A DNA stretch of 64,000 bases from Mesonia profundi. Its GTDB lineage: Bacteria; Bacteroidota; Bacteroidia; Flavobacteriales; Flavobacteriaceae. Positions 1-64,000 of the stretch are shown in pieces; the first letter of the stretch is position 1, and every line of letters starts with the position of its first letter. The notes beneath the pieces were generated by a model, which ran no database searches, had not been told where the DNA came from, and saw only the letters and a program-made list of their open reading frames with translations. The stretch covers positions 1-64,000 of the forward strand of contig NZ_JAVHUL010000014.1 in the NCBI RefSeq assembly GCF_031085155.1. The letters are read 5' to 3'. The position numbers and the translations under genes are program-made.

Positions 1-62
1 GAAATGGAACTAAAATTAAAAGGATTTTTTAACAAAGCGGCCTAATAAAATTAGTCACAAAA

Positions 63-93
63 TTACTAGGAAGTCCAAATTTAATTAACTTTG
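63..93 (+). promoter_or_regulatory. Bacteroidota-type promoter for the oxygenase operon
   Basis: A perfect -7 element TAACTTTG (TAnnTTTG) lies at 86-93, 26 nt before the ATG at 120. A weak -33 TTA is 20 nt upstream instead of the consensus TTG. The position is right for transcription of the four closely packed + strand genes that follow. Confidence 0.5.
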
Positions 94-119
94 TTAGATA
101 ACCAGAATCAGATGATACT

Positions 120-1085
120 ATGTCTATGAATAATATTCCGAGTGTAGACCTTTCAGATTTTTTATCTAAAGACTCTAAACGCAAAGAAAAGTTTGTTAAC
201 GAAATTGGTAAAGCTTATGAAGAAATAGGTTTTGTCTCTTTAAAAAACCATTTTCTAAACGATGATCTTGTGGATGAACTTTATAAAGAAGTGAAAGCTT
301 TTTTTGATCTCTCTATAGAGGAAAAGGAAAAGTATGAAATAGAAGGACTTGGCGGACAAAGAGGTTACATCTCCTTCGGAAAAGAACATGCCAAAGGAAA
401 GAAAGAAGGAGATTTAAAAGAGTTTTGGCACTTTGGACAAGAACCTTCAGACGATGCTAATCTAACCGAAAACTATCCAAAAAACATTCATGTGGAAGAG
501 TTAATGGACTTTAACAAAACAGGAATGGAAGCCTATAGAATGATAGAGAAAACCGGTATTTATGTACTCAGGGCGCTTGCTTTATACATTGGGCTAGAAG
601 AACATTATTTTGACCATTGGGCAAGTAATGGAAACAGTATTTTAAGACCTATTCACTACCCTCCTATTACTGAAGAACCTAAAGGGGCGGTAAGAGCTGG
701 GGCTCACGGCGATATTAATTTGATTACTTTATTAATGGGAGCTTCTTCTGGAGGTTTACAAGTGTTAAGAAAAGACGGAGAGTGGATTGATGCCATCCCA
801 GCAGAAGACGAATTGGTGATTAATGTAGGTGACATGCTAGAGAGACTCACCAACAATAAATTAAAATCTACCATACACCGTGTAGCAAATCCGCCAAAAG
901 AACAATGGGGTAAGCCTCGCTATTCTATACCATTTTTTCTACATCCTCGAAGTGAAATGAAATTAAATTGTTTAGAAGAATGTATCGATGAAGAAAACCC
1001 TAAACACTATGAAGATATTACGGCAGGTGAGTTTTTACACCAGCGTTTGGTGGAAATTGGTTTAATTAAAGAAGATAAAGCTTAA
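120..1085 (+). CDS. Isopenicillin N synthase-family 2-oxoglutarate/Fe(II) dioxygenase
   Basis: Soluble 321-residue oxygenase of the 2OG-Fe(II) superfamily (DIOX_N followed by the 2OG-FeII_Oxy jelly roll). The Fe(II) triad is visible as H196-x-D198 and H253, and the 2-oxoglutarate-binding pair as R267-x-S269 (RYSIPFF). The N-terminal third carries the usual DIOX_N helices. The length matches the family. The substrate cannot be told from sequence; these proteins are common as single genes in flavobacteria. It is the first gene of a run in which the next gene follows after 5 nt. I am sure of the family but not of the reaction. Confidence 0.9.
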   Translation: MSMNNIPSVDLSDFLSKDSKRKEKFVNEIGKAYEEIGFVSLKNHFLNDDLVDELYKEVKAFFDLSIEEKEKYEIEGLGGQRGYISFGKEHAKGKKEGDLKEFWHFGQEPSDDANLTENYPKNIHVEELMDFNKTGMEAYRMIEKTGIYVLRALALYIGLEEHYFDHWASNGNSILRPIHYPPITEEPKGAVRAGAHGDINLITLLMGASSGGLQVLRKDGEWIDAIPAEDELVINVGDMLERLTNNKLKSTIHRVANPPKEQWGKPRYSIPFFLHPRSEMKLNCLEECIDEENPKHYEDITAGEFLHQRLVEIGLIKEDKA

Positions 1086-1090
1086 TATTT

Positions 1091-1420
1091 ATGGACTTAA
1101 AAGATCAATTAAAAGACCTGTTTCCCGATCACGAAACCAGTGAGGTTGAAACCAACGAGGAAGAAGACCAAGAAATTTGGTTACAAGATGATCCTCTTAT
1201 ATGTAAGTATGAGAAAAGAAAAGGGAAAGCCAATACCATCATTGAAGGCTATACTGGTGCCGATAGTGATTTTAAAATATTAGCAAAAGAGCTTAAAACT
1301 ACACTTGGCGTTGGAGGATCCTCCAAAAATGAACAAATTATTATTCAGGGCGATTACCGGTCTGAAATCATGGATATTTTAAAAGAAAAAGGCTTTCAAG
1401 TAAAGCGTGTAGGTGGATAA
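1091..1420 (+). CDS. SUI1/eIF1-like translation factor (YciH family)
   Basis: 109-residue protein. Residues 1-30 are acidic and probably disordered; residues about 35-109 form the SUI1 fold, with the typical stretch K-T-T-L-G-V-G-G and the C-terminal beta strand ending KGFQVKRVGG. Bacterial SUI1 proteins resemble archaeal/eukaryotic initiation factor 1 and are thought to bind the small ribosomal subunit. It starts 5 nt after the oxygenase stop and its last codons overlap the GTG start of the next gene by 8 nt, so the two are probably translationally coupled. Confidence 0.9.
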   Translation: MDLKDQLKDLFPDHETSEVETNEEEDQEIWLQDDPLICKYEKRKGKANTIIEGYTGADSDFKILAKELKTTLGVGGSSKNEQIIIQGDYRSEIMDILKEKGFQVKRVGG

Positions 1421-2345
1421 GCGCGAGTGTTTACATATCATCAATGGAGATAGTGCCTTAACATCCTTAGAGAATTTAAACCTTGACGGAAAAATATTCG
1501 TTTGGAGAGAGATGCTTTGTGAAGGTCCTACCCATAAATACGTAAATTCTTCAGCGTTTAAAGAAGCACGTTCAAAATTTTTGTCTGATTATTATGATAT
1601 TCCACCAGAGGAGTACGAAGATAAATTTTTAAACCAGTTTTCTATTTTTGAAGAACAGCAGTTTTCTGAAGTATATCTATGGTTTGAATATGATTTATTT
1701 TGCCACATTAATATGTTGGCTGCCATTCAGTTTTTATCAGAATTAGAAATTGATATTCCTATCTATTTAATTTGCAGCGGAAGAATTAAGGGAGAAAGTA
1801 AATTAAAAGGTTTAGCCGAATTAACTTCGGAAGAATTTAAAACAGCTTATGAAAATCGGGTTCTCCTTAATGAGGATGACATTGAACTTGCGCAATACAT
1901 TTGGACGATTTACAACGAGAAAAATCCTAAGAGAATAGCTCCGCACATTAGCAAAAGTTCAAATTTCGAATACTTGTCTAATTGTTTAAGAGCTCATTTA
2001 GAACGCTTTCCCAATTCAGAAACAGGCTTAAATGCCCTAGAAGGAAACCTCTTACATTTAATAGAAAACAATGAAATTACCAGTATTAACCAATGGTTGG
2101 GCTATAGTTTACAATACCAAGGTTATTATGGATATGGCGATATGCAGATGCAAAAGATTCTAGATAAACTTACTTTTTTCACCACCTTAGAAAATAATAG
2201 ACTCACTCTGAATGAAAAGGGAAAAGCCGTCATAGATCAAAGCGAAAATTTTTATAGAGAGATGAAAGACGACATGCTTTATGGAGCGGCCTATAAATAC
2301 GATTTTCTTTACGATAAAGAATCTCACACGCTTTTAAAATTATAA
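1413..2345 (+). CDS. DUF1835 domain-containing protein
   Basis: 310-residue soluble protein matching DUF1835: the N-terminal signature LHIINGDSA, followed by GKIFVWREMLCEGP, is typical of this family. Its biochemical role is not established. The start is GTG at 1413, inside the last codons of the SUI1 gene; the first in-frame ATG lies well inside the conserved domain, so GTG is the credible start. The next gene begins 3 nt after the stop. Confidence 0.85.
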   Translation: MDKRECLHIINGDSALTSLENLNLDGKIFVWREMLCEGPTHKYVNSSAFKEARSKFLSDYYDIPPEEYEDKFLNQFSIFEEQQFSEVYLWFEYDLFCHINMLAAIQFLSELEIDIPIYLICSGRIKGESKLKGLAELTSEEFKTAYENRVLLNEDDIELAQYIWTIYNEKNPKRIAPHISKSSNFEYLSNCLRAHLERFPNSETGLNALEGNLLHLIENNEITSINQWLGYSLQYQGYYGYGDMQMQKILDKLTFFTTLENNRLTLNEKGKAVIDQSENFYREMKDDMLYGAAYKYDFLYDKESHTLLKL

Positions 2346-2348
2346 TAC

Positions 2349-3221
2349 ATGATTAAAGAATCAGAACTTATTTTAAATGCAGATGGTAGCGTTTACCACT
2401 TGAATTTAAAGCCAGAAAATATATCACACCTTATCATCACTGTTGGTGATCCAGATCGTATTGATAGCATTACCAAACATTTTGATTCGGTTGAATTTAA
2501 AACACAAAAAAGAGAGTTTCAAACCCAAACGGGAACCTACAAAAACAAAAGAATTACCGTGGTTTCTACGGGAATAGGAACCGATAATATTGATATTGTT
2601 TTTAATGAGCTTGACGCTTTAGCTAATATCGATCTAAAAAATAGGGAAGTAAAAGAAGAACACCAGCAGCTTACATTTGTAAGAATTGGGACTTCTGGAT
2701 CTATACAGAAAGAGATTCCCGTAGATGCGTTTTTAGCTTCAGAAAAAGCGATTGGATTTGACGGACTCCTCTACTATTACCAAAGTGATGCTTTCTTAGA
2801 AAAAGAATTTGCAGAAAATCTTCATCAGCATTTAAGCTTACATCCGCATAAAGCAAAACCTTATGTAGTGAGTGCCGATCCAACACTTTTAGATCATTTT
2901 TCTCAAGATGACCGCGTTTTTAAAGGAGTTACAGGAACCAATGTAGGTTTTTATGCGCCGCAAGGACGTGTATTGAGAGCCGCTTTACAAGATCCTAATT
3001 TTATAGACCAATTGACGACTTTTACATACAAGGACTATAAAATCACCAATCTAGAGATGGAAACCAGCGGTATTTACGGTTTATCAAAACTTTTAGGACA
3101 TAGAGCACTTTCTATGAATGCGATTATCGCCAATAGAGAAACTGGTGATTTTAGTCAGGATTCCTTGAAAGCTGTAGAGCAACTCATTCTTTATACGCTC
3201 GATAAAATTACCTCTTTATAA
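2349..3221 (+). CDS. Nucleoside phosphorylase (PNP/UDP family)
   Basis: 290-residue member of the PNP_UDP_1 family, closest in look to uridine phosphorylase-like proteins of Bacteroidota. The phosphate-binding start of the domain is seen as GDPDRI near residue 33, and the substrate-loop motif as NLEMETSGIYGL near residue 238, where the conserved Glu-Met-Glu binds ribose. It would cleave a nucleoside with phosphate to free base and ribose-1-phosphate in the cytosol; whether uridine or a purine is preferred cannot be read here. It is the last gene of the 120-3221 run; a 70-nt gap follows. Confidence 0.85.
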   Translation: MIKESELILNADGSVYHLNLKPENISHLIITVGDPDRIDSITKHFDSVEFKTQKREFQTQTGTYKNKRITVVSTGIGTDNIDIVFNELDALANIDLKNREVKEEHQQLTFVRIGTSGSIQKEIPVDAFLASEKAIGFDGLLYYYQSDAFLEKEFAENLHQHLSLHPHKAKPYVVSADPTLLDHFSQDDRVFKGVTGTNVGFYAPQGRVLRAALQDPNFIDQLTTFTYKDYKITNLEMETSGIYGLSKLLGHRALSMNAIIANRETGDFSQDSLKAVEQLILYTLDKITSL

Positions 3222-3291
3222 GACTTTTATTTAACAGAACTTTAGCCGACCAAGCTGCTCGTAATTTGTAGTTTTAACAAAATTATACTTC

Positions 3292-5343
3292 ATGCTAGAT
3301 CCAGAATTTAATCACTTAAAACACAGAGACCTTGATTGGTTAAATTTTAATAAACGTGTTTTACAAGAAGCGGATGATAGCGACAATCCAGTATATGAAA
3401 GGTTGAAATTCTTGGCTATTTTCTCTTCCAATCTAGATGAATATTTTAGAGTAAGAGTCTCGCAGCTTAGGCAGATTAAGAGAATTAAGAAGAGTCTTCG
3501 TAAAAAATTAGCCTTAAGACCTTCTAAGAAAGTTAAAGAAATTCTTCGAGAAGTTTCTCTGCAACAGCAAGAGTTTGGGGCTATCTTTCATGATCAGATT
3601 ATTCCTGAATTAGCTAAAAACAACATTCACCTCATTAATGATGAGGATTTTACCAAGAAACAACAAAAAGAAGTAGATGAATTCTACCATGAAAATATTG
3701 AAAGCTACCTAGAGCCACAAATTGTGGACTTTGAAAAAGAGAAACGTATTTTTATAGAAAACAATACCATCTATTACTTTGTTACTTTTAAAGGAAGCAA
3801 AAAAGTGGCCTTTGTCAATATTCCTTTAAATGACCACGGGCGCTTTTATACTTTTAAGGAGACAGGAGATTTCTACATTACGTTTATCGATGACATTATT
3901 CGCTATAAAATGCCTTCTGTTTTTTCTAAGGAAGAGATTACAGGCATTTATGAAATAAAAATGTCTAGAGATGCAGAACTGTATATCGATGATCAATACG
4001 ACGGAGTTTTAGCCGAAAAAATCTACGATTCGCTTGCGCAAAGAACCGACGGCCAGCCTACTCGTCTACTCTACGATGCAGATATGCCCAAAGACTTTCA
4101 GAAGAAATTGAGAAAGCATTTAGGCTTAGGAAAAATAGACATGATGCCTGGAGGAAGGTATCATAATTTTAGTGACTTTTTTAGTTTTCCAAATCCGGGC
4201 CATAATAAAGATCTAGTTTATGAAGCTTTAAAGCCTATTCCACATAGAGAATTAGAAAATTCTGATAACTATTTTGATTCCATTAGAGGGAAAGACATGC
4301 TGGTGCATTTTCCTTATATGTCATTTTCATACGTAGAAAAATTTATTAAAAAAGCAGCGAATGACCCTGATGTTTCCGCTATTAAAATATCTTTTTATCG
4401 CGTAGCAGATGAGTCAAATTTGACCACTTCCCTACTAAAAGCTTTAAAAAACGGAAAAGAAGTCACTGTTTTTATTGAAGCCAAAGCGCGCTTTGATGAA
4501 GAAAATAATATCACTTGGGGCAGAAAATTTGAAGAGAAAGGAGCAAAAGTGATTTATAGCTATCCTAAGATTAAAGTTCACTCTAAAGTATTTTTTGTAG
4601 AGCGTACAGAGAACGGAGAAAAACTTAGGTATGCATATATAGGAACAGGGAATTTTAACAGTGAAACCAGTAAGATTTACTGCGATCACGGGTTATTTAC
4701 CGCCAGCAAAAAAATCACTAAAGAGCTAGAACGTGTTTTTAAAGTCTTAGAAGGTGATCTTATTATTCCAAGAGCAAAAAACTTATTAATTTCCCCTTTC
4801 AATACCAGAAGAGATTTCACCAAACTAATTTTGCAAGAAATAGATTATGCAAAAGAAGGTTTAGAGGCTAAGATCACGGCCAAAATGAATAGTCTCGAAG
4901 ATCCTGAAATCATCAATCTCTTATATAAAGCGAGTCAAAGCGGTGTAAAAGTAAGGTTGATTATTAGAGGATTTACGTGTTTAACTGCTGGAATGCCAAA
5001 GATTAGCGAGAATATTTATATTACCAGTATTATCGATCGTTTTTTAGAACACGGGCGTATTTACCTCTTTCATAATAAAGGAGAGGAAAAAATGTATTTT
5101 GGGAGCGCAGATTGGATGACCCGGAATTTAGACCGACGAATTGAAGTTTTAGCACCCGTGATGCAAGAACATGTTTTTAATGAATTAAAAGATATTCTTG
5201 AAATACAATTAAACGATAATCAAAAAGCAAGAATACAAGATGCTTCCGAAGAAAATAAGTATGTAAAGCCTAAAGCGGGAGAAGAAAAGATTAGATCTCA
5301 GTATAAAATTTATGAATATTTAAAAGAAAAACATACCGCATGA
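3292..5343 (+). CDS. ppk1: Polyphosphate kinase 1
   Basis: 683-residue PPK1, which transfers the ATP gamma phosphate onto inorganic polyphosphate chains. The N-terminal signature with FLAIFSSNLDEYFRVRV is present. The two PLD-like catalytic domains follow, with the autophosphorylated histidine at H430 in KVHSKVFF and the second conserved histidine at H594 in YLFHNKGEEKMYFGSADW. Length is normal for the family. The stop overlaps the next ATG (ATGA), so the downstream binding-protein gene is translationally coupled to it. Confidence 0.95.
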   Translation: MLDPEFNHLKHRDLDWLNFNKRVLQEADDSDNPVYERLKFLAIFSSNLDEYFRVRVSQLRQIKRIKKSLRKKLALRPSKKVKEILREVSLQQQEFGAIFHDQIIPELAKNNIHLINDEDFTKKQQKEVDEFYHENIESYLEPQIVDFEKEKRIFIENNTIYYFVTFKGSKKVAFVNIPLNDHGRFYTFKETGDFYITFIDDIIRYKMPSVFSKEEITGIYEIKMSRDAELYIDDQYDGVLAEKIYDSLAQRTDGQPTRLLYDADMPKDFQKKLRKHLGLGKIDMMPGGRYHNFSDFFSFPNPGHNKDLVYEALKPIPHRELENSDNYFDSIRGKDMLVHFPYMSFSYVEKFIKKAANDPDVSAIKISFYRVADESNLTTSLLKALKNGKEVTVFIEAKARFDEENNITWGRKFEEKGAKVIYSYPKIKVHSKVFFVERTENGEKLRYAYIGTGNFNSETSKIYCDHGLFTASKKITKELERVFKVLEGDLIIPRAKNLLISPFNTRRDFTKLILQEIDYAKEGLEAKITAKMNSLEDPEIINLLYKASQSGVKVRLIIRGFTCLTAGMPKISENIYITSIIDRFLEHGRIYLFHNKGEEKMYFGSADWMTRNLDRRIEVLAPVMQEHVFNELKDILEIQLNDNQKARIQDASEENKYVKPKAGEEKIRSQYKIYEYLKEKHTA

Positions 5344-6194
5344 AATCAATAAAAGTTGGTGGAGTACCAGAACATTTTAATTATCCCTGGCACATTTGTA
5401 TGAGAAAAGGTCTATTTAAACACCAAGGTTTAGATGTCACTTGGAAAGACTTTGACGGAGGCACGGGAGAATTGAGCAGAGCCTTACACGATAAAGACAT
5501 TGACGTAGCCTTAGTCTTAACAGAAGGTATTATCAAAGAAATTGAAGATGGAGCTCCGTTTAAAATATTGCAAGAATACATCGCGTCCCCTCTTATTTGG
5601 GGGATTCACGTGGCGGCAAATTCGAGCTATCAGCATATGAACGATTTAGAGAAAACCACTTCTGCCATTAGCAGGTATGGATCTGGTTCTCATCTCATGA
5701 CCTATGTCAATGCTAAAAATCAGCAATGGGATCCTAAAAATTTAAAGTTTGAAGTGGTGAAAAATCTAGAGGGTGCTGTAGAAGCTCTACCAAAAGATGA
5801 TGCCCAATATTTTATGTGGGAACATTTTACCACCAAACCTTTAGTAGATCAGGGTACGTTTAGAAGAATTGCAGATTGCCCAACCCCTTGGCCTTGTTTT
5901 GTGATTGTAAGTACTGATGAATTTATAGCCAATCATGCAGCAGAATTAAAAGAAATGCTACAAGTGATCAATAGCGTTTCTAAAGATTTTAAAGAGATTC
6001 CTAGGATTAGTCGTCTTCTTGCAGAAAGATACCAACAAAATGAAGAAGATATTTTAAAATGGTTAGACTTAACGGAATGGAGTCAAAAGCAAATCAGTTC
6101 AAAAGAAGTTCTAACGGTTCAAAACCAATTGCAGGACTTGAGTTTAATCACGCAAAAATCTGATTTTGAAGATATTTGTCAATCCTTAATTTAA
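5340..6194 (+). CDS. Periplasmic-binding-protein-like protein without signal peptide
   Basis: 284-residue type II periplasmic binding protein fold, related to NMT1/THI5-like and ABC-transporter substrate-binding proteins. The start (KSIKVGGVPEHFNYPWHICM) has no hydrophobic signal peptide or lipobox, and no permease or ATPase gene is nearby, so it probably acts in the cytosol. It resembles the PBP-like subclass that also occurs in fungi (the Candida Ca3427 type); that assignment is from memory of the family. The ligand is unknown. It is coupled to ppk1 by a 4-nt overlap. Confidence 0.75.
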   Translation: MKSIKVGGVPEHFNYPWHICMRKGLFKHQGLDVTWKDFDGGTGELSRALHDKDIDVALVLTEGIIKEIEDGAPFKILQEYIASPLIWGIHVAANSSYQHMNDLEKTTSAISRYGSGSHLMTYVNAKNQQWDPKNLKFEVVKNLEGAVEALPKDDAQYFMWEHFTTKPLVDQGTFRRIADCPTPWPCFVIVSTDEFIANHAAELKEMLQVINSVSKDFKEIPRISRLLAERYQQNEEDILKWLDLTEWSQKQISSKEVLTVQNQLQDLSLITQKSDFEDICQSLI

Positions 6195-6288
6195 ATAAAA
6201 CGCCGTTAAACCTATTTTTTTACTGAAAATAATAAAATAAACGCAACCTTTGCAACCTTTTTACATCTACAGAATAAAGGACGTAATT

Positions 6289-6402
6289 ATGTTTGTATTT
6301 TTAATTGTTTTATTGAGTCTTCTTATTATCAATTTGGCCTTGTTTTTATTCAGTAGAAATAAAACCGAAACGGTGAATACCGATGACTACAAAGTGGAGT
6401 AA
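6289..6402 (+). CDS. Small single-pass membrane peptide (37 aa)
   Basis: A short open frame starts with ATG at 6289, with AAGGA about 7 nt upstream as a plausible ribosome-binding site. It encodes 37 residues: an uninterrupted hydrophobic helix of about 20 residues (starting FVFLIVLLSLLIINLALFLF) followed by a short polar tail (SRNKTETVNTDDYKVE). The stop directly abuts the stop of the convergent ung gene with no spacer. A near-match to the -7 element (AACCTTTG) lies upstream. The family is not recognised. The clean TM-plus-tail design, the RBS and the lack of another explanation for the gap support a real gene. Confidence 0.55.
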   Translation: MFVFLIVLLSLLIINLALFLFSRNKTETVNTDDYKVE

Positions 6403-7068
6403 TCACCAGGTTACGGGTGCCTTTCCTAGTTTTTTTAAGATGGCATTGGTTTTACTAAAGTGTTTATTTCCGAACCAATATCCTCTATTTGCACTCAATG
6501 GCGAAGGATGTCCCGAAGTTAAAACATCATGTTTGGACGTGTCAATCAATTTTATTTTCTTTTTAGCGAATCCTCCCCATAGTAAAAAAACAACATGCTC
6601 TTTGTTTTCTGAAATCGTCGAAATAACTTGATCTGTAAATTTCTCCCATCCTTGTTTTTGATGACTTCCCGCTTCGTGTGCTTTTACCGTTAATGTTGCA
6701 TTTAGCAACAATACGCCCTGATTGGCCCAACGTTCTAGATTTCCAGTGTTAGGAAAAGGGAGTTTTAAATCTTGTTCTATTTCTTTAAAAATATTAATTA
6801 AAGAAGGGGGCATCTTTATATTATCCTGTACCGAAAAGCACAACCCATTGGCCTGCCCGGCACCGTGATAAGGATCTTGTCCCAAAATTACTACTTTTAA
6901 ATCCTTAAAATCACAATACTCGAAAGCCGCAAAAATAGCATCTGCTTTAGGGTAGCACGTATCATTTTTATAGGCTGTTTTCACAAAAGAAACCAAGTTT
7001 TTAAAATAAACTTTATCAAATTCATCATTTAATTGATTTTTCCAAGCCTTAGGAATATTTACCTTCAT
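6403..7068 (-). CDS. ung: Uracil-DNA glycosylase (family 1)
   Basis: Removes uracil from DNA to start base-excision repair. Counting from the ATG at 7068, the water-activating motif GQDPYHG holds D65 and H68, and the minor-groove loop GHPSPLSANRG holds H187. The 221-residue length fits flavobacterial UNG. An in-frame ATG at 7092 would add eight residues, but homologues begin at the MKV start, so 7068 is preferred. That choice also leaves a 45-nt divergent region for the mutS2 promoter. It converges with the 37-residue peptide gene with no spacer. Confidence 0.93.
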   Translation of the reverse strand: MKVNIPKAWKNQLNDEFDKVYFKNLVSFVKTAYKNDTCYPKADAIFAAFEYCDFKDLKVVILGQDPYHGAGQANGLCFSVQDNIKMPPSLINIFKEIEQDLKLPFPNTGNLERWANQGVLLLNATLTVKAHEAGSHQKQGWEKFTDQVISTISENKEHVVFLLWGGFAKKKIKLIDTSKHDVLTSGHPSPLSANRGYWFGNKHFSKTNAILKKLGKAPVTW

Positions 7069-7079
7069 AAAATTATCGT

Positions 7080-7087
7080 TAAATTTG
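7080..7087 (+). promoter_or_regulatory. Candidate -7 element for mutS2
   Basis: TAAATTTG matches TAnnTTTG and sits 27 nt before the mutS2 ATG, in the short divergent region with ung. No clear TTG at -33 is present, so support is positional. Confidence 0.4.
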
Positions 7088-7113
7088 CCCAACTACGAAA
7101 GTAGAAAATTGCT

Positions 7114-9297
7114 ATGATAAAAATTACAGAAAAGACCCTAAAAGATTTAGAATTTACAACCGTTTGTAGTCAAGTGGAAGAATATTGCCTCACCTATATA
7201 GGCAAAGAAAAAGCGCTGCACTTAACCCCTTTTTCTTCCAAAGAGGAAGTTATTTTTTCCTTACATCAAACGCAAGAATACCTTTCCTCTGACTTACAAG
7301 AGGCTAAAATCCCTAACCACGGCTTTGATCCTATTGCTAATGAAATCAAATTCTTAGCCATAGAGAACACCACTTTAGAGCTTCTGGGGTTTCGGCGCAT
7401 TTCTTCTATTTCACAGACAACCAATTCTCATATTTTATTTTTTAAGAAGTATAAAGAGATCTATCCTACCTTATTTAAAACTACGCAAGAGGTAGAATTC
7501 ACCAAGGAGATTGTTGAAAATATAGAGTTAGTAATCGATAAGTTTGGAGAAATTAAAGACAATGCCTCTCCCCTTTTACAAAGTGTCCGCCGGTCCATCA
7601 ATAGCGTGCGTTCACAGATCAACTCTAGTTTTGTAAGCGATTTATCTAAATATCAAGGCTACGGTTACTTAGACGAAATCAAAGAATCTGTCGTAGATAA
7701 CATACGGGTTTTGGCGGTTAATGCGATGTATCGGAAGAAAGTAAAAGGTTCTATTCTAGGAACTTCAAAAACCGGAAGCATTATTTATATGCAGCCCGAA
7801 AAAACACTAAAATATGCGCGAGAACTCAACAACCTAGAATATGAAGAGAAAGAGGAAGTCAATCGTATTTTAAAACAACTCACCGAAATCATTAGACCTT
7901 ACCGCGAATTGTTGATCGATTATCAAAATCTTTTGAGTGATATCGATCTTATTTCCGCTAAGACAAAATATGGGAAGTCTATGAATGCGGTGTTGCCAAA
8001 ACTCAGCGATGATAAAGAACTAGACCTTAGAGATGCTTATCATCCGGTTTTATATTTAAATAATAAAAAGAAAAATCAGAAAACCTATCCGCAAAGCATT
8101 AAGCTGGCCAAAGACAATCGCATTATTGTCATTTCTGGTCCTAATGCAGGAGGGAAAAGTATTACCTTAAAAACTGTTGGATTATTGCAAGTGATGTTGC
8201 AGGCAGGTTTATTGATTCCTGTTCATGAATACTCAAGAGTTTGTTTTTTCAACAAGATTCTAACCGATATTGGCGACAATCAAAGTATTGAAAATCATTT
8301 AAGTACTTACTCCTATCGATTAAAAAATATGAAGCATTTCTTAAGGAAATGCGATGATAAAACCCTTTTCTTAATCGATGAGTTTGGTACCGGTAGTGAT
8401 CCAGAATTAGGTGGCGCTTTGGCGGAAACCTTTCTCGAAGTATTCTACGAAAAAGAATCTTTCGGAATTATCACCACTCACTACGCTAACCTAAAAAAGA
8501 TGGCGCAGGAAACGGAAGCCATTAGCAATGCCAATATGTTGTTTGATTCTCAGACTTTAGAACCTTTATTTAAGTTGCATCTAGGGGAAGCTGGTAGCTC
8601 TTTTACCTTTGAGGTCGCTCAAAAAAATGGAATTCCTTACAGTTTAATCAATCGCTCTAAAAAGAAAGTAGAGCGAGGAAAAATAAGGTTCGATAAAAGT
8701 ATTGCCAAGTTACAGCAAGAACGTTCTAAACTGGCTAAGACCACTTCCAGCTTAAAAGAAAAGGAGCTCAAAGCTTCTGAAGAACAACAAAAGCTAGACG
8801 AGATCAATTCTAGGGTTCAACAAAAGTTGGAAGGCTTTCAAGAATTGTACGATGCCAATCAGAAGCACATTTACCTTGGACAAAAGTTAGATGATTTAGC
8901 CGATAAATTTTTCAGAAATAATAAAAAGAAAGATCTTATTGCAGAGTTCTTAAAGCTTGTCACCATAGAGAATTCCAAGAAAAAGAAAGAAAGCATCAAG
9001 AAAGCTCAAGAAAAGAAGAAGAAAGACGAAGCCATTCAAAAGGAGGCTGTAAATAAGATTAAAGTCATCCGACAAAAGAAGAAAGAGGAAAAGGTAAAGC
9101 AAGACATCGTTGAGAAAGAAGCAGCCGAAAAGAAAATAGTATCTTTTAAAATCGATGATCGCGTGCGTCTAGAAGGAAGTCGGTCTGTGGGTACGATTGA
9201 TAAAATTGAAAAAGGCAAAGCCATTATAAATTATGGTATGTTTACATCATCGGTACCACTAGAACAAGTGGAATTGGTGCAAAGAGCTAAAAAATAA
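7114..9297 (+). CDS. mutS2: MutS2-type ATPase lacking the Smr domain
   Basis: 727-residue MutS family ATPase of the MutS2 branch. It has an N-terminal core/lever region, the Walker A motif SGPNAGGKS at about residue 341 and Walker B FLIDEFGTGSD at about 419. A very charged Lys/Glu coiled coil follows (about 520-660), then a small beta-rich C-terminal domain. MutS2 proteins act in recombination suppression or on collided ribosomes. The C-terminal Smr endonuclease domain of the Bacillus/Helicobacter type is absent, which I believe is usual in flavobacteria. The stop overlaps the next start (TAATG). Confidence 0.88.
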   Translation: MIKITEKTLKDLEFTTVCSQVEEYCLTYIGKEKALHLTPFSSKEEVIFSLHQTQEYLSSDLQEAKIPNHGFDPIANEIKFLAIENTTLELLGFRRISSISQTTNSHILFFKKYKEIYPTLFKTTQEVEFTKEIVENIELVIDKFGEIKDNASPLLQSVRRSINSVRSQINSSFVSDLSKYQGYGYLDEIKESVVDNIRVLAVNAMYRKKVKGSILGTSKTGSIIYMQPEKTLKYARELNNLEYEEKEEVNRILKQLTEIIRPYRELLIDYQNLLSDIDLISAKTKYGKSMNAVLPKLSDDKELDLRDAYHPVLYLNNKKKNQKTYPQSIKLAKDNRIIVISGPNAGGKSITLKTVGLLQVMLQAGLLIPVHEYSRVCFFNKILTDIGDNQSIENHLSTYSYRLKNMKHFLRKCDDKTLFLIDEFGTGSDPELGGALAETFLEVFYEKESFGIITTHYANLKKMAQETEAISNANMLFDSQTLEPLFKLHLGEAGSSFTFEVAQKNGIPYSLINRSKKKVERGKIRFDKSIAKLQQERSKLAKTTSSLKEKELKASEEQQKLDEINSRVQQKLEGFQELYDANQKHIYLGQKLDDLADKFFRNNKKKDLIAEFLKLVTIENSKKKKESIKKAQEKKKKDEAIQKEAVNKIKVIRQKKKEEKVKQDIVEKEAAEKKIVSFKIDDRVRLEGSRSVGTIDKIEKGKAIINYGMFTSSVPLEQVELVQRAKK

Positions 9298-9713
9298 TGG
9301 AGAATCTCCCAAAAGATAAAAAAATAATCCTTTTTGATGGCGTGTGTACGTTGTGCAATAACGCCATCGATTACATTATCAAAAAAGATCATAAAGATCA
9401 GTTTGTCTTTGCTTCTTTGCAAAGTGACATCGGTAAAAAACTCACCGAAGAACGAGGAATCGATACGTCTCAAATAGATTCGATGATATTAATCATTCCG
9501 GGAGAAGCCTATTATGTAAAATCCTCTGCCGCTTTACAAATCTTTAAACGTTTAAAAGGTGCGGTTTCGCTTTCGCGGATTTTTCTACCTCTACCCGAAA
9601 GTTTTAGAGATAGTATTTATGATCTCATTGCCAGAAACCGTTACCGATGGTTTGGCAAAAAAGAAACATGCAGAATGCCCACTCCTGAGGAGAAAGCGAA
9701 GTTTATTGAATAG
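9297..9713 (+). CDS. DCC-family thiol-disulfide oxidoreductase-like protein (DUF393)
   Basis: 138-residue protein with the defining D-G-V-C-x-x-C motif (FDGVCTLCNN, D14 with C17 and C20) near the N-terminus, as in the DCC/DUF393 family with a thioredoxin-like fold. The cytosolic redox partner is unknown. It is translationally coupled to mutS2 by a 1-nt overlap and ends just before a strong bidirectional terminator. The sequence around 9569 carries the palindromic motif GCTTTCGCGGA discussed in the findings. Confidence 0.85.
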   Translation: MENLPKDKKIILFDGVCTLCNNAIDYIIKKDHKDQFVFASLQSDIGKKLTEERGIDTSQIDSMILIIPGEAYYVKSSAALQIFKRLKGAVSLSRIFLPLPESFRDSIYDLIARNRYRWFGKKETCRMPTPEEKAKFIE

Positions 9714-9752
9714 AAAACTAAAAAAAGCTTTAAAAGTTCTTTTTAGTTTTCT
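9712..9752. terminator. Bidirectional hairpin terminator
   Basis: A perfect 13-bp inverted repeat, AGAAAACTAAAAA at 9712-9724 and its complement at 9740-9752, with a 15-nt loop, lies between two convergent genes. The arms are A/T tracts, so either strand gives a stem followed by U-rich sequence. Confidence 0.75.
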
Positions 9753-9757
9753 CTAAC

Positions 9758-11062
9758 TTACTTCTTATAATTATCGTCCCAATTCTTAACCAAAGGTTGG
9801 TCTCGTAATTTCCCTACGGCCTTAGCCACCAACATTGCAACTGAAGCATCTCCTGTTACGTTTACGGTGGTTCTACACATATCTAAAGGTCTATCTATCG
9901 CAAAGATTAAGGCTAATCCCGCTTCAGGAATTCCTGCTTGCGCCAAAACAATAACCAACATCACCATTCCTGCTCCTGGAACTGCAGCAGATCCTATAGA
10001 TGCTAGTGTTGCTGTCGCGATAATTCCTAATTGGGTACCAAAAGAAAGGTCCATCCCAAAAGCTTGCGCAATAAATACAGCTGCTACGGCTTGATACAAA
10101 CTCGTTCCGTCCATATTAATGGTAGCTCCAATAGGCAACACAAAACTAGAAACTTCTTTTTCTACTCCCAAATGCTCCTCTACGCGCTCCATGGTTACTG
10201 GCAAAGTAGCGGCACTCGAGCTGGTTGAAAAAGCTAACAATTGAGCTGGAGAAATTCCGTTCATAAAGAATTTGGGCGTTCTTTTAGTAAAGATCCACAC
10301 AATTAGAATATAAACGCCTATCATCAATAATAATCCTGTGATAACACACAAAGCATACATAGCTAAAGCCGCAAATAAATCGGCGCTTGGAGATTCGACT
10401 ACCAATGCCGCCAATAAAGCGAATACTCCATAGGGAGCCGCGAGCATGATCATATCAATCATTTTGAGTATGACTTCATTAAAGCCATCAAAGAAAACTT
10501 TTACAGGCTCTGCTGTTTTTTCAGGAATAAGAATAAGACCAATTCCGAAGAAAATAGCGAAGAAAATCACTTGTAACATATTGGCGTTGTTGGAAGAAGC
10601 GCCTATAATATTACTAGGAACAATATCTACCAAAGCTTGTAAGGGACCTGCATTTTTTTGCTTTTCAGCATCTTGTCGTTTTAAATCGGCTTCTCCTCCA
10701 TAATTGGCTACCAATTCTTCTCGGGTTTCTTCTGAAATCGTGCTCCCAGGTTTCACTACATTTACTACCGTTAATCCTATAGAAACGGCGATTATGGTCG
10801 TTAGAATATACGTACCTATAGTTCTAATCCCCATTTGTGATAGCTTAGAAATATCTTTTAAATCTGAAACTCCCTTAATCAGGGAAGCTAAAATTAATGG
10901 AACGGCAATTAGTTTTAAAGAATTGATAAAAATGGTTCCGAAGGGTTTTATCCAATCACCAATAAAGTCTGCTCCCCATTCAAAATTACTTAAAATCAAG
11001 GCAAAAATAACCCCCAGGGCCATTCCTATTAATATTTGCCAGTGTAATGCTAACTTCTTCAT
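9758..11062 (-). CDS. Dicarboxylate/amino acid:cation symporter (DAACS family)
   Basis: 434-residue inner-membrane transporter of the GltP/DctA/SDF family. Eight or more hydrophobic segments and two re-entrant loops are visible. The signatures are the serine-rich hairpin AFSTSSSAATLPVT and the ion/substrate motif NMDGTSLYQ, then DRPLDMCRTTVNVTGD in the last membrane segment, where the Asp/Arg/Thr/Asn residues bind substrate and cation. The usual substrates are glutamate, aspartate or C4-dicarboxylates. It follows aroC by 9 nt, so the two are probably co-transcribed. Confidence 0.92.
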   Translation of the reverse strand: MKKLALHWQILIGMALGVIFALILSNFEWGADFIGDWIKPFGTIFINSLKLIAVPLILASLIKGVSDLKDISKLSQMGIRTIGTYILTTIIAVSIGLTVVNVVKPGSTISEETREELVANYGGEADLKRQDAEKQKNAGPLQALVDIVPSNIIGASSNNANMLQVIFFAIFFGIGLILIPEKTAEPVKVFFDGFNEVILKMIDMIMLAAPYGVFALLAALVVESPSADLFAALAMYALCVITGLLLMIGVYILIVWIFTKRTPKFFMNGISPAQLLAFSTSSSAATLPVTMERVEEHLGVEKEVSSFVLPIGATINMDGTSLYQAVAAVFIAQAFGMDLSFGTQLGIIATATLASIGSAAVPGAGMVMLVIVLAQAGIPEAGLALIFAIDRPLDMCRTTVNVTGDASVAMLVAKAVGKLRDQPLVKNWDDNYKK

Positions 11063-11071
11063 GTAATGCTT

Positions 11072-12139
11072 TTATTGGGTTGAATTGAATCTTCGTTGTA
11101 ATAATATAAAATCTGCCAAAACCAAGGCTGCCATCGCTTCTACAATAGGAACCGCTCTAGGTACCACACAAGGGTCGTGTCTTCCTTTTCCCTGCATTTC
11201 TATGGACTCTCCTTTCGTATTAATGGTAGTTTGTTTTTGGATGATAGTGGCGACGGGTTTAAAAGCAACGTTAAAATAAATAGGCATTCCATTAGAGATC
11301 CCTCCTTGAATACCACCGCTATAATTGGTTTTTGTTTTTTTATGCGTATCAAAAATATCGTTATGCGCGCTCCCCCTCATTTTGGTACCTTCAAAACCAC
11401 TTCCATATTCAAAACCTTTTACAGCATTGATGGAAAGCATGGCTTTTCCTAAATTGGCATGAAGTTTATCAAAAACGGGTTCTCCTAAGCCTGTAGGAAC
11501 ATTTTCTATGACACATGAAATAATTCCGCCAAGGCTATCTCCTTCTTTCTTTACGGAAGTGATTAGTGTTTCCATTTTTGATGCCACCTCTGCATTGGGG
11601 CATCTCACCACATTCTGCTCAATTTCTTTAAAATTGATTGTATCTTCTTGGGTTAGCTGAATATTTCCCACGCTACTCGTATAGGCTGTAATAGTAATCT
11701 CTTTTAAAAAAAGTTTGGCAATTGCGCCAGCTACTACTCGGCATACCGTTTCTCGTGCGCTAGACCTACCTCCTCCTCTATAATCGCGGCTTCCATACTT
11801 CTCGTCGTAAGTAAAGTCTGCGTGACTGGGCCTATAGACGTCTTTAATATGATCGTAATCTTTGGTTTTTTGATTGGTGTTTTTAATCACAAAACCTATG
11901 GAAGTTCCAGTAGTTTTACCTTCAAAAATACCCGAATAAAACTCCACTTCATCGGCTTCCTTACGTTGAGTAACGATTTTGGATTGACCAGGTTTTCTTC
12001 TTTTTAGTTCTTGTTGTATAAAATTAAAGTCGATAGAAATTCCAGAAGGACACCCATCAATTATTCCTCCTAAGGCTTCCCCATGGGATTCTCCAAAGCT
12101 GGTGAGTTTAAATAAAGTGCCAAAAGAATTTCCTGCCAT
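11072..12139 (-). CDS. aroC: Chorismate synthase
   Basis: 355-residue enzyme catalysing the last step of the shikimate pathway, from EPSP to chorismate, using reduced FMN. Clear signatures: the N-terminal [17 protein letters not shown], the central [20 protein letters not shown] (R and S flavin/substrate contacts) and the C-terminal [20 protein letters not shown]. Length is normal. It heads a two-gene run with the DAACS transporter. In this genome the pathway would also feed tyrosine to the pigment locus near the right end. Confidence 0.97.
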
Positions 12140-12152
12140 GAGTGATTTTCAA

Positions 12153-12160
12153 CAAATGTA
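12153..12160 (-). promoter_or_regulatory. -7 element for aroC
   Basis: On the minus strand this reads TACATTTG (TAnnTTTG), 13 nt upstream of the aroC ATG. No clear -33 TTG is seen. Confidence 0.45.
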
Positions 12161-12468
12161 AATTTTTAGAAAGATAATTAAAAGTTCTAGTTAACTAAAC
12201 TTTAATCTAATAAATACAAAATCAGCCTAAGATTTTGGTTTACAGATCTTTAGCTATTAGAAATAAACCCGCTCCTACTACGTTTATTTCTGTATTCTAT
12301 GCATTTTAGGACTCTAACGACATCAGCTTAGTTTCTAGGAGATGAGGAAGCTTGAAGTGTTGATGTCTCAATTCCGTAAAGAAAATAAAACCCGCTTAGC
12401 TAAAGAGACAAAATAAAATGAGATTTTACTCGTTTTAAGTACGTTATGAGTTTTAAATAAAAAAATAA

Positions 12469-12476
12469 TATCTTTG
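12469..12476 (+). promoter_or_regulatory. -7 element for the lipoprotein gene
   Basis: TATCTTTG matches TAnnTTTG exactly, 16 nt before the ATG at 12493. The -33 region has only a weak TTA. Confidence 0.5.
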
Positions 12477-12492
12477 AAAAAATAATATTCTA

Positions 12493-13296
12493 ATGAAACT
12501 ACGTATTTTAAGTTTAGCTTTAGTGATGACAAGCCTTATTTCATGCTCGTCTGACGACACCTCTGTTAACGAAACCAACAGCAGTAACTACTTTCCTTTA
12601 ACGACAGGAAATGAGTGGAATTACAACAATAGTTCTGTCGTAGAGGGAGAAAGCGAAAATACCAATAACGAGACCCTTACCGCTACTACCGAAAATAACA
12701 ACGCTTATTCTTTTAGCTCTTCGGCAAATATGTTAGAAAGAGGAATTATTACGGGAATTTTGGTGAATGGAAATCTTTCCAAGCAAAATGGGAAATTAGT
12801 TTACAACGGTCAGTATATAATAGATCTTAGTTTTTATGGTATGGAGAATTTAAGTATTCCCATCAATAATCTAACGGTATATGATGTAAATGCCTCGGCT
12901 GGGGATCAGCTTTCTACCTTAAGCAATACAATTGATCAAACTTTTAATTTGCAAGGACAGGATATTCCTCTTACGATGACATATTCCTTAAACACTCAGC
13001 AAAATGAAATCTTAGAAAGTTATACGGTGAACAACGTTTCTTATGAAAATGTTTTAAAATCTACTCTTTCGGTAAATTTAGCGGTTGATGCCAGTGTTGC
13101 TATCATCACGCTTCCTTTATTAGAAGAGCAAGAAGTCTTGACTTCTTCTAATTATTATGCTGCAGACATCGGACTTATTTACAGTGAGAATTCAGTATCT
13201 TATAACTTTGAAGATTTATCGCAATTTGATATTCCTACGTTAAATCCTATTAACGTAAACACAACTCAATCTATTGATACCTATACAGTTCAATAA
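12493..13296 (+). CDS. Lipoprotein of unknown function
   Basis: 267-residue exported lipoprotein: the signal peptide runs to a lipobox LISC at about residues 15-18, followed by SSDD, a common +2 region in flavobacterial surface lipoproteins. The mature part is rich in Asn, Ser and Thr, begins with NYFPLTTGNEWNYNN (a motif seen in Bacteroidota lipoproteins starting a beta-rich domain) and has no enzymatic motif I recognise. It is a single gene with its own -7 element, followed by a GC-rich palindromic repeat that could terminate it. Confidence 0.75.
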   Translation: MKLRILSLALVMTSLISCSSDDTSVNETNSSNYFPLTTGNEWNYNNSSVVEGESENTNNETLTATTENNNAYSFSSSANMLERGIITGILVNGNLSKQNGKLVYNGQYIIDLSFYGMENLSIPINNLTVYDVNASAGDQLSTLSNTIDQTFNLQGQDIPLTMTYSLNTQQNEILESYTVNNVSYENVLKSTLSVNLAVDASVAIITLPLLEEQEVLTSSNYYAADIGLIYSENSVSYNFEDLSQFDIPTLNPINVNTTQSIDTYTVQ

Positions 13297-13311
13297 GAAT
13301 AAACCAAGAAC

Positions 13312-13396
13312 CTCGGGGCAGGCCTGCCCCGAGCTATGAATAAGAAAATACTTTTAAAAACCGAGGGGAACCTCGGGGAATTTAATCCTCTAGAGG
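13312..13396. repeat. GC-rich cluster of three palindromes
   Basis: Three palindromes occur in 85 bp between convergent genes: a perfect 22-bp GC-rich one at 13312-13333 (arms CTCGGGGCAGG/CCTGCCCCGAG), CCGAGG-GGAA-CCTCGG at 13361-13376, and CCTCTAGAGG at 13387-13396. Their composition contrasts sharply with the AT-rich surroundings, and all share CCTC/GAGG ends. It looks like a dispersed intergenic repeat or a compound terminator; a second copy elsewhere cannot be checked here. Confidence 0.65.
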
Positions 13397-13397
13397 G

Positions 13398-16331
13398 CTA
13401 AATCTTAGCTTTAATCAATGCGTTCTTTAAAATACTTATAGGATGCATTGATTTTTTTTGTGTTCCGTCGTAAATCTGATGCCTACAACTTGTTCCGTTG
13501 GCCGCAATAATCGTTTCTTTTGCAGCTCTTTTTACGGCAGGAAAAAGACTCTGATTTCCTATTTGCATACTCACTTCATAATGTTCTTTTTCGTAGCCAA
13601 AACTACCTGCCATTCCGCAACAGCCAGAAGAAATTATGGTGACTTTATAATTTTCTGGGAGATTCAAAATATCGAAAGTGGGTTTTATGGTGCTTAAGGC
13701 TTTCTGGTGGCAATGCCCATGAATTTTTATTGTTTGCTGCGTATTCTCAAACTGCGCGGAAGTGATATTTCCCTTTTTAATTTCTTCGGATAGAAATTCT
13801 TCTATTAAAAATACGTGTTTTGCGAGTTTTTTAGCCTTTGCTGGAGCATTAGCCAAACGCAAGTATTCATCCCGAAAGGACAAAATAGCGCTAGGTTCAA
13901 TTCCTATCAGCGGACTTTCTTCTGAAACCAGAGCTTCAAAAATTTCTATATTTTTATTTGCTAACTGCTTGGCTTGAACTAAAAAGCCTTTAGAAACTTG
14001 TGCTCTTCCGCTTTCTTCGTGCGCTACCACTTTTATTTCATAACCTAAATGCGTCAAGACTTCTATGGCATCTAAACCTATGGGCGTATCCAATTGGTCT
14101 GTAAATTCGTCAATAAACAAGTATACTTTGTTGATGGGTTTCGCTTTCGCGGAAAGCAAATCGGGATTTTCTCGTATACTTTTCCGTAAAGATTTTTTAG
14201 AAAGTATTGGCAAACTGCGTTTTGGAGCAATTCCTAAGCTTTTCTTGATTAGCTTTGAGCTTAGAGTATTCGTAAACAAAGCATTGGTAAGCGATGTGCT
14301 GAATCTTCCCCTCTTATTCCACGTATAGTTTTCTGCAAAAAGCCGATCTCTAAAGCTATGAGAATTATGTTGATGGTATTGGTATAGAAATTCGGCTTTA
14401 TAAGCTGCCATATCCACATTAGAAGGACATTCGCTCTTGCAACCTTTACAACTAATGCACAAATCTAATACTTCTTTGGTGGACTTATCATTAAATCGAT
14501 CTTTAGAATGAGGCTGAGTCATCAATTCCCGCAACATATTAGCTCGCCCCCGAGTCGTATCTTTTTCATTTTTTGTGGCGCGGTAACTCGGACACATCGT
14601 TCCACCTGCAGCGACACTTTTGCGGCAATCTCCGCTTCCATTACAGTTTTCTACAGCGCGTAAAAAACCTTGAGTACCCTCAAAATTCATCAAGGTTTTT
14701 ATTTGATGCTCTTTACGGTCTGTTTCATAACGCAAATCGGTTTCCATAGGAAGTGCTTCCACGATTTTACCAGGATTAAAGATGTTTTGAGGATCAAATA
14801 TAGTTTTAGTCTCCTTAAAAAGTTGATAGTTTTTAGCACCCACTAGCATTTCAATAAAGGAAGCTCTCACTCTACCGTCACCGTGTTCACCGCTAAAAGA
14901 ACCTTTATATTTTTTAACCAATAAGGCTACCTGATGTGTGATTTCCTTAAAAAGCACTACGTCTTCGCTCTTTTTTAAGTTTAAAATAGGTCGGAGGTGA
15001 AGTTCCCCCGCGCCAGCATGAGCGTAATACACCGCTTTTTGATCAAAGCCTTTCATCAATTGGGTAAACTCATTAATATAGTTCGACAGATCTTTTAAAG
15101 CCACCGCAGTATCTTCTATACAAGCCACGGCCTTCTTATCTCCTTTTAAATTTCCCAATAATCCCAAGCCTGCTTTTCGCAACTCTAGCGCTAGGTGAAT
15201 TTCTTCTCCGTATAAGATTTTATTGGCGTAAGATTTTGACTTCGTCTGTAAAATATGCTCTAAAGTCTTTATTTTTTGTTGTAATGCTTCGGGCTGATCT
15301 GCTTTTAACTCCAGCATCAAAATCCCGATAGGATCTCCCTCAATAAAAAACCTGTTTTCTTTATATTTTAAGCTGTCTTGGGTACAATCTAAAATGACTT
15401 TATCCATCATCTCACAAGTAAACAAATCTTCTTCCATCACTGGCGCTACCGCTTCCAAACAATCTTCAATACTATAGAAATGCGCCGCAATCATCGCCGA
15501 TTCCTTCGGAGGCAATGGGTCTAATTCCAGTTTAATTTTGGTAGTAAATGCCAAAGTACCTTCGCACCCGCATAATAACTTACAAAAATTAAAAGTCTTT
15601 GTTGACGAAGAAAAAATTTCAGTATCGATGAGAGCATCCAAGGCATAGCCTGTATTTCTTCGGTGTATCTCTGGCAGTGGAAATTGCTCTCTGATTTCCT
15701 CTTGCACTTCTTTGGGAAGCAACATCTGGTAGAATTTCTTGTAAATATCTCCTTCAAAATCATCTTGTTCTAGCTTTCGCTGAAATTCTTCCGCGTTAAG
15801 CGAACCGAAAGTAGCTATACTTCCATCAGAAAGAATGACTTCCATTTCTAAGACCTTATCTCTGGTCACTCCATATTGAATGGATGTGGTGCCGCTAGAA
15901 TTGTTTCCCACCATTCCGCCAAGGGTACAGCGGTTAGACGTGGAAGTATTGGGCCCAAAAAACAACCCATGAGGTGCTAGATACCGATTCAGATCATCCC
16001 GAATAATTCCGGGTTCTACAGTTACGCTGCGCTCGGCTTCATTAAACTCAATTACCGAATTTAAATATTTTGAAATATCCACCACCAAACCTTCTCCCAC
16101 ACATTGCCCCGCCAACGAAGTTCCTGCAGCTCTAGGAATAAGTCCTAAATTATGCTTGCCTGCAAATGCTATAATGTGTTGAAGATCTTCCACTGTTTTG
16201 GGAATTACCACGCCCATAGGTAGTTTCCGGTAAACAGAAGCATCTGTAGCATATAATTTCTTATAGGTGTCATCTATAAAAAGTTCACCTTGTATTTGTT
16301 GCTTTAAGGATTCGATTAGAGATAAATTCAA
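13398..16331 (-). CDS. FAD/Fe-S D-2-hydroxyacid dehydrogenase (YdiJ-like)
   Basis: 977-residue fusion. It has an N-terminal FAD-binding PCMH domain (PRAAGTSLAGQCVG and GGMVGNNSSGTTS at about 60-145), then an FAD-oxidase C-terminal domain with the signature SGEHGDGRVRASF. A 4Fe-4S domain follows (CNGSGDCRK with MCPSYRATKNEKDTTRGRAN, and CISCKGCKSECPSN), and then CCG cysteine-rich motifs (HGHCHQKA, SGCCGMAGSFGYE). This is the layout of YdiJ/D-2-hydroxyglutarate dehydrogenase and D-lactate dehydrogenase relatives. It would oxidise a D-2-hydroxyacid and pass electrons through Fe-S centres to the respiratory chain. The exact substrate is uncertain. It stands alone on its strand. Confidence 0.88.
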   Translation of the reverse strand: MNLSLIESLKQQIQGELFIDDTYKKLYATDASVYRKLPMGVVIPKTVEDLQHIIAFAGKHNLGLIPRAAGTSLAGQCVGEGLVVDISKYLNSVIEFNEAERSVTVEPGIIRDDLNRYLAPHGLFFGPNTSTSNRCTLGGMVGNNSSGTTSIQYGVTRDKVLEMEVILSDGSIATFGSLNAEEFQRKLEQDDFEGDIYKKFYQMLLPKEVQEEIREQFPLPEIHRRNTGYALDALIDTEIFSSSTKTFNFCKLLCGCEGTLAFTTKIKLELDPLPPKESAMIAAHFYSIEDCLEAVAPVMEEDLFTCEMMDKVILDCTQDSLKYKENRFFIEGDPIGILMLELKADQPEALQQKIKTLEHILQTKSKSYANKILYGEEIHLALELRKAGLGLLGNLKGDKKAVACIEDTAVALKDLSNYINEFTQLMKGFDQKAVYYAHAGAGELHLRPILNLKKSEDVVLFKEITHQVALLVKKYKGSFSGEHGDGRVRASFIEMLVGAKNYQLFKETKTIFDPQNIFNPGKIVEALPMETDLRYETDRKEHQIKTLMNFEGTQGFLRAVENCNGSGDCRKSVAAGGTMCPSYRATKNEKDTTRGRANMLRELMTQPHSKDRFNDKSTKEVLDLCISCKGCKSECPSNVDMAAYKAEFLYQYHQHNSHSFRDRLFAENYTWNKRGRFSTSLTNALFTNTLSSKLIKKSLGIAPKRSLPILSKKSLRKSIRENPDLLSAKAKPINKVYLFIDEFTDQLDTPIGLDAIEVLTHLGYEIKVVAHEESGRAQVSKGFLVQAKQLANKNIEIFEALVSEESPLIGIEPSAILSFRDEYLRLANAPAKAKKLAKHVFLIEEFLSEEIKKGNITSAQFENTQQTIKIHGHCHQKALSTIKPTFDILNLPENYKVTIISSGCCGMAGSFGYEKEHYEVSMQIGNQSLFPAVKRAAKETIIAANGTSCRHQIYDGTQKKSMHPISILKNALIKAKI

Positions 16332-16392
16332 TGTTATTAACAGTTTTTAAGTAAGATTAACAAAAGATTGTCCGGCAATAATCGTAAGGTAT

Positions 16393-16412
16393 TAAATTTG
16401 AAAATATATTTG
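16393..16412 (+). promoter_or_regulatory. Two overlapping-range -7 elements for the beta-barrel gene
   Basis: TAAATTTG at 16393-16400 and TATATTTG at 16405-16412 both match TAnnTTTG and lie 25-45 nt before the ATG at 16437. A TTG at 16368-16370 is 22 nt upstream of the first, slightly long spacing. Confidence 0.5.
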
Positions 16413-16436
16413 ACATTAATTAAAAAATTAAATAAA

Positions 16437-16937
16437 ATGAAAAAAATTGCTTTGACCCTCAGCCTTGTTTTAGGAGCATTATTAACCATGAATGCTCAAG
16501 AAATTTCTAAAAATGCCATTGGTCTTCGCTTAGGAGGGGGAGATGGTTTTGGTGCAGAAGTATCTTATCAACGTGCACTTGGTAATAACAACAATAGATT
16601 AGAGTTAGACTTAGGATGGAGAAACGATAAGCATTTTGATGCTTTTAAACTTGCTGGACTATACCAATGGGTTTGGAATATAGAAGGCGGATTTAATTGG
16701 TATGCTGGTGCTGGTGCTGGTATTGGTAGTGTTGATGACAATAGAGTTTACAGAGATGATTTTCATCATGATGATGGTGCATTTCTATTTGTTGCCGGTA
16801 ATATTGGTATCGAATACAACTTTGACATTCCTCTACTAGTATCGTTAGATTTTAGACCAGAAATTGGTTTTTCTGACTATGATGTAATTGATGATTTTGC
16901 TCCAGATATTGCGATTGGGGTACGTTACCAATTCTAA
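16437..16937 (+). CDS. Small outer-membrane beta-barrel protein
   Basis: 166-residue protein from the ATG at 16437, which gives a clean signal peptide (KKIALTLSLVLGALLTMNAQ, cleavage after NAQ). An in-frame start at 16368 would place 23 hydrophilic residues in front of the signal peptide and would overlap the promoter elements, so it is rejected. The mature part alternates polar and hydrophobic residues with Gly-rich turns (WYAGAGAGIGSVDD) and ends with a terminal aromatic (GVRYQF), as expected for an 8-stranded outer-membrane barrel. Function unknown. It converges with bshA. Confidence 0.75.
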   Translation: MKKIALTLSLVLGALLTMNAQEISKNAIGLRLGGGDGFGAEVSYQRALGNNNNRLELDLGWRNDKHFDAFKLAGLYQWVWNIEGGFNWYAGAGAGIGSVDDNRVYRDDFHHDDGAFLFVAGNIGIEYNFDIPLLVSLDFRPEIGFSDYDVIDDFAPDIAIGVRYQF

Positions 16938-16950
16938 AATAAGGTATTAT

Positions 16951-18093
16951 TTACTTAGTCTTGGCATTAAGATTTGAGGCGGCTTTCTTATAAATTTCTT
17001 CATACATAGGAATTACAGAGTCGGTATCAAATTTTAATGCCATTTCTTTTGCGTTCAATTTAAATTGATCTAAGCGCTGCTCATCGCTTAAAATATAAAT
17101 CGCATTCTCAGCCATACTATCTACATCCCCCACCTCGCTTAAGTAACCAGAGAAACCTTGTTTGTTCACTTCGGGTAAACCGCCAGTATTAGAAGAAATC
17201 ACAGGAACTCCATTGACCATAGCTTCCAAGGCTGCCAATCCAAAACTTTCTTTCTCTGAAGGAAGTAAAAACAAATCTGAAAAGCATAAAATCTTATCCA
17301 CATCATTGCTTTCTCCTAAGAATATAATCTTATCTGAAATTCCCAAGGTATCGGCTAAGTTTTTAGCGGGTTGCACCTCTGGTCCTTCCCCCACCATAAT
17401 TAACTTAGACTTTACTTTTTTCTGAATTTGATTAAAAATCTTTACCACATCATCAATACGCTTTACCTTTCTAAAGTTACTCACGTGGGTGACAATCTTT
17501 TCATCATCTTCGGCCATTAATTCCCGTTGACAATCTGTAAACTGATTCTTCTCTCTATGGGTATCTATAAAATTTGGAATTACGCAGATAGGAGATTTTA
17601 CATTAAACAAGCGTAAGGTATCATCTTTTAAACTTTGTGAAACCGAAGTAACATAATCACTTTTATTGATACTAAAGGTCACTGCCGGCTTATAAAAAGG
17701 ATGATTTCCTACCAAAGTGATATCAGTGCCATGGAGCGTGGTCACCATAGGAATGTAAACCCCTTCTTCCTCCAGCATTTTCTTTGCCATATAACCTGCG
17801 TAGGCGTGAGGAATCGCATAATGCACGTGCAGCAATTCTATTTCATGCAACAAAACCATATCTACCAATTTACTAGATAGTGCCAGCTCGTAGGGTTGGT
17901 AATGAAATAAAGGATATTCGGGAACATTCACCTCGTGGTAATGAATATTTTTAGAAAGTTGTTCTAAACGAACCGGTTGCTTGTAGGTTATAAAATGGAC
18001 TTCATGACCTCGTTTGGCTAGTCCCATTCCTAATTCGGTGGCGACTACTCCACTTCCTCCAAAAGTGGGATAACATACAATTCCTATTTTCAT
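16951..18093 (-). CDS. bshA: N-acetyl-alpha-D-glucosaminyl L-malate synthase
   Basis: 380-residue GT4 glycosyltransferase that makes GlcNAc-malate from UDP-GlcNAc and L-malate, the first step of bacillithiol synthesis. Typical BshA features are the start KIGIVCYPTFGGSGVVATELG, the segment LLHVHYAIPHAYAGYMAK and the nucleotide-sugar-binding C-terminal motif PSEKESFGLAALEAM with GGLPEV. Length is normal. The other bacillithiol genes (bshB, bshC) are not in the window. It converges with the barrel gene across 13 nt and precedes no obvious partner. Confidence 0.93.
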   Translation of the reverse strand: MKIGIVCYPTFGGSGVVATELGMGLAKRGHEVHFITYKQPVRLEQLSKNIHYHEVNVPEYPLFHYQPYELALSSKLVDMVLLHEIELLHVHYAIPHAYAGYMAKKMLEEEGVYIPMVTTLHGTDITLVGNHPFYKPAVTFSINKSDYVTSVSQSLKDDTLRLFNVKSPICVIPNFIDTHREKNQFTDCQRELMAEDDEKIVTHVSNFRKVKRIDDVVKIFNQIQKKVKSKLIMVGEGPEVQPAKNLADTLGISDKIIFLGESNDVDKILCFSDLFLLPSEKESFGLAALEAMVNGVPVISSNTGGLPEVNKQGFSGYLSEVGDVDSMAENAIYILSDEQRLDQFKLNAKEMALKFDTDSVIPMYEEIYKKAASNLNAKTK

Positions 18094-18135
18094 GATTTTT
18101 TGCTTAAAGGTAAAACTTTTGGCAACAAAAAAACT

Positions 18136-21051
18136 TTAATACATAATCGATTCATAGATTAACTGCTGTATTTTAGTTCTTATGTCTTCGCTTATCAACT
18201 TTCTATTGGTAGCATCTGGGAAGGTTCTATTGGATAAAAACACATATACAATTTCTTCTTCGGGATCTGCCCAAGCATAGGTTCCTGTGAAACCGCTATG
18301 TCCAAAGCTTTTCATAGAAATACAACCGCAAGTAGGACCAAGCGTCCCCAATTGAGGTTTATCAAAACCAACTCCTCTTCTTACATCTTCTTCACAATAG
18401 TAACACTTATTAAAGGTCTCTAAAGTTTCTTGAGTAAAAAAACGTTTGCCGCCATAGTAACCATTATTCAAATACATTTGCATGATTTTAGCTACGTCAT
18501 TGCTATTGCTAAAAAGACCCGCATGACCTCCCACTCCGTCTTGCATTGCCGCACCTTGGTCATGAACATAACCTTGTATCTTTTGCTTTCTCCAATAATC
18601 GTCTATCTCTGTAGGCGGAATTTGATCTTTGTCAAATCGCTCTAGCGGAAGATATCCCATATGATTAGCTCCTAAATCTTTATAAAATTTCTCTTGAGTA
18701 AGTTGGTCTAAAGAGCTGTCGTAATAAGTTTCTAGGTATTTTTTTAAGATGTAATACGGCAAATCACTATACTTATATTGCTTTCTTTTACGCAGATCGC
18801 TATCTACAATCTGCTTAAATATAGAGTCATTAATATCCTTACGCATGTAGAATTGATCGGCTACTTTTACATTAAATAATTCATCGGGTTGTGGTCTAAA
18901 ATACTTTACGGAAGCCTTTTTTGTTTCCGCGTCAAGCGTACCAATATAAAAAGGGATCCAAGCTTTAAGTCGGGCATAATGACTTAACATTTCCTTCAAG
19001 GTAATATTGGCTTTATTGGTTCCTTCTAATTCGGGTAAAATCTCTTTTAGCTTCGTATTTAGCTGAATAACTCCTTTTTCTTTTAGCTCCATGATTAAAG
19101 GCAGACTGGCCAATATCTTGGTTAAAGAAGCTAAATCATAAATGGTAGTATCACTAACTGGGATTTTATTTTCATAGGTGTGATACCCAAAATTCTTTTG
19201 ATAAATCACTTTCCCTTTTCGTGCTACTAAAAGCTGAGTTCCAGGCGCCATTTTCTCGTCAATTACCTTTTGAGCCAAAGCGCTTATCTTATTTAAATTA
19301 GCTGAATTCATTCCTACCGTTTCGGGCAAACCGTAAGACAAGCGTTTTAAAGGTTTGGTAATGTATTTGGTGCCTTCAGGGAAGTCATCTCCTACCGTTA
19401 CGGGTAATCGACCTTCGGCTCCAATCGCCCCAAAAAGCATCTGCGCTACTTTCTCTTGAGCAATTTTACTGTTTTGATATCCCAAAACAATTCCTTCTAG
19501 ATTGGTAGTTGTCTTTAAATCTAAAATAGAATAAGGTCTGGCAAAAGAAGCGAGCACCGTCGTATTTAGACGAGAGATCTCATACAACCAAACCAATTCT
19601 TTTTGTGTAAACTTATAAGATTTCCAAGGATTATCATTAGAAGTATGATGCCCTACAATCACATAATTGTAATCTTTTAAAGTTGTCAATAAAGATCCAA
19701 GGTGTTGTTTTTGAATATGATCTACTTGCGTATATTTTTGAAGCTGATTATAAAAATCTTCTCCTTTGTCATCACCAAGACTCACATAAGCTATTTTTTT
19801 ATGTTTTAAATCTTTAATAGGCATAATCGCCTTGTCATTCTTGATCACGGTGATTGCTTTTTCTATCACTTGCTCGTACAATGCATCGTCAAGAACGGTA
19901 TTCAATTCTTCTACCAAATAAGCAGTTTCAACCGGCTGGTAATGGCTTAAGCCGACTTTATATTTTGCTTGTAAAATTTTCTTTACGGAAAATGCTAAAC
20001 GTTCTTCAGAAATCACGTCTTCTTGATACGCTTCAACAAGTAGAGCATGCGCTTTAGGAATATTTTCTGAAATTAATAAAATATCGTTTCCGGCAAGAAA
20101 AGCTGCTAAATCAATTTCTCCAGGTTCATCAAAATCTGCTACTCCTCTCATATTTAAAGCATCTGTAAATACTAATCCTTTATAATGAAGGCTGTCCCGC
20201 AATAATTCTGTAATGATCTTTTTAGATAAAGAGGAAGGAAAATTCTTTCTAGGCTCTAAAGCTGGAACATTTAAATGTCCCACCATAATGCTCGAAACTC
20301 CTTCTTGAATCATCTTATAATATGGGTATAACTCTAAACTGTCTAATCGTTTTTTAGTAAAATTGAGCGTGGGTAAAGCTTTGTGAGAGTCAGTATCTGT
20401 ATCTCCGTGTCCAGGAAAGTGCTTGGCACTACTCAATACATTTTCTTTGTGCATCCCTTTCATAAAAGCAAGCGCTTTTTGGGTTACACGTTCTTTATTC
20501 TCCCCAAAAGAACGGTTTCCTATAATTGGATTTTCAGGATTGGTATTGATATCTACTACAGGAGCAAAATTAATATGCACTCCTAAACGCTTGGAATGTT
20601 TTGCTATTCGCTGACCCACTCTTTCTATGAGTTGATTGTCTTCTAACGCTCCCAAGGTCATATTCCAAGGAAAAGCATAAGTAGAGTCTAATCGCATCGC
20701 CAATCCCCATTCTGCATCCATTCCTATAAGTAAAGGAATACGAGAAAGCTTTTGAAACTCATTATTCATTTTGGCTTGTTGCTGTGGTCCTCCTTTAGAG
20801 AAAATCACGCCTCCAATATGATAATCATCAATAAGTTTTTTAATGTTATCCGCGGCAGCGTCACCTTTACTAGAGAAAATATCGACCATAAATAACTGGC
20901 CTATTTTTTCTTCTAAGCTCATATCTGCATAAAGACTATCCACCCACTTCTTTTGATCTACAGTGTCTTCTGACAACAACGGACTCACTTTTTGAGCGAA
21001 TATGTTGGGAATTACCAATAATATGAAAAGGGTTCTTAAAAGGAATTTCAT
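18136..21051 (-). CDS. Glycoside hydrolase family 3 / beta-lactamase-fold fusion
   Basis: 971-residue exported protein with a signal peptide (MKFLLRTLFILLVIPNIFAQ). Residues about 30-380 form a GH3 N-acetylglucosaminidase (NagZ-like) domain with the KHFPGHGDTDTDSH motif and a catalytic-region GLVFTDALNMRGV. A GH3 C-terminal-like domain spans about 390-570. Residues about 590-965 form a class C beta-lactamase/DD-peptidase fold with the S-x-x-K motif SLTK and a YSD triad. Such fusions are common in Bacteroidota and probably act on peptidoglycan fragments in the periplasm. Both activities are inferred from motifs. Confidence 0.88.
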   Translation of the reverse strand: MKFLLRTLFILLVIPNIFAQKVSPLLSEDTVDQKKWVDSLYADMSLEEKIGQLFMVDIFSSKGDAAADNIKKLIDDYHIGGVIFSKGGPQQQAKMNNEFQKLSRIPLLIGMDAEWGLAMRLDSTYAFPWNMTLGALEDNQLIERVGQRIAKHSKRLGVHINFAPVVDINTNPENPIIGNRSFGENKERVTQKALAFMKGMHKENVLSSAKHFPGHGDTDTDSHKALPTLNFTKKRLDSLELYPYYKMIQEGVSSIMVGHLNVPALEPRKNFPSSLSKKIITELLRDSLHYKGLVFTDALNMRGVADFDEPGEIDLAAFLAGNDILLISENIPKAHALLVEAYQEDVISEERLAFSVKKILQAKYKVGLSHYQPVETAYLVEELNTVLDDALYEQVIEKAITVIKNDKAIMPIKDLKHKKIAYVSLGDDKGEDFYNQLQKYTQVDHIQKQHLGSLLTTLKDYNYVIVGHHTSNDNPWKSYKFTQKELVWLYEISRLNTTVLASFARPYSILDLKTTTNLEGIVLGYQNSKIAQEKVAQMLFGAIGAEGRLPVTVGDDFPEGTKYITKPLKRLSYGLPETVGMNSANLNKISALAQKVIDEKMAPGTQLLVARKGKVIYQKNFGYHTYENKIPVSDTTIYDLASLTKILASLPLIMELKEKGVIQLNTKLKEILPELEGTNKANITLKEMLSHYARLKAWIPFYIGTLDAETKKASVKYFRPQPDELFNVKVADQFYMRKDINDSIFKQIVDSDLRKRKQYKYSDLPYYILKKYLETYYDSSLDQLTQEKFYKDLGANHMGYLPLERFDKDQIPPTEIDDYWRKQKIQGYVHDQGAAMQDGVGGHAGLFSNSNDVAKIMQMYLNNGYYGGKRFFTQETLETFNKCYYCEEDVRRGVGFDKPQLGTLGPTCGCISMKSFGHSGFTGTYAWADPEEEIVYVFLSNRTFPDATNRKLISEDIRTKIQQLIYESIMY

Positions 21052-21111
21052 AGACTTTACAGAATTAAAAACAGGGTATAAAAGAAACGAAAAGAGCGCT
21101 TAAAAGTTGTG

Positions 21112-21594
21112 CTACAAAAACCTCTTGTGCCAACTTTCTTCTAAGGGAATCTCCCAATCGTGTAAGTATTCATCTTTGGTATTTACCAAGTTATTGAATA
21201 CGATGGTTTTAGGAGAAACCGATCTATTTTTAACAATCTTCTTAAAATCTATAAGTGTTTTATAAGCGATAAATTCACCTTGCTTAAAAGTCACGTTCAT
21301 CTTATCTAGTAAGTCTACCTTATATTTTTTCTCCAAATCTTGGATAAAATGTACCGAAGCATCGATAGAACATCCAGAAGCTCCTTGTAGGGATTGGTCT
21401 AAACCAATAATAATAAAACGTCTATATTTTATTTCATATCCGGCTTTTAAAGTGGAGCCATGTGCGGCCCATTGTCCTATAAACTGGGTAAGTTCTTTTT
21501 CTAATTCCTGAATTTCTTCAGGAGTAAAAGGTCTATTTGATTGGTAAATCCAAATTTTGGATTCTAATGGTAATTCTTTAAAATCTACATGCAT
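21112..21594 (-). CDS. Conserved Bacteroidota protein of unknown function
   Basis: 160-residue soluble protein. Homologues are often labelled 'ABC transporter ATPase', but no Walker A, signature LSGGQ or Walker B motif is present, so that name is not supported. Seen: a start rich in aromatic residues (SKIWIYQSNRPFTPEE), a conserved-looking centre with GCSIDASVHFIQDLEKKY, and a basic C-terminus. It lies 27 nt after the Fe-S protein gene on the same strand and is probably the last gene of the mlaD-led run. Confidence 0.7.
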   Translation of the reverse strand: MHVDFKELPLESKIWIYQSNRPFTPEEIQELEKELTQFIGQWAAHGSTLKAGYEIKYRRFIIIGLDQSLQGASGCSIDASVHFIQDLEKKYKVDLLDKMNVTFKQGEFIAYKTLIDFKKIVKNRSVSPKTIVFNNLVNTKDEYLHDWEIPLEESWHKRFL

Positions 21595-21621
21595 ATCAAG
21601 GCTACATCTTCAGTATTAAAA

Positions 21622-22413
21622 TTATAATTCATCTGCTTGAGCAATCATCTCGGCCACATCCATGACTTCAATCTCTCCCTCTTTATTTTTACTTTTAACA
21701 CCATCGTTCATCATCGTATTACAAAAAGGACATCCTGCTGCAATCATATCTGGTTTAGTTTCCATAGCTTGCTCAGTACGTAAAACATTAATATCTTTAT
21801 CACCAGCTTCTGGCTCTTTAAACATTTGTCCGCCTCCTGCACCACAGCAAAGTCCTTTCTTCTTACAATTCTTCATCTCTACCAATTCTACTTCTAACTT
21901 GCGAAGTAAATCTCTTGGTGCTTCATATTCATTGTTGGCCCTTCCTAAATAACAAGGGTCATGAAAGGTTATTCTCTTTCCTTTAAATTTTCCCCCTTCA
22001 ACTTTTAACTTTCCTTCCTCTAGAAGAGATTTTAAAAATTGGGTATGATGCATTACTTTATAGTTTCCACCAAGTTCTGGGTATTCATTTTTAATCGTAT
22101 TAAAACAATGCGGACAGGCGGTTACAATTTTTTCGATCTCATAACCATTAAGCACTTCTATATTTTGTGCAGCTTGCATTTGAAACAAGAACTCATTCCC
22201 CGCTCTTTTTGCAGGGTCTCCTGTGCAACTTTCTTCGGTTCCTAGCACTGCAAAATCTACTCCCGCTTTAGTCAGTAACTTTACAAGAGCTTTAGTTACT
22301 TTTTTTGCTCGATCGTCAAAGCTTCCCATGCAGCCCACCCAAAATAAAACTTCAGGTTTTTTACCTTCTGCCATATATTCAGCCATTGTTGGTACTTTAA
22401 TCGCCTCTTCCAT
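21622..22413 (-). CDS. CCG-domain (Fe-S) oxidoreductase subunit
   Basis: 263-residue soluble protein with two cysteine-rich CCG domains, as in HdrB, LutA and GlpC subunits: HDPCYLGR with GLCCGAGGGQMFKE and the paired upstream cysteines in WVGCMGSFDDR and TACPHCFNT. These ligate an unusual 4Fe-4S cluster. It follows the membrane ferredoxin-type gene by 45 nt; the two together resemble an HdrD/E-like electron-transfer module that moves electrons between quinones and an unknown donor. The partner dehydrogenase is not identified here. Confidence 0.85.
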   Translation of the reverse strand: MEEAIKVPTMAEYMAEGKKPEVLFWVGCMGSFDDRAKKVTKALVKLLTKAGVDFAVLGTEESCTGDPAKRAGNEFLFQMQAAQNIEVLNGYEIEKIVTACPHCFNTIKNEYPELGGNYKVMHHTQFLKSLLEEGKLKVEGGKFKGKRITFHDPCYLGRANNEYEAPRDLLRKLEVELVEMKNCKKKGLCCGAGGGQMFKEPEAGDKDINVLRTEQAMETKPDMIAAGCPFCNTMMNDGVKSKNKEGEIEVMDVAEMIAQADEL

Positions 22414-22458
22414 AATCCGTATATCTTTTTCTCTTTTTTTAAGAGTAATTTTTAAAAT

Positions 22459-23802
22459 TTATTTTTCTTCTGCCCAATTCAACCGGTCCATTTGATTGTA
22501 AGGCCAAGGTGCACCGTTATTTTCAATATTCCCCATGGCAATATTAAGTTCATTTGGCGCAGCACTTTCTTCCATTACCAAATACCTTCTCATCTCTACA
22601 ATGATTGATAAAGGGTCTATTCCTATAGGACAAGCTTCTACACAAGCATTACAAGTAGTACAAGCCCAAAGCTCTTCTTTACTAATGTAATCGTTTAAAA
22701 GTTGTTTCCCGTCGTCTTTAAATTCTCCTTTATTCGCATCTATATTGGCTCCCACTTCCTCTAAACGATCTCTCGTATCCATCATAATTTTACGCGGAGA
22801 AAGTTTTTTTCCGGTTTGATTTGCCGGACATTCAGAAGTACAACGTCCACATTCTGTACACGTATAGGAGTTTAGCAATTGCACCCAGTTTAAGTCTTTC
22901 ACATCGCTGGCACCAAATTTCTCTGGCTCTTCTGCTTCTACGGAAGGATCTGGTGCAGCAAAAGGATCTGCATCGGGATCCATCATTAAATCCACTTCTT
23001 TTTTTACAGATTCTAAGTTATCAAATTTTCCTTGCGGAGTTAATTTCGCAAAATAAGTATTGGGAAAAGCTAAAAGAATATGTAAATGCTTTGAATAATA
23101 TAGGTAATTAAGGAAGAATAATATTCCTAAAATATGTAGCCACCAAGCAGCTCTTTCTACAATAATTAGAGATGAAATACTTAAACCATCAATAAGTGGT
23201 ACTAAAAACTGACTGATAGGAAAAGCTCCAACTATACCAGCTTCATTGGTATAATGATCGGCTCCTAGAGATTGTAATTGAAAGTCGGTTGCATTCATTA
23301 ATAAGAATAGAACCATTAAAATCATTTCGAAATATAAGATATTGTTCCCATCATTTTTAGGCCAACCTTTCATTTCATTAGCCCAAAAACGCTTAATTCG
23401 AATCACATTTCTACGGATCCAAAATACAACAACACCTATAAAAACTAGTAAGGCTAAAATTTCAAAAGAACCAATAAGCACATCATAAGTAGCTCCTAAA
23501 AAAGAAAAAATTCTATGGGTTCCAAAAATACCATCAATGATAATTTCTAATACCTCTATATTTATAATGACAAAACCTACATAAACAATAATATGTAAAA
23601 ATCCTGCGATAGGTCTTTTTACCATTTTAGACTGTCCTAAAGCTACTCTTGCCATATTGGCAAAACGCTCATTAGGTTTGTCGTTCCTATTTACCTCTTT
23701 TCCTAAACGTATATTTCTTACTAACTTCTTTACGTTTCTAGCAAAAAAGCCAAAACCAAAAAGTAAAGCAATAACAAATAGAATTTGTCCTACTAATGCC
23801 AT
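22459..23802 (-). CDS. Membrane Fe-S electron-transfer protein (HdrE/NarI-like N-terminus plus two 4Fe-4S)
   Basis: 447-residue protein. Residues 1 to about 250 carry roughly six hydrophobic segments of the nitrate-reductase-gamma/cytochrome b type with histidines suited to heme b. The C-terminal part has two ferredoxin motifs, CTECGRCTSECP (about 315) and CTTCNACVEACP (about 385). This would pass electrons between membrane quinones and the cytosolic CCG subunit encoded next. It sits 12 nt after mlaD, in the same run. Confidence 0.85.
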   Translation of the reverse strand: MALVGQILFVIALLFGFGFFARNVKKLVRNIRLGKEVNRNDKPNERFANMARVALGQSKMVKRPIAGFLHIIVYVGFVIINIEVLEIIIDGIFGTHRIFSFLGATYDVLIGSFEILALLVFIGVVVFWIRRNVIRIKRFWANEMKGWPKNDGNNILYFEMILMVLFLLMNATDFQLQSLGADHYTNEAGIVGAFPISQFLVPLIDGLSISSLIIVERAAWWLHILGILFFLNYLYYSKHLHILLAFPNTYFAKLTPQGKFDNLESVKKEVDLMMDPDADPFAAPDPSVEAEEPEKFGASDVKDLNWVQLLNSYTCTECGRCTSECPANQTGKKLSPRKIMMDTRDRLEEVGANIDANKGEFKDDGKQLLNDYISKEELWACTTCNACVEACPIGIDPLSIIVEMRRYLVMEESAAPNELNIAMGNIENNGAPWPYNQMDRLNWAEEK

Positions 23803-23814
23803 AGTTTATTGTGA

Positions 23815-24762
23815 TTATTTAAGGGAGTCTTTGGGTTCTTTGTATTTACCTCCATTTTTTCCGAATACAGAAAAATGAACATAACGTTTTGGATTAAGCT
23901 TTATGTCTTGCAGTAATTCTTCTAACTGCTTGGTTGCTCTATCCATATTATCGTAAACTTTATCGTCTTTTAAAAGTTTACCAGCGGTACCTTTCCCATC
24001 GTTTAAATCATCTGATATTTTCTGAAAGTCTGCAATGACACCTTCAAAATCACCAACCATTTTATTCAAGTCAATTTTAGCGATAGAATCTGAAAACTTA
24101 TTAAAATTACCAGACATTTCGTCCAGATTGGTAAAAGTTCTATTTAATTTCTGCTCGTTATTGCCAAGAATATTATTTGCTTTATCGGCTACTCCATTAA
24201 AAGAAGCTACCGTGGTGTTTAGGTTAGCAAAAGTTTCTTTAAGGTCTTCTCTAGTCTCCTCATTTAAAACATCATTAATCGCATACAATAAGGAATCTGC
24301 ACTTACAATGGCGCTTTCTATTTTCATTTGAAGCGGCGTTAACCGATCGTTTACTAACTCTAAAAGTCCTTCTTCTATATCGCCTACCAATGTGTCACCA
24401 GACTCTGCTCTCTCTCCTTTATAATGTGGAAGAATAGCCATGGTTTTACCTCCAATTAAGCTTCCCCCATATATTCTAGCGATACTTTTCGTGGTAAATT
24501 CAAAATCATCCTCTATACTCATGGTTACTAAAACTCTTCCTTTTTTATTCAGAAAAGAAATATCTGTTACCGAACCAACTTTTATTCCGTTAATGGTTAC
24601 GGCAGATGATTTGGCCAAACCTTCTACTTCATTATACGTAGCATAAAATGTTCTATCGTTCTTGAGTATATTATTTCCTTTTAGAAAATTATATCCAAAA
24701 ATTAATAATGCAATAGCTACAATAGCTAATAAAGCTGTTTTTACTTCTTTAGTAATCTTCAA
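23815..24762 (-). CDS. MlaD/MCE-family lipid transport protein
   Basis: 315-residue protein with one N-terminal membrane anchor (TALLAIVAIALLIFGYNFL) and the MCE domain at about 35-115 (YNEVEGLAKSSAVTINGIKVGSV). A long helical tail follows, with repeated Leu/Phe/Asn heptads. MCE proteins form hexamers that bind phospholipids between inner and outer membranes, usually with an ABC permease and ATPase (MlaE/MlaF); those are not adjacent here. A -7 element lies 24 nt upstream. Confidence 0.88.
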   Translation of the reverse strand: MKITKEVKTALLAIVAIALLIFGYNFLKGNNILKNDRTFYATYNEVEGLAKSSAVTINGIKVGSVTDISFLNKKGRVLVTMSIEDDFEFTTKSIARIYGGSLIGGKTMAILPHYKGERAESGDTLVGDIEEGLLELVNDRLTPLQMKIESAIVSADSLLYAINDVLNEETREDLKETFANLNTTVASFNGVADKANNILGNNEQKLNRTFTNLDEMSGNFNKFSDSIAKIDLNKMVGDFEGVIADFQKISDDLNDGKGTAGKLLKDDKVYDNMDRATKQLEELLQDIKLNPKRYVHFSVFGKNGGKYKEPKDSLK

Positions 24763-24785
24763 ATGAGTGCGTTTTTATAGGTTAG

Positions 24786-24793
24786 CAAATTTA
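24786..24793 (-). promoter_or_regulatory. -7 element for the mlaD-led run
   Basis: Reads TAAATTTG on the minus strand, a match to TAnnTTTG, between the amidase stop and the mlaD start. No clear -33 TTG is visible. It suggests that mlaD and the three genes after it can be transcribed independently of the amidase gene. Confidence 0.45.
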
Positions 24794-24817
24794 ATGATTA
24801 AATATAGAAAAGTCCGT

Positions 24818-25924
24818 CTATTTCTTCGGACTTTTTAACGCCTCATTAACGCTAATTTTATTTCCTTTCTTAAAAGCGACTAAATAGCTGCTTTTATACC
24901 CTGTTGTTTTTGCTTTGATAAGCAAATCTTTAGCTTTACTATAACTAGAAGTCTTTCCGTAATAATACTTATAAAGTTGAGCTTCTTTATTTCGCTCTAC
25001 CCCTTTTAAACCTTTAAAATTGTAAGGCGCGGTTTCAATGATTGTAGAACCTGCAGCGATTTGTACTTTAAAGGAAATCCCTTGATAGTGATCGCCATAT
25101 TCTCTTTCTTCTACAGACTTTGGTTCTAATAGTGCTGACGTTTCAGAAAAATGTAAGTTAATGCTGTTTTTATAATTTACAATCCCCTTCTCTATAGACT
25201 TCGCGACTTGAGCTTTCGCTTTAGTTGAATTTAAATAAGTTCCTTCAGTCTTATTAGTAAGAAAACCTACCTCTGTAAGTACGCTTGGCATATAGGTCTC
25301 TCTCAACACTAAAAGCCCCGCTTGCTTCACCCCTCTATCTCTTCTTTTTAATGTATTGGTGTATTCTGTTTGAATAAAATCTGCCAACAAAATACTTTGA
25401 TCTAAATATTCTTCCTGCATCAAAGTCATTCCTATATAAGACGAAGGATCCTTTGGATCAAAACCATCATAAGTCACCTCATAATTTTCCTCTAAATAGA
25501 TCACTGAGTTCTCCTTCATCGCTATCTCTAGGTTAGCTTTATTGTTATGAAGTCCTAATACAAATGTCTCTGTTCCATGAGCGCTAGAGGCACTTGCGGC
25601 ATTACAGTGGACAGATACAAACAAGTCGGCTTGCGCGTCATTTGCAATATCTGCTCGTTGGTGTAAGGGAATAAAAACATCAGTTTTACGCGTGTATATT
25701 ACTTTAATTTCCTTATTTTTTTCTAAAAGCTTACCCACCTGCAACACAATATCTAATGCGATATGTTTTTCATAAAACCCGTTTCCGCGATTACCAGGAT
25801 CTTTTCCGCCGTGTCCAGCATCCAAAACTACTATAAAAGGTTTAGGCGGGGTTATCTCTTTGGAATAACTATTGATACTAAAAAAGCAACAAAATAAGAG
25901 AATATAAACAATATTGTTTTTCAT
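24818..25924 (-). CDS. N-acetylmuramoyl-L-alanine amidase (Amidase_3)
   Basis: 368-residue exported peptidoglycan hydrolase. The N-terminus is a signal peptide. The Amidase_3 domain has the zinc ligands H38 in VVLDAGHGGKDPG, E52 in YEKHIALD and H106 in SVHCNA, and the late Glu in LTEVGFLTN. The C-terminal part (about 285-360) has KVQIAAGS and a second repeat-like half, looking like a divergent SPOR-type domain that could bind septal glycan strands; this is inference. Divergent from lptD over 136 nt. Confidence 0.9.
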   Translation of the reverse strand: MKNNIVYILLFCCFFSINSYSKEITPPKPFIVVLDAGHGGKDPGNRGNGFYEKHIALDIVLQVGKLLEKNKEIKVIYTRKTDVFIPLHQRADIANDAQADLFVSVHCNAASASSAHGTETFVLGLHNNKANLEIAMKENSVIYLEENYEVTYDGFDPKDPSSYIGMTLMQEEYLDQSILLADFIQTEYTNTLKRRDRGVKQAGLLVLRETYMPSVLTEVGFLTNKTEGTYLNSTKAKAQVAKSIEKGIVNYKNSINLHFSETSALLEPKSVEEREYGDHYQGISFKVQIAAGSTIIETAPYNFKGLKGVERNKEAQLYKYYYGKTSSYSKAKDLLIKAKTTGYKSSYLVAFKKGNKISVNEALKSPKK

Positions 25925-26004
25925 AATGAGGGAGTTAGTTTTTTAAAATTAACACTTGGTTTTTAATTTTTAAAAAATCTACATATACCTTTAAAAAATA
26001 TATG

Positions 26005-26012
26005 TAATTTTG
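26005..26012 (+). promoter_or_regulatory. -7 element for the lptD gene
   Basis: TAATTTTG matches TAnnTTTG and is 48 nt before the TTG start at 26061. No strong -33 TTG is seen. Confidence 0.4.
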
Positions 26013-26060
26013 AAGTTTCAAAAAGCGAGCCAAAATCATACAAAAATAGCACTCTAAGCA

Positions 26061-28760
26061 TTGCAAACAAACTTACTCTACATACTTTTCACGTGTTTTT
26101 TTGTGTTCCTAGGTTCTACGGTAACCGTGGCCCAAGAAATTGACAGCATTACAAAAGTAAATATTCCTGCGGAAAGAGAAGCAATTTTTCCCTTAAGTGA
26201 TAGTCTTACCCCAAAATTAATCACTCAAGTTGATACTGTTAAAACAGATACAATCAAACCTAAAAGTGATTCTTTCTTAACGGCAAACATTGTAGCCACT
26301 GCAAAAGACTATATGCGCTACGATCGAAAAAACGGTCAAGCCTACCTATATAATGAAGCAAAAATCGTGTATGGTGATCTAATTATTGAAGCTGGTCTTA
26401 TTATCTTAAACAATAAGAACAACGAGATTTACGCTTACGGAATCAAAGATTCTACAGGTACATACACCCAAAGCCCTGTTTTCACCCAAGGTGAAAGTGT
26501 GGTGAAACCAGATAGTATTCGGTTTAATACGGTTAGTAAAAAAGCATTGATACACAATTCTAGGACCAAGCAAGGTGAATTTAATGTTTTAGGGGAAAGG
26601 ACCAAAAGAGAAAATGATTCGGTGTACTTTATTAAGAATGTAAAATTCACCACTTCTAAAGATATTGATAATCCCGAATATTATTTTTACGCGCGAAAAA
26701 TCAAATTGGTTCCTGAAAAAAAGATTGTCACGGGTCTCGTCAATATGTATATCGCCGATGTCCCTACTCCGCTTGGTTTACCTTTTGGATATTTTCCATT
26801 AACGAGTGAAAGGGCATCTGGATTTATAATTCCGTCTTTTGGAGACAACCAAAATAGGGGGTACTTCTTGCAAAATGGAGGCTATTACTTTAATATTAAT
26901 GATTATGTAGATTTAGCAGTCTTAGGAGATTACTATACCAACGGAAGCTACGGTTTCCGATTAGAATCCAGCTACGCATTGCGTTATCGCTTTAATGGTA
27001 ATGTAAGTTTCAGGTATGAGAAATTATTAAATAGTGAACGCGGTTTCCCCGATTTTTCTGAAAGTTCTATTTATAATTTACGTTGGAGCCATACTCAGGA
27101 TCCAAAATCAAATCCGGCAAGTAGATTCCAAGCTTCTGTCAACTTAGGAAGTAGTAAGTATTATCAAGAAACCATCAACCAAACTAATACCGGTAACTTT
27201 TTAAATAACAGCTTAAGCTCTTCAGTCTCTTATTCCAAAACTTTCGATGGCAAGCCACAAGTAAACCTAAGTATAGCAGCCACCCAAAATCAAAACACCA
27301 ATACCCAAGAAGTTAATATGACCTTGCCTACAGTGCAAGCTAGTATGGCTAGAATATTTCCTTTTGAACCCAAAAATGGAACCAAAAAGGGAGTGTTTCA
27401 AAACATTAATTTTCAATACAATGTAAAAGGAGAAAATAGAATTAGAACCACAGATTCATTACTCTTTAAGCCGCAAATGTTTAAAGATATGCAATCGGGA
27501 ATCCAGCATACTATTCCCATAAATACCAACTTTAAACTCTTTAATTACTTTAGCGTTAGTGCGGGAACTTCTTTTCAAGAAAACTGGGTATTTAAAACCA
27601 TAGAGCGGTCTTATAACGATAACCTTCAAAGAGCAGTGACAGATACCGTTAATGGATTTGATGCCTATAGAACCTATAACTTCTCCTCGAGTATAGGAAC
27701 TACTATTTATGGATTATTCAATTTTAAAAAAGAAGGAAAAATACAAGCCATTAGGCATGTAGTACGACCTTCCATAAGCTACAGTATTAATCCTGCTTTT
27801 GATGAGTTTTACGATACCTATTTAATTCCCGAAACTTCCGGTTTACCCGAAGAAGTTGTAGAATATTCAAGATTTGAAGGCGGACTTTTTGGTGCTCCAG
27901 GAAATAATTATAGTAGTAACATAGGATTTTCTCTTACCAACGACTTTGAAGCTAAAATACGCTCTAAAGACACTACGATCACCGAGCCCATCAAACGTAA
28001 GTTATTAAGTAATTTATCCTTTTCCACTTCCTACAATTTGGCCGCAGATTCTTTACATTTTCAGCCTGTTACGGTGAGAGGAGTTTTGCCTATCATAGAA
28101 AATAAGTTAGACATCAATTTTAATGGAGCGTTAGATCCTTATGCATTAAACAGCAATAATCAACGTATAAATACTTATAATATCAACAACGGTGGAAGTT
28201 TATTTAGACTTACCAGAGCTAATCTAAGCTTTGGGTACAGCCTTTCTAACAAAGATTTTGAAAAAGACGAAAAAGACAAGAACAAAGATAATCCAGATAA
28301 TGAAACCTTTAGAAATGGAGGAAGACCAGATGATTTATTTGGTAGATCTACTAATCTTGATGGTCGGCTTTATGATGAGGATGAAGAAGAAGAAATCGTA
28401 GAAAACGAAACTCAGAGATACCGCTATGCTATTCCGTGGCAAATTAGATTTGCGTATACGGCAACCTACAACAACCTGAGACGCGAAAATGAAATCTCTT
28501 CCCACTCCTTGATGTTTTCTGGAGATGTAGAACTTTCTCCACGCTGGACAGTGGGTGCTTCTTCGGGTTACGATTTAAAAAACCCCGGTTTCACCTTTAC
28601 CCAACTTCGTTTTCAGCGAGATTTAGAAAGCTGGAGACTATCTTTTAACTGGACTCCCTTTGGAAACCGAGAATCTTGGTATTTCTTTATCGGAATTAAG
28701 GCTAACGTCTTGAGCGATATCAAATACGACAAAAATAGAGAACGAGACAGAAGCTTATAA
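26061..28760 (+). CDS. lptD: LptD-like LPS assembly outer-membrane protein
   Basis: 899-residue outer-membrane protein. It has a signal peptide (LLYILFTCFFVFLGSTVTVAQ), then an OstA-type beta-jellyroll segment (about 85-230, with YLYNEAKIVYGDLIIEAG) and a large C-terminal barrel with many alternating strands. It is the Bacteroidota form of LptD, which inserts LPS into the outer leaflet. The start is TTG at 26061: a stop codon lies just upstream in frame (26055), the first ATG is some 80 codons in, and the signal peptide begins right after TTG. The next gene, ridA, follows after 3 nt. Confidence 0.85.
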   Translation: MQTNLLYILFTCFFVFLGSTVTVAQEIDSITKVNIPAEREAIFPLSDSLTPKLITQVDTVKTDTIKPKSDSFLTANIVATAKDYMRYDRKNGQAYLYNEAKIVYGDLIIEAGLIILNNKNNEIYAYGIKDSTGTYTQSPVFTQGESVVKPDSIRFNTVSKKALIHNSRTKQGEFNVLGERTKRENDSVYFIKNVKFTTSKDIDNPEYYFYARKIKLVPEKKIVTGLVNMYIADVPTPLGLPFGYFPLTSERASGFIIPSFGDNQNRGYFLQNGGYYFNINDYVDLAVLGDYYTNGSYGFRLESSYALRYRFNGNVSFRYEKLLNSERGFPDFSESSIYNLRWSHTQDPKSNPASRFQASVNLGSSKYYQETINQTNTGNFLNNSLSSSVSYSKTFDGKPQVNLSIAATQNQNTNTQEVNMTLPTVQASMARIFPFEPKNGTKKGVFQNINFQYNVKGENRIRTTDSLLFKPQMFKDMQSGIQHTIPINTNFKLFNYFSVSAGTSFQENWVFKTIERSYNDNLQRAVTDTVNGFDAYRTYNFSSSIGTTIYGLFNFKKEGKIQAIRHVVRPSISYSINPAFDEFYDTYLIPETSGLPEEVVEYSRFEGGLFGAPGNNYSSNIGFSLTNDFEAKIRSKDTTITEPIKRKLLSNLSFSTSYNLAADSLHFQPVTVRGVLPIIENKLDINFNGALDPYALNSNNQRINTYNINNGGSLFRLTRANLSFGYSLSNKDFEKDEKDKNKDNPDNETFRNGGRPDDLFGRSTNLDGRLYDEDEEEEIVENETQRYRYAIPWQIRFAYTATYNNLRRENEISSHSLMFSGDVELSPRWTVGASSGYDLKNPGFTFTQLRFQRDLESWRLSFNWTPFGNRESWYFFIGIKANVLSDIKYDKNRERDRSL

Positions 28761-28763
28761 ACT

Positions 28764-29144
28764 ATGAAAAAAATTATTAAAACCCCTCATGCCCCCGCTC
28801 CTATTGGACCTTACAATCAGGCTGTTTTAACAGGAAATACGCTTTACACTAGCGGACAAATTGCGATCGATCCCAACACCAATGAATTGGTCACCAACGA
28901 CCTTGAGAAAGAAACGCATTTGGTGATGAAAAACTTAAAAGCAGTTCTAGAAGCAGCTGAAATGACTTTTGAAAACGTCATTAAAACCTCCATCTTTATC
29001 AGTGATATGAATAGCTTTCAGCAAATCAATAAAGTTTACGCCACTTATTTTGACGAAGAAACTGCGCCAGCCCGAGAAACCGTAGAAGTAGCCAATCTTC
29101 CTAAATTTGTGAACGTAGAAATAAGTGCCATTGCGATAAAATAA
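28764..29144 (+). CDS. ridA: RidA-family enamine/imine deaminase
   Basis: 126-residue trimeric deaminase that hydrolyses reactive 2-aminoacrylate-type enamines. The family signature is clear: PIGPYNQAV near the start, SGQIAIDP, and the C-terminal PARETVEVANLPKFVNVEI with the conserved Arg and Glu of the active site. Full length. It is 3 nt downstream of lptD, probably co-transcribed, with no functional link evident. Confidence 0.95.
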   Translation: MKKIIKTPHAPAPIGPYNQAVLTGNTLYTSGQIAIDPNTNELVTNDLEKETHLVMKNLKAVLEAAEMTFENVIKTSIFISDMNSFQQINKVYATYFDEETAPARETVEVANLPKFVNVEISAIAIK

Positions 29145-29234
29145 ATCGGTTTTAAGCTGAACTTATTTCTAATTATCCTTCGCCGAAAAAGTAAAATTTT
29201 TTAAGTAGTTTTATTTTTTTCTAAAAATCATCCT

Positions 29235-30959
29235 ATGGCATTATCTACATTAGACTGGTTACTTATCATTTCTTTTTTTGTCATCAGTCTTTTGGTCGGC
29301 GTTCTCGTCTATAGAAAAAGTAGTAAAAATGTGGATAGTTTTTTCCTTAGCGGAAGAAATATGCCGTGGTGGCTCTTAGGAGTTTCTATGGTGGCCACCA
29401 CTTTTGCTGCCGATACTCCCGGTCTCGTTGCCGGAATTGTAAGAAAAGATGGCGTTTACGGAAACTGGATTTGGTGGTCTTTCCTCCTTACCGGAATGCT
29501 TACCGTTTTCTTTTATGCTAAACTTTGGCGAAGAAGTAACATCACCACCGATTTAGAGTTTTATGAAATCCGTTACAGCGGAAGAAGTGCTGCTTTACTG
29601 CGAGGATTTAGAGCCCTTTATCTAGGCGTATTTTTTAATGTAGTTATTATGGCCACCGTATGTTTGGCCGCCATCAAAATAGGACATGTTTTATTTGGCT
29701 TCTCTGAAGTGCAAACTTTAGTCATTGCCTCTTTGGTAACCGTTTTTTATTCGCTCCTTGGCGGATTAAGAGGCGTCCTCATCACCGATTTTATTCAGTT
29801 TATCATTGCGATGGTGGGAAGCGTTTGGGCTAGTTATTATATCATTAACCTCCCACAAATCGGCGGACTAGAGAACTTATTAACCCACGAGCTGGTTCAA
29901 GATAAAACCGCTTTCTTTCCAGATTTCTCTCAACCAGAAATTATTATTCCGTTACTGATTATTCCACTTTCTGTACAGTGGTGGAGCGTTTGGTATCCTG
30001 GCGCTGAACCTGGCGGAGGTGGTTATATTGCACAACGAATGCTCGCTGCAAAAGATGAGAAAAATGCGGTATTAGCTACGTTGTTTTTTAATGTGGCTCA
30101 CTATGCCTTGCGTCCTTGGCCTTGGATTATCATTGGTTTGGCTTCGCTTATCATTTATCCAGATCTACAAAGCTTACAAACCGCTTTTCCCAATCTAAAT
30201 GCTTCTTTTGTAAAAGACGATTTATCCTATTCGGCGATGTTGGTGTTTTTGCCCTCTGGCTTATTGGGAATTGTGATCACTTCGCTTATCGCTGCTTTTA
30301 TGAGCACAATTTCCACACACCTTAACTGGGGAAGCAGTTATGTGGTGAACGATTTTTATGCGCGCTTTGTCAACAAGAATGCTTCTGAAAAGTCTAAAGT
30401 AAGAGTCGGGAGAATTTCTACCATTTGCATGATGATTCTTGCGGGTTTACTTTCTTTAATTCTCGAAGAAGCGAGAGACGCTTTCAACCTTTTATTGCAA
30501 ATTGGCGCAGGAACAGGTTTGCTGTTTATCCTGCGTTGGTTTTGGTATAAAATAAATCCGTATAGCGAAATTGCAGCGATGGTTTCCTCGTTCCTCATTG
30601 CTATTCTTTTCTTTGTCAACAGTAAATTAGAGACACCTTGGTTTGAAATTGCTTCGCATTGGCAGTTGGTAATCGGAGTGATAATTACTACCATAGCTTG
30701 GGTAAGTGTCACTTTATTAACGCAACCTAGCGATCAAAAAACTCTAGATAAATTTGAAGAATTGGTATTTAGTGAAGGGAAGTTTAAACACATCAATTAT
30801 AAAATAGGTGCTTTTCTCTTAGGGACTCTTGGAGTTTATGCGAGTCTCTTTGGAACGGGATTTATCATCTACGGAGATTATTTAGAAGCAGGAATCTCTT
30901 TTGTGATTGCCCTTATTGGTTTTCTCTACCTCGTTAAAAACTGGAATAAGATTGTTTAA
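29235..30959 (+). CDS. Sodium:solute symporter family transporter
   Basis: 574-residue inner-membrane protein of the SSS (SLC5) family with about 13 hydrophobic segments. Family features include the first-helix region with FFLSGRNMPWWLLGVSMVAT and the sodium-site region near LGIVITSLIAAFMSTISTHLNWGSSYVVND. The C-terminus is extended relative to short SSS members. The solute cannot be named from sequence. A 90-nt gap separates it from ridA, without a recognisable -7 element; a 296-nt spacer follows. Confidence 0.9.
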   Translation: MALSTLDWLLIISFFVISLLVGVLVYRKSSKNVDSFFLSGRNMPWWLLGVSMVATTFAADTPGLVAGIVRKDGVYGNWIWWSFLLTGMLTVFFYAKLWRRSNITTDLEFYEIRYSGRSAALLRGFRALYLGVFFNVVIMATVCLAAIKIGHVLFGFSEVQTLVIASLVTVFYSLLGGLRGVLITDFIQFIIAMVGSVWASYYIINLPQIGGLENLLTHELVQDKTAFFPDFSQPEIIIPLLIIPLSVQWWSVWYPGAEPGGGGYIAQRMLAAKDEKNAVLATLFFNVAHYALRPWPWIIIGLASLIIYPDLQSLQTAFPNLNASFVKDDLSYSAMLVFLPSGLLGIVITSLIAAFMSTISTHLNWGSSYVVNDFYARFVNKNASEKSKVRVGRISTICMMILAGLLSLILEEARDAFNLLLQIGAGTGLLFILRWFWYKINPYSEIAAMVSSFLIAILFFVNSKLETPWFEIASHWQLVIGVIITTIAWVSVTLLTQPSDQKTLDKFEELVFSEGKFKHINYKIGAFLLGTLGVYASLFGTGFIIYGDYLEAGISFVIALIGFLYLVKNWNKIV

Positions 30960-31255
30960 AAGATTAACTCTGAGTAAAGATTCAGTTTGCTTATTCAATT
31001 CATAATCCATGAGTAATTTCAAGCTAAGCTCGTAGAGTAAAAGGTAAAAACAAACGTTAAGTATTGAATTTAAACACCTTACACTCTATGCGGTCTTTGC
31101 GAGTTGCTTTGCTAGAAACACAACTTATATAAATAGGAATCTAAACTGATCAGTTATAACTTCTTATTCTTTAAGCATATTTTTTGATTCAAAAAAGGCC
31201 CTTAAACACACCCTTATAGGAGAAAAAGCAACGCGACATTTCAATATTAAATCTT
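30960..31255. other. 296-bp spacer between convergent genes
   Basis: No ORF, RNA gene or strong terminator is visible. The only structure found is a 12-bp perfect palindrome, AACTGATCAGTT, at 31144-31155. The rest is AT-rich unassigned sequence. Confidence 0.5.
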
Positions 31256-34200
31256 TTAATCTAGTCCTGGAAATTGAATATAATCTGGAGCTAAAGATTT
31301 AGGATTCTCTTCCACCTCTTCTGGTACTTGTTCTTTTTTCTCCACTTCCTTATTCAGCATTTTTCTAATGAGCTCTTTAAAGGTATCAAAATCTACAGAA
31401 TAAGAAAGTCCTACTCCTTGTGTATATCCTAATTGCTCTCCTATATATTGTATGTTATTTTCTCTATTAAAAAGCTTTGCTCTAAGCGTTCCATCTTCGT
31501 TTAACAGCAAATCTATTTCTACGTTTCCTACCACCACAGATTCGGTTACTCCGCCTACAGGAACCCCAACTCTTCCGTTAAGTAGTATGCGTTTACTGAT
31601 TTGTGTACTTAGCGTTACTCCAAAACGATCGGCTACATCTTGATCCTGTGTTCTTGCGCCTTGAACGTAGTTGATTCCCACTTTAAATTTCCCATCTTCA
31701 TCACTAAAAATATCATCAAATAAACCAGAAGCTCTTTCGAGTAATAAATTTCCTGGGGCTGCATTTTGACCCGGTGCATTCTGACTGTAGAAACTACCTT
31801 GAGTAATTAAAGATAAAGCTTGTAGCTCTGTACTTTGTTTGTCGCTTATTCTATACTCTAACTCCGATTTCACCACAGAACTCAAATTGGGATATTCAAT
31901 ATCAAAACTTAAATCGGCTTCTGTTAATTCTCCATTTAAATTAATGAAAACTTCTATCGGAATATTTCTATTTATTGTTGGATTTTCTAGTAAAATAGCA
32001 GGATTGGCAGAAGTTTCATACAATGCTCTTACGTTAAGATTAGCCCGAGTTGGGCTCCCGTCCCAAGTAAGGTTTCCTCCAGAAACTACCTGAAATTCCT
32101 TTTGCACCAAACCACCATACTTAAAGTTATAAACCCCTTCATACGCCACAAAATCTCCCCACATATTAAACTTCCCATTGGTGTTGATCTCTATCAATAA
32201 AGTTCCGGCCCCGCGTCCGCGTAGCGAACTTCCACTATTTTGATCTACTACCACTTCTACTTCCGCATCATTGGTAACATCCAAATCAAACACCAGCTCT
32301 AAACCTTTTACGGGCTTTGTCTCAATTTCTTTTCCTTGTTCCCGCGCTATTTTTTCTTCTCTCGTTAAGAAGTAGATAAACGAATTATCTCCAATCGTTT
32401 CGGTATCGCTTAACGGAATTTTAAAAATTGTTCCCTTCTCTGTCTTCGCATTTACCGTAATCTTTAAAGCATCTGTTGGGCCTTTAATAGAAGCGTTTCC
32501 ATTGATGAAAGCAGTTCCATAATAGAGTGATTCTTCGGTAGCTTCTGTATCTAAAACAAGTAATCTATCAGGTGCATTGATTTCTAAATCGAGTTCCCAT
32601 TTAGAAAATTTTTGATGAGAGATTGTTCCGTTAAGGACACCTTTAGTTTTATATTTAATATCAGTAACATCAATTTTATTGAACAAAAATTCTTGGTTAG
32701 AAAGATCTACAATAGCTTCTTGTTCAAAATCTAAATCTACGTTTAGGTAAGGGATTTTAGCTCCGGCTTCATCTAGCGTTAATCGCCCCGAAATATCTGG
32801 ATTGCTATAATCTCCCGATATTTTTGCCTGTCCTGAAGCCTCTCCCCTAATGTTCGTAATCACATCGCCTCCCAAAGCGCTAAAAGCATCTAGTTTAAAT
32901 TTATCTAAATCGACAGTCAAATCGATGTTAGAGTCGTCTGAACTTACATTAATTCCGCCTTTGGCCTTTAAAAACTCATATTCCTCATTCTTTAAGATGG
33001 CATCAATCTGGTAGGAAGTAAGCGATTTATTTCCTTCTATAGAAAGGTCTAAATCTCCATAATCTGTCTCATTAATCGACACATTTTTAATGCCTAGAGA
33101 ACTACTGGGGTAATAAACTCCTTCTTTTTGAAGAAAATTGAGCTCTCCGTTTACAATTCCGCCCAGATTTAAACTGTCAATGGAAGGCGTAATCTTTTTT
33201 AAGTCTACATTTAAAAAATCTGCATGAAAGTTTTTATAGGTGGAATCTGTGAGTTCTCCACTTAATTTTATGAGTTCATCCTGATGAGAAATTAATAAAG
33301 TATCTAATTCAAATGTCTTAAATTCATTATCAAAGACCAATTTCTGATTTTTAAGATTCTCTTTATTTAAATACCATTTGGCTTCTTTAAACTTAAAGTT
33401 TGACTTTCTAAATCCAACCACCGATTTATTGTCTTCATTAATCGTATGGTAAAAACTCAAGTTAAAAGCGTCATCATTATAGTCTCCTCCCCTAAATTCT
33501 GTTCGTACAAATAAGGTATCACGTAAGGTGACATTAATCAAGTTGAATTTAGATGCATTATAGAATTTGGTAGAAATACTATCTACCTCTATATAGGCAT
33601 TAAACAACGGGTTAGAATTGTCTATTTGCAGGTCAATTTCTTGTAATTTGTTCTTAAAAACTTCCATTTCTGGAGACTTGAATGTCAGTTTAAAATCATC
33701 CTCTTCAGATTCTACGCTTCCGCGGATAAAAGTATTCGGCGAAAGCTTTATATCTGGTAAAACCACTTCTATAATCTTGTTATAGATATCAAAATTAAAA
33801 TCTAAATACTGATTGGATTCAATGGGAATAGGCTCATAATTGGCATATAAATTACCGATAGAATTTTTAAATAAAGCAGGAACCTCTCCTAGATTAAACT
33901 TTCCTACTACTTCCCCATTAATAATATCTGGAGAGCTTACCGTAATTTTCCTTACTTCGTCTTTAAAACTAGAGGTCACGGTAAACTCCTCGAACTCATA
34001 AACGTTGGTTTGGTTTTGATAAGAAGCTCCAGTCAAAATAATTTCCCCTTCGGCATTATCTATGGTGGTTCCTCTCATATTCATCATCACTTTCCCCTTA
34101 AATATGGAAAGCGTATCCCGATTCACAAAGTTGAGTCGGTGTAAGTCTGCGTAAGTGACATTGGCATTAAAATCATACACGTTTTGCTTATCGGAAACAT

Positions 34201-35656
34201 CGATCAAGCCATCAAAGTCAAATTGTAGGTTGGGATCATTAATGACTAATTTTCCGTTAAAGTATGGATTTCTCAAAATCCCAGATACATTTATATCATG
34301 GTAGGTGTAGTTATTAAAACGTAACTTCTCAATACTTCCATTAAGCTTTGTATTTAAGGTATTTTGACTAAATCCTGTTCCGTCTACTTTTAGATTAAAG
34401 CTGGTTTTTCCCAATTGGTCATTTCCTAAAAGTTTTCCCAGGTTAAAATCTTTAAAAACTACATCTCCCTTATAGGTGGTAAAATCGGGGTCGTTTAAAG
34501 TACCTAAATCTACTTTTAAAATGGCGTTTCCTAATTGGCTATTCACTTTAGAATTGGTGGAAACTGTGGTAGGAGTCGCTTTTAAATATCCGCTAAGATT
34601 AATATTTCCTATTTCAATAAGCTCTTTAGGCAAAGTGTTTCCAAGAACGCGAGGAAGAAGGTTGACCAAATCATAATAATTGGTCGTTAACTGATTAAAA
34701 TTTCCCTCTAAGCTAAAATTACTGGGATCTTCTGCCAGCATATTTTTTAAATTGAGGTTTCCGTCAATGAGGCTTCGATCCATTCCGTGCATTTGCCAGT
34801 TGTCTAAATTCAGGTCGTTAAGGGTTCCTGAAAGATCTCCTTCAAATTTAAAAGTTTCATTATTTCCAAACTCTTCGTAAAATACTTTTAAATCATTAGT
34901 ATTGACTGAAGAAGCTCCAAATTTACCTGCTAATTGCACCTTATTTTCAAAATCGTTAAAATCTTCAGGGTCATTGTAATTAAATTTTATATCCCCTAGA
35001 ATTGACGATTCTTCTGTCTCCAAGAGAAGATCTTTTAGATTCATCAACTTGGAGGTGTATGAAAATTTAGTTTGAAGATTTTTAATAGGAATACCTCTTC
35101 CCTCGATTCCGTTTAAACTATTTACATCCACATAAACATCGCTATTGTCTACTAAAAGATTGAAAGCATTGATGTTGAGCTCACTTAAACTAACCAGGTT
35201 AGGATGAGAATTATTTTCATCTACAAAAGTGAAGGTTCCATTGAGGACTTGAATATGGTCGATGGTTAAAGAAAAATCCTTGGTTTTGGGTTTTCCGCTA
35301 TCAAATTTTTGTGCAAAAATATTAAGATTGTCTTCTTCTTCTCCTTTATAACGTTTTATATGAAGCTTTAGCTGATCCACTTCCGCATTAGCGAAATCCA
35401 AATCATAACCGGTAAGCAATCCAGGAATATTTATTAAAGAGGTCTTCAATTCATTAGCACTAATCAATGTATCTTGATGATGATCTGCTATAAAAACATG
35501 CTCTAAAACCACCCTGCCATCGTAAGAAATACTTAGATTCTTTACATCTATTTTGGCATCATATTTTTCATAAAGAAGTTGAGTCACCTTATTCGCTGTA
35601 AAAGTTTGCACACTGGGAATGGAAAACACCAATACCAACAACAAGAATAGCAGCAA
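31256..35656 (-). CDS. tamB: TamB-type translocation/assembly protein (start uncertain)
   Basis: Very long (at least 1466 residues) AsmA/TamB-like protein: one N-terminal membrane anchor (FLLLVLVFSIP), more than a thousand residues of repeated beta strands forming a lipid-carrying groove, and a C-terminal TamB domain (DUF490; for example GRVGVPVGGVTESVVVGNVEIDLLL). Such proteins bridge inner and outer membranes and help move phospholipids or assemble barrel proteins. The frame given starts at a TTG, but in-frame codons upstream (KKFFKILGRIIVAI) look like the missing basic start of the anchor, with no ATG; see findings. It is divergent from tsaD. Confidence 0.85.
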   Translation of the reverse strand: MLLFLLLVLVFSIPSVQTFTANKVTQLLYEKYDAKIDVKNLSISYDGRVVLEHVFIADHHQDTLISANELKTSLINIPGLLTGYDLDFANAEVDQLKLHIKRYKGEEEDNLNIFAQKFDSGKPKTKDFSLTIDHIQVLNGTFTFVDENNSHPNLVSLSELNINAFNLLVDNSDVYVDVNSLNGIEGRGIPIKNLQTKFSYTSKLMNLKDLLLETEESSILGDIKFNYNDPEDFNDFENKVQLAGKFGASSVNTNDLKVFYEEFGNNETFKFEGDLSGTLNDLNLDNWQMHGMDRSLIDGNLNLKNMLAEDPSNFSLEGNFNQLTTNYYDLVNLLPRVLGNTLPKELIEIGNINLSGYLKATPTTVSTNSKVNSQLGNAILKVDLGTLNDPDFTTYKGDVVFKDFNLGKLLGNDQLGKTSFNLKVDGTGFSQNTLNTKLNGSIEKLRFNNYTYHDINVSGILRNPYFNGKLVINDPNLQFDFDGLIDVSDKQNVYDFNANVTYADLHRLNFVNRDTLSIFKGKVMMNMRGTTIDNAEGEIILTGASYQNQTNVYEFEEFTVTSSFKDEVRKITVSSPDIINGEVVGKFNLGEVPALFKNSIGNLYANYEPIPIESNQYLDFNFDIYNKIIEVVLPDIKLSPNTFIRGSVESEEDDFKLTFKSPEMEVFKNKLQEIDLQIDNSNPLFNAYIEVDSISTKFYNASKFNLINVTLRDTLFVRTEFRGGDYNDDAFNLSFYHTINEDNKSVVGFRKSNFKFKEAKWYLNKENLKNQKLVFDNEFKTFELDTLLISHQDELIKLSGELTDSTYKNFHADFLNVDLKKITPSIDSLNLGGIVNGELNFLQKEGVYYPSSSLGIKNVSINETDYGDLDLSIEGNKSLTSYQIDAILKNEEYEFLKAKGGINVSSDDSNIDLTVDLDKFKLDAFSALGGDVITNIRGEASGQAKISGDYSNPDISGRLTLDEAGAKIPYLNVDLDFEQEAIVDLSNQEFLFNKIDVTDIKYKTKGVLNGTISHQKFSKWELDLEINAPDRLLVLDTEATEESLYYGTAFINGNASIKGPTDALKITVNAKTEKGTIFKIPLSDTETIGDNSFIYFLTREEKIAREQGKEIETKPVKGLELVFDLDVTNDAEVEVVVDQNSGSSLRGRGAGTLLIEINTNGKFNMWGDFVAYEGVYNFKYGGLVQKEFQVVSGGNLTWDGSPTRANLNVRALYETSANPAILLENPTINRNIPIEVFINLNGELTEADLSFDIEYPNLSSVVKSELEYRISDKQSTELQALSLITQGSFYSQNAPGQNAAPGNLLLERASGLFDDIFSDEDGKFKVGINYVQGARTQDQDVADRFGVTLSTQISKRILLNGRVGVPVGGVTESVVVGNVEIDLLLNEDGTLRAKLFNRENNIQYIGEQLGYTQGVGLSYSVDFDTFKELIRKMLNKEVEKKEQVPEEVEENPKSLAPDYIQFPGLD

Positions 35657-35849
35657 AATAGCTACGATAATCCGCCCTAATATTTTGAAAAATTTTTTAA
35701 TGGAGTTTCTTATTGAATTGGTTTACATGAAAAAGAATAATCCTAAATTTGTTTGCTTTTGCTTAAGCCCGTAACTTCGTAAATACACGATTACAAAAAT
35801 AGGTAGCTTTAGCAACAATATTAACAATTTTTGTGCCTAATATTTCATA

Positions 35850-36872
35850 ATGAACACACAAAATATCTATATTCTTGGCATTGAGTCTTCTTGCGATGAT
35901 ACCGCGGCGGCTGTGCTGCATAATGCTAGTATTCTTAGCAATGTAGTTGCCACCCAAGAAGTGCATCAAAAATACGGTGGCGTGGTGCCTGAGTTGGCTT
36001 CTAGAGCCCATCAACAAAACATTGTGCCGGTTATTGATCAAGCTATAAAAGAAGCTGGAATTACCAAAGATCAAATTTCTGCGATTGCGTTTACTCGAGG
36101 TCCTGGTTTAATGGGTTCTTTATTGGTAGGAACTTCTTTTGCTAAATCTATGGTCATGGCTATGCAAATTCCTTTGATTGAAGTCAACCACATGCAAGCG
36201 CATATTTTAGCTCATTTTATTGACGATGCCAGCGAGCGCAAGCCTAATTTTCCCTTTTTGGGGATGACCATTAGTGGCGGACATACGCAAATTGTTAGGG
36301 TTGATGATTACTTTAAGATGGAAGTTATTGGTGAAACGCTAGATGATGCCGTTGGAGAAGCTTATGATAAATGCGGAAAAATGCTAGGACTTCCCTATCC
36401 TGGTGGTCCTCTAATCGACAAATACGCCCACGAAGGAAATCCCAAAGCCTTTGCGTTTACAAAACCTAAAGTAGACGGACTTAATTTTAGCTTTAGCGGA
36501 TTAAAAACTGCGGTGTTGTATTTTTTACAACGAGAAGAAAAGAAAAATCCTCATTTTATTGAAGAGAATCTAAAAGACATTTGTGCTTCTTTTCAATATA
36601 CGGTGGTGAACATTTTACTTGATAAGCTTAAAAAAGCGGTGAAAGAAACCAGAATTAAAGAGATCGCTATTGGCGGAGGTGTTTCTGCGAATAAAGGAAT
36701 TAGAGCGATGCTGAAAGAGCAAGAACAAAAAAGAAATTGGATTGCCCACATTCCTAAATTTGAGTATACGACAGATAATGCTGCTATGATTGCCATTGTG
36801 GGACACTATAAATTTTTACAACAAGACTTTACAGATTCTTCCATATCTGCCAAAGCAAGGTACCGTATTTAA
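35850..36872 (+). CDS. tsaD: tRNA N6-adenosine threonylcarbamoyltransferase
   Basis: 340-residue Kae1/TsaD protein, which transfers threonylcarbamoyl to A37 of ANN-decoding tRNAs together with TsaB and TsaE. Signatures: ILGIESSCDDTAAAV at the start, GPGLMGSLLVG, and the metal-binding histidines H114 and H118 in NHMQAHILAH; GGGVSANKGIR binds nucleotide. Full length. The next gene starts 1 nt after its stop, giving a tight operon. Confidence 0.97.
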   Translation: MNTQNIYILGIESSCDDTAAAVLHNASILSNVVATQEVHQKYGGVVPELASRAHQQNIVPVIDQAIKEAGITKDQISAIAFTRGPGLMGSLLVGTSFAKSMVMAMQIPLIEVNHMQAHILAHFIDDASERKPNFPFLGMTISGGHTQIVRVDDYFKMEVIGETLDDAVGEAYDKCGKMLGLPYPGGPLIDKYAHEGNPKAFAFTKPKVDGLNFSFSGLKTAVLYFLQREEKKNPHFIEENLKDICASFQYTVVNILLDKLKKAVKETRIKEIAIGGGVSANKGIRAMLKEQEQKRNWIAHIPKFEYTTDNAAMIAIVGHYKFLQQDFTDSSISAKARYRI

Positions 36873-36873
36873 T

Positions 36874-37581
36874 ATGCAGCTATTCTATCAAGAACATATT
36901 CGACCCGAAGACAAAAACATTGTTTTTACTAAAGATGAAAGCAGGCACATTGCTAAAGTACTTCGTAAGCAAGAAGGCGATATATTGCACGTAACCAATG
37001 GAAAAGGTTATCTTTTTATAGCCGAAATCCTTCAGGCAAGTTCGAGTCAATGTTTGGCGAGCATTCAAGAAACAAAACAAGAAACGCCCAAACCTTATGG
37101 CTTGCATTTGGCGGTTGCACCTACCAAAATGAACGATAGATTTGAATGGTTTCTAGAGAAAGCCACCGAAATTGGTATTGATAGCATCACCCCCATTTTA
37201 TGTGATCACAGCGAACGCAAAAGAATAAAACCAGAGCGTTACGAACGGGTTTTACAAAGCGCGATGAAACAATCGCTTCATTATCGTTTACCTCAATTGA
37301 ATCCGTTAATTTCTTTTTCTGAATTTGTCGAAAAAAATGCAGGCGAAAACTGTTTTATTGCTCATTGCGAAGAAACGAATAAGAAATTATTGTCTAAATC
37401 AATTCCGCTTCAGCAAAATTATACGCTTTTAATTGGTCCTGAAGGAGATTTTTCTACTTCAGAAATTGAGTTGGCCTTAGAAAAAAAATTTCTTCCCGTA
37501 AGCTTAGGAAATACACGTTTAAGAACCGAAACCGCTGCCATTGTCGCGGCACATACTTTTGCGATGTTACACGAATCATAA
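36874..37581 (+). CDS. rsmE: 16S rRNA (uracil-1498-N3)-methyltransferase
   Basis: 235-residue SPOUT-class methyltransferase. RsmE hallmarks: an N-terminal PUA-like domain (SRHIAKVLRKQEGD), the AVAPTKMNDRFEWFLEKATEIGI stretch, and the knotted SAM site LLIGPEGDFS followed by LGNTRLRTETAA. The chosen ATG at 36874 immediately follows the tsaD stop; a longer frame opening at 36790 would run inside tsaD and has no homology, so it is rejected. Confidence 0.94.
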   Translation: MQLFYQEHIRPEDKNIVFTKDESRHIAKVLRKQEGDILHVTNGKGYLFIAEILQASSSQCLASIQETKQETPKPYGLHLAVAPTKMNDRFEWFLEKATEIGIDSITPILCDHSERKRIKPERYERVLQSAMKQSLHYRLPQLNPLISFSEFVEKNAGENCFIAHCEETNKKLLSKSIPLQQNYTLLIGPEGDFSTSEIELALEKKFLPVSLGNTRLRTETAAIVAAHTFAMLHES

Positions 37582-37614
37582 AATAATTTCTATCTTTAAA
37601 TTCTAAATCCTTTT

Positions 37615-38253
37615 ATGCGCTATCTTTTCGTCTTAGTCATTTTAATTTCCGGAAGCCTTCAAGCACAAAGTGTAGCGGTTTTAAAATACAATGGTGGTGG
37701 CGATTGGTATGGGAATCCCACATCCTTGCCCAATTTGGTGAAGTTTTGCAATACGAATATCCAAACCAACATCAACACTCAAATCCTCAATGTAGAACCC
37801 GCTTCTCCAGAGCTTTTTGAATATCCTTTTATTCATATGACAGGACACGGAAATGTTTATTTTAATGCTGAAGAAGCGCAGAATCTAAGAAATTATCTAC
37901 TGAGTGGAGGCTTTTTACACATTGATGATAACTACGGAATGAATCAATACCTAAGAAAAGAATTGGTGAAAATTTTCCCCGATAAAGAGCTGCAAGAAAT
38001 TCCGGCTACGCATCCTATTTTCTCTATCGCTTTTCCTTTCCCTGACGGCTTGCCGAAAATTCATGAACACGATGGAAAAAGACCTCAAGCTTTCGGACTT
38101 TTTGAAAATAAGCGTCTGGTATTATTATTTACGTATGAAAGTGATTTAGGAAATGGTTGGGAAAACCCCGAAATTCATAACGACCCTAAAGAAGTGCGAT
38201 TAAAAGCTTTAAAAATGGGAGCTAATATCGTTAAATACGCTTTTGAACATTAA
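37615..38253 (+). CDS. DUF4159 domain-containing exported protein
   Basis: 212-residue protein with a signal peptide (YLFVLVILISGSLQAQ) followed by a single DUF4159 domain: VLKYNGGGDWYGNPTSLPNL, the TGHGNVYF motif and GGFLHIDDNYGMN. DUF4159 resembles class I glutamine-amidotransferase/Rossmann-like folds, but its function is unknown. It lies 33 nt after rsmE and directly before a TrmH-type methyltransferase, an arrangement I believe is usual in flavobacteria. Confidence 0.88.
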   Translation: MRYLFVLVILISGSLQAQSVAVLKYNGGGDWYGNPTSLPNLVKFCNTNIQTNINTQILNVEPASPELFEYPFIHMTGHGNVYFNAEEAQNLRNYLLSGGFLHIDDNYGMNQYLRKELVKIFPDKELQEIPATHPIFSIAFPFPDGLPKIHEHDGKRPQAFGLFENKRLVLLFTYESDLGNGWENPEIHNDPKEVRLKALKMGANIVKYAFEH

Positions 38254-38254
38254 T

Positions 38255-38773
38255 ATGTCTAAACAACTCACACATACCGAAATAGATTTTAAAAAAGAGA
38301 AATTTCCTATTGTATTGATTACAGACCGAATTTCGAGTCCGGCAAATTTGGGTAGTTTACTAAGAATAGCCGATGCTTTTCATATCGAAAAAATTATGGT
38401 ACTCGATTCGGTAATCGACCTGAATAGCAATCGTCTTAAAAGAACCGCGCGATCTACTGAAAAAATGGTGTGTATTGATTTTTATGAAAATTTGGAAGAA
38501 ATTCTGCAAGAATTAAGTGAAGAAGAATACCAATGGATTAGTTTAGAAATTACTGAAGATAGTTTTCCTGTTTCAGAATTAAAACTAGATCCTAGCAAAA
38601 AAATAGCTTTAATTGTGGGGGAAGAACGCAGCGGCGTGCATGAAGACTTATTGGCATTAAGTAAAAACGTGGTACATATTCCCATGTTTGGCAACAATAG
38701 CAGCATGAATGTAGCACAAGCTGCTGGGATTTGTTTGTACGAGATGACCAAAAAAATAATAGACCATCGCTAA
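38255..38773 (+). CDS. TrmH-family (SpoU) RNA methyltransferase
   Basis: 172-residue SPOUT methyltransferase domain with the three SpoU motifs: DRISSPANLGSLLRIADAF (motif 1 with N and R), ALIVGEERSGVHEDLL (motif 2) and IPMFGNNSSMNVAQAAGICLYE (motif 3). It lacks the N-terminal substrate-binding domain of longer RlmB-type proteins. It would 2'-O-methylate tRNA or rRNA; the target is unknown. The ATG at 38255, 1 nt after the upstream stop, is preferred over a TTG at 38243. Confidence 0.9.
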   Translation: MSKQLTHTEIDFKKEKFPIVLITDRISSPANLGSLLRIADAFHIEKIMVLDSVIDLNSNRLKRTARSTEKMVCIDFYENLEEILQELSEEEYQWISLEITEDSFPVSELKLDPSKKIALIVGEERSGVHEDLLALSKNVVHIPMFGNNSSMNVAQAAGICLYEMTKKIIDHR

Positions 38774-38792
38774 TAAATAATATATTTACGCT

Positions 38793-39881
38793 ATGAGAGC
38801 AAAAACAATTACGGTTGGTATTTTAAGAGCATTAGGAGTCATCGTCGCGATTTTCCTATTTTGCGTATTTATCTACATGATCCAATCGGTAATTGTATAT
38901 ATAGCCATTGCCGCTGTGATTTCTTTAATTGGAAGACCTATTGTTTGGTTTCTAAAACACCGACTTAGAATTCCCAATAAACTTGCCGTTATCATGGTTT
39001 TGCTTTTGGTCTCCGCTATATTTGTAGGGATTATAGCACTTTTCATTCCTATTATCGTTCAACAAAGTGAAAACTTGGGGCAAATTGATTTTGATGCTTT
39101 TAAAACCGACTTGAACGAACTAAATATTCAAATAAAAGATTATTTGGGAATAGAGCAGATTGATATTATTCAAGGCTTACAACAAACCAGTTTTGTTCGA
39201 AATTTTGATTTAAAAGTAATCCCCAACTTTATGAATCATATTTTTGGAGGTTTAGGAACTGCTTTAATCGGTATTTTCTCGATTATTTTTATCTCCTTTT
39301 TCCTTTTAAAAGATAGTAAACTGATGCTTAATAGTATCTTGGTTTTTGCCAATCGTGGTGATGAAGCCCGTTTTAAAAGAGTGTTCGAAAAAATAAAAGC
39401 TTTGCTGTCTAGGTACTTCGTAGGACTTACGCTTCAAATCTTTGTCTTATTTGTCCTCTACTCTTCTTTATTGATGATTTACGATGTAGACAATCCCATT
39501 GCCATTGCTTTTATTTGTGCTTTTTTAAATATCGTTCCTTATTTAGGACCTCTAGTTGCTGGAATTCTTATGATGCTTTTCGTGATTTCTAGTAATCTAG
39601 GAGCCGATTTTTCTACCGTAATTCTTCCTAAATTGGCCTATGTAATGACGGGTTATGGAATAGCCCAACTCATCGATAATTTTATCAACCAGCCTTTAAT
39701 TTTTGGAAAAAGTGTAAAGTCACATCCTTTAGAGATTTTCTTAGCCATTCTTATTGCAGGACTTTTATTTAATGTGATTGGGATGATCGTTGCCATTCCC
39801 GTTTATACCGCTCTTAAAGTGATTGCGAAAGAAGCTTTTAGCGAATATAAAATTGTGAAGAACCTTACCAAAGACCTTTAA
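38793..39881 (+). CDS. AI-2E family transporter (TerC/PerM-like permease)
   Basis: 362-residue inner-membrane protein of the AI-2E transporter family (YdiK/PerM). Paired N-terminal helices (VIVAIFLFCVFIYMIQSVIVYIA, split by a turn), a middle soluble segment of about 90 residues and five or more C-terminal helices, with the family motif IVPYLGPLVAG. Members export small molecules or sodium; the substrate here is not known. It lies 19 nt after the methyltransferase and 4 nt before the next gene. Confidence 0.88.
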   Translation: MRAKTITVGILRALGVIVAIFLFCVFIYMIQSVIVYIAIAAVISLIGRPIVWFLKHRLRIPNKLAVIMVLLLVSAIFVGIIALFIPIIVQQSENLGQIDFDAFKTDLNELNIQIKDYLGIEQIDIIQGLQQTSFVRNFDLKVIPNFMNHIFGGLGTALIGIFSIIFISFFLLKDSKLMLNSILVFANRGDEARFKRVFEKIKALLSRYFVGLTLQIFVLFVLYSSLLMIYDVDNPIAIAFICAFLNIVPYLGPLVAGILMMLFVISSNLGADFSTVILPKLAYVMTGYGIAQLIDNFINQPLIFGKSVKSHPLEIFLAILIAGLLFNVIGMIVAIPVYTALKVIAKEAFSEYKIVKNLTKDL

Positions 39882-39885
39882 CTTT

Positions 39886-41070
39886 ATGAATTTTGCCGTA
39901 TTGGATTCCAAAGTGCAGGGTTATATCCGTCAAAACGAGCATACCAATATTGCACAATTGATTTTAAAAGGAAGTCCGTTTGCCGGAATTACTCCTGCTG
40001 AGATTGCGCAACAAATAGAAGCTAGAAAAAAAACCAAAAAGAAACTCCCTACTTGGCACACTACAAAGCAAATTTATTTTCCTCCTGGCCTTAATTTAGA
40101 ACAAACTTCTTCTGAAATTACCGCTCAATACAAAGCTTCTTTGGTTACAGGCCAAAAGCTTATAGATTTAACAGGCGGCTTTGGGATTGATAGCTTTTTC
40201 TTTGCGGAAGTCTTAGAACATGTGACCCACGTAGAGCAAAACGAAGAGTTATCGAAGATTGCTAAACATAATTTCCAGCAGCTTTCTAATAAAGAGAACA
40301 CTACTTTTATCTGCGGAGATAGTCTCAATTATCTTGCTAAATCTTCTCATCACTACGATGCTATTTTTATAGATCCCGCGAGAAGAGATGAGCTTGGAAG
40401 TAAAGTTTTTCGCTTACAAGACTGTGAACCCGATGTGCTTTCTCACCTCAAGCTTCTCACAGAAAAATCTGACCTATTATTAATTAAAACTGCTCCCCTG
40501 CTGGATATTCAATTGGGATTAAAAGAACTTGGTTCGGTAAAAGAAATTCACATCGTGGGCGTAAATAATGAAGTCAAAGAATTGCTTTGGCTTATCGATA
40601 AAAATACTCCTCAAGCTCCTGTCAAGCTGATTTGTAAAAACTTCACGAAAGAAAATATAGAAACATTTGAAGCCTTCATTGAAGAAGAATCAAAAGCTAA
40701 AGCGGAATATTCTTCTCCACAACAATTTTTATACGAACCCAATGCTACGCTTTTAAAAGCGGGTTTTTTTCAACTTTTAGCAGAAAAACTACAGCTGAAG
40801 AAAATCGCGCAGCACAGTCATCTTTATACGTCAGAAAAACTTATTTCTTTCCCCGGAAGAAGTTTTAAAATCTTAGAAACGTTTCCGTTTTCCAAAAAAG
40901 AAATGAGATCTTGGAGCAATAAAAAAGCTAATATTACCACCCGAAACTTTCCTATTTCCGTAGAAAGTATTAGAAAAAAGTTTAAAATTAAAGATGGCGG
41001 CGCAGACTACTTATTTTTTACAACCACTCAAGAAGGAGAAAAAATAGCCATTCATACTCAAAAAGTCTAA
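39886..41070 (+). CDS. THUMP-like class I SAM-dependent methyltransferase
   Basis: 394-residue protein with a Rossmann-type methyltransferase core: motif I LIDLTGGFGIDSFFFAE at about 85-101, a conserved acidic residue in HVEQNEE, and the post-motif IFIDPARRDELGSKV (DPAR) that is typical of the THUMP-like family in Bacteroidota. The C-terminus has a THUMP-like domain ending in a beta-rich segment. It probably modifies RNA, which is inference. Its stop overlaps the stop of the convergent PaaK-like gene by 4 nt. Confidence 0.85.
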   Translation: MNFAVLDSKVQGYIRQNEHTNIAQLILKGSPFAGITPAEIAQQIEARKKTKKKLPTWHTTKQIYFPPGLNLEQTSSEITAQYKASLVTGQKLIDLTGGFGIDSFFFAEVLEHVTHVEQNEELSKIAKHNFQQLSNKENTTFICGDSLNYLAKSSHHYDAIFIDPARRDELGSKVFRLQDCEPDVLSHLKLLTEKSDLLLIKTAPLLDIQLGLKELGSVKEIHIVGVNNEVKELLWLIDKNTPQAPVKLICKNFTKENIETFEAFIEEESKAKAEYSSPQQFLYEPNATLLKAGFFQLLAEKLQLKKIAQHSHLYTSEKLISFPGRSFKILETFPFSKKEMRSWSNKKANITTRNFPISVESIRKKFKIKDGGADYLFFTTTQEGEKIAIHTQKV

Positions 41071-42338
41071 GCTTTTCTTAGGTCTAGAAAACGGACTGGT
41101 TTTCGACTTCCTTCAGGAAAAATACTCGCTTTGATTTCCGCTAAGGGAAGCAATTCCAACACCGGAGTTACCCTTAAATTCGCTTTTAAAATTTCTTTTA
41201 ATTTGTGTTGTAGACTTTCTGAAGCTTCCTTCGGAATTACAATCGTAAGCTTATCGGTATCCAATTCATTGGAAGTTACTTGAATTTGATATTCTTCAAT
41301 TTCTGGCAGCTCCATCATTAACTGTACAATTTGCTGCGGATAAATACTGGTTCCTTTATACTTAATCAACTGCTGTTTTCTTCCCAATACTGAAGAAATT
41401 AATGCAGAACCTTTCCCGCAATCGCAAGACGTTTTCATTTTCTTTACCAAATCTCCTGTAGCGTACCTTACCAAAGGCATCGTTTCTACTCCTAAAGTCG
41501 TCACCACCAACTCTCCTACTTCTCCAGGCTTTACTTCTTCTCCGTCTTCATCTAAGATTTCAGTAAAAATTAAATTTTCCGGAACGTGTAATCCAAGATG
41601 TTCTTTACATTCGGTAAAGGCGGTACACATTTCGGTACTCGCATAGGTGGAGAAAAGTTCTAGATCCCAAAGTGATTTAATTTTCTTCCCAAGCGTATTG
41701 AATTGATTATTTTCATCACGTAAAGCTTCTCCGATGCAAATGGCGCCTTTTATAGATGACTTATGAATATCGATTTCGTTGGCTTCTGCATATTTCGCCA
41801 ATTGAATCAAAAAAGAAGGCACCACCACTAAATAGGTGGGTTTAAAACGCTGTATAGAATCCCATTGCAAGGCAGGAGATCCTGCCCCAACCCGAATAAT
41901 TCCTGCTCCAATTTTTCTTAGTCCTAGAAAATAAGCCAATCCAGCAATAAAACGTTTATCTAGGGTTGTGGTAATTTGAACGACATCTTTCTTATCTACG
42001 CCCACTAAGTTGAACGACTGCTCCTCATTAATTGCAAGACGCTGCAAGTCGGACTCATTTAAAGCAAAAGTAACAGGATTTCCCAAGGTTCCAGAAGTGG
42101 TCACATATTCTATAATATCTTGGGATTCTACAGCAATAAAATCATCATTAGATGTGGCTAAATTCTTTTTATGAGTTAATGGTAAGTTTAAAAAAGTGAA
42201 TGCGTTTGCTTGATGCGTATCAAAACCTACTTCTTTAAATAAACGCTGGTAGTAAGGAGAGTTTGCTTGTACATAAACTAGTTGCACAAGTAATTTCTCC
42301 CAAGTTTCGTTGCTGATATGTGATTGCTTTTCTTGCAT
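41067..42338 (-). CDS. PaaK-like adenylate-forming ligase (phenylacetate-CoA ligase family)
   Basis: 423-residue AMP-forming ligase. The P-loop-like motif TTSGTLGNPV (about 81-90), the A5 region STYASTEMCTAF, a GELVVTTL/ YATGDLV stretch and the C-terminal lysine region GRKQQLIKYKGTSIYPQQI are all in place. The CxCGKG segment is also typical of the PaaK family. In this cluster it could activate p-coumarate or a finished polyene acid; the choice is inference. It is the last gene of the pigment operon, starts with a 1-nt overlap (TAATG) with the C45 gene and ends in a 4-nt overlap with a convergent gene. Confidence 0.85.
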   Translation of the reverse strand: MQEKQSHISNETWEKLLVQLVYVQANSPYYQRLFKEVGFDTHQANAFTFLNLPLTHKKNLATSNDDFIAVESQDIIEYVTTSGTLGNPVTFALNESDLQRLAINEEQSFNLVGVDKKDVVQITTTLDKRFIAGLAYFLGLRKIGAGIIRVGAGSPALQWDSIQRFKPTYLVVVPSFLIQLAKYAEANEIDIHKSSIKGAICIGEALRDENNQFNTLGKKIKSLWDLELFSTYASTEMCTAFTECKEHLGLHVPENLIFTEILDEDGEEVKPGEVGELVVTTLGVETMPLVRYATGDLVKKMKTSCDCGKGSALISSVLGRKQQLIKYKGTSIYPQQIVQLMMELPEIEEYQIQVTSNELDTDKLTIVIPKEASESLQHKLKEILKANLRVTPVLELLPLAEIKASIFPEGSRKPVRFLDLRKA

Positions 42339-43996
42339 TAAGATTTACGCTTGCTTTTTTTGATGAGTTTTTCTAGTTTTTCTTTATCGGGAACCGTCGT
42401 AACTTCTAAATCTAAAGCCTTTTCAAAATAAGGCAATGCTAAATCATATTTTTTTTGCTCGTAATAGTACATCCCCACCAATTGATAGGCTTGCCAATAC
42501 TTGGAATTTAAAGCTACAAATTCTTCTAAATCTTCCGTTGATTTTGTAAAGTTCTCTTTCGTTATAGCTGTTTCTAGCTTCCGTTCTTCTATCCGGTATT
42601 GTTCATAATTTTGATAGGCTTCTGTTTCCAAAAAAGGATCGGCTGCTACTTTTAAACTGTCAATTCCTTTCAACGAGAAATCACCTTGCTCAAATTCCGC
42701 GAAAGCGTTCTTGATATCATAAGCGACAAAAGCACCCAGTTGATAAGGATTGGAAGAAACCCACACCAAATTACTTTGCGGCTGAAAAACAATTCCGTGA
42801 TGAGCTAAAAGCTGATTGATGGCCAGTTCATTTCCATAACCCAAAGCCGTATTATTTAGACCTTTTCTATTCCGTAAAATTTCTATCGCTTTACGCGTAT
42901 TAACTTGCTCTTCCTGTTGAAGCAGCTGCTTCATCCGGTTAAACCTAGCTTGCGTGTGACTGTTTTCTATGGTTTTTAGATTTCGTTTATCTTGAGAAAA
43001 AGCTTCACTTTGAAAATGGTTGGAACATACCAATTGGGAAGAATTCTTTACATCATAAACCCCAAAGTTATGAGGAGAAACTTCAATCAAAATCGCTTTC
43101 TTTTCTTTAGCGCTCCCTACCATAATCGATTCTGAAACAAACACTTCCCTACTTTTAGCGATTTCTATAGCCTCTTGGGTCGTGGTGGCATATTGCAAAA
43201 TTTCTCTGGTTAGTAAAGCAATAGGCGTTTTGGCCACCAATGGAATTTTAGATTTTCCAGCATTGATGGTCACGGTAATTCCGTTAGCGTTCATTCCGCT
43301 CACCACGCCAATAAAGCCTGGCCAAGTGTACATCATAAACTTCTGCCCTTCATCTGGGTTAATAAAAGCAATGATTTTTTCTTCGGCAAACTCATCGCCT
43401 ACATAAAAATCGAAGTTTCTCCCTATCAGTAATTCTCCATCTTGGGTATGTTCACCCCAAGTAGCAAAAGATGTACAGCCCACCAACATCAAATCTTTGA
43501 GCGCATGACCAATATCGTGAGCCCCGTGTAAATACAGTTTTAAAATATAAGGATCTGCAAAAGATTCATAGGTCGATGAACTGAACCTAGAAATTCCGTA
43601 AATTTCTTCCTTATATTCTTCTTTAATATGTTTATAAAGCTTCCGGTTGTACCAGTTTACCAGTTTGATCAAAAAATTAAAATAGGAAGGAGAAGAGACC
43701 ATACCCTCTACTTTATCCATAAAAATCTTTTCTTGCTTATTGATGAGTTCTCTGGTGAGGCTTCCTATCGCCACCCCGCGCTCTAACGCATCGCCTTCTA
43801 CATACATTTCCCAAAGGCCTTCTTTATTTTTGCGTAAAGAATTATTTCCTAAACTATAAAAATCTGTAGCTTGTTGAATCCGAACGCTATCGATAGAAGA
43901 AATATCGATATCTTGTGGTCTATTAGATAAAGATTTTTTAGTTCCGCAGGAAGCGAAAACCAAGAGAATTCCGAAAAGGTAGCAGCACTTTCTCAT
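42338..43996 (-). CDS. C45-family Ntn acyltransferase/hydrolase lipoprotein with TPR tail
   Basis: 552-residue lipoprotein: lipobox VFASC with the acylated C17, then an acyl-CoA:6-aminopenicillanate acyltransferase (peptidase C45) domain. The nucleophile is C174 in VGCTSFATWG, which would become the N-terminus after self-cleavage, followed by GRNFDFY. Residues about 470-545 carry TPR-like helices (AYQLVGMYYYEQKKYDLALPYF, split in two helices). It may join or cleave an acyl group of the pigment at the envelope, possibly the aryl-polyene ester; this is inference. Overlaps the CrtI-like gene by 4 nt. Confidence 0.85.
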   Translation of the reverse strand: MRKCCYLFGILLVFASCGTKKSLSNRPQDIDISSIDSVRIQQATDFYSLGNNSLRKNKEGLWEMYVEGDALERGVAIGSLTRELINKQEKIFMDKVEGMVSSPSYFNFLIKLVNWYNRKLYKHIKEEYKEEIYGISRFSSSTYESFADPYILKLYLHGAHDIGHALKDLMLVGCTSFATWGEHTQDGELLIGRNFDFYVGDEFAEEKIIAFINPDEGQKFMMYTWPGFIGVVSGMNANGITVTINAGKSKIPLVAKTPIALLTREILQYATTTQEAIEIAKSREVFVSESIMVGSAKEKKAILIEVSPHNFGVYDVKNSSQLVCSNHFQSEAFSQDKRNLKTIENSHTQARFNRMKQLLQQEEQVNTRKAIEILRNRKGLNNTALGYGNELAINQLLAHHGIVFQPQSNLVWVSSNPYQLGAFVAYDIKNAFAEFEQGDFSLKGIDSLKVAADPFLETEAYQNYEQYRIEERKLETAITKENFTKSTEDLEEFVALNSKYWQAYQLVGMYYYEQKKYDLALPYFEKALDLEVTTVPDKEKLEKLIKKSKRKS

Positions 43997-45549
43997 GAAT
44001 TAGATTTCTCTTTAGGTTCTATATGAGACTGAATCTTTTCCATAATATACTCCAAACCTAAAATTTCTGAGGCCGTTAATACCGCTCCAATAGTCACTCC
44101 TAAAATTCCGTGCATATTGACACTTTGCCCGGTTAACAACAAGTTAGAAATCTTTGTTCTTGGTGCTAAAAAAGATTTCATAGGATGAGCAGCGTCTTTT
44201 ACATAACCGTACATAGAGCCATCTTCACTGCCTATATAATCCCGATATGAAAGAGGCGTTGTCGTGTGAATGGAATAAATAGAGGCTCGTAAATTAGGGA
44301 ACTTCTCTTCTAATTTATCTAAATAAGCTTCTACTTTTGTTGCTTTAAAAGCTTCATAACTTTCCCCACGATCGTGTTTTTCGGCCACGGTATTAAAGCT
44401 TGTTTCCCAAGGCTGCATTTCTTCAAAATGCATATAGGAGATAGAAGTTAAACTCTCTGCAAAGCCTTTATTTTTTTGATCTTCAACCATTCCCATCATA
44501 TAGGCTTCAGGCCAAGATTCTTGAGAGTAATTTTGTCCGTCCCACACCTTCTCCAAGGATTCACTATAATACATATTGTAATTATGATAGGGAACAGTTC
44601 TCTTTTTAAACACTAAAAAGATGCTAAAGGAAGAGATAATATTTTCTTGGGCTTTGATTCGTTTATAATAGGCTTTTCGCAAATTATCTTTCCCAATAAG
44701 ATCTACCGTGGTTTTAGGCTCCATATTGGAAATAAAATAACTCGCTTTATAGGTTTCTCCTGAAGTGGTCGAAATCGTTTCTAATTGCTTGTCTTCTGAA
44801 ATATAAAACTGATCAACTTCTTTGTATTTAAGCACTTTCCCGCCATGGTTTCTAATCTCTTTCACCAAATGTTTGGCAATCTGACTTCCCCCGCGAATAC
44901 AGCGCCAAGCACTTTGCATATAAGAGTTGACCGACAGCGCGTGCACGTAAAGTGGTGATTTTTCATTCCCCGCATATAAGAAATTGGTACCTGCTAAAAC
45001 GGCTTGTAATTTTTTATTATTAGTGACAGATTCAATGTATTCTTTGGCGTTAACCGAAAGTAATTCGGGTTCGTTAGCGTAGGGTTTTCCTAGTTTTAAA
45101 TTATACATCGGGAAGTTTTCACACACCTCCTGAAGCTTTTTAGTATACGCGATTAGGGCTTCTTTTTCTTCTGGAAAATAGACCGATAATTGCTTTATAA
45201 AATTATCATAACCTTGCGCGTGTGGGTATTCTATTTCATCATCGCCAATGCAAACCGTGTCATAATGGTCCATATGCATACGCTCAATATGAAGCTTATC
45301 CATAATTCCCAAATACTTAAAATAGGTATATAAATTCTCCCCTTTGGCCAAGCCGCCAATGTAATGAACGCCCGTATCAAATATTTTTTTATCCCGAACA
45401 AAAGTCTGCAGATTACCTCCAAACTGATTATTCTTTTCGAGCACGCAAACCTTGTAGCCTTCTTTGGCTAAAATGAGGGCAGAAACCAATCCGCCAAGAC
45501 CACTTCCCATCACGACCACATCGTAGGTATTATTCTTCATCGCTTGCAT
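43993..45549 (-). CDS. CrtI-like FAD-dependent oxidoreductase (phytoene desaturase-related)
   Basis: 518-residue flavoprotein with the N-terminal dinucleotide-binding fold VVVMGSGLGGLVSALILA and ELEKNN-type second motif (VCVLEKNNQFGG), and the C-terminal family motif near TGQSVNMHGILGVTIGAVLTASEI. Homologues include carotene desaturases and isomerases and retinol saturases. No phytoene synthase or cyclase is near, so it probably acts on the polyene chain of the aryl polyene rather than on a carotenoid. The exact start is open: ATG at 45549 or 45540, both overlapping the upstream gene. Confidence 0.85.
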   Translation of the reverse strand: MQAMKNNTYDVVVMGSGLGGLVSALILAKEGYKVCVLEKNNQFGGNLQTFVRDKKIFDTGVHYIGGLAKGENLYTYFKYLGIMDKLHIERMHMDHYDTVCIGDDEIEYPHAQGYDNFIKQLSVYFPEEKEALIAYTKKLQEVCENFPMYNLKLGKPYANEPELLSVNAKEYIESVTNNKKLQAVLAGTNFLYAGNEKSPLYVHALSVNSYMQSAWRCIRGGSQIAKHLVKEIRNHGGKVLKYKEVDQFYISEDKQLETISTTSGETYKASYFISNMEPKTTVDLIGKDNLRKAYYKRIKAQENIISSFSIFLVFKKRTVPYHNYNMYYSESLEKVWDGQNYSQESWPEAYMMGMVEDQKNKGFAESLTSISYMHFEEMQPWETSFNTVAEKHDRGESYEAFKATKVEAYLDKLEEKFPNLRASIYSIHTTTPLSYRDYIGSEDGSMYGYVKDAAHPMKSFLAPRTKISNLLLTGQSVNMHGILGVTIGAVLTASEILGLEYIMEKIQSHIEPKEKSNS

Positions 45550-48500
45550 TTTCTCTCCTCAAAATTAATAATCCTTCTTCCTTTTTCTGATTTGTGAATC
45601 TGTTTAGTTCAGGAAAATCCTTGGTCTCTTCCGCTCCCACCACATAAATGTTGTCTACTTGCGTTATGTTCAAATTAGTCAACTCTCTTAGATTTTTTCG
45701 ATCTACAATAAGGTGAACCGACTTGTTTACAGCAGCTTCCGTAAGCTCACTTAAATTTAGGTGTAGATGTTTGGCAGAAAAACGGGTTGTGGCTATGTTT
45801 TTATCTGCTTCTTCCAAAAATAAGGCATTTACTTTTAAGAACGGACGTCTTATCTGATGATAAAAAGACCACATCCCGTAAGAAGAATCTATGATGTTCA
45901 CTGTTTTCTCGTCTTTTAAATACTGTGATATTTTAAGATGAGCTTCTATATGCGTCTTATATTCTTTGTTTATTTCAGTAAAATAAGAAGTATAACGGTA
46001 ATTAGAAAGCAAATACTTTCTAAAATAGTTTTCTTGCTCTATTTGATCTTTCAATTCTTGGTATTCTTTACGGAAATAAGCGCTTATATTCTTGGTTCTC
46101 GCCCGGTAGCCTATACCAAATTCCTGAGAATCTGGCTGAATTTGAGGAAGGCATTTTAAAGTAATCTTTCCATCGTGAATCACAAAATCTCCTTTAGGAA
46201 GTACTTCAGAATTACCGTGAATTAAAATAGGCGTGATAGGAATATTTAGTTTTTCGGCCAGGTAAAAAGCACCTTTATGGAAGCGTTTCATTTTATTATT
46301 GAAAGACCTGCTGCCTTCCGGAAAAGCAATTAAAGAGTAACCTTCCTCTACTTTTTGCTGTAAGTGCTCTACGCCGTCATCAATCCCATTACTTACCGGG
46401 AAAAATCCAGCTAGACGAACTGCTTTTCCAAAAACGGGCGAGTTGTACACCCAGTCATTCACTAAAAAAACCATTTTAGGATGCAGTTTTCCTAAAGATA
46501 AAATATCTAAAAAAGAACTATGATTGGCGATGAGAATGCTGGGTTGCTTCCAAATTTCATCAGAAAACTGAAGCTGTTTTTTTTCTACAAAAGGATTACT
46601 TCCTAATACAGAGCTCATTAAAGAAGCCACTACTTTATGAAAGGCTAACATCTTTTTCTCTTTACGGAAAGGCAAAATAGGAATTAATAACACGCTCAAC
46701 ACACTTACTAAAAACGCGCCTACTCCAAAATAAACAAAACTTAAAACTGCCATTAAAAAGCTTCTCCATTGCAAAGGCGTAAGTCCGTTTTGAGTTCTAT
46801 AATTAATCGCTAATCGAAACAACCAAGGCTGAATGGTAAAAGAAACCAAAGCTGCGGTAAGTACGCCAATAATAGAAACGGTAGCAATAGAAGTCAAGGC
46901 GGGATGTTTAGCGAATATGAGTACGCCCATTCCCAACAACGTAGTGATCACCGATAAAACAATAGAACTTCTATAAGTGGTTAACTTGGCTTTAGTCTCC
47001 TCGTATTCTTGGCGTAAACCGTGGGTAATGAAAATACTATAATCGATTCCCAATCCAAAGATAAAAGTAGAAATGATAATATTGAGAATATTGAACTGAA
47101 TTCCCAACAAATACATACAAAATAAAGCGATGACCCAAGTAATACCAATGGGTAAAAGTGTAATGATGACCAATTCAATTTTTCGAAAAGAAAACCATAA
47201 AATGAGAAAAATAGCCATAAAGGAATAACTAATCAGCTGACTAAAATCTGATTGTAAACTCCCTAATAAAGATTCATTGAGGGCCTTTTTATCAATGCTA
47301 AGTACATTTTTTTCTTGGTCAATAAAGTTTCTAAATTCTTCTTGTTGAGCATCTGTCACCTGCACTATTGAGACTACGGTACTCCATTTTTCTTTTTCAG
47401 AATCAGTTAAAAATTCGTCTAGGAATAAATTTGAAACTTTCTTGTACTTGTTTAAGTAAATGGTTTTAAAATCTTTATTTACAGCTGTATAGAATTTATT
47501 AAACGTAGAAGTTTTAAAGCCCACTTCCTTTCCTTGGGCTTTTAGATTTTCGGTTAAAGAATCTTTTCTTTCTGCGTTCCAAAAATTTTTCCAAGCATTA
47601 ATTTTTTGTTGTTGATCTTCTTCAGAAATCACAATTCCGCCTAAACTACTAAAGTGTTTTATCTCGTGATTGGACTCTAGTGTTTCTAGTTTTTTAAATA
47701 AAGAATGATTGGTTTGTAAAGCCTCATCTATTCCCTCTCCGTAAGAAACCACATAAAGTGATGCTGCAGAAGACTGAGTGGTTTCTTCCAATCGTTGTTC
47801 CGCTTTTACCAATTCTTGAGGTTGGAAATTTAAACTCGATAGATCATCATCAAAGTCTACTTTTTGAAAGAAAAATAAACCGACTACAAAAAAAGCAAGC
47901 ACGACACCCACTAGCCATTTATTGTTTTCTAAGGAAATAGCCGAAAATTGGTCCAACCAATTTGATTTTAAATTTTCCTTTACTTTAGGTTGATACAGTT
48001 GCGGAATAATTACCAGCGCCGCAATCGCAGATATGAGTACACTTATCGCTGCGAAAACCCCCAAATCGTTTAGTGCTTCACTCTTTACAAAAAGCAAGCA
48101 GAAAAAGGCTGTAGCTGTAGTAGCGCTACTCATTAAAATGGAAGAAGAGATTTCTTTATACAAGCTTTTAGTACTGCCGTGTTCGCGAGCATGCGTAAGA
48201 ATATGCAAGGCATAATCTAAGGTGATGCCCAATAGAATAGATCCAATTCCAAGAGAAATTAGGGATATTTCAGTCTTAAACATTCCCAGAATCCCAATGG
48301 CAAGCGTTCCACCAATCAACGTAGGAATAAATAAAATGATTGGAATGTATAATTTTCGGTAGAATGAAATAAGAATCACCAGCAATAAAACCAAGGCAAA
48401 ACCTATGGTGTATTGTATGTCTTGCTTAATCTGTTGCGCATTGGCGGCTGCGTACAACATAGAACCAAAAAGACTGGCGCTCACCTCGTCGTGAGTCGCA

Positions 48501-49219
48501 TTTAGCTTTTGGGTGACTTTATATAAATTTTTGGAAAGGATTTCGCTTTTCGCGGAATTAGCTGCCGTAAAATTAGGCGTAATAAAGAGAAGTATATTTT
48601 TTCTATTATTGGTAAGCAAATAGCCTTTGTAGATATCAAAATCATCACCTATTTGCAAGCGTTTTAATTTCTCCAAGCCTAATGCCGTCAAGTTTAAAGG
48701 ATCTTTTACGATGTATTTCTTAGTAATAATCCCTGCAGGAGAAAGCAAACTTTTATAACTGGAATTAAGCGTTGCTCGAATAGAATCTTGAAGTAGCTTT
48801 TTCTCTATCGTTTTATAATCCTTCTCCTCTAAAAACAACGGAAGGTTCTCATAAATAAAATCATAGGTTTGTAGCATTTCAGCATCAGCTACTTTTCCTT
48901 GTATTTTACTGATATCAAAAGCAGTAGCATCTTGAAGACTTCCTAAAAACTCTTCCGCGTAAGCGACTAACTTCTCCTCTTTCGCTTCCCCATCTACGCC
49001 AATATTTACAATAATCTTATCGGTAAAGTCTACGGTATTCAGTACTTTTTGGGTAATCAAAGACTGATCATTTTTGGGAATAAGCTGCGTAATGTCTTCT
49101 TTAAACTCCATTTTAGTTATGGAGAACAAACTGATGGCCAAAAGACATAAAACGCCTAGCCACAGCAGCCAAGGCTGTCGCTTAAAAAACTGATAAATAT
49201 GAGTTAAAAAATTAGACAT
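45530..49219 (-). CDS. MMPL-family exporter fused to a PlsC-type acyltransferase and a further C-terminal domain
   Basis: 1229-residue fusion. Residues 1 to about 850 form an RND/MMPL transporter with two sets of six membrane helices (the first begins QPWLLWLGVLCLLAISLFSI) and two large periplasmic loops. Residues about 880-1065 are a lysophosphatidate acyltransferase domain with NHSSFLD (H900, D905) and FPEGSRSF (E968). The last 160 residues look like a degenerate Rossmann/methyltransferase fold (VNIIDSSYGMWSFY), which is weak inference. It may flip or export the pigment and acylate it in one protein. Abuts the GT2 gene with no spacer. Confidence 0.87.
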   Translation of the reverse strand: MSNFLTHIYQFFKRQPWLLWLGVLCLLAISLFSITKMEFKEDITQLIPKNDQSLITQKVLNTVDFTDKIIVNIGVDGEAKEEKLVAYAEEFLGSLQDATAFDISKIQGKVADAEMLQTYDFIYENLPLFLEEKDYKTIEKKLLQDSIRATLNSSYKSLLSPAGIITKKYIVKDPLNLTALGLEKLKRLQIGDDFDIYKGYLLTNNRKNILLFITPNFTAANSAKSEILSKNLYKVTQKLNATHDEVSASLFGSMLYAAANAQQIKQDIQYTIGFALVLLLVILISFYRKLYIPIILFIPTLIGGTLAIGILGMFKTEISLISLGIGSILLGITLDYALHILTHAREHGSTKSLYKEISSSILMSSATTATAFFCLLFVKSEALNDLGVFAAISVLISAIAALVIIPQLYQPKVKENLKSNWLDQFSAISLENNKWLVGVVLAFFVVGLFFFQKVDFDDDLSSLNFQPQELVKAEQRLEETTQSSAASLYVVSYGEGIDEALQTNHSLFKKLETLESNHEIKHFSSLGGIVISEEDQQQKINAWKNFWNAERKDSLTENLKAQGKEVGFKTSTFNKFYTAVNKDFKTIYLNKYKKVSNLFLDEFLTDSEKEKWSTVVSIVQVTDAQQEEFRNFIDQEKNVLSIDKKALNESLLGSLQSDFSQLISYSFMAIFLILWFSFRKIELVIITLLPIGITWVIALFCMYLLGIQFNILNIIISTFIFGLGIDYSIFITHGLRQEYEETKAKLTTYRSSIVLSVITTLLGMGVLIFAKHPALTSIATVSIIGVLTAALVSFTIQPWLFRLAINYRTQNGLTPLQWRSFLMAVLSFVYFGVGAFLVSVLSVLLIPILPFRKEKKMLAFHKVVASLMSSVLGSNPFVEKKQLQFSDEIWKQPSILIANHSSFLDILSLGKLHPKMVFLVNDWVYNSPVFGKAVRLAGFFPVSNGIDDGVEHLQQKVEEGYSLIAFPEGSRSFNNKMKRFHKGAFYLAEKLNIPITPILIHGNSEVLPKGDFVIHDGKITLKCLPQIQPDSQEFGIGYRARTKNISAYFRKEYQELKDQIEQENYFRKYLLSNYRYTSYFTEINKEYKTHIEAHLKISQYLKDEKTVNIIDSSYGMWSFYHQIRRPFLKVNALFLEEADKNIATTRFSAKHLHLNLSELTEAAVNKSVHLIVDRKNLRELTNLNITQVDNIYVVGAEETKDFPELNRFTNQKKEEGLLILRRENASDEE

Positions 49220-50425
49220 CTAGGCTTTTTCCGCTTGCTTGTTTTGACGCATCGAAAATATAAAATAAAACACAATTCCCACCAAAAGACTACTGGCAGT
49301 TGCAAACACAAAAGCACCAATCACATACTGCTTCATGCCATTTACCATATCTAAGGCATTGTCTACCTCAAAAATCTCTAACCCGGTATCTAGTTCATTC
49401 CCCAAAATAAAGCCTCCTACTTGGTAACTCAGGTAAATAATAAAGGGAATAAAAGGTGGTAAACTCACATTAGAGGCTAAAAAAGCCAGTGCTTTATTGA
49501 GTTTAGTGATTTGCGCTATAAATAAAACAAGCAAGGTATGGAATCCCCATAACGGAGCTATTCCTATAAAAACTCCAAGAGCAATCGCCAATGCTTTCTT
49601 TTGCGGAGATTCATTCACTTTTAAAACTTTCTCTCTCCAAATTTTGGAAAGTTTACGGCTATTGGTATTTCTCAATTCTCTATAACCACGTTTAGGCAAG
49701 AAATAAACTAAGGAGGCAGCTAACAAAAAAGTATTTAGAATGCTAATGCGCGTAAAATCTTGAAATGGTCTAAAATGACTCACCCGCTCATGCGGATCGT
49801 AAAACACTTTTACAGGCACATTTTTAACTTCAATATCGCGCCAAGCCGCTTTTACAATCGCTTCAATTTCAAACTCAAACTTGTTGGTGAACAAATACAT
49901 TTGATTCATTTGCTGAATCGGATAAAGTCTATACCCACATTGGGTGTCGGTAAGTTTGATTCCCGTTTCTATCCAAAACCAAAAATTAGAAAATTTGTTT
50001 CCAAAACTACTTTTAGAAGGAATATCTGGACCAGTCATCGTCCTCGCACCTATTAAAAGCATTTCCTTTTCGGGTTCTTTTTCTAATGCGTCTAGAAACA
50101 CGGGGAGATCGTCTGCAAAATGTTGCCCGTCTGAATCTATACTAATTCCGTAATGATATCCCAATTCCTCTGCTTTAAGAAATGTTTGTCGCAAGGCAAA
50201 TCCTTTTCCTTTATTTTTAGGAAGGTTAATTTGGGTAAGAAATTCGTATTCTTTAAGCAAGGCTGCCGTGCGATCTGTAGAACCGTCATTGACGATAATT
50301 ACGTTGCTAGTGAAGCTTAACACATCGTCAATCACTTTAGTTAACGTCAGTTCATTATTATACGTAGGAATAATCACTACGGCTTTATGCAACTGAAAAC
50401 GAGACTGAAGTGAGGCTAATGCCAT
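49220..50425 (-). CDS. GT2 glycosyltransferase with C-terminal DUF2062 membrane domain
   Basis: 401-residue protein. Residues about 12-235 are a family 2 glycosyltransferase (AVVIIPTYNNELTLTKVI, the nucleotide motif VNDGSTD and the DxD-like SIDSDGQ). Residues about 270-390 are DUF2062 with three or so membrane helices (ALGVFIGIAPLWGFHTLLVL). Known relatives are dolichol-phosphate-mannose synthase-like. In the cluster it may modify the lipid anchor or headgroup of the pigment; this is inference. Neighbours are 0 and 3 nt away. Confidence 0.87.
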   Translation of the reverse strand: MALASLQSRFQLHKAVVIIPTYNNELTLTKVIDDVLSFTSNVIIVNDGSTDRTAALLKEYEFLTQINLPKNKGKGFALRQTFLKAEELGYHYGISIDSDGQHFADDLPVFLDALEKEPEKEMLLIGARTMTGPDIPSKSSFGNKFSNFWFWIETGIKLTDTQCGYRLYPIQQMNQMYLFTNKFEFEIEAIVKAAWRDIEVKNVPVKVFYDPHERVSHFRPFQDFTRISILNTFLLAASLVYFLPKRGYRELRNTNSRKLSKIWREKVLKVNESPQKKALAIALGVFIGIAPLWGFHTLLVLFIAQITKLNKALAFLASNVSLPPFIPFIIYLSYQVGGFILGNELDTGLEIFEVDNALDMVNGMKQYVIGAFVFATASSLLVGIVFYFIFSMRQNKQAEKA

Positions 50426-50428
50426 AGG

Positions 50429-50794
50429 TTATACCGCTTTTAAAATCAATTTTAACTTAAGAACAACCTCATGGCTTTGCAACGCTTTTCCTAGTAATTG
50501 AATGCGATCGTCATCTTCTGTGAAAACAGACTGAAGTTCTAATTCATTATCAATATCAGGGTTTACAACTGCTAGAAATTTTACCTGATGTACTTTTTCA
50601 ATCCTTAGGGTTTTTTTATAAAAACGCTCTGCCTCCTCTTTAAATAGCTGTATCAATACCACTCCCGGAGTTACCGATTGCTCTGGGAAATGACCTTGAA
50701 AAACTTCATGAGCTGCATTAATTTGTATACTTGAAGTAAGGCTATTTTCTTCTTTTTTTTCTGAAATAATAGAGGTGAAATTCTTTAAAAGCAT
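50429..50794 (-). CDS. FabZ-like hotdog protein with altered catalytic acid
   Basis: 121-residue hotdog-fold protein of the FabA/FabZ type. The motif F-x-G-H-F-P (VFQGHFPEQSVTPGV) places the catalytic His at H35. The acidic residue that usually follows in the PGV-x-x-x-E helix reads Gln (Q49), with Glu residues a few positions later. It may therefore be a non-standard dehydratase or a binding/scaffold subunit in the polyene system. Spacers of 3 and 6 nt connect it to its neighbours. Confidence 0.75.
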   Translation of the reverse strand: MLLKNFTSIISEKKEENSLTSSIQINAAHEVFQGHFPEQSVTPGVVLIQLFKEEAERFYKKTLRIEKVHQVKFLAVVNPDIDNELELQSVFTEDDDRIQLLGKALQSHEVVLKLKLILKAV

Positions 50795-50800
50795 CTTCGT

Positions 50801-51412
50801 CTAATCTATAGGTCTAAGCTGAATGTTTAAGGCTATGCCTTCATGTGCTAAGTTAATTAAATTTAATTGTCCCACTTCATCAAATGAAAACTGAATCTTC
50901 AGTTTTTCCTTATTTTTAGTGGTTTTTAAGATTTGTTTGAGTCTACCAAGCTTAAAGAAGTAATACAACTGAAACTTATTTAAATTCCCCATCAACACTT
51001 CCTTTTCTCCTTGGCGGAAAGCTTTTTTAGCTGTTAAATCATTCGCTGTTAAGGCCCGTATGTCTTTAGCTAGGGTTTTTAAAATCACCTTTCTGTCTAA
51101 TTTTTGGATAGCAAAATGCTTTTCATAACCTGTTGGGGTTATTGTCATATCGAGAAGTGTATTTCCAAACTCGGTGGTGAAGGCGACTCGGCAAGATGTA
51201 TTGGATAATTTTTTAATCACTAAAATTCCGCTCAAGTCATGGCTATAAATAGAAATGGAGCTTTTAAAAATGTAAGAATCTAAGTCTTTAAAATAAGGGT
51301 TCTCGATGCTTTCAGGAGCATTTACTAAACTTACTTCCTCCATGTTTTTTAACATAGGCAACCCGCAAGAAAACAATAGAAAGCAACTACTAATGAGTAA
51401 AAACCGACGCAT
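50801..51412 (-). CDS. LolB/DUF3261-like lipoprotein of the pigment export system
   Basis: 203-residue lipoprotein with lipobox LLFSC (C16) and no catalytic motif. The mature part is beta-rich with a long terminal amphipathic segment, consistent with a LolB/DUF3261-like lipid-binding fold; DUF3261 proteins are regular members of aryl-polyene clusters. The start overlaps the LolA gene by 23 nt. The family call rests on length, lipobox and context rather than on a clear motif. Confidence 0.6.
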   Translation of the reverse strand: MRRFLLISSCFLLFSCGLPMLKNMEEVSLVNAPESIENPYFKDLDSYIFKSSISIYSHDLSGILVIKKLSNTSCRVAFTTEFGNTLLDMTITPTGYEKHFAIQKLDRKVILKTLAKDIRALTANDLTAKKAFRQGEKEVLMGNLNKFQLYYFFKLGRLKQILKTTKNKEKLKIQFSFDEVGQLNLINLAHEGIALNIQLRPID

Positions 51413-52019
51413 CTAAAGAGGGATTTTGTTGTAAATTTTGAAGCTTAATCAACGTAAAGTCACCAGACTTCTCGATTAACTTCACTTGTACTACTAAAAA
51501 AGTAACTGAATTAAAATGAAGTTCGATAGCTTTAAAGAATTCGGCTAATTGTTTTTGCTCGGGAATTAATATTGCCATTACTTCCCCGTTTTCCGTAAAG
51601 AAACTTGTAGAGAAATCGGTATCGGTGAGCATTTTACCGTTCATACTGTTGACAATTAAATCGCTTAACTTTTCAAAGAGTTTATTGGAAGCTAAATCTA
51701 CATCTTGTTTTTTGCCGTTGTCGTTAATCAGCAGGCTTCCATCTTTAAAGATAACGCCATATAAATAAGGTTCTTTATATTCCCACTTCACCAAATTAGG
51801 CGTTTGGTAATAAAAATTACCGCTACTTTCTATGCTTTTTTCTAAAAAACTAAGTTGTTTGGTTTGTAGAAACTGTCCTTTTAAGGTTTCTGTATGTTCA
51901 GAAGTTTGTTTTACTTGCTTTAAAAAATCAAGCTCTTCTTTCTTAGAAAGCGGCTGTTGTGACCATCCTAAAAAACAAGTAAAGAATAAAACAAAGAAAG
52001 TAGATTTAAGAATAGGCAT
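51390..52019 (-). CDS. LolA-like outer-membrane lipoprotein carrier
   Basis: 209-residue periplasmic protein: signal peptide (LKSTFFVLFFTCFLGWSQ) and the LolA fold, recognisable by LKGQFLQTKQLSFLEKSIES, the GNFYYQTPNLVKWEY segment and the LLINDNGKK strand. LolA-family proteins ferry lipoproteins or hydrophobic molecules across the periplasm. In this operon it probably hands the polyene lipid to the next lipoprotein at the outer membrane (inference from context). Overlaps both neighbours. Confidence 0.85.
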   Translation of the reverse strand: MPILKSTFFVLFFTCFLGWSQQPLSKKEELDFLKQVKQTSEHTETLKGQFLQTKQLSFLEKSIESSGNFYYQTPNLVKWEYKEPYLYGVIFKDGSLLINDNGKKQDVDLASNKLFEKLSDLIVNSMNGKMLTDTDFSTSFFTENGEVMAILIPEQKQLAEFFKAIELHFNSVTFLVVQVKLIEKSGDFTLIKLQNLQQNPSLDASVFTH

Positions 52020-52776
52020 GACTTTTAAATAATTGATCGATGGTTACCAAGTTATAATTTTTTTCTTTCAAGAATATCAATAACCGCTCCAAAACTTCTT
52101 GAGTCAACACGCGATCATCGTGTAAAAGAATCACGTCCCCAGATTTCACCTGACGAATAATGTTTTTATAAATAAGATCTTTTGAAGTAAGCAAAGCGTC
52201 AAAAGAGCGAACACTCCAACCTATAGGCTGCATTTCTGTGATTTGTATCGCTTTTTTTATTTTAGGATTACTAATTCCAAAGGGAGGTCTATAAAAAAAA
52301 GGCGTTTTCCCCGTTGCTGCAGTAATGGCATTATTACAAGATTCTATTTCTCGCAACATAGTTTTACTGCTAAAAAAACCCATGTTTTGAGCGTGAGAAT
52401 AGGTATGATTTCCAATCGTATGTCCTTCTTCAATTATTTTTTTTGCGATATTGGGGTGTTTATCTACGCGATGTCCTATGCAAAAAAAAGTAGCTTTCAC
52501 TTGATGCTTTTTTAGAATCTCTAAGATTTGTAAGGAATTGGGGTTAGGGCCGTCATCAAAAGTAAGCGCTATTTGATTAAAATTATTTTCTTCCGCGTGC
52601 CAAGATTTAAAAAAGTAATTCATTTTTATGTTCGTGGCCCCTATAAAAGTAACCAACATCCATACGCCTACCAGAATTAAAATCGCATAAATAGGAAGCA
52701 TCGCTTTTGTCATTCCCACCAAAACGAGAATCCCCAAAAGAAAGAAAATAATATTGACGGTTTTAAACTTTAGCAT
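52006..52776 (-). CDS. Polysaccharide deacetylase-family (NodB) membrane protein
   Basis: 256-residue protein with two N-terminal membrane helices and a carbohydrate esterase 4 (NodB) domain: TFDDGPNPNS (catalytic D and metal D), the metal-binding HTYSH and RPPFGISNP and the late ILLHDD. CE4 enzymes remove N-acetyl or other acyl groups from sugars. Its link with the pigment pathway is not clear; it may remove an acetyl from a headgroup. Overlaps the LolA gene by 14 nt and the chain-length-factor-like gene by 7 nt, so it is embedded in the operon. Confidence 0.87.
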   Translation of the reverse strand: MLKFKTVNIIFFLLGILVLVGMTKAMLPIYAILILVGVWMLVTFIGATNIKMNYFFKSWHAEENNFNQIALTFDDGPNPNSLQILEILKKHQVKATFFCIGHRVDKHPNIAKKIIEEGHTIGNHTYSHAQNMGFFSSKTMLREIESCNNAITAATGKTPFFYRPPFGISNPKIKKAIQITEMQPIGWSVRSFDALLTSKDLIYKNIIRQVKSGDVILLHDDRVLTQEVLERLLIFLKEKNYNLVTIDQLFKSHAYS

Positions 52777-53831
52777 GATTCTAGCAAGATAAGGCTATGA
52801 TCTTTTCCTCGATATTGATTGTAGAGAAGAATTTTTGTTATTTTTTGAGGTTGGCATTCGTTTAATCGACAGACTGGAGGAATTTCCTGTAGTTTTAAGG
52901 TTTTACAAGCAAGCCAAAAGCCAAATCCGCTTGACGTATAAAACTCGCCCACCAAATGTTTATAGTACGTCTGAGCGGTTTTCTTAAAAACCCCCTCTTG
53001 TAAAATATGGTAATACTTATCGTAATTTACATCGCCATTATTTCCTAAAACGACCACATCAATTTCTTCTAAAGTGCTATTATTGCGCTCTAAAAAGGAA
53101 TGTATCGTTGATTCTAATTCTTCTTCTTTTAACTGATTATAAAGCTGAATATCCTTAACCGAAGCATAACAAGAATCACTTTTTTGAGCAGAGGTCACAA
53201 AAAAGGAAGCTCCTTCTCCTTGAATACTTCCTGGAGATTTATAGGCTAAGAGTTGTAAATTATGAACCTCTGGCTCTTCTTTTAACTGTGCATCCAATAC
53301 ATGCAAGTCGCTGGTATACGTAGAGATTTCATCTACTCCTCCAACCAGATAATTTTTGTTTTTGGCCGTTGCAGCCTGTAAAAAAGCATCCAACAAAGCA
53401 CTCTCAAAAGAAGCTGAACCTTGCACATAAGTCATATTATAAGCTTTGCATTGTAACTGCAAAGCAATTTGCCCTGCCACCGTATTGTGGGTAGATTGTA
53501 TAAATTTTGTGGGCGATAATAAACCTTCATTACTGGCTAAAAGCTCTTCCAAAAATACATCAGAGTCGGTTTTACATCCCATTCCCGTTCCTGTAATGAT
53601 GGCATCGGGTTGCTCTATTTTTGCATTTTCTAAGGCTTGTAAGGCTGCCACTACGCCCATTTTTATAGACGAAGACATTCTTCGCATCGCCGAGGGTTTG
53701 ATGTAGGTCTTAAAATCAGAAAAGTAAAGCTTTAAATTTCTAGTGTTGTAGGTCTGAATCTCTTCAAAAACTGCATCCTCTTTTAAGGAAATAGCTTGGG
53801 CATTAAGACTCGATATTCCGTTGACAAACAT
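52770..53831 (-). CDS. Cys-less ketosynthase-like protein (chain-length-factor type)
   Basis: 353-residue thiolase-fold protein related to KAS II but without the active-site cysteine: the nucleophile elbow reads VQGSASFESALLDAF around residues 137-150, with Ala140 where Cys would sit. KS-like segments such as GTGMGCKTDSDVF and TKFIQSTHNTVAGQIAL remain. It is shorter than its neighbours. This pattern matches chain-length factors that dimerise with an intact ketosynthase; the intact KS is encoded 3 nt upstream on the transcript. Confidence 0.83.
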   Translation of the reverse strand: MFVNGISSLNAQAISLKEDAVFEEIQTYNTRNLKLYFSDFKTYIKPSAMRRMSSSIKMGVVAALQALENAKIEQPDAIITGTGMGCKTDSDVFLEELLASNEGLLSPTKFIQSTHNTVAGQIALQLQCKAYNMTYVQGSASFESALLDAFLQAATAKNKNYLVGGVDEISTYTSDLHVLDAQLKEEPEVHNLQLLAYKSPGSIQGEGASFFVTSAQKSDSCYASVKDIQLYNQLKEEELESTIHSFLERNNSTLEEIDVVVLGNNGDVNYDKYYHILQEGVFKKTAQTYYKHLVGEFYTSSGFGFWLACKTLKLQEIPPVCRLNECQPQKITKILLYNQYRGKDHSLILLESC

Positions 53832-53834
53832 AAA

Positions 53835-55028
53835 CTAAGCTTTAGAAAAAATTAAACTAGAACAATTTCCTCCAAAACCAAAAGAATTAGAAAGTACATA
53901 ATTTACTTTCTGTTTCGTAAACGTGGTGTGCGGAGAAAATTTTAAGTCCTTCATCTGTTCCTTTAAGTTCAAATTAGGAAAAACACATTGATTTTGTAAA
54001 CTTAAAATAGAATACACGGCTTCTATCGCTCCGGCAGCAGCTAAGGTATGTCCTGTAAAAGCTTTGGTGCTACTTACTCGCGGAATCTCTTCAAAAAGTC
54101 GTTGAATTGCCATTCCTTCCGAAAGATCATTATTAGGTGTTGCCGTTCCGTGAGCGTTGATGTAATCAATTTGCTTCGGAAGTAACTCTGCTGCATTCAA
54201 GGCTTCTTGCATCGCTAGAAAAGAACCTTCACCTGTTGCCGAAGATGCGGTTTGATGATGTGCATCGTTTGCATTCGCATAAGATTCTAGGTAAGCCAAA
54301 ATAGGTTGTCCCCGTTTATGAGCTTCTTCTTCGGTTTCTAAGACCAAATAAGCTGCGGCTTCTCCTAAATTGAGCCCTTTTCGCTGTTCATCAAAAGGCT
54401 GACAAAGTTCTGAAGATAAAATTCGTAACGAATGAAATCCGTTTAAGGTAAATTTAGAAAGACAGTCGGTTGCGCCCACCAATACCTGTTTTAATCGCTT
54501 TTGTTTTAAAAGTCTGGCGCCCATCATAATGGCATTCGCACCAGAAGAACAGGCGGTACTTATGGTAGAAACCGTTCCGTTAATTCCCAAATAATTTGCC
54601 ATCTCATTGGTGGTAAAACCGGGATGTTGTGCTTCTATAAAAGGAAAATTGTCTGGGTGGTCCTTAAATTGATGATAAAGCTGTTCGGTTTTATCCATTC
54701 CGCCAACGCTGGTTCCATTTACAAAACCTACATCCTTTAGATGAGATGTTAAATTCGCTTGTTGTAAAGCCTGTTTCGCTGCATAGGCTCCCAATAAGGC
54801 AGCACGTGTAAAATGATGTTTTTTAGGAAGTTGTAAGAAATCAGCAATCTCTGCGTTCTTCCATTTAACCTCTCCTGCAGGAAATTCTTGCTGGTGAAGC
54901 GTATCTAAAATTTCGATAGTTCCTATTCCCGATTGAGCTTGTTTTAGGGCACTAAAATTCTCTTCCACATCTTTTCCAATAGCGGAGATTATTCCCATTC
55001 CCGTAACGACAATCTTGGGCGATTTCAT
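53835..55028 (-). CDS. Beta-ketoacyl-ACP synthase II-type ketosynthase (KS1)
   Basis: 397-residue ketosynthase with a complete catalytic triad: C160 in STACSSGANA, His in NAHGTATPNND and His in TGHTLAAAGA. It condenses malonyl-ACP onto the growing chain. Its position directly before the Cys-less partner suggests a KS-CLF heterodimer that sets polyene length. The ACP gene abuts it with no spacer. Full length. Confidence 0.93.
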   Translation of the reverse strand: MKSPKIVVTGMGIISAIGKDVEENFSALKQAQSGIGTIEILDTLHQQEFPAGEVKWKNAEIADFLQLPKKHHFTRAALLGAYAAKQALQQANLTSHLKDVGFVNGTSVGGMDKTEQLYHQFKDHPDNFPFIEAQHPGFTTNEMANYLGINGTVSTISTACSSGANAIMMGARLLKQKRLKQVLVGATDCLSKFTLNGFHSLRILSSELCQPFDEQRKGLNLGEAAAYLVLETEEEAHKRGQPILAYLESYANANDAHHQTASSATGEGSFLAMQEALNAAELLPKQIDYINAHGTATPNNDLSEGMAIQRLFEEIPRVSSTKAFTGHTLAAAGAIEAVYSILSLQNQCVFPNLNLKEQMKDLKFSPHTTFTKQKVNYVLSNSFGFGGNCSSLIFSKA

Positions 55029-55280
55029 CTATGCGTTCTTTTCAATAAATTGCGCCAAGGTTTCTATGCTGGTAAAAACTTCTTTTCCTTGTGCCGGATC
55101 GGTTAATTTAATGCCGAAATCTTTCTCCAACATCACGATTAATTCGAGTGCATCAATAGAATCTAAGCCTATTTCATCTCCAAATAAAAAGTCGTCATTT
55201 TGTATATCTTCCACACTTAAATCTTCCAAATTAAGTTGTTTTATAATCTTTTCTTTTAGTTCTAAACGTAAATCACTCAT
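55029..55280 (-). CDS. Acyl carrier protein (first of two)
   Basis: 83-residue ACP. The phosphopantetheine site is S41 in GLDSIDALELIVMLE, with the usual four-helix length and acidic character. It carries the growing polyene as a thioester. It overlaps the 196-residue gene upstream by 4 nt. A dedicated ACP inside the cluster is typical of aryl-polyene systems. Confidence 0.93.
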   Translation of the reverse strand: MSDLRLELKEKIIKQLNLEDLSVEDIQNDDFLFGDEIGLDSIDALELIVMLEKDFGIKLTDPAQGKEVFTSIETLAQFIEKNA

Positions 55281-55867
55281 TGGGTATATTTTTCTAATAG
55301 CGTTTCTGCGGAAAAAATATGCATTCCGCGGGGCTCAATATAATTTAAAAATAGGTAATAATCATCCAAATTCGCTTCTAACCATCCGCAAATGGCTGCT
55401 GAAGCTTTTTTTTGCTCTAATAAAGACTGCGTATAATTCTGTATAAATTGCGCCTGAAAATCTTCTGCTACAAAGAACGCATTTTCGCTTTGCAATTCGT
55501 GTTTAATACTTAGTTCTCCCATCACAATATTGGGCAAGGTGTACACAAAAGTCGCTGGAGATGGGAAATTATGAATACTTTCTTGATGTTGAGTATCACT
55601 CACTTCACTGCTCGAAGCATTTTGAAAAACCAAAGCGGTATCCTTAGGATATTCTTCTTTTAAAACACAACTCGCAATCATTCCCAGCTTACATAACACA
55701 TCCATTTTATGAAATTTCGGATAATTGATTCCAAAAAAACGATAGGCTTCTTTTAAAAAATCTTGCGTAGAAATATGGGGTTCTGTTTTAAAAATAAGCT
55801 CGTCATCTTTAAAAATTTGATGCTTTTTTAGCTTTACGGAAGAAGTGATGTACCAGTCTCTTTTCAT
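55277..55867 (-). CDS. Short ketosynthase-like remnant protein (196 aa)
   Basis: 196-residue protein without a clear enzymatic motif. Its segments HKMDVLCKLGMIAS and SPATFVYTLPNIVMGEL echo the substrate-tunnel region of ketosynthases/CLFs, and homologues in flavobacterial pigment clusters are often called '3-oxoacyl-ACP synthase'. It is half the length of a real KS and has no Cys-His-His set. A structural or docking role is possible (inference). It overlaps its neighbours on both sides by 4 nt, so it is clearly part of the operon. Confidence 0.65.
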   Translation of the reverse strand: MKRDWYITSSVKLKKHQIFKDDELIFKTEPHISTQDFLKEAYRFFGINYPKFHKMDVLCKLGMIASCVLKEEYPKDTALVFQNASSSEVSDTQHQESIHNFPSPATFVYTLPNIVMGELSIKHELQSENAFFVAEDFQAQFIQNYTQSLLEQKKASAAICGWLEANLDDYYLFLNYIEPRGMHIFSAETLLEKYTQ

Positions 55868-57000
55868 TCCGTTTCCTTTTTTAGAAGCATGGCAAAATTA
55901 CAACCCCCAAAACCTGAAGCGGTTTTTAAAGCGATTTGTAAAGACTTATGCTCTGTGGTTGTAATCATATTAAGGGCTTTGCTAGTCCCCTGATTTTTAT
56001 AACCTAAAGATTTAAAAACTCTATTTTCCTGCAAACTTACTTGACTAAAAATAAGCTCTAATAAAGCGGAAGCACCCAAAGTGTGACCGTAATAAGCTTT
56101 TAGACTATTCAACGGAGTATGTTGTAATCCCAAACGATGAAAAGCTATAGATTCCATTTCGTCATTAAAAAGCGTCGCCGTTCCGTGAGCCGAAATGTAA
56201 TCAATTTCACTCGCTAAAATACCAGCTTCTTGAAGCGCTTTTTGAACGCTTAGATATAAACCTTCTCCGGTTCGTGACGGCCCCGAAATGTGATTCGCAT
56301 CGTTGGCGGTGGCTTCTCCTATAATCTCAATTGCTTCTTCTTTTGGCTTTACGGAAGTCACCCAAACTGCTGCTGCAGCTTCTCCAATATTGATTCCTGT
56401 TCTATCTTTTGAAAAAGGCTCACAAACTCCTTTCGCCAAAGCTTGAAAAGAATTAAATCCCGTTAAGGTAAATTCGCTTACCAAATCTCCTCCCACTACC
56501 ACTGCGTGATCATAGGTTTTATTCTGAATTAATTTTTTAGCAACACTAACTGCAAGTCCGCCAGAGATACAGGCATTGGAAACCACAATTGGAGTTTCAG
56601 GCAATTTAAAATAGTGCTGAAGTCTTTTTGCAAGTTGAGGAAGCTTTGCTCTTTCTTTTGAAAACGGATTTTCTTCCGCCAAGGCATCTACATTTCCTTT
56701 GGTGGTGGCAATAATAAAAACTATTTTTTCTTTCGGAATTTCTTGGTGCGCTTGAAGCACTTCAGCAACTGCCAAGATCATCATTTTCTCTAATTTGGTA
56801 TAAGCTTCTGCATTTTCCAGCCTTTTAAAACGCTCTTGAAGTTTAATTTCAGAAATCTTTCCTGCTACATAATCTCCCATAAACGGAGAATGATAGCTTT
56901 GCATGGCAGATTTGCCCTGAGTTACTGCTTCTATATTTTCTTGGGAAGTGGAACCTAGCGGAGATACAATTTGGTGATTCTCTAAGTAAACTTTTCTCAT
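55864..57000 (-). CDS. Beta-ketoacyl-ACP synthase (KS2)
   Basis: 378-residue ketosynthase counted from the ATG at 57000, which gives a 4-nt ATGA overlap with the thioesterase gene and the usual start MRKVYLENHQIVSPLG. A longer in-frame ATG at 57024 adds eight residues without homology. Catalytic residues: C144 in SNACISGGLA, His in SAHGTATLFND and His in YGHTLGAS. The ACIS elbow differs from the common ACSS of KS1, suggesting a different substrate. Confidence 0.9.
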   Translation of the reverse strand: MRKVYLENHQIVSPLGSTSQENIEAVTQGKSAMQSYHSPFMGDYVAGKISEIKLQERFKRLENAEAYTKLEKMMILAVAEVLQAHQEIPKEKIVFIIATTKGNVDALAEENPFSKERAKLPQLAKRLQHYFKLPETPIVVSNACISGGLAVSVAKKLIQNKTYDHAVVVGGDLVSEFTLTGFNSFQALAKGVCEPFSKDRTGINIGEAAAAVWVTSVKPKEEAIEIIGEATANDANHISGPSRTGEGLYLSVQKALQEAGILASEIDYISAHGTATLFNDEMESIAFHRLGLQHTPLNSLKAYYGHTLGASALLELIFSQVSLQENRVFKSLGYKNQGTSKALNMITTTEHKSLQIALKTASGFGGCNFAMLLKKETE

Positions 57001-57440
57001 TCCAGCCCATGTTTTTCTTTCCACTTTCTAAAAAAGTCGGGAATGCTTAATGAAAGTTGTCCTTCTTTATCGGTAAACACCTGAACGGTTTCTCCTGTAC
57101 AAACCAATTCTTTCCGCTGATTAAAAACTTCGTATTTAAAATGAATTTTAGCCGCTGGTGTATTGTAAAATGTAGTTTTTACGGTAGCTACATCTTCATA
57201 TTTTAAAAAGAGCTTATGCTCACAATAGGATTTTACGACTGGAGTTGCAAAACCTTCTTCGTACATTTTCATATAAGGAATGCCGTACGAGCGATTAAAA
57301 GCTTCTCTCCCATCTTCAAAATAAGTGATGTAATTGCCATGCCAAACCACCTGCAAAGGATCGCAGTCCTTAAAACGAACCCGCACTTGGTATTCATTTA
57401 CCAAGTTGGTAGGCTGGGAATTAAATCTTTCTTTGATCAT
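56997..57440 (-). CDS. 4-hydroxybenzoyl-CoA thioesterase-family acyl thioesterase
   Basis: 147-residue hotdog protein of the 4HBT/YbgC type: FKDCDPLQVVWHGNYITYFEDGREAF carries the catalytic Asp and the conserved Tyr/Phe/Glu strip. It could release the polyene chain or p-coumaroyl from CoA or ACP; the substrate is not known. It overlaps the dehydratase gene and KS2 by 4 nt each, a translationally coupled arrangement. Confidence 0.9.
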   Translation of the reverse strand: MIKERFNSQPTNLVNEYQVRVRFKDCDPLQVVWHGNYITYFEDGREAFNRSYGIPYMKMYEEGFATPVVKSYCEHKLFLKYEDVATVKTTFYNTPAAKIHFKYEVFNQRKELVCTGETVQVFTDKEGQLSLSIPDFFRKWKEKHGLE

Positions 57441-57880
57441 GAAGAAGGAGCTATTGCTGTTTTTATTTCCGCGGAGGCGATCATATTTCCCGCTGCATCT
57501 AATACTTCAGCTTTAGATAATTTAATACCCATAAACTCTTGTATGAAGTTGACTTTTGTGAAAATTTCTTCACCTACTTTAGGAATACGGTAAATATGCG
57601 CTGTTTTAATCGCCCCAATAAAACCTATTTCTATTTTGGTCTCTTGGGCGAGGTAATCGAGATAGCCTTTTTGCAAGGCGATACTTTGCGCCATATTTTC
57701 TAGGAGACCCGCTTCAGAAAAATAGTTTTCTTGATTAAGAATATTATCTTCTTCTATCTTAAGACCCGTTAGCACCTGCTCTTCATTGGCCTCATACAAT
57801 GCGCTTAGCATCACAAAAGGTTGTTTTTGTGGAATAAGTTGTTGCACTAATGCAGATTCTATAAGGAGCTCTTTTATCAT
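57437..57880 (-). CDS. ApeP-like 3-hydroxyacyl-ACP dehydratase
   Basis: 147-residue hotdog protein whose start (IPQKQPFVMLSALYE) and the segment SEAGLLENMAQSIALQKGY match the ApeP-type dehydratase family of aryl-polyene clusters. The E-N-M-A-Q motif is where FabZ-type enzymes carry their catalytic Glu. It would dehydrate the 3-hydroxyacyl intermediate to the conjugated enoyl in each cycle; the absence of any enoyl reductase in the cluster fits retention of the double bonds. Confidence 0.87.
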   Translation of the reverse strand: MIKELLIESALVQQLIPQKQPFVMLSALYEANEEQVLTGLKIEEDNILNQENYFSEAGLLENMAQSIALQKGYLDYLAQETKIEIGFIGAIKTAHIYRIPKVGEEIFTKVNFIQEFMGIKLSKAEVLDAAGNMIASAEIKTAIAPSS

Positions 57881-58758
57881 GATTTATATTCTTTCCAAAA
57901 ATCGTAAAAATTAAACCATTGCGCAGGGTATTTTCTTACCATTTTTTCTAAATACTGAGTGTATCCCAATAAAATTTCTTGAGTCGAGTACTTAGATGGC
58001 ATAAATCTTCTCGCGTAAAAGTGATAATGGAAATTTTTCTCTCGCATAATATAGGCAAATAAGATAGGCAACTTCTTTTGGGCTACCAGCTTAAAGGGGC
58101 CTTGAAAAAACTCGGTTTCTTTTCCTAGAAAATCTGCTTTTAAATGCTTTCCTTCTCCACTCCTATCTGCTGCAAAAACCAATAATTCGTTATTTTGAAT
58201 CGCATCGTTAATTTTAAATACATGAGACATATCATCTTTGATGACAATAAGCTTCAGATGCGTTTCTCCAGTTACAGAGTTAAGGTAACTCTTGATTTGT
58301 TCATGCTCTGTATCTGTAACCACCATATTGATATGAATAGGTTCACTGGATACTTCCGTAAAGAAAGACCTAGAGATATTGAAATTGCCAATATGTGCGG
58401 TAAAAATAATCCCGCCTTTGCCTTCCTCTATCAGTTTCTTTATATGCTGAATTCCATCAAACTCAAAAGTAAATTTTTTTCTAAGTCCTACCGTTACGGC
58501 AACCCGATCTATTAAGGTTTTACCTAACTGCACATAAGAGTTGAAAATTCCTGCTAAGGATTTCATTTTAGAAAACTCTAGTCGGTTATGGTAATAATTA
58601 TAGATGTTTTTACTTGTGGTATACGAAGAAAAAATAAAGTAGAATGCCACAAAATAAAGTAGACCGTAAGCAGCTCTTAGACCAAGGTGTTTAATAAAAA
58701 ATATAAAAATTTTATATCCTAGAACACTGCCCTTAGATTGTCCTTTCCAATCTGCCAT
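57877..58758 (-). CDS. LpxL/HtrB-like membrane acyltransferase
   Basis: 293-residue protein of the lysophospholipid/Kdo2-lipid A acyltransferase superfamily with one N-terminal membrane helix. The catalytic box reads AHIGNFN, H122-x4-N127, where typical members have Asp or Glu. Later conserved stretches are present (AADRSGEGKHLKADFLG, FQGPFKLVAQ). Aryl-polyene clusters regularly carry such enzymes, which attach the pigment to a lipid. The Asn may mean altered chemistry; this is inference. It overlaps the dehydratase gene by 4 nt. Confidence 0.85.
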   Translation of the reverse strand: MADWKGQSKGSVLGYKIFIFFIKHLGLRAAYGLLYFVAFYFIFSSYTTSKNIYNYYHNRLEFSKMKSLAGIFNSYVQLGKTLIDRVAVTVGLRKKFTFEFDGIQHIKKLIEEGKGGIIFTAHIGNFNISRSFFTEVSSEPIHINMVVTDTEHEQIKSYLNSVTGETHLKLIVIKDDMSHVFKINDAIQNNELLVFAADRSGEGKHLKADFLGKETEFFQGPFKLVAQKKLPILFAYIMREKNFHYHFYARRFMPSKYSTQEILLGYTQYLEKMVRKYPAQWFNFYDFWKEYKS

Positions 58759-58763
58759 GGTGG

Positions 58764-59009
58764 TTACTGCTTAAGCTTGGTATCGATAAGACTATAAAAG
58801 TCTTCAAAAGTATCAATATTCACAAAGTCTTCTCCTAAAAGCTTTATTCCAAAACTAGACTCAATGGCGACCACTAAATCTACATAATCTAAACTGTCTA
58901 AATCTAACGTATCTTTTAAATTCGCTGTTGTTGAAATTTCACTTTGTTCTACTTCGAACTCATCCACCAAAAAATCATCTATTTTTGAAATGATTTCACC
59001 TCTTTCCAT
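58764..59009 (-). CDS. Acyl carrier protein (second of two)
   Basis: 81-residue ACP with S39 in LDLDSLDYVDLVVAIE as the phosphopantetheine site. It is acidic and lies between KS3 and the LpxL-like acyltransferase. Two distinct ACPs (this one with DSLD, the other with DSID) hint at separate priming and elongation roles. Confidence 0.93.
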   Translation of the reverse strand: MERGEIISKIDDFLVDEFEVEQSEISTTANLKDTLDLDSLDYVDLVVAIESSFGIKLLGEDFVNIDTFEDFYSLIDTKLKQ

Positions 59010-59026
59010 TGATTAAGATTTTACTG

Positions 59027-60250
59027 TTATTGCTTTACCTTCTGGATGACTAAAGCAGAATTGGTTCCGCCAAACCCAAAAGAATTGCTCAAAAATACAT
59101 CAATTTTTGCGTTTAACGTTTCCTTAACTAAATTTAATTTGGCAGAATCTTCATCGGGCTCGTCTAAATTGATATTGGGAGCTATAAAATCGTTTTGCAT
59201 CATAAGTAGAGAATAGACCACTTCACTCGCACCAGCCATCCAACATTCGTGCCCTGTCATCGATTTTGTAGAGCTTACAAAGGGTTTTCCCTTTTCAAAA
59301 ACTTCGTGAATAGCTTTGGCTTCATTGGTATCTCCTATGGGCGTAGAAGTTGCGTGGGCATTGACATAAGTAATTTTTTCGGCAGAAATATTTGCCATTT
59401 CTAGCGCGCGTTTCATCGCTCGCGCTGGTCCTTCTTGATTGGGCGTAGAAATATGATCGCCATTAGAAGAAAAACCATAGCCGGTAACTTCTCCTAAAAT
59501 AGTGGCACCTCTTTTTACAGCCGACTCATAGCTTTCGAGGAATAAAGCAGCACTTCCGCCGCTAGGCACTAATCCGTCTCTATCTTTATCAAAAGGCCGA
59601 CTTGCTTTATGGGGCTCATTTTCTCGTGGAGAAAAAACACCTAAACCATCAAAGCTCCCCATAGCATACTCGTTAATTTCTTGAGCTCCGCCACAAAGAA
59701 TATAGTCTTGTAAGCCTTGCTTAATAAGCAAATAAGCCATTCCAATACTATGAGAACCGCTAGCACAAGCCGCACTTACGGTAAGATTGATTCCTTTGAG
59801 TTTAAAGATGGTAGCCAAATTCATACTGCATGTAGAATTCATCGATTTAAAAACGCTTCCAGAGCCTACCAAGGTCGTATCTTTTTTGTCTCTAATTTTA
59901 TCGGTAACTTCTATCACCGAATTGGCCGTACTATCGTTCCCAAAAAGAATTCCTATTTCTTGGGTATCTAAAAATTCTTGATCTATTCCTGCTTGTTCAA
60001 ATGCTTGTTGGGAGGCTACATAAGCGTATTCTGTCTCGGCTCCTATGCTAATGCGTTGTCTTCGGGTGAGTTCTTTTTTAAGGTTGAGCGGCGGAACCAC
60101 TCCTGTTAACGCCGATCTATAACCAAAATCTTTTCGTTTTTCATCATATTTAATTCCAGATTTTCCCGCTCGCAAAGAAGCAGTCACTTCTTCTCGATTG
60201 GTTCCTATACAAGAATAAATTCCCATACCTGTAATGACAACTCTTCGCAT
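59027..60250 (-). CDS. Beta-ketoacyl-ACP synthase (KS3)
   Basis: 407-residue KAS II-type ketosynthase. C162 in SAACASGSHS, His in NAHATSTPIGD and His in TGHECWMAGASE give the full triad; NAHATS replaces the usual NAHGTS/T. The WMAGASE stretch resembles KAS I/FabB-type enzymes. It probably elongates the polyene or starts it on the coumaroyl primer; which cannot be decided. It lies between FabG (5 nt) and the second ACP (17 nt, the largest spacer in the operon). Confidence 0.92.
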   Translation of the reverse strand: MRRVVITGMGIYSCIGTNREEVTASLRAGKSGIKYDEKRKDFGYRSALTGVVPPLNLKKELTRRQRISIGAETEYAYVASQQAFEQAGIDQEFLDTQEIGILFGNDSTANSVIEVTDKIRDKKDTTLVGSGSVFKSMNSTCSMNLATIFKLKGINLTVSAACASGSHSIGMAYLLIKQGLQDYILCGGAQEINEYAMGSFDGLGVFSPRENEPHKASRPFDKDRDGLVPSGGSAALFLESYESAVKRGATILGEVTGYGFSSNGDHISTPNQEGPARAMKRALEMANISAEKITYVNAHATSTPIGDTNEAKAIHEVFEKGKPFVSSTKSMTGHECWMAGASEVVYSLLMMQNDFIAPNINLDEPDEDSAKLNLVKETLNAKIDVFLSNSFGFGGTNSALVIQKVKQ

Positions 60251-60255
60251 AAATT

Positions 60256-60987
60256 TTATGAATAAATTCCTCCGTTTATATTAATGACTTCCCCTGTAAT
60301 GTATGAAGATTTTTTGGAAGCTAAAAAACTAACCAAATCGGCTACTTCTTGTGCTTCTCCAAATCTATTGGCAGGAATCAGTTTTTTCAACTCTTTTTCA
60401 TCCAAATCTTTAGTCATATCTGAATGGATAAAACCTGGTGCCACCGCATTTACCGTTACTTTTCTTTTGGCGATTTCTTGCGCTAAAGCTTTGGTAGCAG
60501 CAATTACCGCTCCTTTTGCGGCAGAATAATTGGTTTGTCCTGGCGTGCCTTTCATCCCAGATAAGGAAACCATGTTAATCACTCTTCCGTAGCGTTGTTT
60601 TAGTAAAGATTTTAAAAAATATTGCGTCACATTATAAAAACCTTGTAAGCTGGTTTGGATCACGCTATTCCAATCTTCTTCTGGCATCCACATAAAAAGT
60701 CCGTCTTTAGTGATTCCAGCATTATTCACCACCACTTCTATTTGCGCATCGGGGTTTTCTTTCATCCACGCATCAAAAAATTGAGTGGTTGCTTCTTTAT
60801 TAGCCACATCAAATTGAAGTGCCTCACATGCTACTCCGCACGCCTCTATTTCCGCTTTAGCGTTATGAGCCGCTTCTTGATTAGACTTAAAAGTAAAAAG
60901 AATATGGTAATTTAAATCTTTTGCCAATTGTAAAGCGATGGCTTTCCCTAAACCTCTAGAACCGCCAGTAATTATTGCGTATTTCAT
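60256..60987 (-). CDS. fabG: 3-oxoacyl-ACP reductase (FabG/SDR)
   Basis: 243-residue SDR enzyme from the ATG at 60987: TGGSRGLGKAIA (NADPH site), NNAG, catalytic S in MVSLSGMKG, and Y-x3-K in TNYSAAKGA, followed by NAVAPGFI. An in-frame ATG at 61017 would overlap the end of the ammonia-lyase gene and add a polar leader, so it is rejected. It reduces each 3-oxoacyl-ACP in the polyene cycle. It starts 4 nt after the ammonia-lyase stop. Confidence 0.93.
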   Translation of the reverse strand: MKYAIITGGSRGLGKAIALQLAKDLNYHILFTFKSNQEAAHNAKAEIEACGVACEALQFDVANKEATTQFFDAWMKENPDAQIEVVVNNAGITKDGLFMWMPEEDWNSVIQTSLQGFYNVTQYFLKSLLKQRYGRVINMVSLSGMKGTPGQTNYSAAKGAVIAATKALAQEIAKRKVTVNAVAPGFIHSDMTKDLDEKELKKLIPANRFGEAQEVADLVSFLASKKSSYITGEVININGGIYS

Positions 60988-60991
60988 GTTG

Positions 60992-62530
60992 TTATTTTTT
61001 TTCGCGGTAAGCTTCATTTTCCAATAAAAACTCTTTTACCTTTTTTATATACGGGTAAATAGCTTCGTCCGTTTTGAAAGGAGGAACGATTTCTTTTAAT
61101 TGCTCAAGAATAGAAACAGAAGCCGATGATAATTTCTTTCCCTTTTCGGAAAAATAAGCTGCTTGGGTTAATGCAATCAACTGAATTGCCAATACCTCGT
61201 ACGCATTATCAATAACCGTTTTGGTCATATTTGCCGCGTTGGTTCCCATACTCACCACATCTTGATTGTCGTTATTATTAGGAATGCTATGAATATACAT
61301 CGAATTGGATAGCGCCTGATTTTCTGCTGTCGTCGAAACTGCTGTAAATTGCATTCCTTGAACTCCAAAATTAAGTCCTAAAGTCCCCAAGTTGATAAAT
61401 GGCGGAAAAAGTTCGTTCAGCTTAGCGTTGAGCAAGTAATTAAGCTGTCGTTCTGCCAACATACTCAGTTTGGTAATACCTAACTTTAACTTGTCCATTT
61501 CTAGAGCGATATAATCGCCGTGAAAATTCCCTCCGTGATATATTTGCTGTGAAGCCACATCTACAATAGGATTATCGTTGGCAGAATTTACTTCTTCTAT
61601 CAAAATAGATTCTGTATTTTTAATCGTATCTTTTATAGGTCCCAAAATTTGAGGCACACAACGCAAACTATAATATTCTTGTACTTTTTCTTTAAATACT
61701 TTCTCTTCCTTGGGATTATACAAATGCTGAATCCTACTTTTTATACGTCCGCTATCCTTTAAATGAGTCCGCATTAATCCTGCAATTTCTTGTTGTCCTT
61801 TGTGCTTTTTGGCGGCATTAAGCTGTTCAGAAAAATGATCATCATAAGCTTCTACCAATTCATTGATTAACGAACTTGCAAAAACCGACCAGTTTAAAAG
61901 ACGTTTAGCGTAAATGGTATTCACAATTCCAATTCCCGTCATAGCTGAAGTTCCGTTCATAAGTCCCAGTCCTTCCCTACCTTTTACTTGAATAGGCTGT
62001 ATTCCTTCTTGCTTAAAAACTTCTTGTGTATCGCAGCGTTTTCCTTGATAAAAAACCTCTCCTTCCCCAATAAGAACCAAAGCCAAGTGTGCCAATTGCA
62101 CTAAATCTCCGCTTGCTCCTACTCCGCCATGCTCAAAAATTAAGGGAGTAATCTCTTTATTTAAAAGCTGAGTCATCACTTCGATGACGCTTTGATGCAC
62201 TCCAGATTTCCCTAGACTTAACGTATTTAAACGCGCCAACATTAAAGATTTTACATACAAAGGCTCCATAATCTTCCCAGCGCCCGAAGCATGACTTCTT
62301 ATAAGATTATACTGTAGGGCAGTTAGGTCTTGAGTTTCTATTTGATATTGAGCCATAGGTCCAAACCCGGTGTTTACCCCGTAGATCACTTTGTTTTTGG
62401 CAAACTCTTGTAAAAAAGTAAAACTTTCTTCTACCCTATCTTGTATGGATGAATCCCAAGAAATTTTCTTATTCTCAAATAAAATCTTATAAAAGTCCTG
62501 AAATGTAATCTCTTCTTTAATTGCTATCAT
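60992..62530 (-). CDS. Tyrosine ammonia-lyase (aromatic amino acid lyase)
   Basis: 512-residue MIO-dependent lyase. The MIO triad A139-S140-G141 in GGVGASGDLVQL, Y50 in VIYGVNTGFGPMAQY and the selectivity loop NLIRSHASGAG (S79-H80) are visible. As I recall them, the loop and large stretches match the characterised Flavobacterium johnsoniae tyrosine ammonia-lyase closely, so TAL rather than histidine ammonia-lyase is the better name. It would turn tyrosine into p-coumarate, the aryl starter of flexirubin-type polyenes. No hut genes are nearby. First gene of the pigment operon, with a promoter at 62567. Confidence 0.9.
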   Translation of the reverse strand: MIAIKEEITFQDFYKILFENKKISWDSSIQDRVEESFTFLQEFAKNKVIYGVNTGFGPMAQYQIETQDLTALQYNLIRSHASGAGKIMEPLYVKSLMLARLNTLSLGKSGVHQSVIEVMTQLLNKEITPLIFEHGGVGASGDLVQLAHLALVLIGEGEVFYQGKRCDTQEVFKQEGIQPIQVKGREGLGLMNGTSAMTGIGIVNTIYAKRLLNWSVFASSLINELVEAYDDHFSEQLNAAKKHKGQQEIAGLMRTHLKDSGRIKSRIQHLYNPKEEKVFKEKVQEYYSLRCVPQILGPIKDTIKNTESILIEEVNSANDNPIVDVASQQIYHGGNFHGDYIALEMDKLKLGITKLSMLAERQLNYLLNAKLNELFPPFINLGTLGLNFGVQGMQFTAVSTTAENQALSNSMYIHSIPNNNDNQDVVSMGTNAANMTKTVIDNAYEVLAIQLIALTQAAYFSEKGKKLSSASVSILEQLKEIVPPFKTDEAIYPYIKKVKEFLLENEAYREKK

Positions 62531-62566
62531 AATATGCGAAAGTTTGTTAAAATCTTTCTAGTTTCG

Positions 62567-62595
62567 CAAATGTAGTATATTTACCAAGCAAACAA
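62567..62595 (-). promoter_or_regulatory. Promoter of the 21-gene pigment operon
   Basis: On the minus strand TACATTTG (TAnnTTTG) lies at 62574-62567, 36 nt before the TAL start, with a TTG at 62595-62593 and an 18-nt spacer. It is the only convincing promoter in the 71-bp divergent gap; a weaker TATATTTA could serve the halogenase gene on the other strand. Confidence 0.6.
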
Positions 62596-62601
62596 AATAG
62601 A

Positions 62602-63852
62602 ATGAAAAAAGAAAAGGTAGACGTGGCCATTATTGGAGCGGGCCCTTCGGGAACTGTTTCTGCTTCTTATTTGCAACAGCAAGGGATTGAGGTGAAAGTG
62701 ATTGAAAAGTCAAAGTTTCCTCGCTATAGTATTGGCGAAAGCCTTATTCCGCGATGTATGGATAATTTTGAAGAAGCAGGATTATTAGATTGCCTTAAAG
62801 CACAAAATTATCAAGTTAAAACTGGAGCTCGTTTTATTAAAGATGGTTTAGTAAGTGATTTTGATTTCAGTAAAAAATTTGGAGAAGGTTGGGATTGGAC
62901 TTGGCAAGTGCCTAGAGATCATTTTGATCATACTCTAGCCCAAGAATGCATTCGTAAAGGAGTAAAAATTGAATTTGAATCTCAAGTAACCGATGTTAGC
63001 TTTACGGAAGAAAATGCCACTTTGACTATTGAAAATAAACAACAAGAAGTTTATGAGTTGGAAGCTAAATATGTGATAGATTCTAGTGGTTTTGCCAGGG
63101 TTTTAGCCCGAATTCTAGATTTGGAAGCTGCTCCTAGAATTCCGCAACATTCTTCTATTTTCACCCAAGTAAAAGACCTTAGAAGACCCGATGGCTCTGA
63201 AGGCGAAGCCATCACTTTTGATATTATAGAACAAGAAGTGTGGTTTTGGTACATTCCTTTTTCTAACGGAAATACGAGTATCGGTTTCGTGGCAACTACC
63301 GAGTGGTTTGATCAATTTAAAGGAACTACTACCGAACAATTTACTCAAATGCTTTCCTTTACCGAAAAATACTATCCACAATTTAAAGAGCTTCCATTTT
63401 TATTTGAGCCTATACAGGTGAAAAATATAGCAAAGAATGTGACTAAACTCTATGGAAACCGATTTGTACTTACGGGCAACAGCGCCGAATTTTTAGATCC
63501 TGTATTTTCTTCGGGGGTTTCTTTTGCTACAGAATCTGGTCTTTTGGCAGCTAAGCTCATCATCAAAGAATTAGCAGAAAAAGAAGTCGACTGGCAAAAA
63601 GCCTATGTAGATCATATGCAGGAAGGTGTAAAAGTATTTTCTACCTACGTCAAAGAATGGTATAATGGGAATTTACAAAAGATTATCATGCACCAAGAAC
63701 ACAACTTAGAAATCAAAGAACAAGTCTGTGCTGTGTTAGCCGGTTATGTATGGAATCAAGAAAATCCTTTTGTCAAAAAGCACGATCGCTTGGTAAAAAA
63801 CATCGCCCATTTAATAGATATGGAAAATAATCAGAAAAATAATAAGACATAA
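62602..63852 (+). CDS. Flavin-dependent halogenase-type FAD protein
   Basis: 416-residue flavoprotein of the tryptophan/phenol halogenase superfamily. It has GAGPSG at 12-17 (FAD), GESLIP at 45-50, and K73 in VKTGARF, at the place of the catalytic lysine of phenolic halogenases. The WxWxIP motif is W214-F-W216-Y-I-P219 and the FLDPVFSSG flavin motif is at 297-305. The intact WxWxIP box argues for halogenation rather than hydroxylation. It would chlorinate the phenolic ring of the aryl polyene. It is divergent from the operon and ends about 130 nt before a tRNA gene. Confidence 0.85.
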   Translation: MKKEKVDVAIIGAGPSGTVSASYLQQQGIEVKVIEKSKFPRYSIGESLIPRCMDNFEEAGLLDCLKAQNYQVKTGARFIKDGLVSDFDFSKKFGEGWDWTWQVPRDHFDHTLAQECIRKGVKIEFESQVTDVSFTEENATLTIENKQQEVYELEAKYVIDSSGFARVLARILDLEAAPRIPQHSSIFTQVKDLRRPDGSEGEAITFDIIEQEVWFWYIPFSNGNTSIGFVATTEWFDQFKGTTTEQFTQMLSFTEKYYPQFKELPFLFEPIQVKNIAKNVTKLYGNRFVLTGNSAEFLDPVFSSGVSFATESGLLAAKLIIKELAEKEVDWQKAYVDHMQEGVKVFSTYVKEWYNGNLQKIIMHQEHNLEIKEQVCAVLAGYVWNQENPFVKKHDRLVKNIAHLIDMENNQKNNKT

Positions 63853-63916
63853 AATTCTCATAGCTAGAACACTAAAAAATACTTCTCTAAAAAGCCAAAA
63901 AAATTCTCTGAAAAGC

Positions 63917-63947
63917 TTGCCGAGAAGATAAAGACGTCTTATATTTG
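63917..63947 (+). promoter_or_regulatory. Promoter of the tRNA gene
   Basis: TTG at 63917-63919, a 20-nt spacer and TATATTTG at 63940-63947 together match the Bacteroidota consensus better than any other site in the window. The transcript would start a few bases downstream and run into the tRNA at 63985. Confidence 0.75.
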
Positions 63948-63984
63948 CAACCGCAATACGAAAGCGAAAGTTCATAAATATAAC

Positions 63985-64000
63985 GGAGAGGTGCCAGAGT
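63985..64000 (+). tRNA. Start of a tRNA gene, probably tRNA-Ser (truncated by window edge)
   Basis: The last 16 bases, GGAGAGGTGCCAGAGT, look like the acceptor 5' strand and the start of the D-arm of a bacterial tRNA-Ser (the usual continuation is GGTCGA). A strong promoter lies upstream. The anticodon lies outside the window, so the isoacceptor cannot be named. Confidence 0.75.

Follow-up and report, generated by a model that had tools for sequence, protein, structure and literature searches.

A flexirubin-type aryl-polyene operon in Mesonia profundi that has probably lost its dialkylresorcinol genes

The window analysed here is a 64,000-nucleotide stretch of Mesonia profundi DNA (assembly GCF_031085155.1, contig NZ_JAVHUL010000014.1, positions 1 to 64,000). 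In its ORF listing, 21 minus-strand genes occupy positions 41067-62530 and span 21,464 bp, with spacers ranging from -28 to +17 nt; the first is flxA (60992-62530) and the last is flxY (41067-42338), whose end overlaps a convergent gene by 4 nt. Gene list and spacer computation agree with the original prediction of 21 minus-strand genes over about 21.5 kb with spacers of at most 17 nt. All 21 genes have orthologues with conserved order in relatives, the closest named ones at this locus being Flavobacteriaceae, and the region is, judged by sequence, far beyond chance.

The first part of the operon comprises flxA, a tyrosine ammonia-lyase (NCBIfam NF053541, FlxA_rubin_TAL, 846.2 bits, cut-off 700; Pfam Lyase_aromatic); flxB (60256-61017), an SDR ketoreductase (NF053542, 403 bits, cut-off 340); KS1 (59027-60250), a ketosynthase with the active-site Cys (Pfam ketoacyl-synt); ACP1 (58764-59009, PP-binding); an LpxL/HtrB-type acyltransferase (57877-58758; Lip_A_acyltrans 44.9 bits, cut-off 22.3); a putative hotdog-type dehydratase (57437-57880), matched weakly by the FabZ model at 23.7 bits, below the cut-off of 113, and by no Pfam family over cut-off; and a 4HBT thioesterase (56997-57440; 4HBT_2 63.3 bits). 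It continues with KS2 (55864-57024; Pfam), a second ketosynthase with the active-site Cys; a conserved 196-aa protein (55277-55867) that matches no Pfam or NCBIfam model over cut-off and of which 40 of 45 genomes have an orthologue at the locus; ACP2 (55029-55280, PP-binding); KS3 (53835-55028; Pfam), again with the Cys; and KS4 (52770-53831; Pfam Ketoacyl-synt_2), which is ketosynthase-like, lacks the Cys and resembles a chain-length factor. Two columns inspected in the KS4 orthologues (n=40), located by eye, hold no Cys (H/Q/N, then S/G/A/D/N/V).

The remaining genes are a polysaccharide deacetylase family protein (52006-52776; Polysacc_deac_1 124.6 bits), the periplasmic carrier LolA2 (51390-52019; NF053544 217 bits, cut-off 125), LolB2 (50801-51412; NF053540 181 bits, cut-off 60), a FabA/FabZ-like dehydratase (50429-50794; FabA 25.9 bits, cut-off 23), a GT2 glycosyltransferase with DUF2062 (49220-50425; Pfam), an MMPL/RND exporter fused to a PlsC-type acyltransferase (45530-49219; Pfam MMPL and Acyltransferase, its C-terminal 225 aa giving no family match in a profile search), a CrtI/CrtD-like FAD oxidoreductase (43993-45549; NAD_binding_8 and Amino_oxidase, the CrtD/CrtI-type models all below their cut-offs), an AAT/C45-family autoproteolytic acyltransferase or hydrolase (42338-43996; AAT Pfam, C45_proenzyme 233 bits, cut-off 85) and flxY, a 4-coumarate--CoA ligase (NF053551, 589.3 bits, cut-off 520). 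Five products (FlxA, FlxB, FlxY, LolA2 and LolB2) exceed NCBIfam equivalog cut-offs for flexirubin-locus proteins, in a scan that took in 20 of the 22 proteins (all but the thioesterase and ACP2), which bears out the description of the operon as flexirubin-type.

A promoter-like site of the operon lies at 62567-62595 on the minus strand: read toward flxA, 62567-62574 is TACATTTG, of the form TAnnTTTG, which we take to be the Bacteroidota -7 type promoter motif, and a TTG (62593-62595) stands 18 nt upstream. The same motif, toward flxA, was found in the intergenic gap of 33 of 40 loci against 3.6 expected from mononucleotide shuffles, these 40 being the 45 loci minus three without the divergent gene and two with a gap below 50 nt. 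A stricter two-part motif occurs in 6 of 42 loci (0.53 expected), in two of the six far downstream of its position in the window. Strict motifs also occur inside the operon at about 60390 and 43090 (0.86 sites expected in all), so of the predicted single promoter at 62567 the motif stands and the word single is less sure.

The divergent gene (62602-63852, plus strand) is present as predicted and encodes a FAD-dependent protein of halogenase or monooxygenase type, matching Pfam Trp_halogenase over cut-off (88 bits) and FAD monooxygenase families. Two motifs presumably linked to halogenases, W-x-W-x-V/I-P and K-x-G-A-x-F, were identified in 42 of 42 and 32 of 42 of its orthologues, respectively. 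Chlorination is known among flexirubins (PMC3992019), and this enzyme might accordingly yield a chlorinated aryl polyene; we rate such a product as less likely than not, as the protein is much closer to 3nix, a flavoprotein without characterised function and its nearest solved structure (444 bits), than to any named halogenase (126 bits at best), and the best NCBIfam halogenase model reaches 155 of 900 bits, far below its cut-off. The gene adjoins flxA in 42 of 45 loci, dar genes present or not; it is therefore no mark of chlorination by itself and gives little information on a special product here.

The following pathway is proposed. Tyrosine would be deaminated by FlxA to 4-coumarate and this would be converted by FlxY to 4-coumaroyl-CoA, two steps shown for the Chitinophaga pinensis orthologues (PMC3992019); both enzymes being over their cut-offs, they support the p-coumarate priming put forward originally. 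The ketosynthases with the Cys-less KS4, the ACPs, FlxB and the dehydratases would then build a 4-hydroxyphenyl-polyene acid, to be freed by the thioesterase. The LpxL-type acyltransferase, the GT2-DUF2062 protein and the PlsC domain may join the polyene to a (glyco)lipid, and MMPL, LolA2 and LolB2 would serve transport of the product to the outer membrane. The gene kinds of an aryl polyene (APE) locus are thus at hand: for synthesis, ketosynthases with a Cys-less partner, ACPs, a ketoreductase and dehydratases (one only by a weak FabZ match); for attachment and RND/Lol-type export, Lip_A_acyltrans, GT2-DUF2062, MMPL-PlsC, LolA2 and LolB2. The lipid anchor is predicted by analogy with the E. 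coli APE genes, for which the available part of the source gives the anchor itself as not known (PMC8253772).

A flexirubin locus, whose product is a polyene acid esterified with a dialkylresorcinol, calls for darA and darB in the genome beside FlxA and FlxY, the enzymes for a tyrosine-derived starter. Neither is among the 21 operon genes, as originally noted, and in the whole assembly the DarB model gave nothing over cut-off (the best hit, at 36 bits, is a FabH-like gene) and no DarA and no DarH were found. With 76 contigs and 98.94% completeness, a dar cluster missed by the assembly is unlikely, not impossible. The same searches succeeded in relatives: of 199 family genomes, 32 have a DarB over cut-off, each of them one of the 45 FlxA-positive genomes; DarH is over cut-off in 33 of the 45 and absent from exactly the other 12; and DarA matches in 33 of the 45, including one contig-cut copy, one with an in-frame stop and a 49-residue fragment in G188. 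As a separate observation, two odd FabH-like genes are found in the M. profundi genome, on contigs C7 and C38.

These controls bear on the alternative that a normal flexirubin locus was split in two, the resorcinol genes lying elsewhere and the product being a true flexirubin. A split flx/dar arrangement is published for C. pinensis (PMC3992019), and in the relative G023 some 560 kb separate DarB from FlxA. For M. profundi such a split is highly improbable, since queries that match in relatives found nothing in its own genome and since the lack is common to 12 genomes, including the single-contig assemblies G078, G087, G100 and G154. The original suggestion of resorcinol genes elsewhere is therefore disfavoured, and its other option, a plain aryl polyene, is favoured. 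The reading preferred here, with a probability of about 0.8, is that of a flx-type aryl-polyene operon which has lost its dialkylresorcinol module, in a cell that makes a plain envelope-anchored aryl polyene and not flexirubin; the operon would be expressed and the polyene would carry no resorcinol ester. The name of half a flexirubin locus then holds by descent and probably not by product, the resorcinol genes not having been found.

DarB and DarH are absent from the whole genome in 12 of the 45 FlxA-positive family members, as is DarA apart from a fragment in one of them, and the loci of all 12 also lack DarG, the ABC ATPase and permease, the 165-aa protein and an intact WG-repeat protein; G037, which has DarH and a DarB truncated by a contig end, was assigned to neither the 12 nor the 32 dar-bearing genomes. 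DarH follows darAB in all 45 genomes, whereas the AAT-family acyltransferase does not, being kept in 12 of 12 dar-less loci. Two candidates were set aside: the members of the DarB cluster from the dar-less G013 and G097, genes of 331-332 aa in the opposite orientation, share about 20% identity with DarB and are not DarB; and the WG-repeat protein is not a strict part of the dar module, as 2 of 13 named dar-less loci (L074 and L080) keep it. Among the 12 dar-less loci of the family only G188 retains any of it, as a fragment, and none was seen in 7 of 62 named dar-bearing loci, so it is tied only loosely to the module. The named loci are the 80 best-scoring of 580 relatives, which is not an even sample, and 5 of the 80 are too short to judge.

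On a concatenated tree of 41 loci and 4956 columns (G023, G015, G037 and G022 left out), the dar state has to change four times, and starred branches enforce each change. The tree was built by a fast search, SH-aLRT is its sole branch support, and the letter composition deviates in 11 of the 41 rows. The single-gene FlxA tree, to which 21 of 46 new class-level FlxA genes were offered, needs 11 dar-state changes and resolves little. Outside the family, DarH was identified in 39 of 44 FlxA-positive genomes (a count without control G001 and two members of the family; in 4 of the 44, FlxA scores 683-693 bits, slightly below its cut-off), which makes dar-bearing likely the older state. The dar module was thus probably lost several times among relatives, the 41-locus tree needing four independent changes. 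Such a loss is seen in progress at the G188 locus, which has fragments of dar-module genes, and in the metagenome bin L080, which has fragments of darA/darB.

The dar-less loci differ in what they have kept. KS1, ACP1, LolB and CrtD are absent as a set from the locus in 8 of the 12, and LolB2 is absent genome-wide in those 8, while the window keeps the set. Of 32 dar-bearing family genomes, 31 have KS1 at the locus, the exception being the scattered locus of G023, and KS1 with ACP1 occurs in 62 of 62 named dar-bearing loci (among the best 80 of 580 relatives). The tree needs two losses of the set, both inside dar-less clades, and the Azoarcus dar cluster lists a ketosynthase and an ACP of its own (PMC3949708). 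An assignment of this set to the resorcinol branch was nevertheless rejected as an established result. With only two loss events its association with dar is weak, and controls outside the family weaken the assignment: the four readable DarH-less loci (G260, G380, G398 and G471; G327 left out because cut by a contig end) all keep KS1, ACP1 and CrtD, with a LolB-like match in three. In the DarH-positive locus of G295, the 36 kb examined show no ACP1, and KS1 matches there do not exceed 191 bits. Additional copies of ACP, KS and KS4-like genes sit in the dar blocks of G224 and G445.

The missing set also bears on whether the operon is a relic, the dar module having been lost first and the remainder being unexpressed or decaying. 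Beside the reduction of the 8 loci, the genus-mate G053 has no FlxA over cut-off and G039 lacks the deacetylase at its operon position. Gramella (now Christiangramia) echinicola DSM 19838 (L070) and portivictoriae DSM 23547 (L118), both dar-less at the locus, are reported in the available part of PMC4891872 as without flexirubin-type pigments and as making only carotenoids; a dar-less operon may thus be silent, or its product missed. The lack of flexirubin-type pigments in these two strains also counts in favour of the preferred reading. Against decay, all 21 frames of the window operon are open and tightly coupled, 18 gene families (counting the divergent gene) are represented in each of the 12 dar-less loci, with the G039 deacetylase outside the operon, and gene order is the same across the 8 reduced loci except that FlxJ and cupin genes are optional and G154 has an insertion of one gene. 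We therefore hold a relic to be improbable and keep to a working polyene operon as the preferred reading.

The loci of Flavobacterium johnsoniae and C. pinensis (flxA-flxY), as given in PMC3992019, carry the same FlxA, FlxY and FlxB equivalogs. Dar-bearing relatives have the gene order of the window, with LolA2/LolB2 in the operon; here the dar block is cut out, that is darA, darB, darG, darH, the ABC pair, the WG-repeat protein and the 165-aa protein. An antiSMASH count for Flavobacteriaceae (PMC7440613, Table 4) includes APE clusters without resorcinol genes, so APE-only clusters of this family are already published and the window locus is of a known kind. By gene kinds, such clusters (PMC7440613) and proteobacterial APE clusters such as that of E. 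coli (PMC8253772) have in common with it an acyltransferase, a glycosyltransferase, a thioesterase, an ACP, an RND-type exporter and Lol-like proteins, and like it they have no resorcinol genes; the window differs in its starter, from tyrosine via FlxA/FlxY, and in its descent from a dar-bearing locus. The Azoarcus arcuflavin genes (PMC3949708) include polyene genes of the same kinds and a separate dar cluster, in which darA and darB are accompanied by an ABC pair and a BtrH-like gene. Judged by annotation, that cluster corresponds to the block that the window lacks; unlike the window, the starter is chorismate-derived and the dar cluster is present. The APE set of marine Flavobacteriia (PMC5932025) contains a similar CoA ligase, AAT, GT2, LolA, ACPs, synthases and ammonia-lyase. 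The available part of that source shows darA/darB apart, without the bias of the APE genes, and contains no account of wider dar-module loss or repeated origin. New here are the genome-wide absence of DarA (but for one fragment), DarB and DarH in 12 of 45 FlxA-positive genomes of the family, the co-missing genes and the four changes on the tree.

More tentatively, the dar module (darA, darB, darG, darH, the ABC pair and the 165-aa protein, with the WG-repeat protein loosely) may act as a removable unit by which a lipid-anchored aryl polyene becomes flexirubin; the family would have dropped it at least four times, with the polyene pathway still working. DarH could be the missing polyene-resorcinol ester synthase and the AAT-family protein would have another job; the window would represent an early stage that retains KS1, ACP1, LolB2 and CrtD, the set later dropped by two dar-less clades. 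Dar-less loci are natural knock-outs that separate polyene and export genes from resorcinol-ester genes and, on gene content, single out DarH as candidate for the joining step.

Flexirubin is a chemotaxonomic marker of Bacteroidota, commonly tested by an alkali colour shift. Should loss of this module from flx operons indeed be recurrent, strains that test negative for the marker may nonetheless produce the polyene, and calling a locus flexirubin on FlxA/FlxY alone would be an error in some of the family, here in 12 of the 45 sampled FlxA-positive genera. The KOH test is reported to lack specificity (PMC6767994) and would not surely tell a plain aryl polyene from flexirubin.

Concerning the history of the locus, a horizontal gain beside the integrase was considered. 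G100 and G111 are nearest to the window locus in the tree and have six flxY-side gene families in common with it, which speaks for an old common position; in G100, too, an integrase of the same family adjoins the divergent gene, so either order of events may hold. The contig contains no tRNA-Pro repeat of 14 nt or more. When the exporter was compared with plasmids by tblastn, 63 records matched, but in just two did the match cover 80% or more of the query, with 33-36% identity.

The Mesonia profundi assembly (3.08 Mb, 76 contigs, 98.94% complete), in which the window lies on contig C6, was searched as a whole for resorcinol genes, which the original prediction allowed to lie elsewhere in the genome. 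No DarA, no DarH and no DarB over cut-off was found there. As a positive control, among 45 FlxA-positive genomes of the family (genome group f1, taken to be Flavobacteriaceae) DarH was over cut-off in 33 and DarA gave a match in 33, one of them only a 49-residue fragment (G188). DarB passed its cut-off in 32 of 199 genomes, every one of them FlxA-positive; in G037 DarH is present and DarB is cut by the contig end. Twelve of the 45, each a separate genus, are without DarB, DarH and intact DarA: G000 (the window's own genome), G013, G039, G078, G087, G093, G097, G100, G111, G154, G188 and G193. Open frames resembling DarB, longer relatives of 616-628 amino acids scoring 392-400 bits, under the DarB cut-off, were seen in four genomes (G184:C5:268714, G019:C1:345537, G001:C12:543156 and G003:C82:34942).

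The predicted run of 21 minus-strand genes was confirmed between 41067 and 62530, with spacers of -28 to +17 nt measured across all 21 genes. It starts with flxA and ends with flxY, which overlaps a convergent neighbour gene by 4 nt. Pfam and NCBIfam scans (the latter covering 20 of 22 proteins) identified tyrosine ammonia-lyase FlxA, ketoreductase FlxB and FlxY; four ketosynthases, of which one lacks the active-site Cys; two ACPs; a dehydratase above cut-off and a second, weakly matching one; a 4HBT thioesterase, an LpxL-type acyltransferase, a GT2-DUF2062 protein and an MMPL-PlsC fusion; and LolA2, LolB2, a polysaccharide deacetylase-like protein, a CrtD-like FAD protein and an AAT/C45 protein. 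NCBIfam equivalog cut-offs were passed by FlxA, FlxB, FlxY, LolA2 and LolB2. The FlxJ methyltransferase and cupin genes, optional in some relatives, are absent from this operon. A 196-residue protein (55277-55867), which 40 of the 45 genomes have at the locus, matched no recognised family in Pfam or NCBIfam. The second aromatic ammonia-lyase of the genome (G000:C13:37333-38703) is probably an ordinary histidine ammonia-lyase, since against the FlxA model it reached just 354 bits, where the cut-off is 700.

The promoter site predicted for the operon stood; its being the sole one is less sure. Of 40 related intergenic gaps, 33 hold the -7 element (mononucleotide shuffles give 3.6), and the strict two-part motif occurs in only 6 of 42 related loci. 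Two additional strict matches sit within the operon, so that a single transcription unit is only likely.

For 44 relatives up to 40 kb around flxA were fetched, and reciprocal best hits served to group the genes, the loci of G003, G015, G022, G037 and G177 being shorter, limited by contig ends. The typical operon with dar genes comprises FlxA, WG-repeat, FlxB, KS1, ACP1, acyltransferase, DarA, DarB, dehydratase, a 150-residue protein, DarG, DarH, ABC ATPase, ABC permease, thioesterase and onward, with a 165-residue protein preceding GT2; DarG, DarH and the domain names come from profile matches and DarA at the relatives' loci was named by place and size. Intact copies of DarA, DarB, DarG, DarH, the ABC pair, the WG-repeat and the 165-residue protein are missing from all 12 dar-less loci. 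Remnants were identified in G188, as pieces of the 150-residue protein, DarA, WG-repeat and the 165-residue protein.

The named relatives with the best FlxA scores belong to Flavobacteriaceae, among them Aquimarina, Gillisia and Salegentibacter (66-70% identity). A set of 80 named loci, the best-scoring among 580 relatives, was classed by the 10 kb that follow flxA; 62 have dar genes, 5 were too short and 13 are dar-less at the locus: Salegentibacter (three), Christiangramia (three), Gillisia, Zunongwangia, Marixanthomonas, Winogradskyella thalassocola, Tenacibaculum caenipelagi, an uncultured Aquimarina and a Maribacter bin (L080), the last with darA and darB as broken pieces. The link of the WG-repeat gene to dar is not strict, as two of the 13 (L074 and L080) retain it.

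Possession of dar is likely the older state, because 39 of the 44 genomes that are FlxA-positive within the class but outside the family have DarH. Fifteen locus proteins, concatenated for 41 loci, gave a tree (quick search, simple model, SH-aLRT support, root chosen by hand) that requires four changes of dar state, all forced by starred branches, with four dar-less groups: G000 with G100 and G111; a clade of seven including G039; G087; and G188. The poorly resolved tree of FlxA only (66 rows) needed 11 changes. Other families gave rise to dar-less loci as well: four of their FlxA-positive genomes (G260, G380, G398 and G471) lack DarH and retain KS1 and ACP1.

KS1, ACP1, LolB and CrtD are at the locus in G000, G039, G087 and G188 and missing from the other eight dar-less loci, absence of KS1, ACP1 and CrtD being scored at the locus only. 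Searched across whole genomes, LolB2 is missing from those eight, from G053 and from G015, which has dar genes (84% complete). On the concatenated tree the KS1 pattern amounts to two losses, each subsequent to dar loss. The idea that these four are resorcinol-branch genes was weakened by a test outside the family. In G224 (L263/L264) and G445 (L269/L270), also outside it, extra ACP, KS and KS4-like copies follow the dar block, which suggests a resorcinol branch with an elongation set of its own. The locus also varies within the genus, G053, a genus-mate, having neither FlxA over cut-off nor LolB2.

The first two steps of the proposed pathway rest on C. pinensis enzymes described in part of PMC3992019. 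Export and anchoring would follow by analogy with E. coli APE genes (passages of PMC8253772) and from LolA2/LolB2, which a 2025 study assigns to flexirubin loci and for which it proposes, untested there, pigment or lipoprotein transport (PMC11885536). DarH, a BtrH-related acyltransferase per NCBIfam, tracks darAB; the ABC pair, DarG and the 165-residue protein likewise track dar at the locus. The AAT protein would be a poor candidate for polyene-resorcinol joining on presence and absence, since all 12 dar-less loci keep it. Christiangramia (formerly Gramella) echinicola DSM 19838 (L070) and portivictoriae DSM 23547 (L118) are dar-less at the locus and are described, in excerpts of PMC4891872, without flexirubin-type pigments. 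This phenotype fits flexirubin loss; a silent operon also fits, because only carotenoids were noted there in both strains.

APE clusters without resorcinol genes were already known in Flavobacteriaceae and this one is one more: those with and without such genes are tallied separately in PMC7440613 (Table 4), and APE and dar genes are handled separately for marine Flavobacteriia in PMC5932025. Among the matches listed from the open-licence literature, the accessible portions held no description of repeated whole-module loss or of module remains.

Just past the window, contig C6 carries tRNA-Ser (about 63985-64070, by eye) and tRNA-Pro (64093-64168, ARAGORN), followed by a tyrosine integrase and further small genes (L003 407-4373). 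Repeats of tRNA-Pro of at least 14 nt were not found in the contig. An integrated element probably adjoins the pigment locus; G087 and G100 too have genes of the same integrase family close to theirs.
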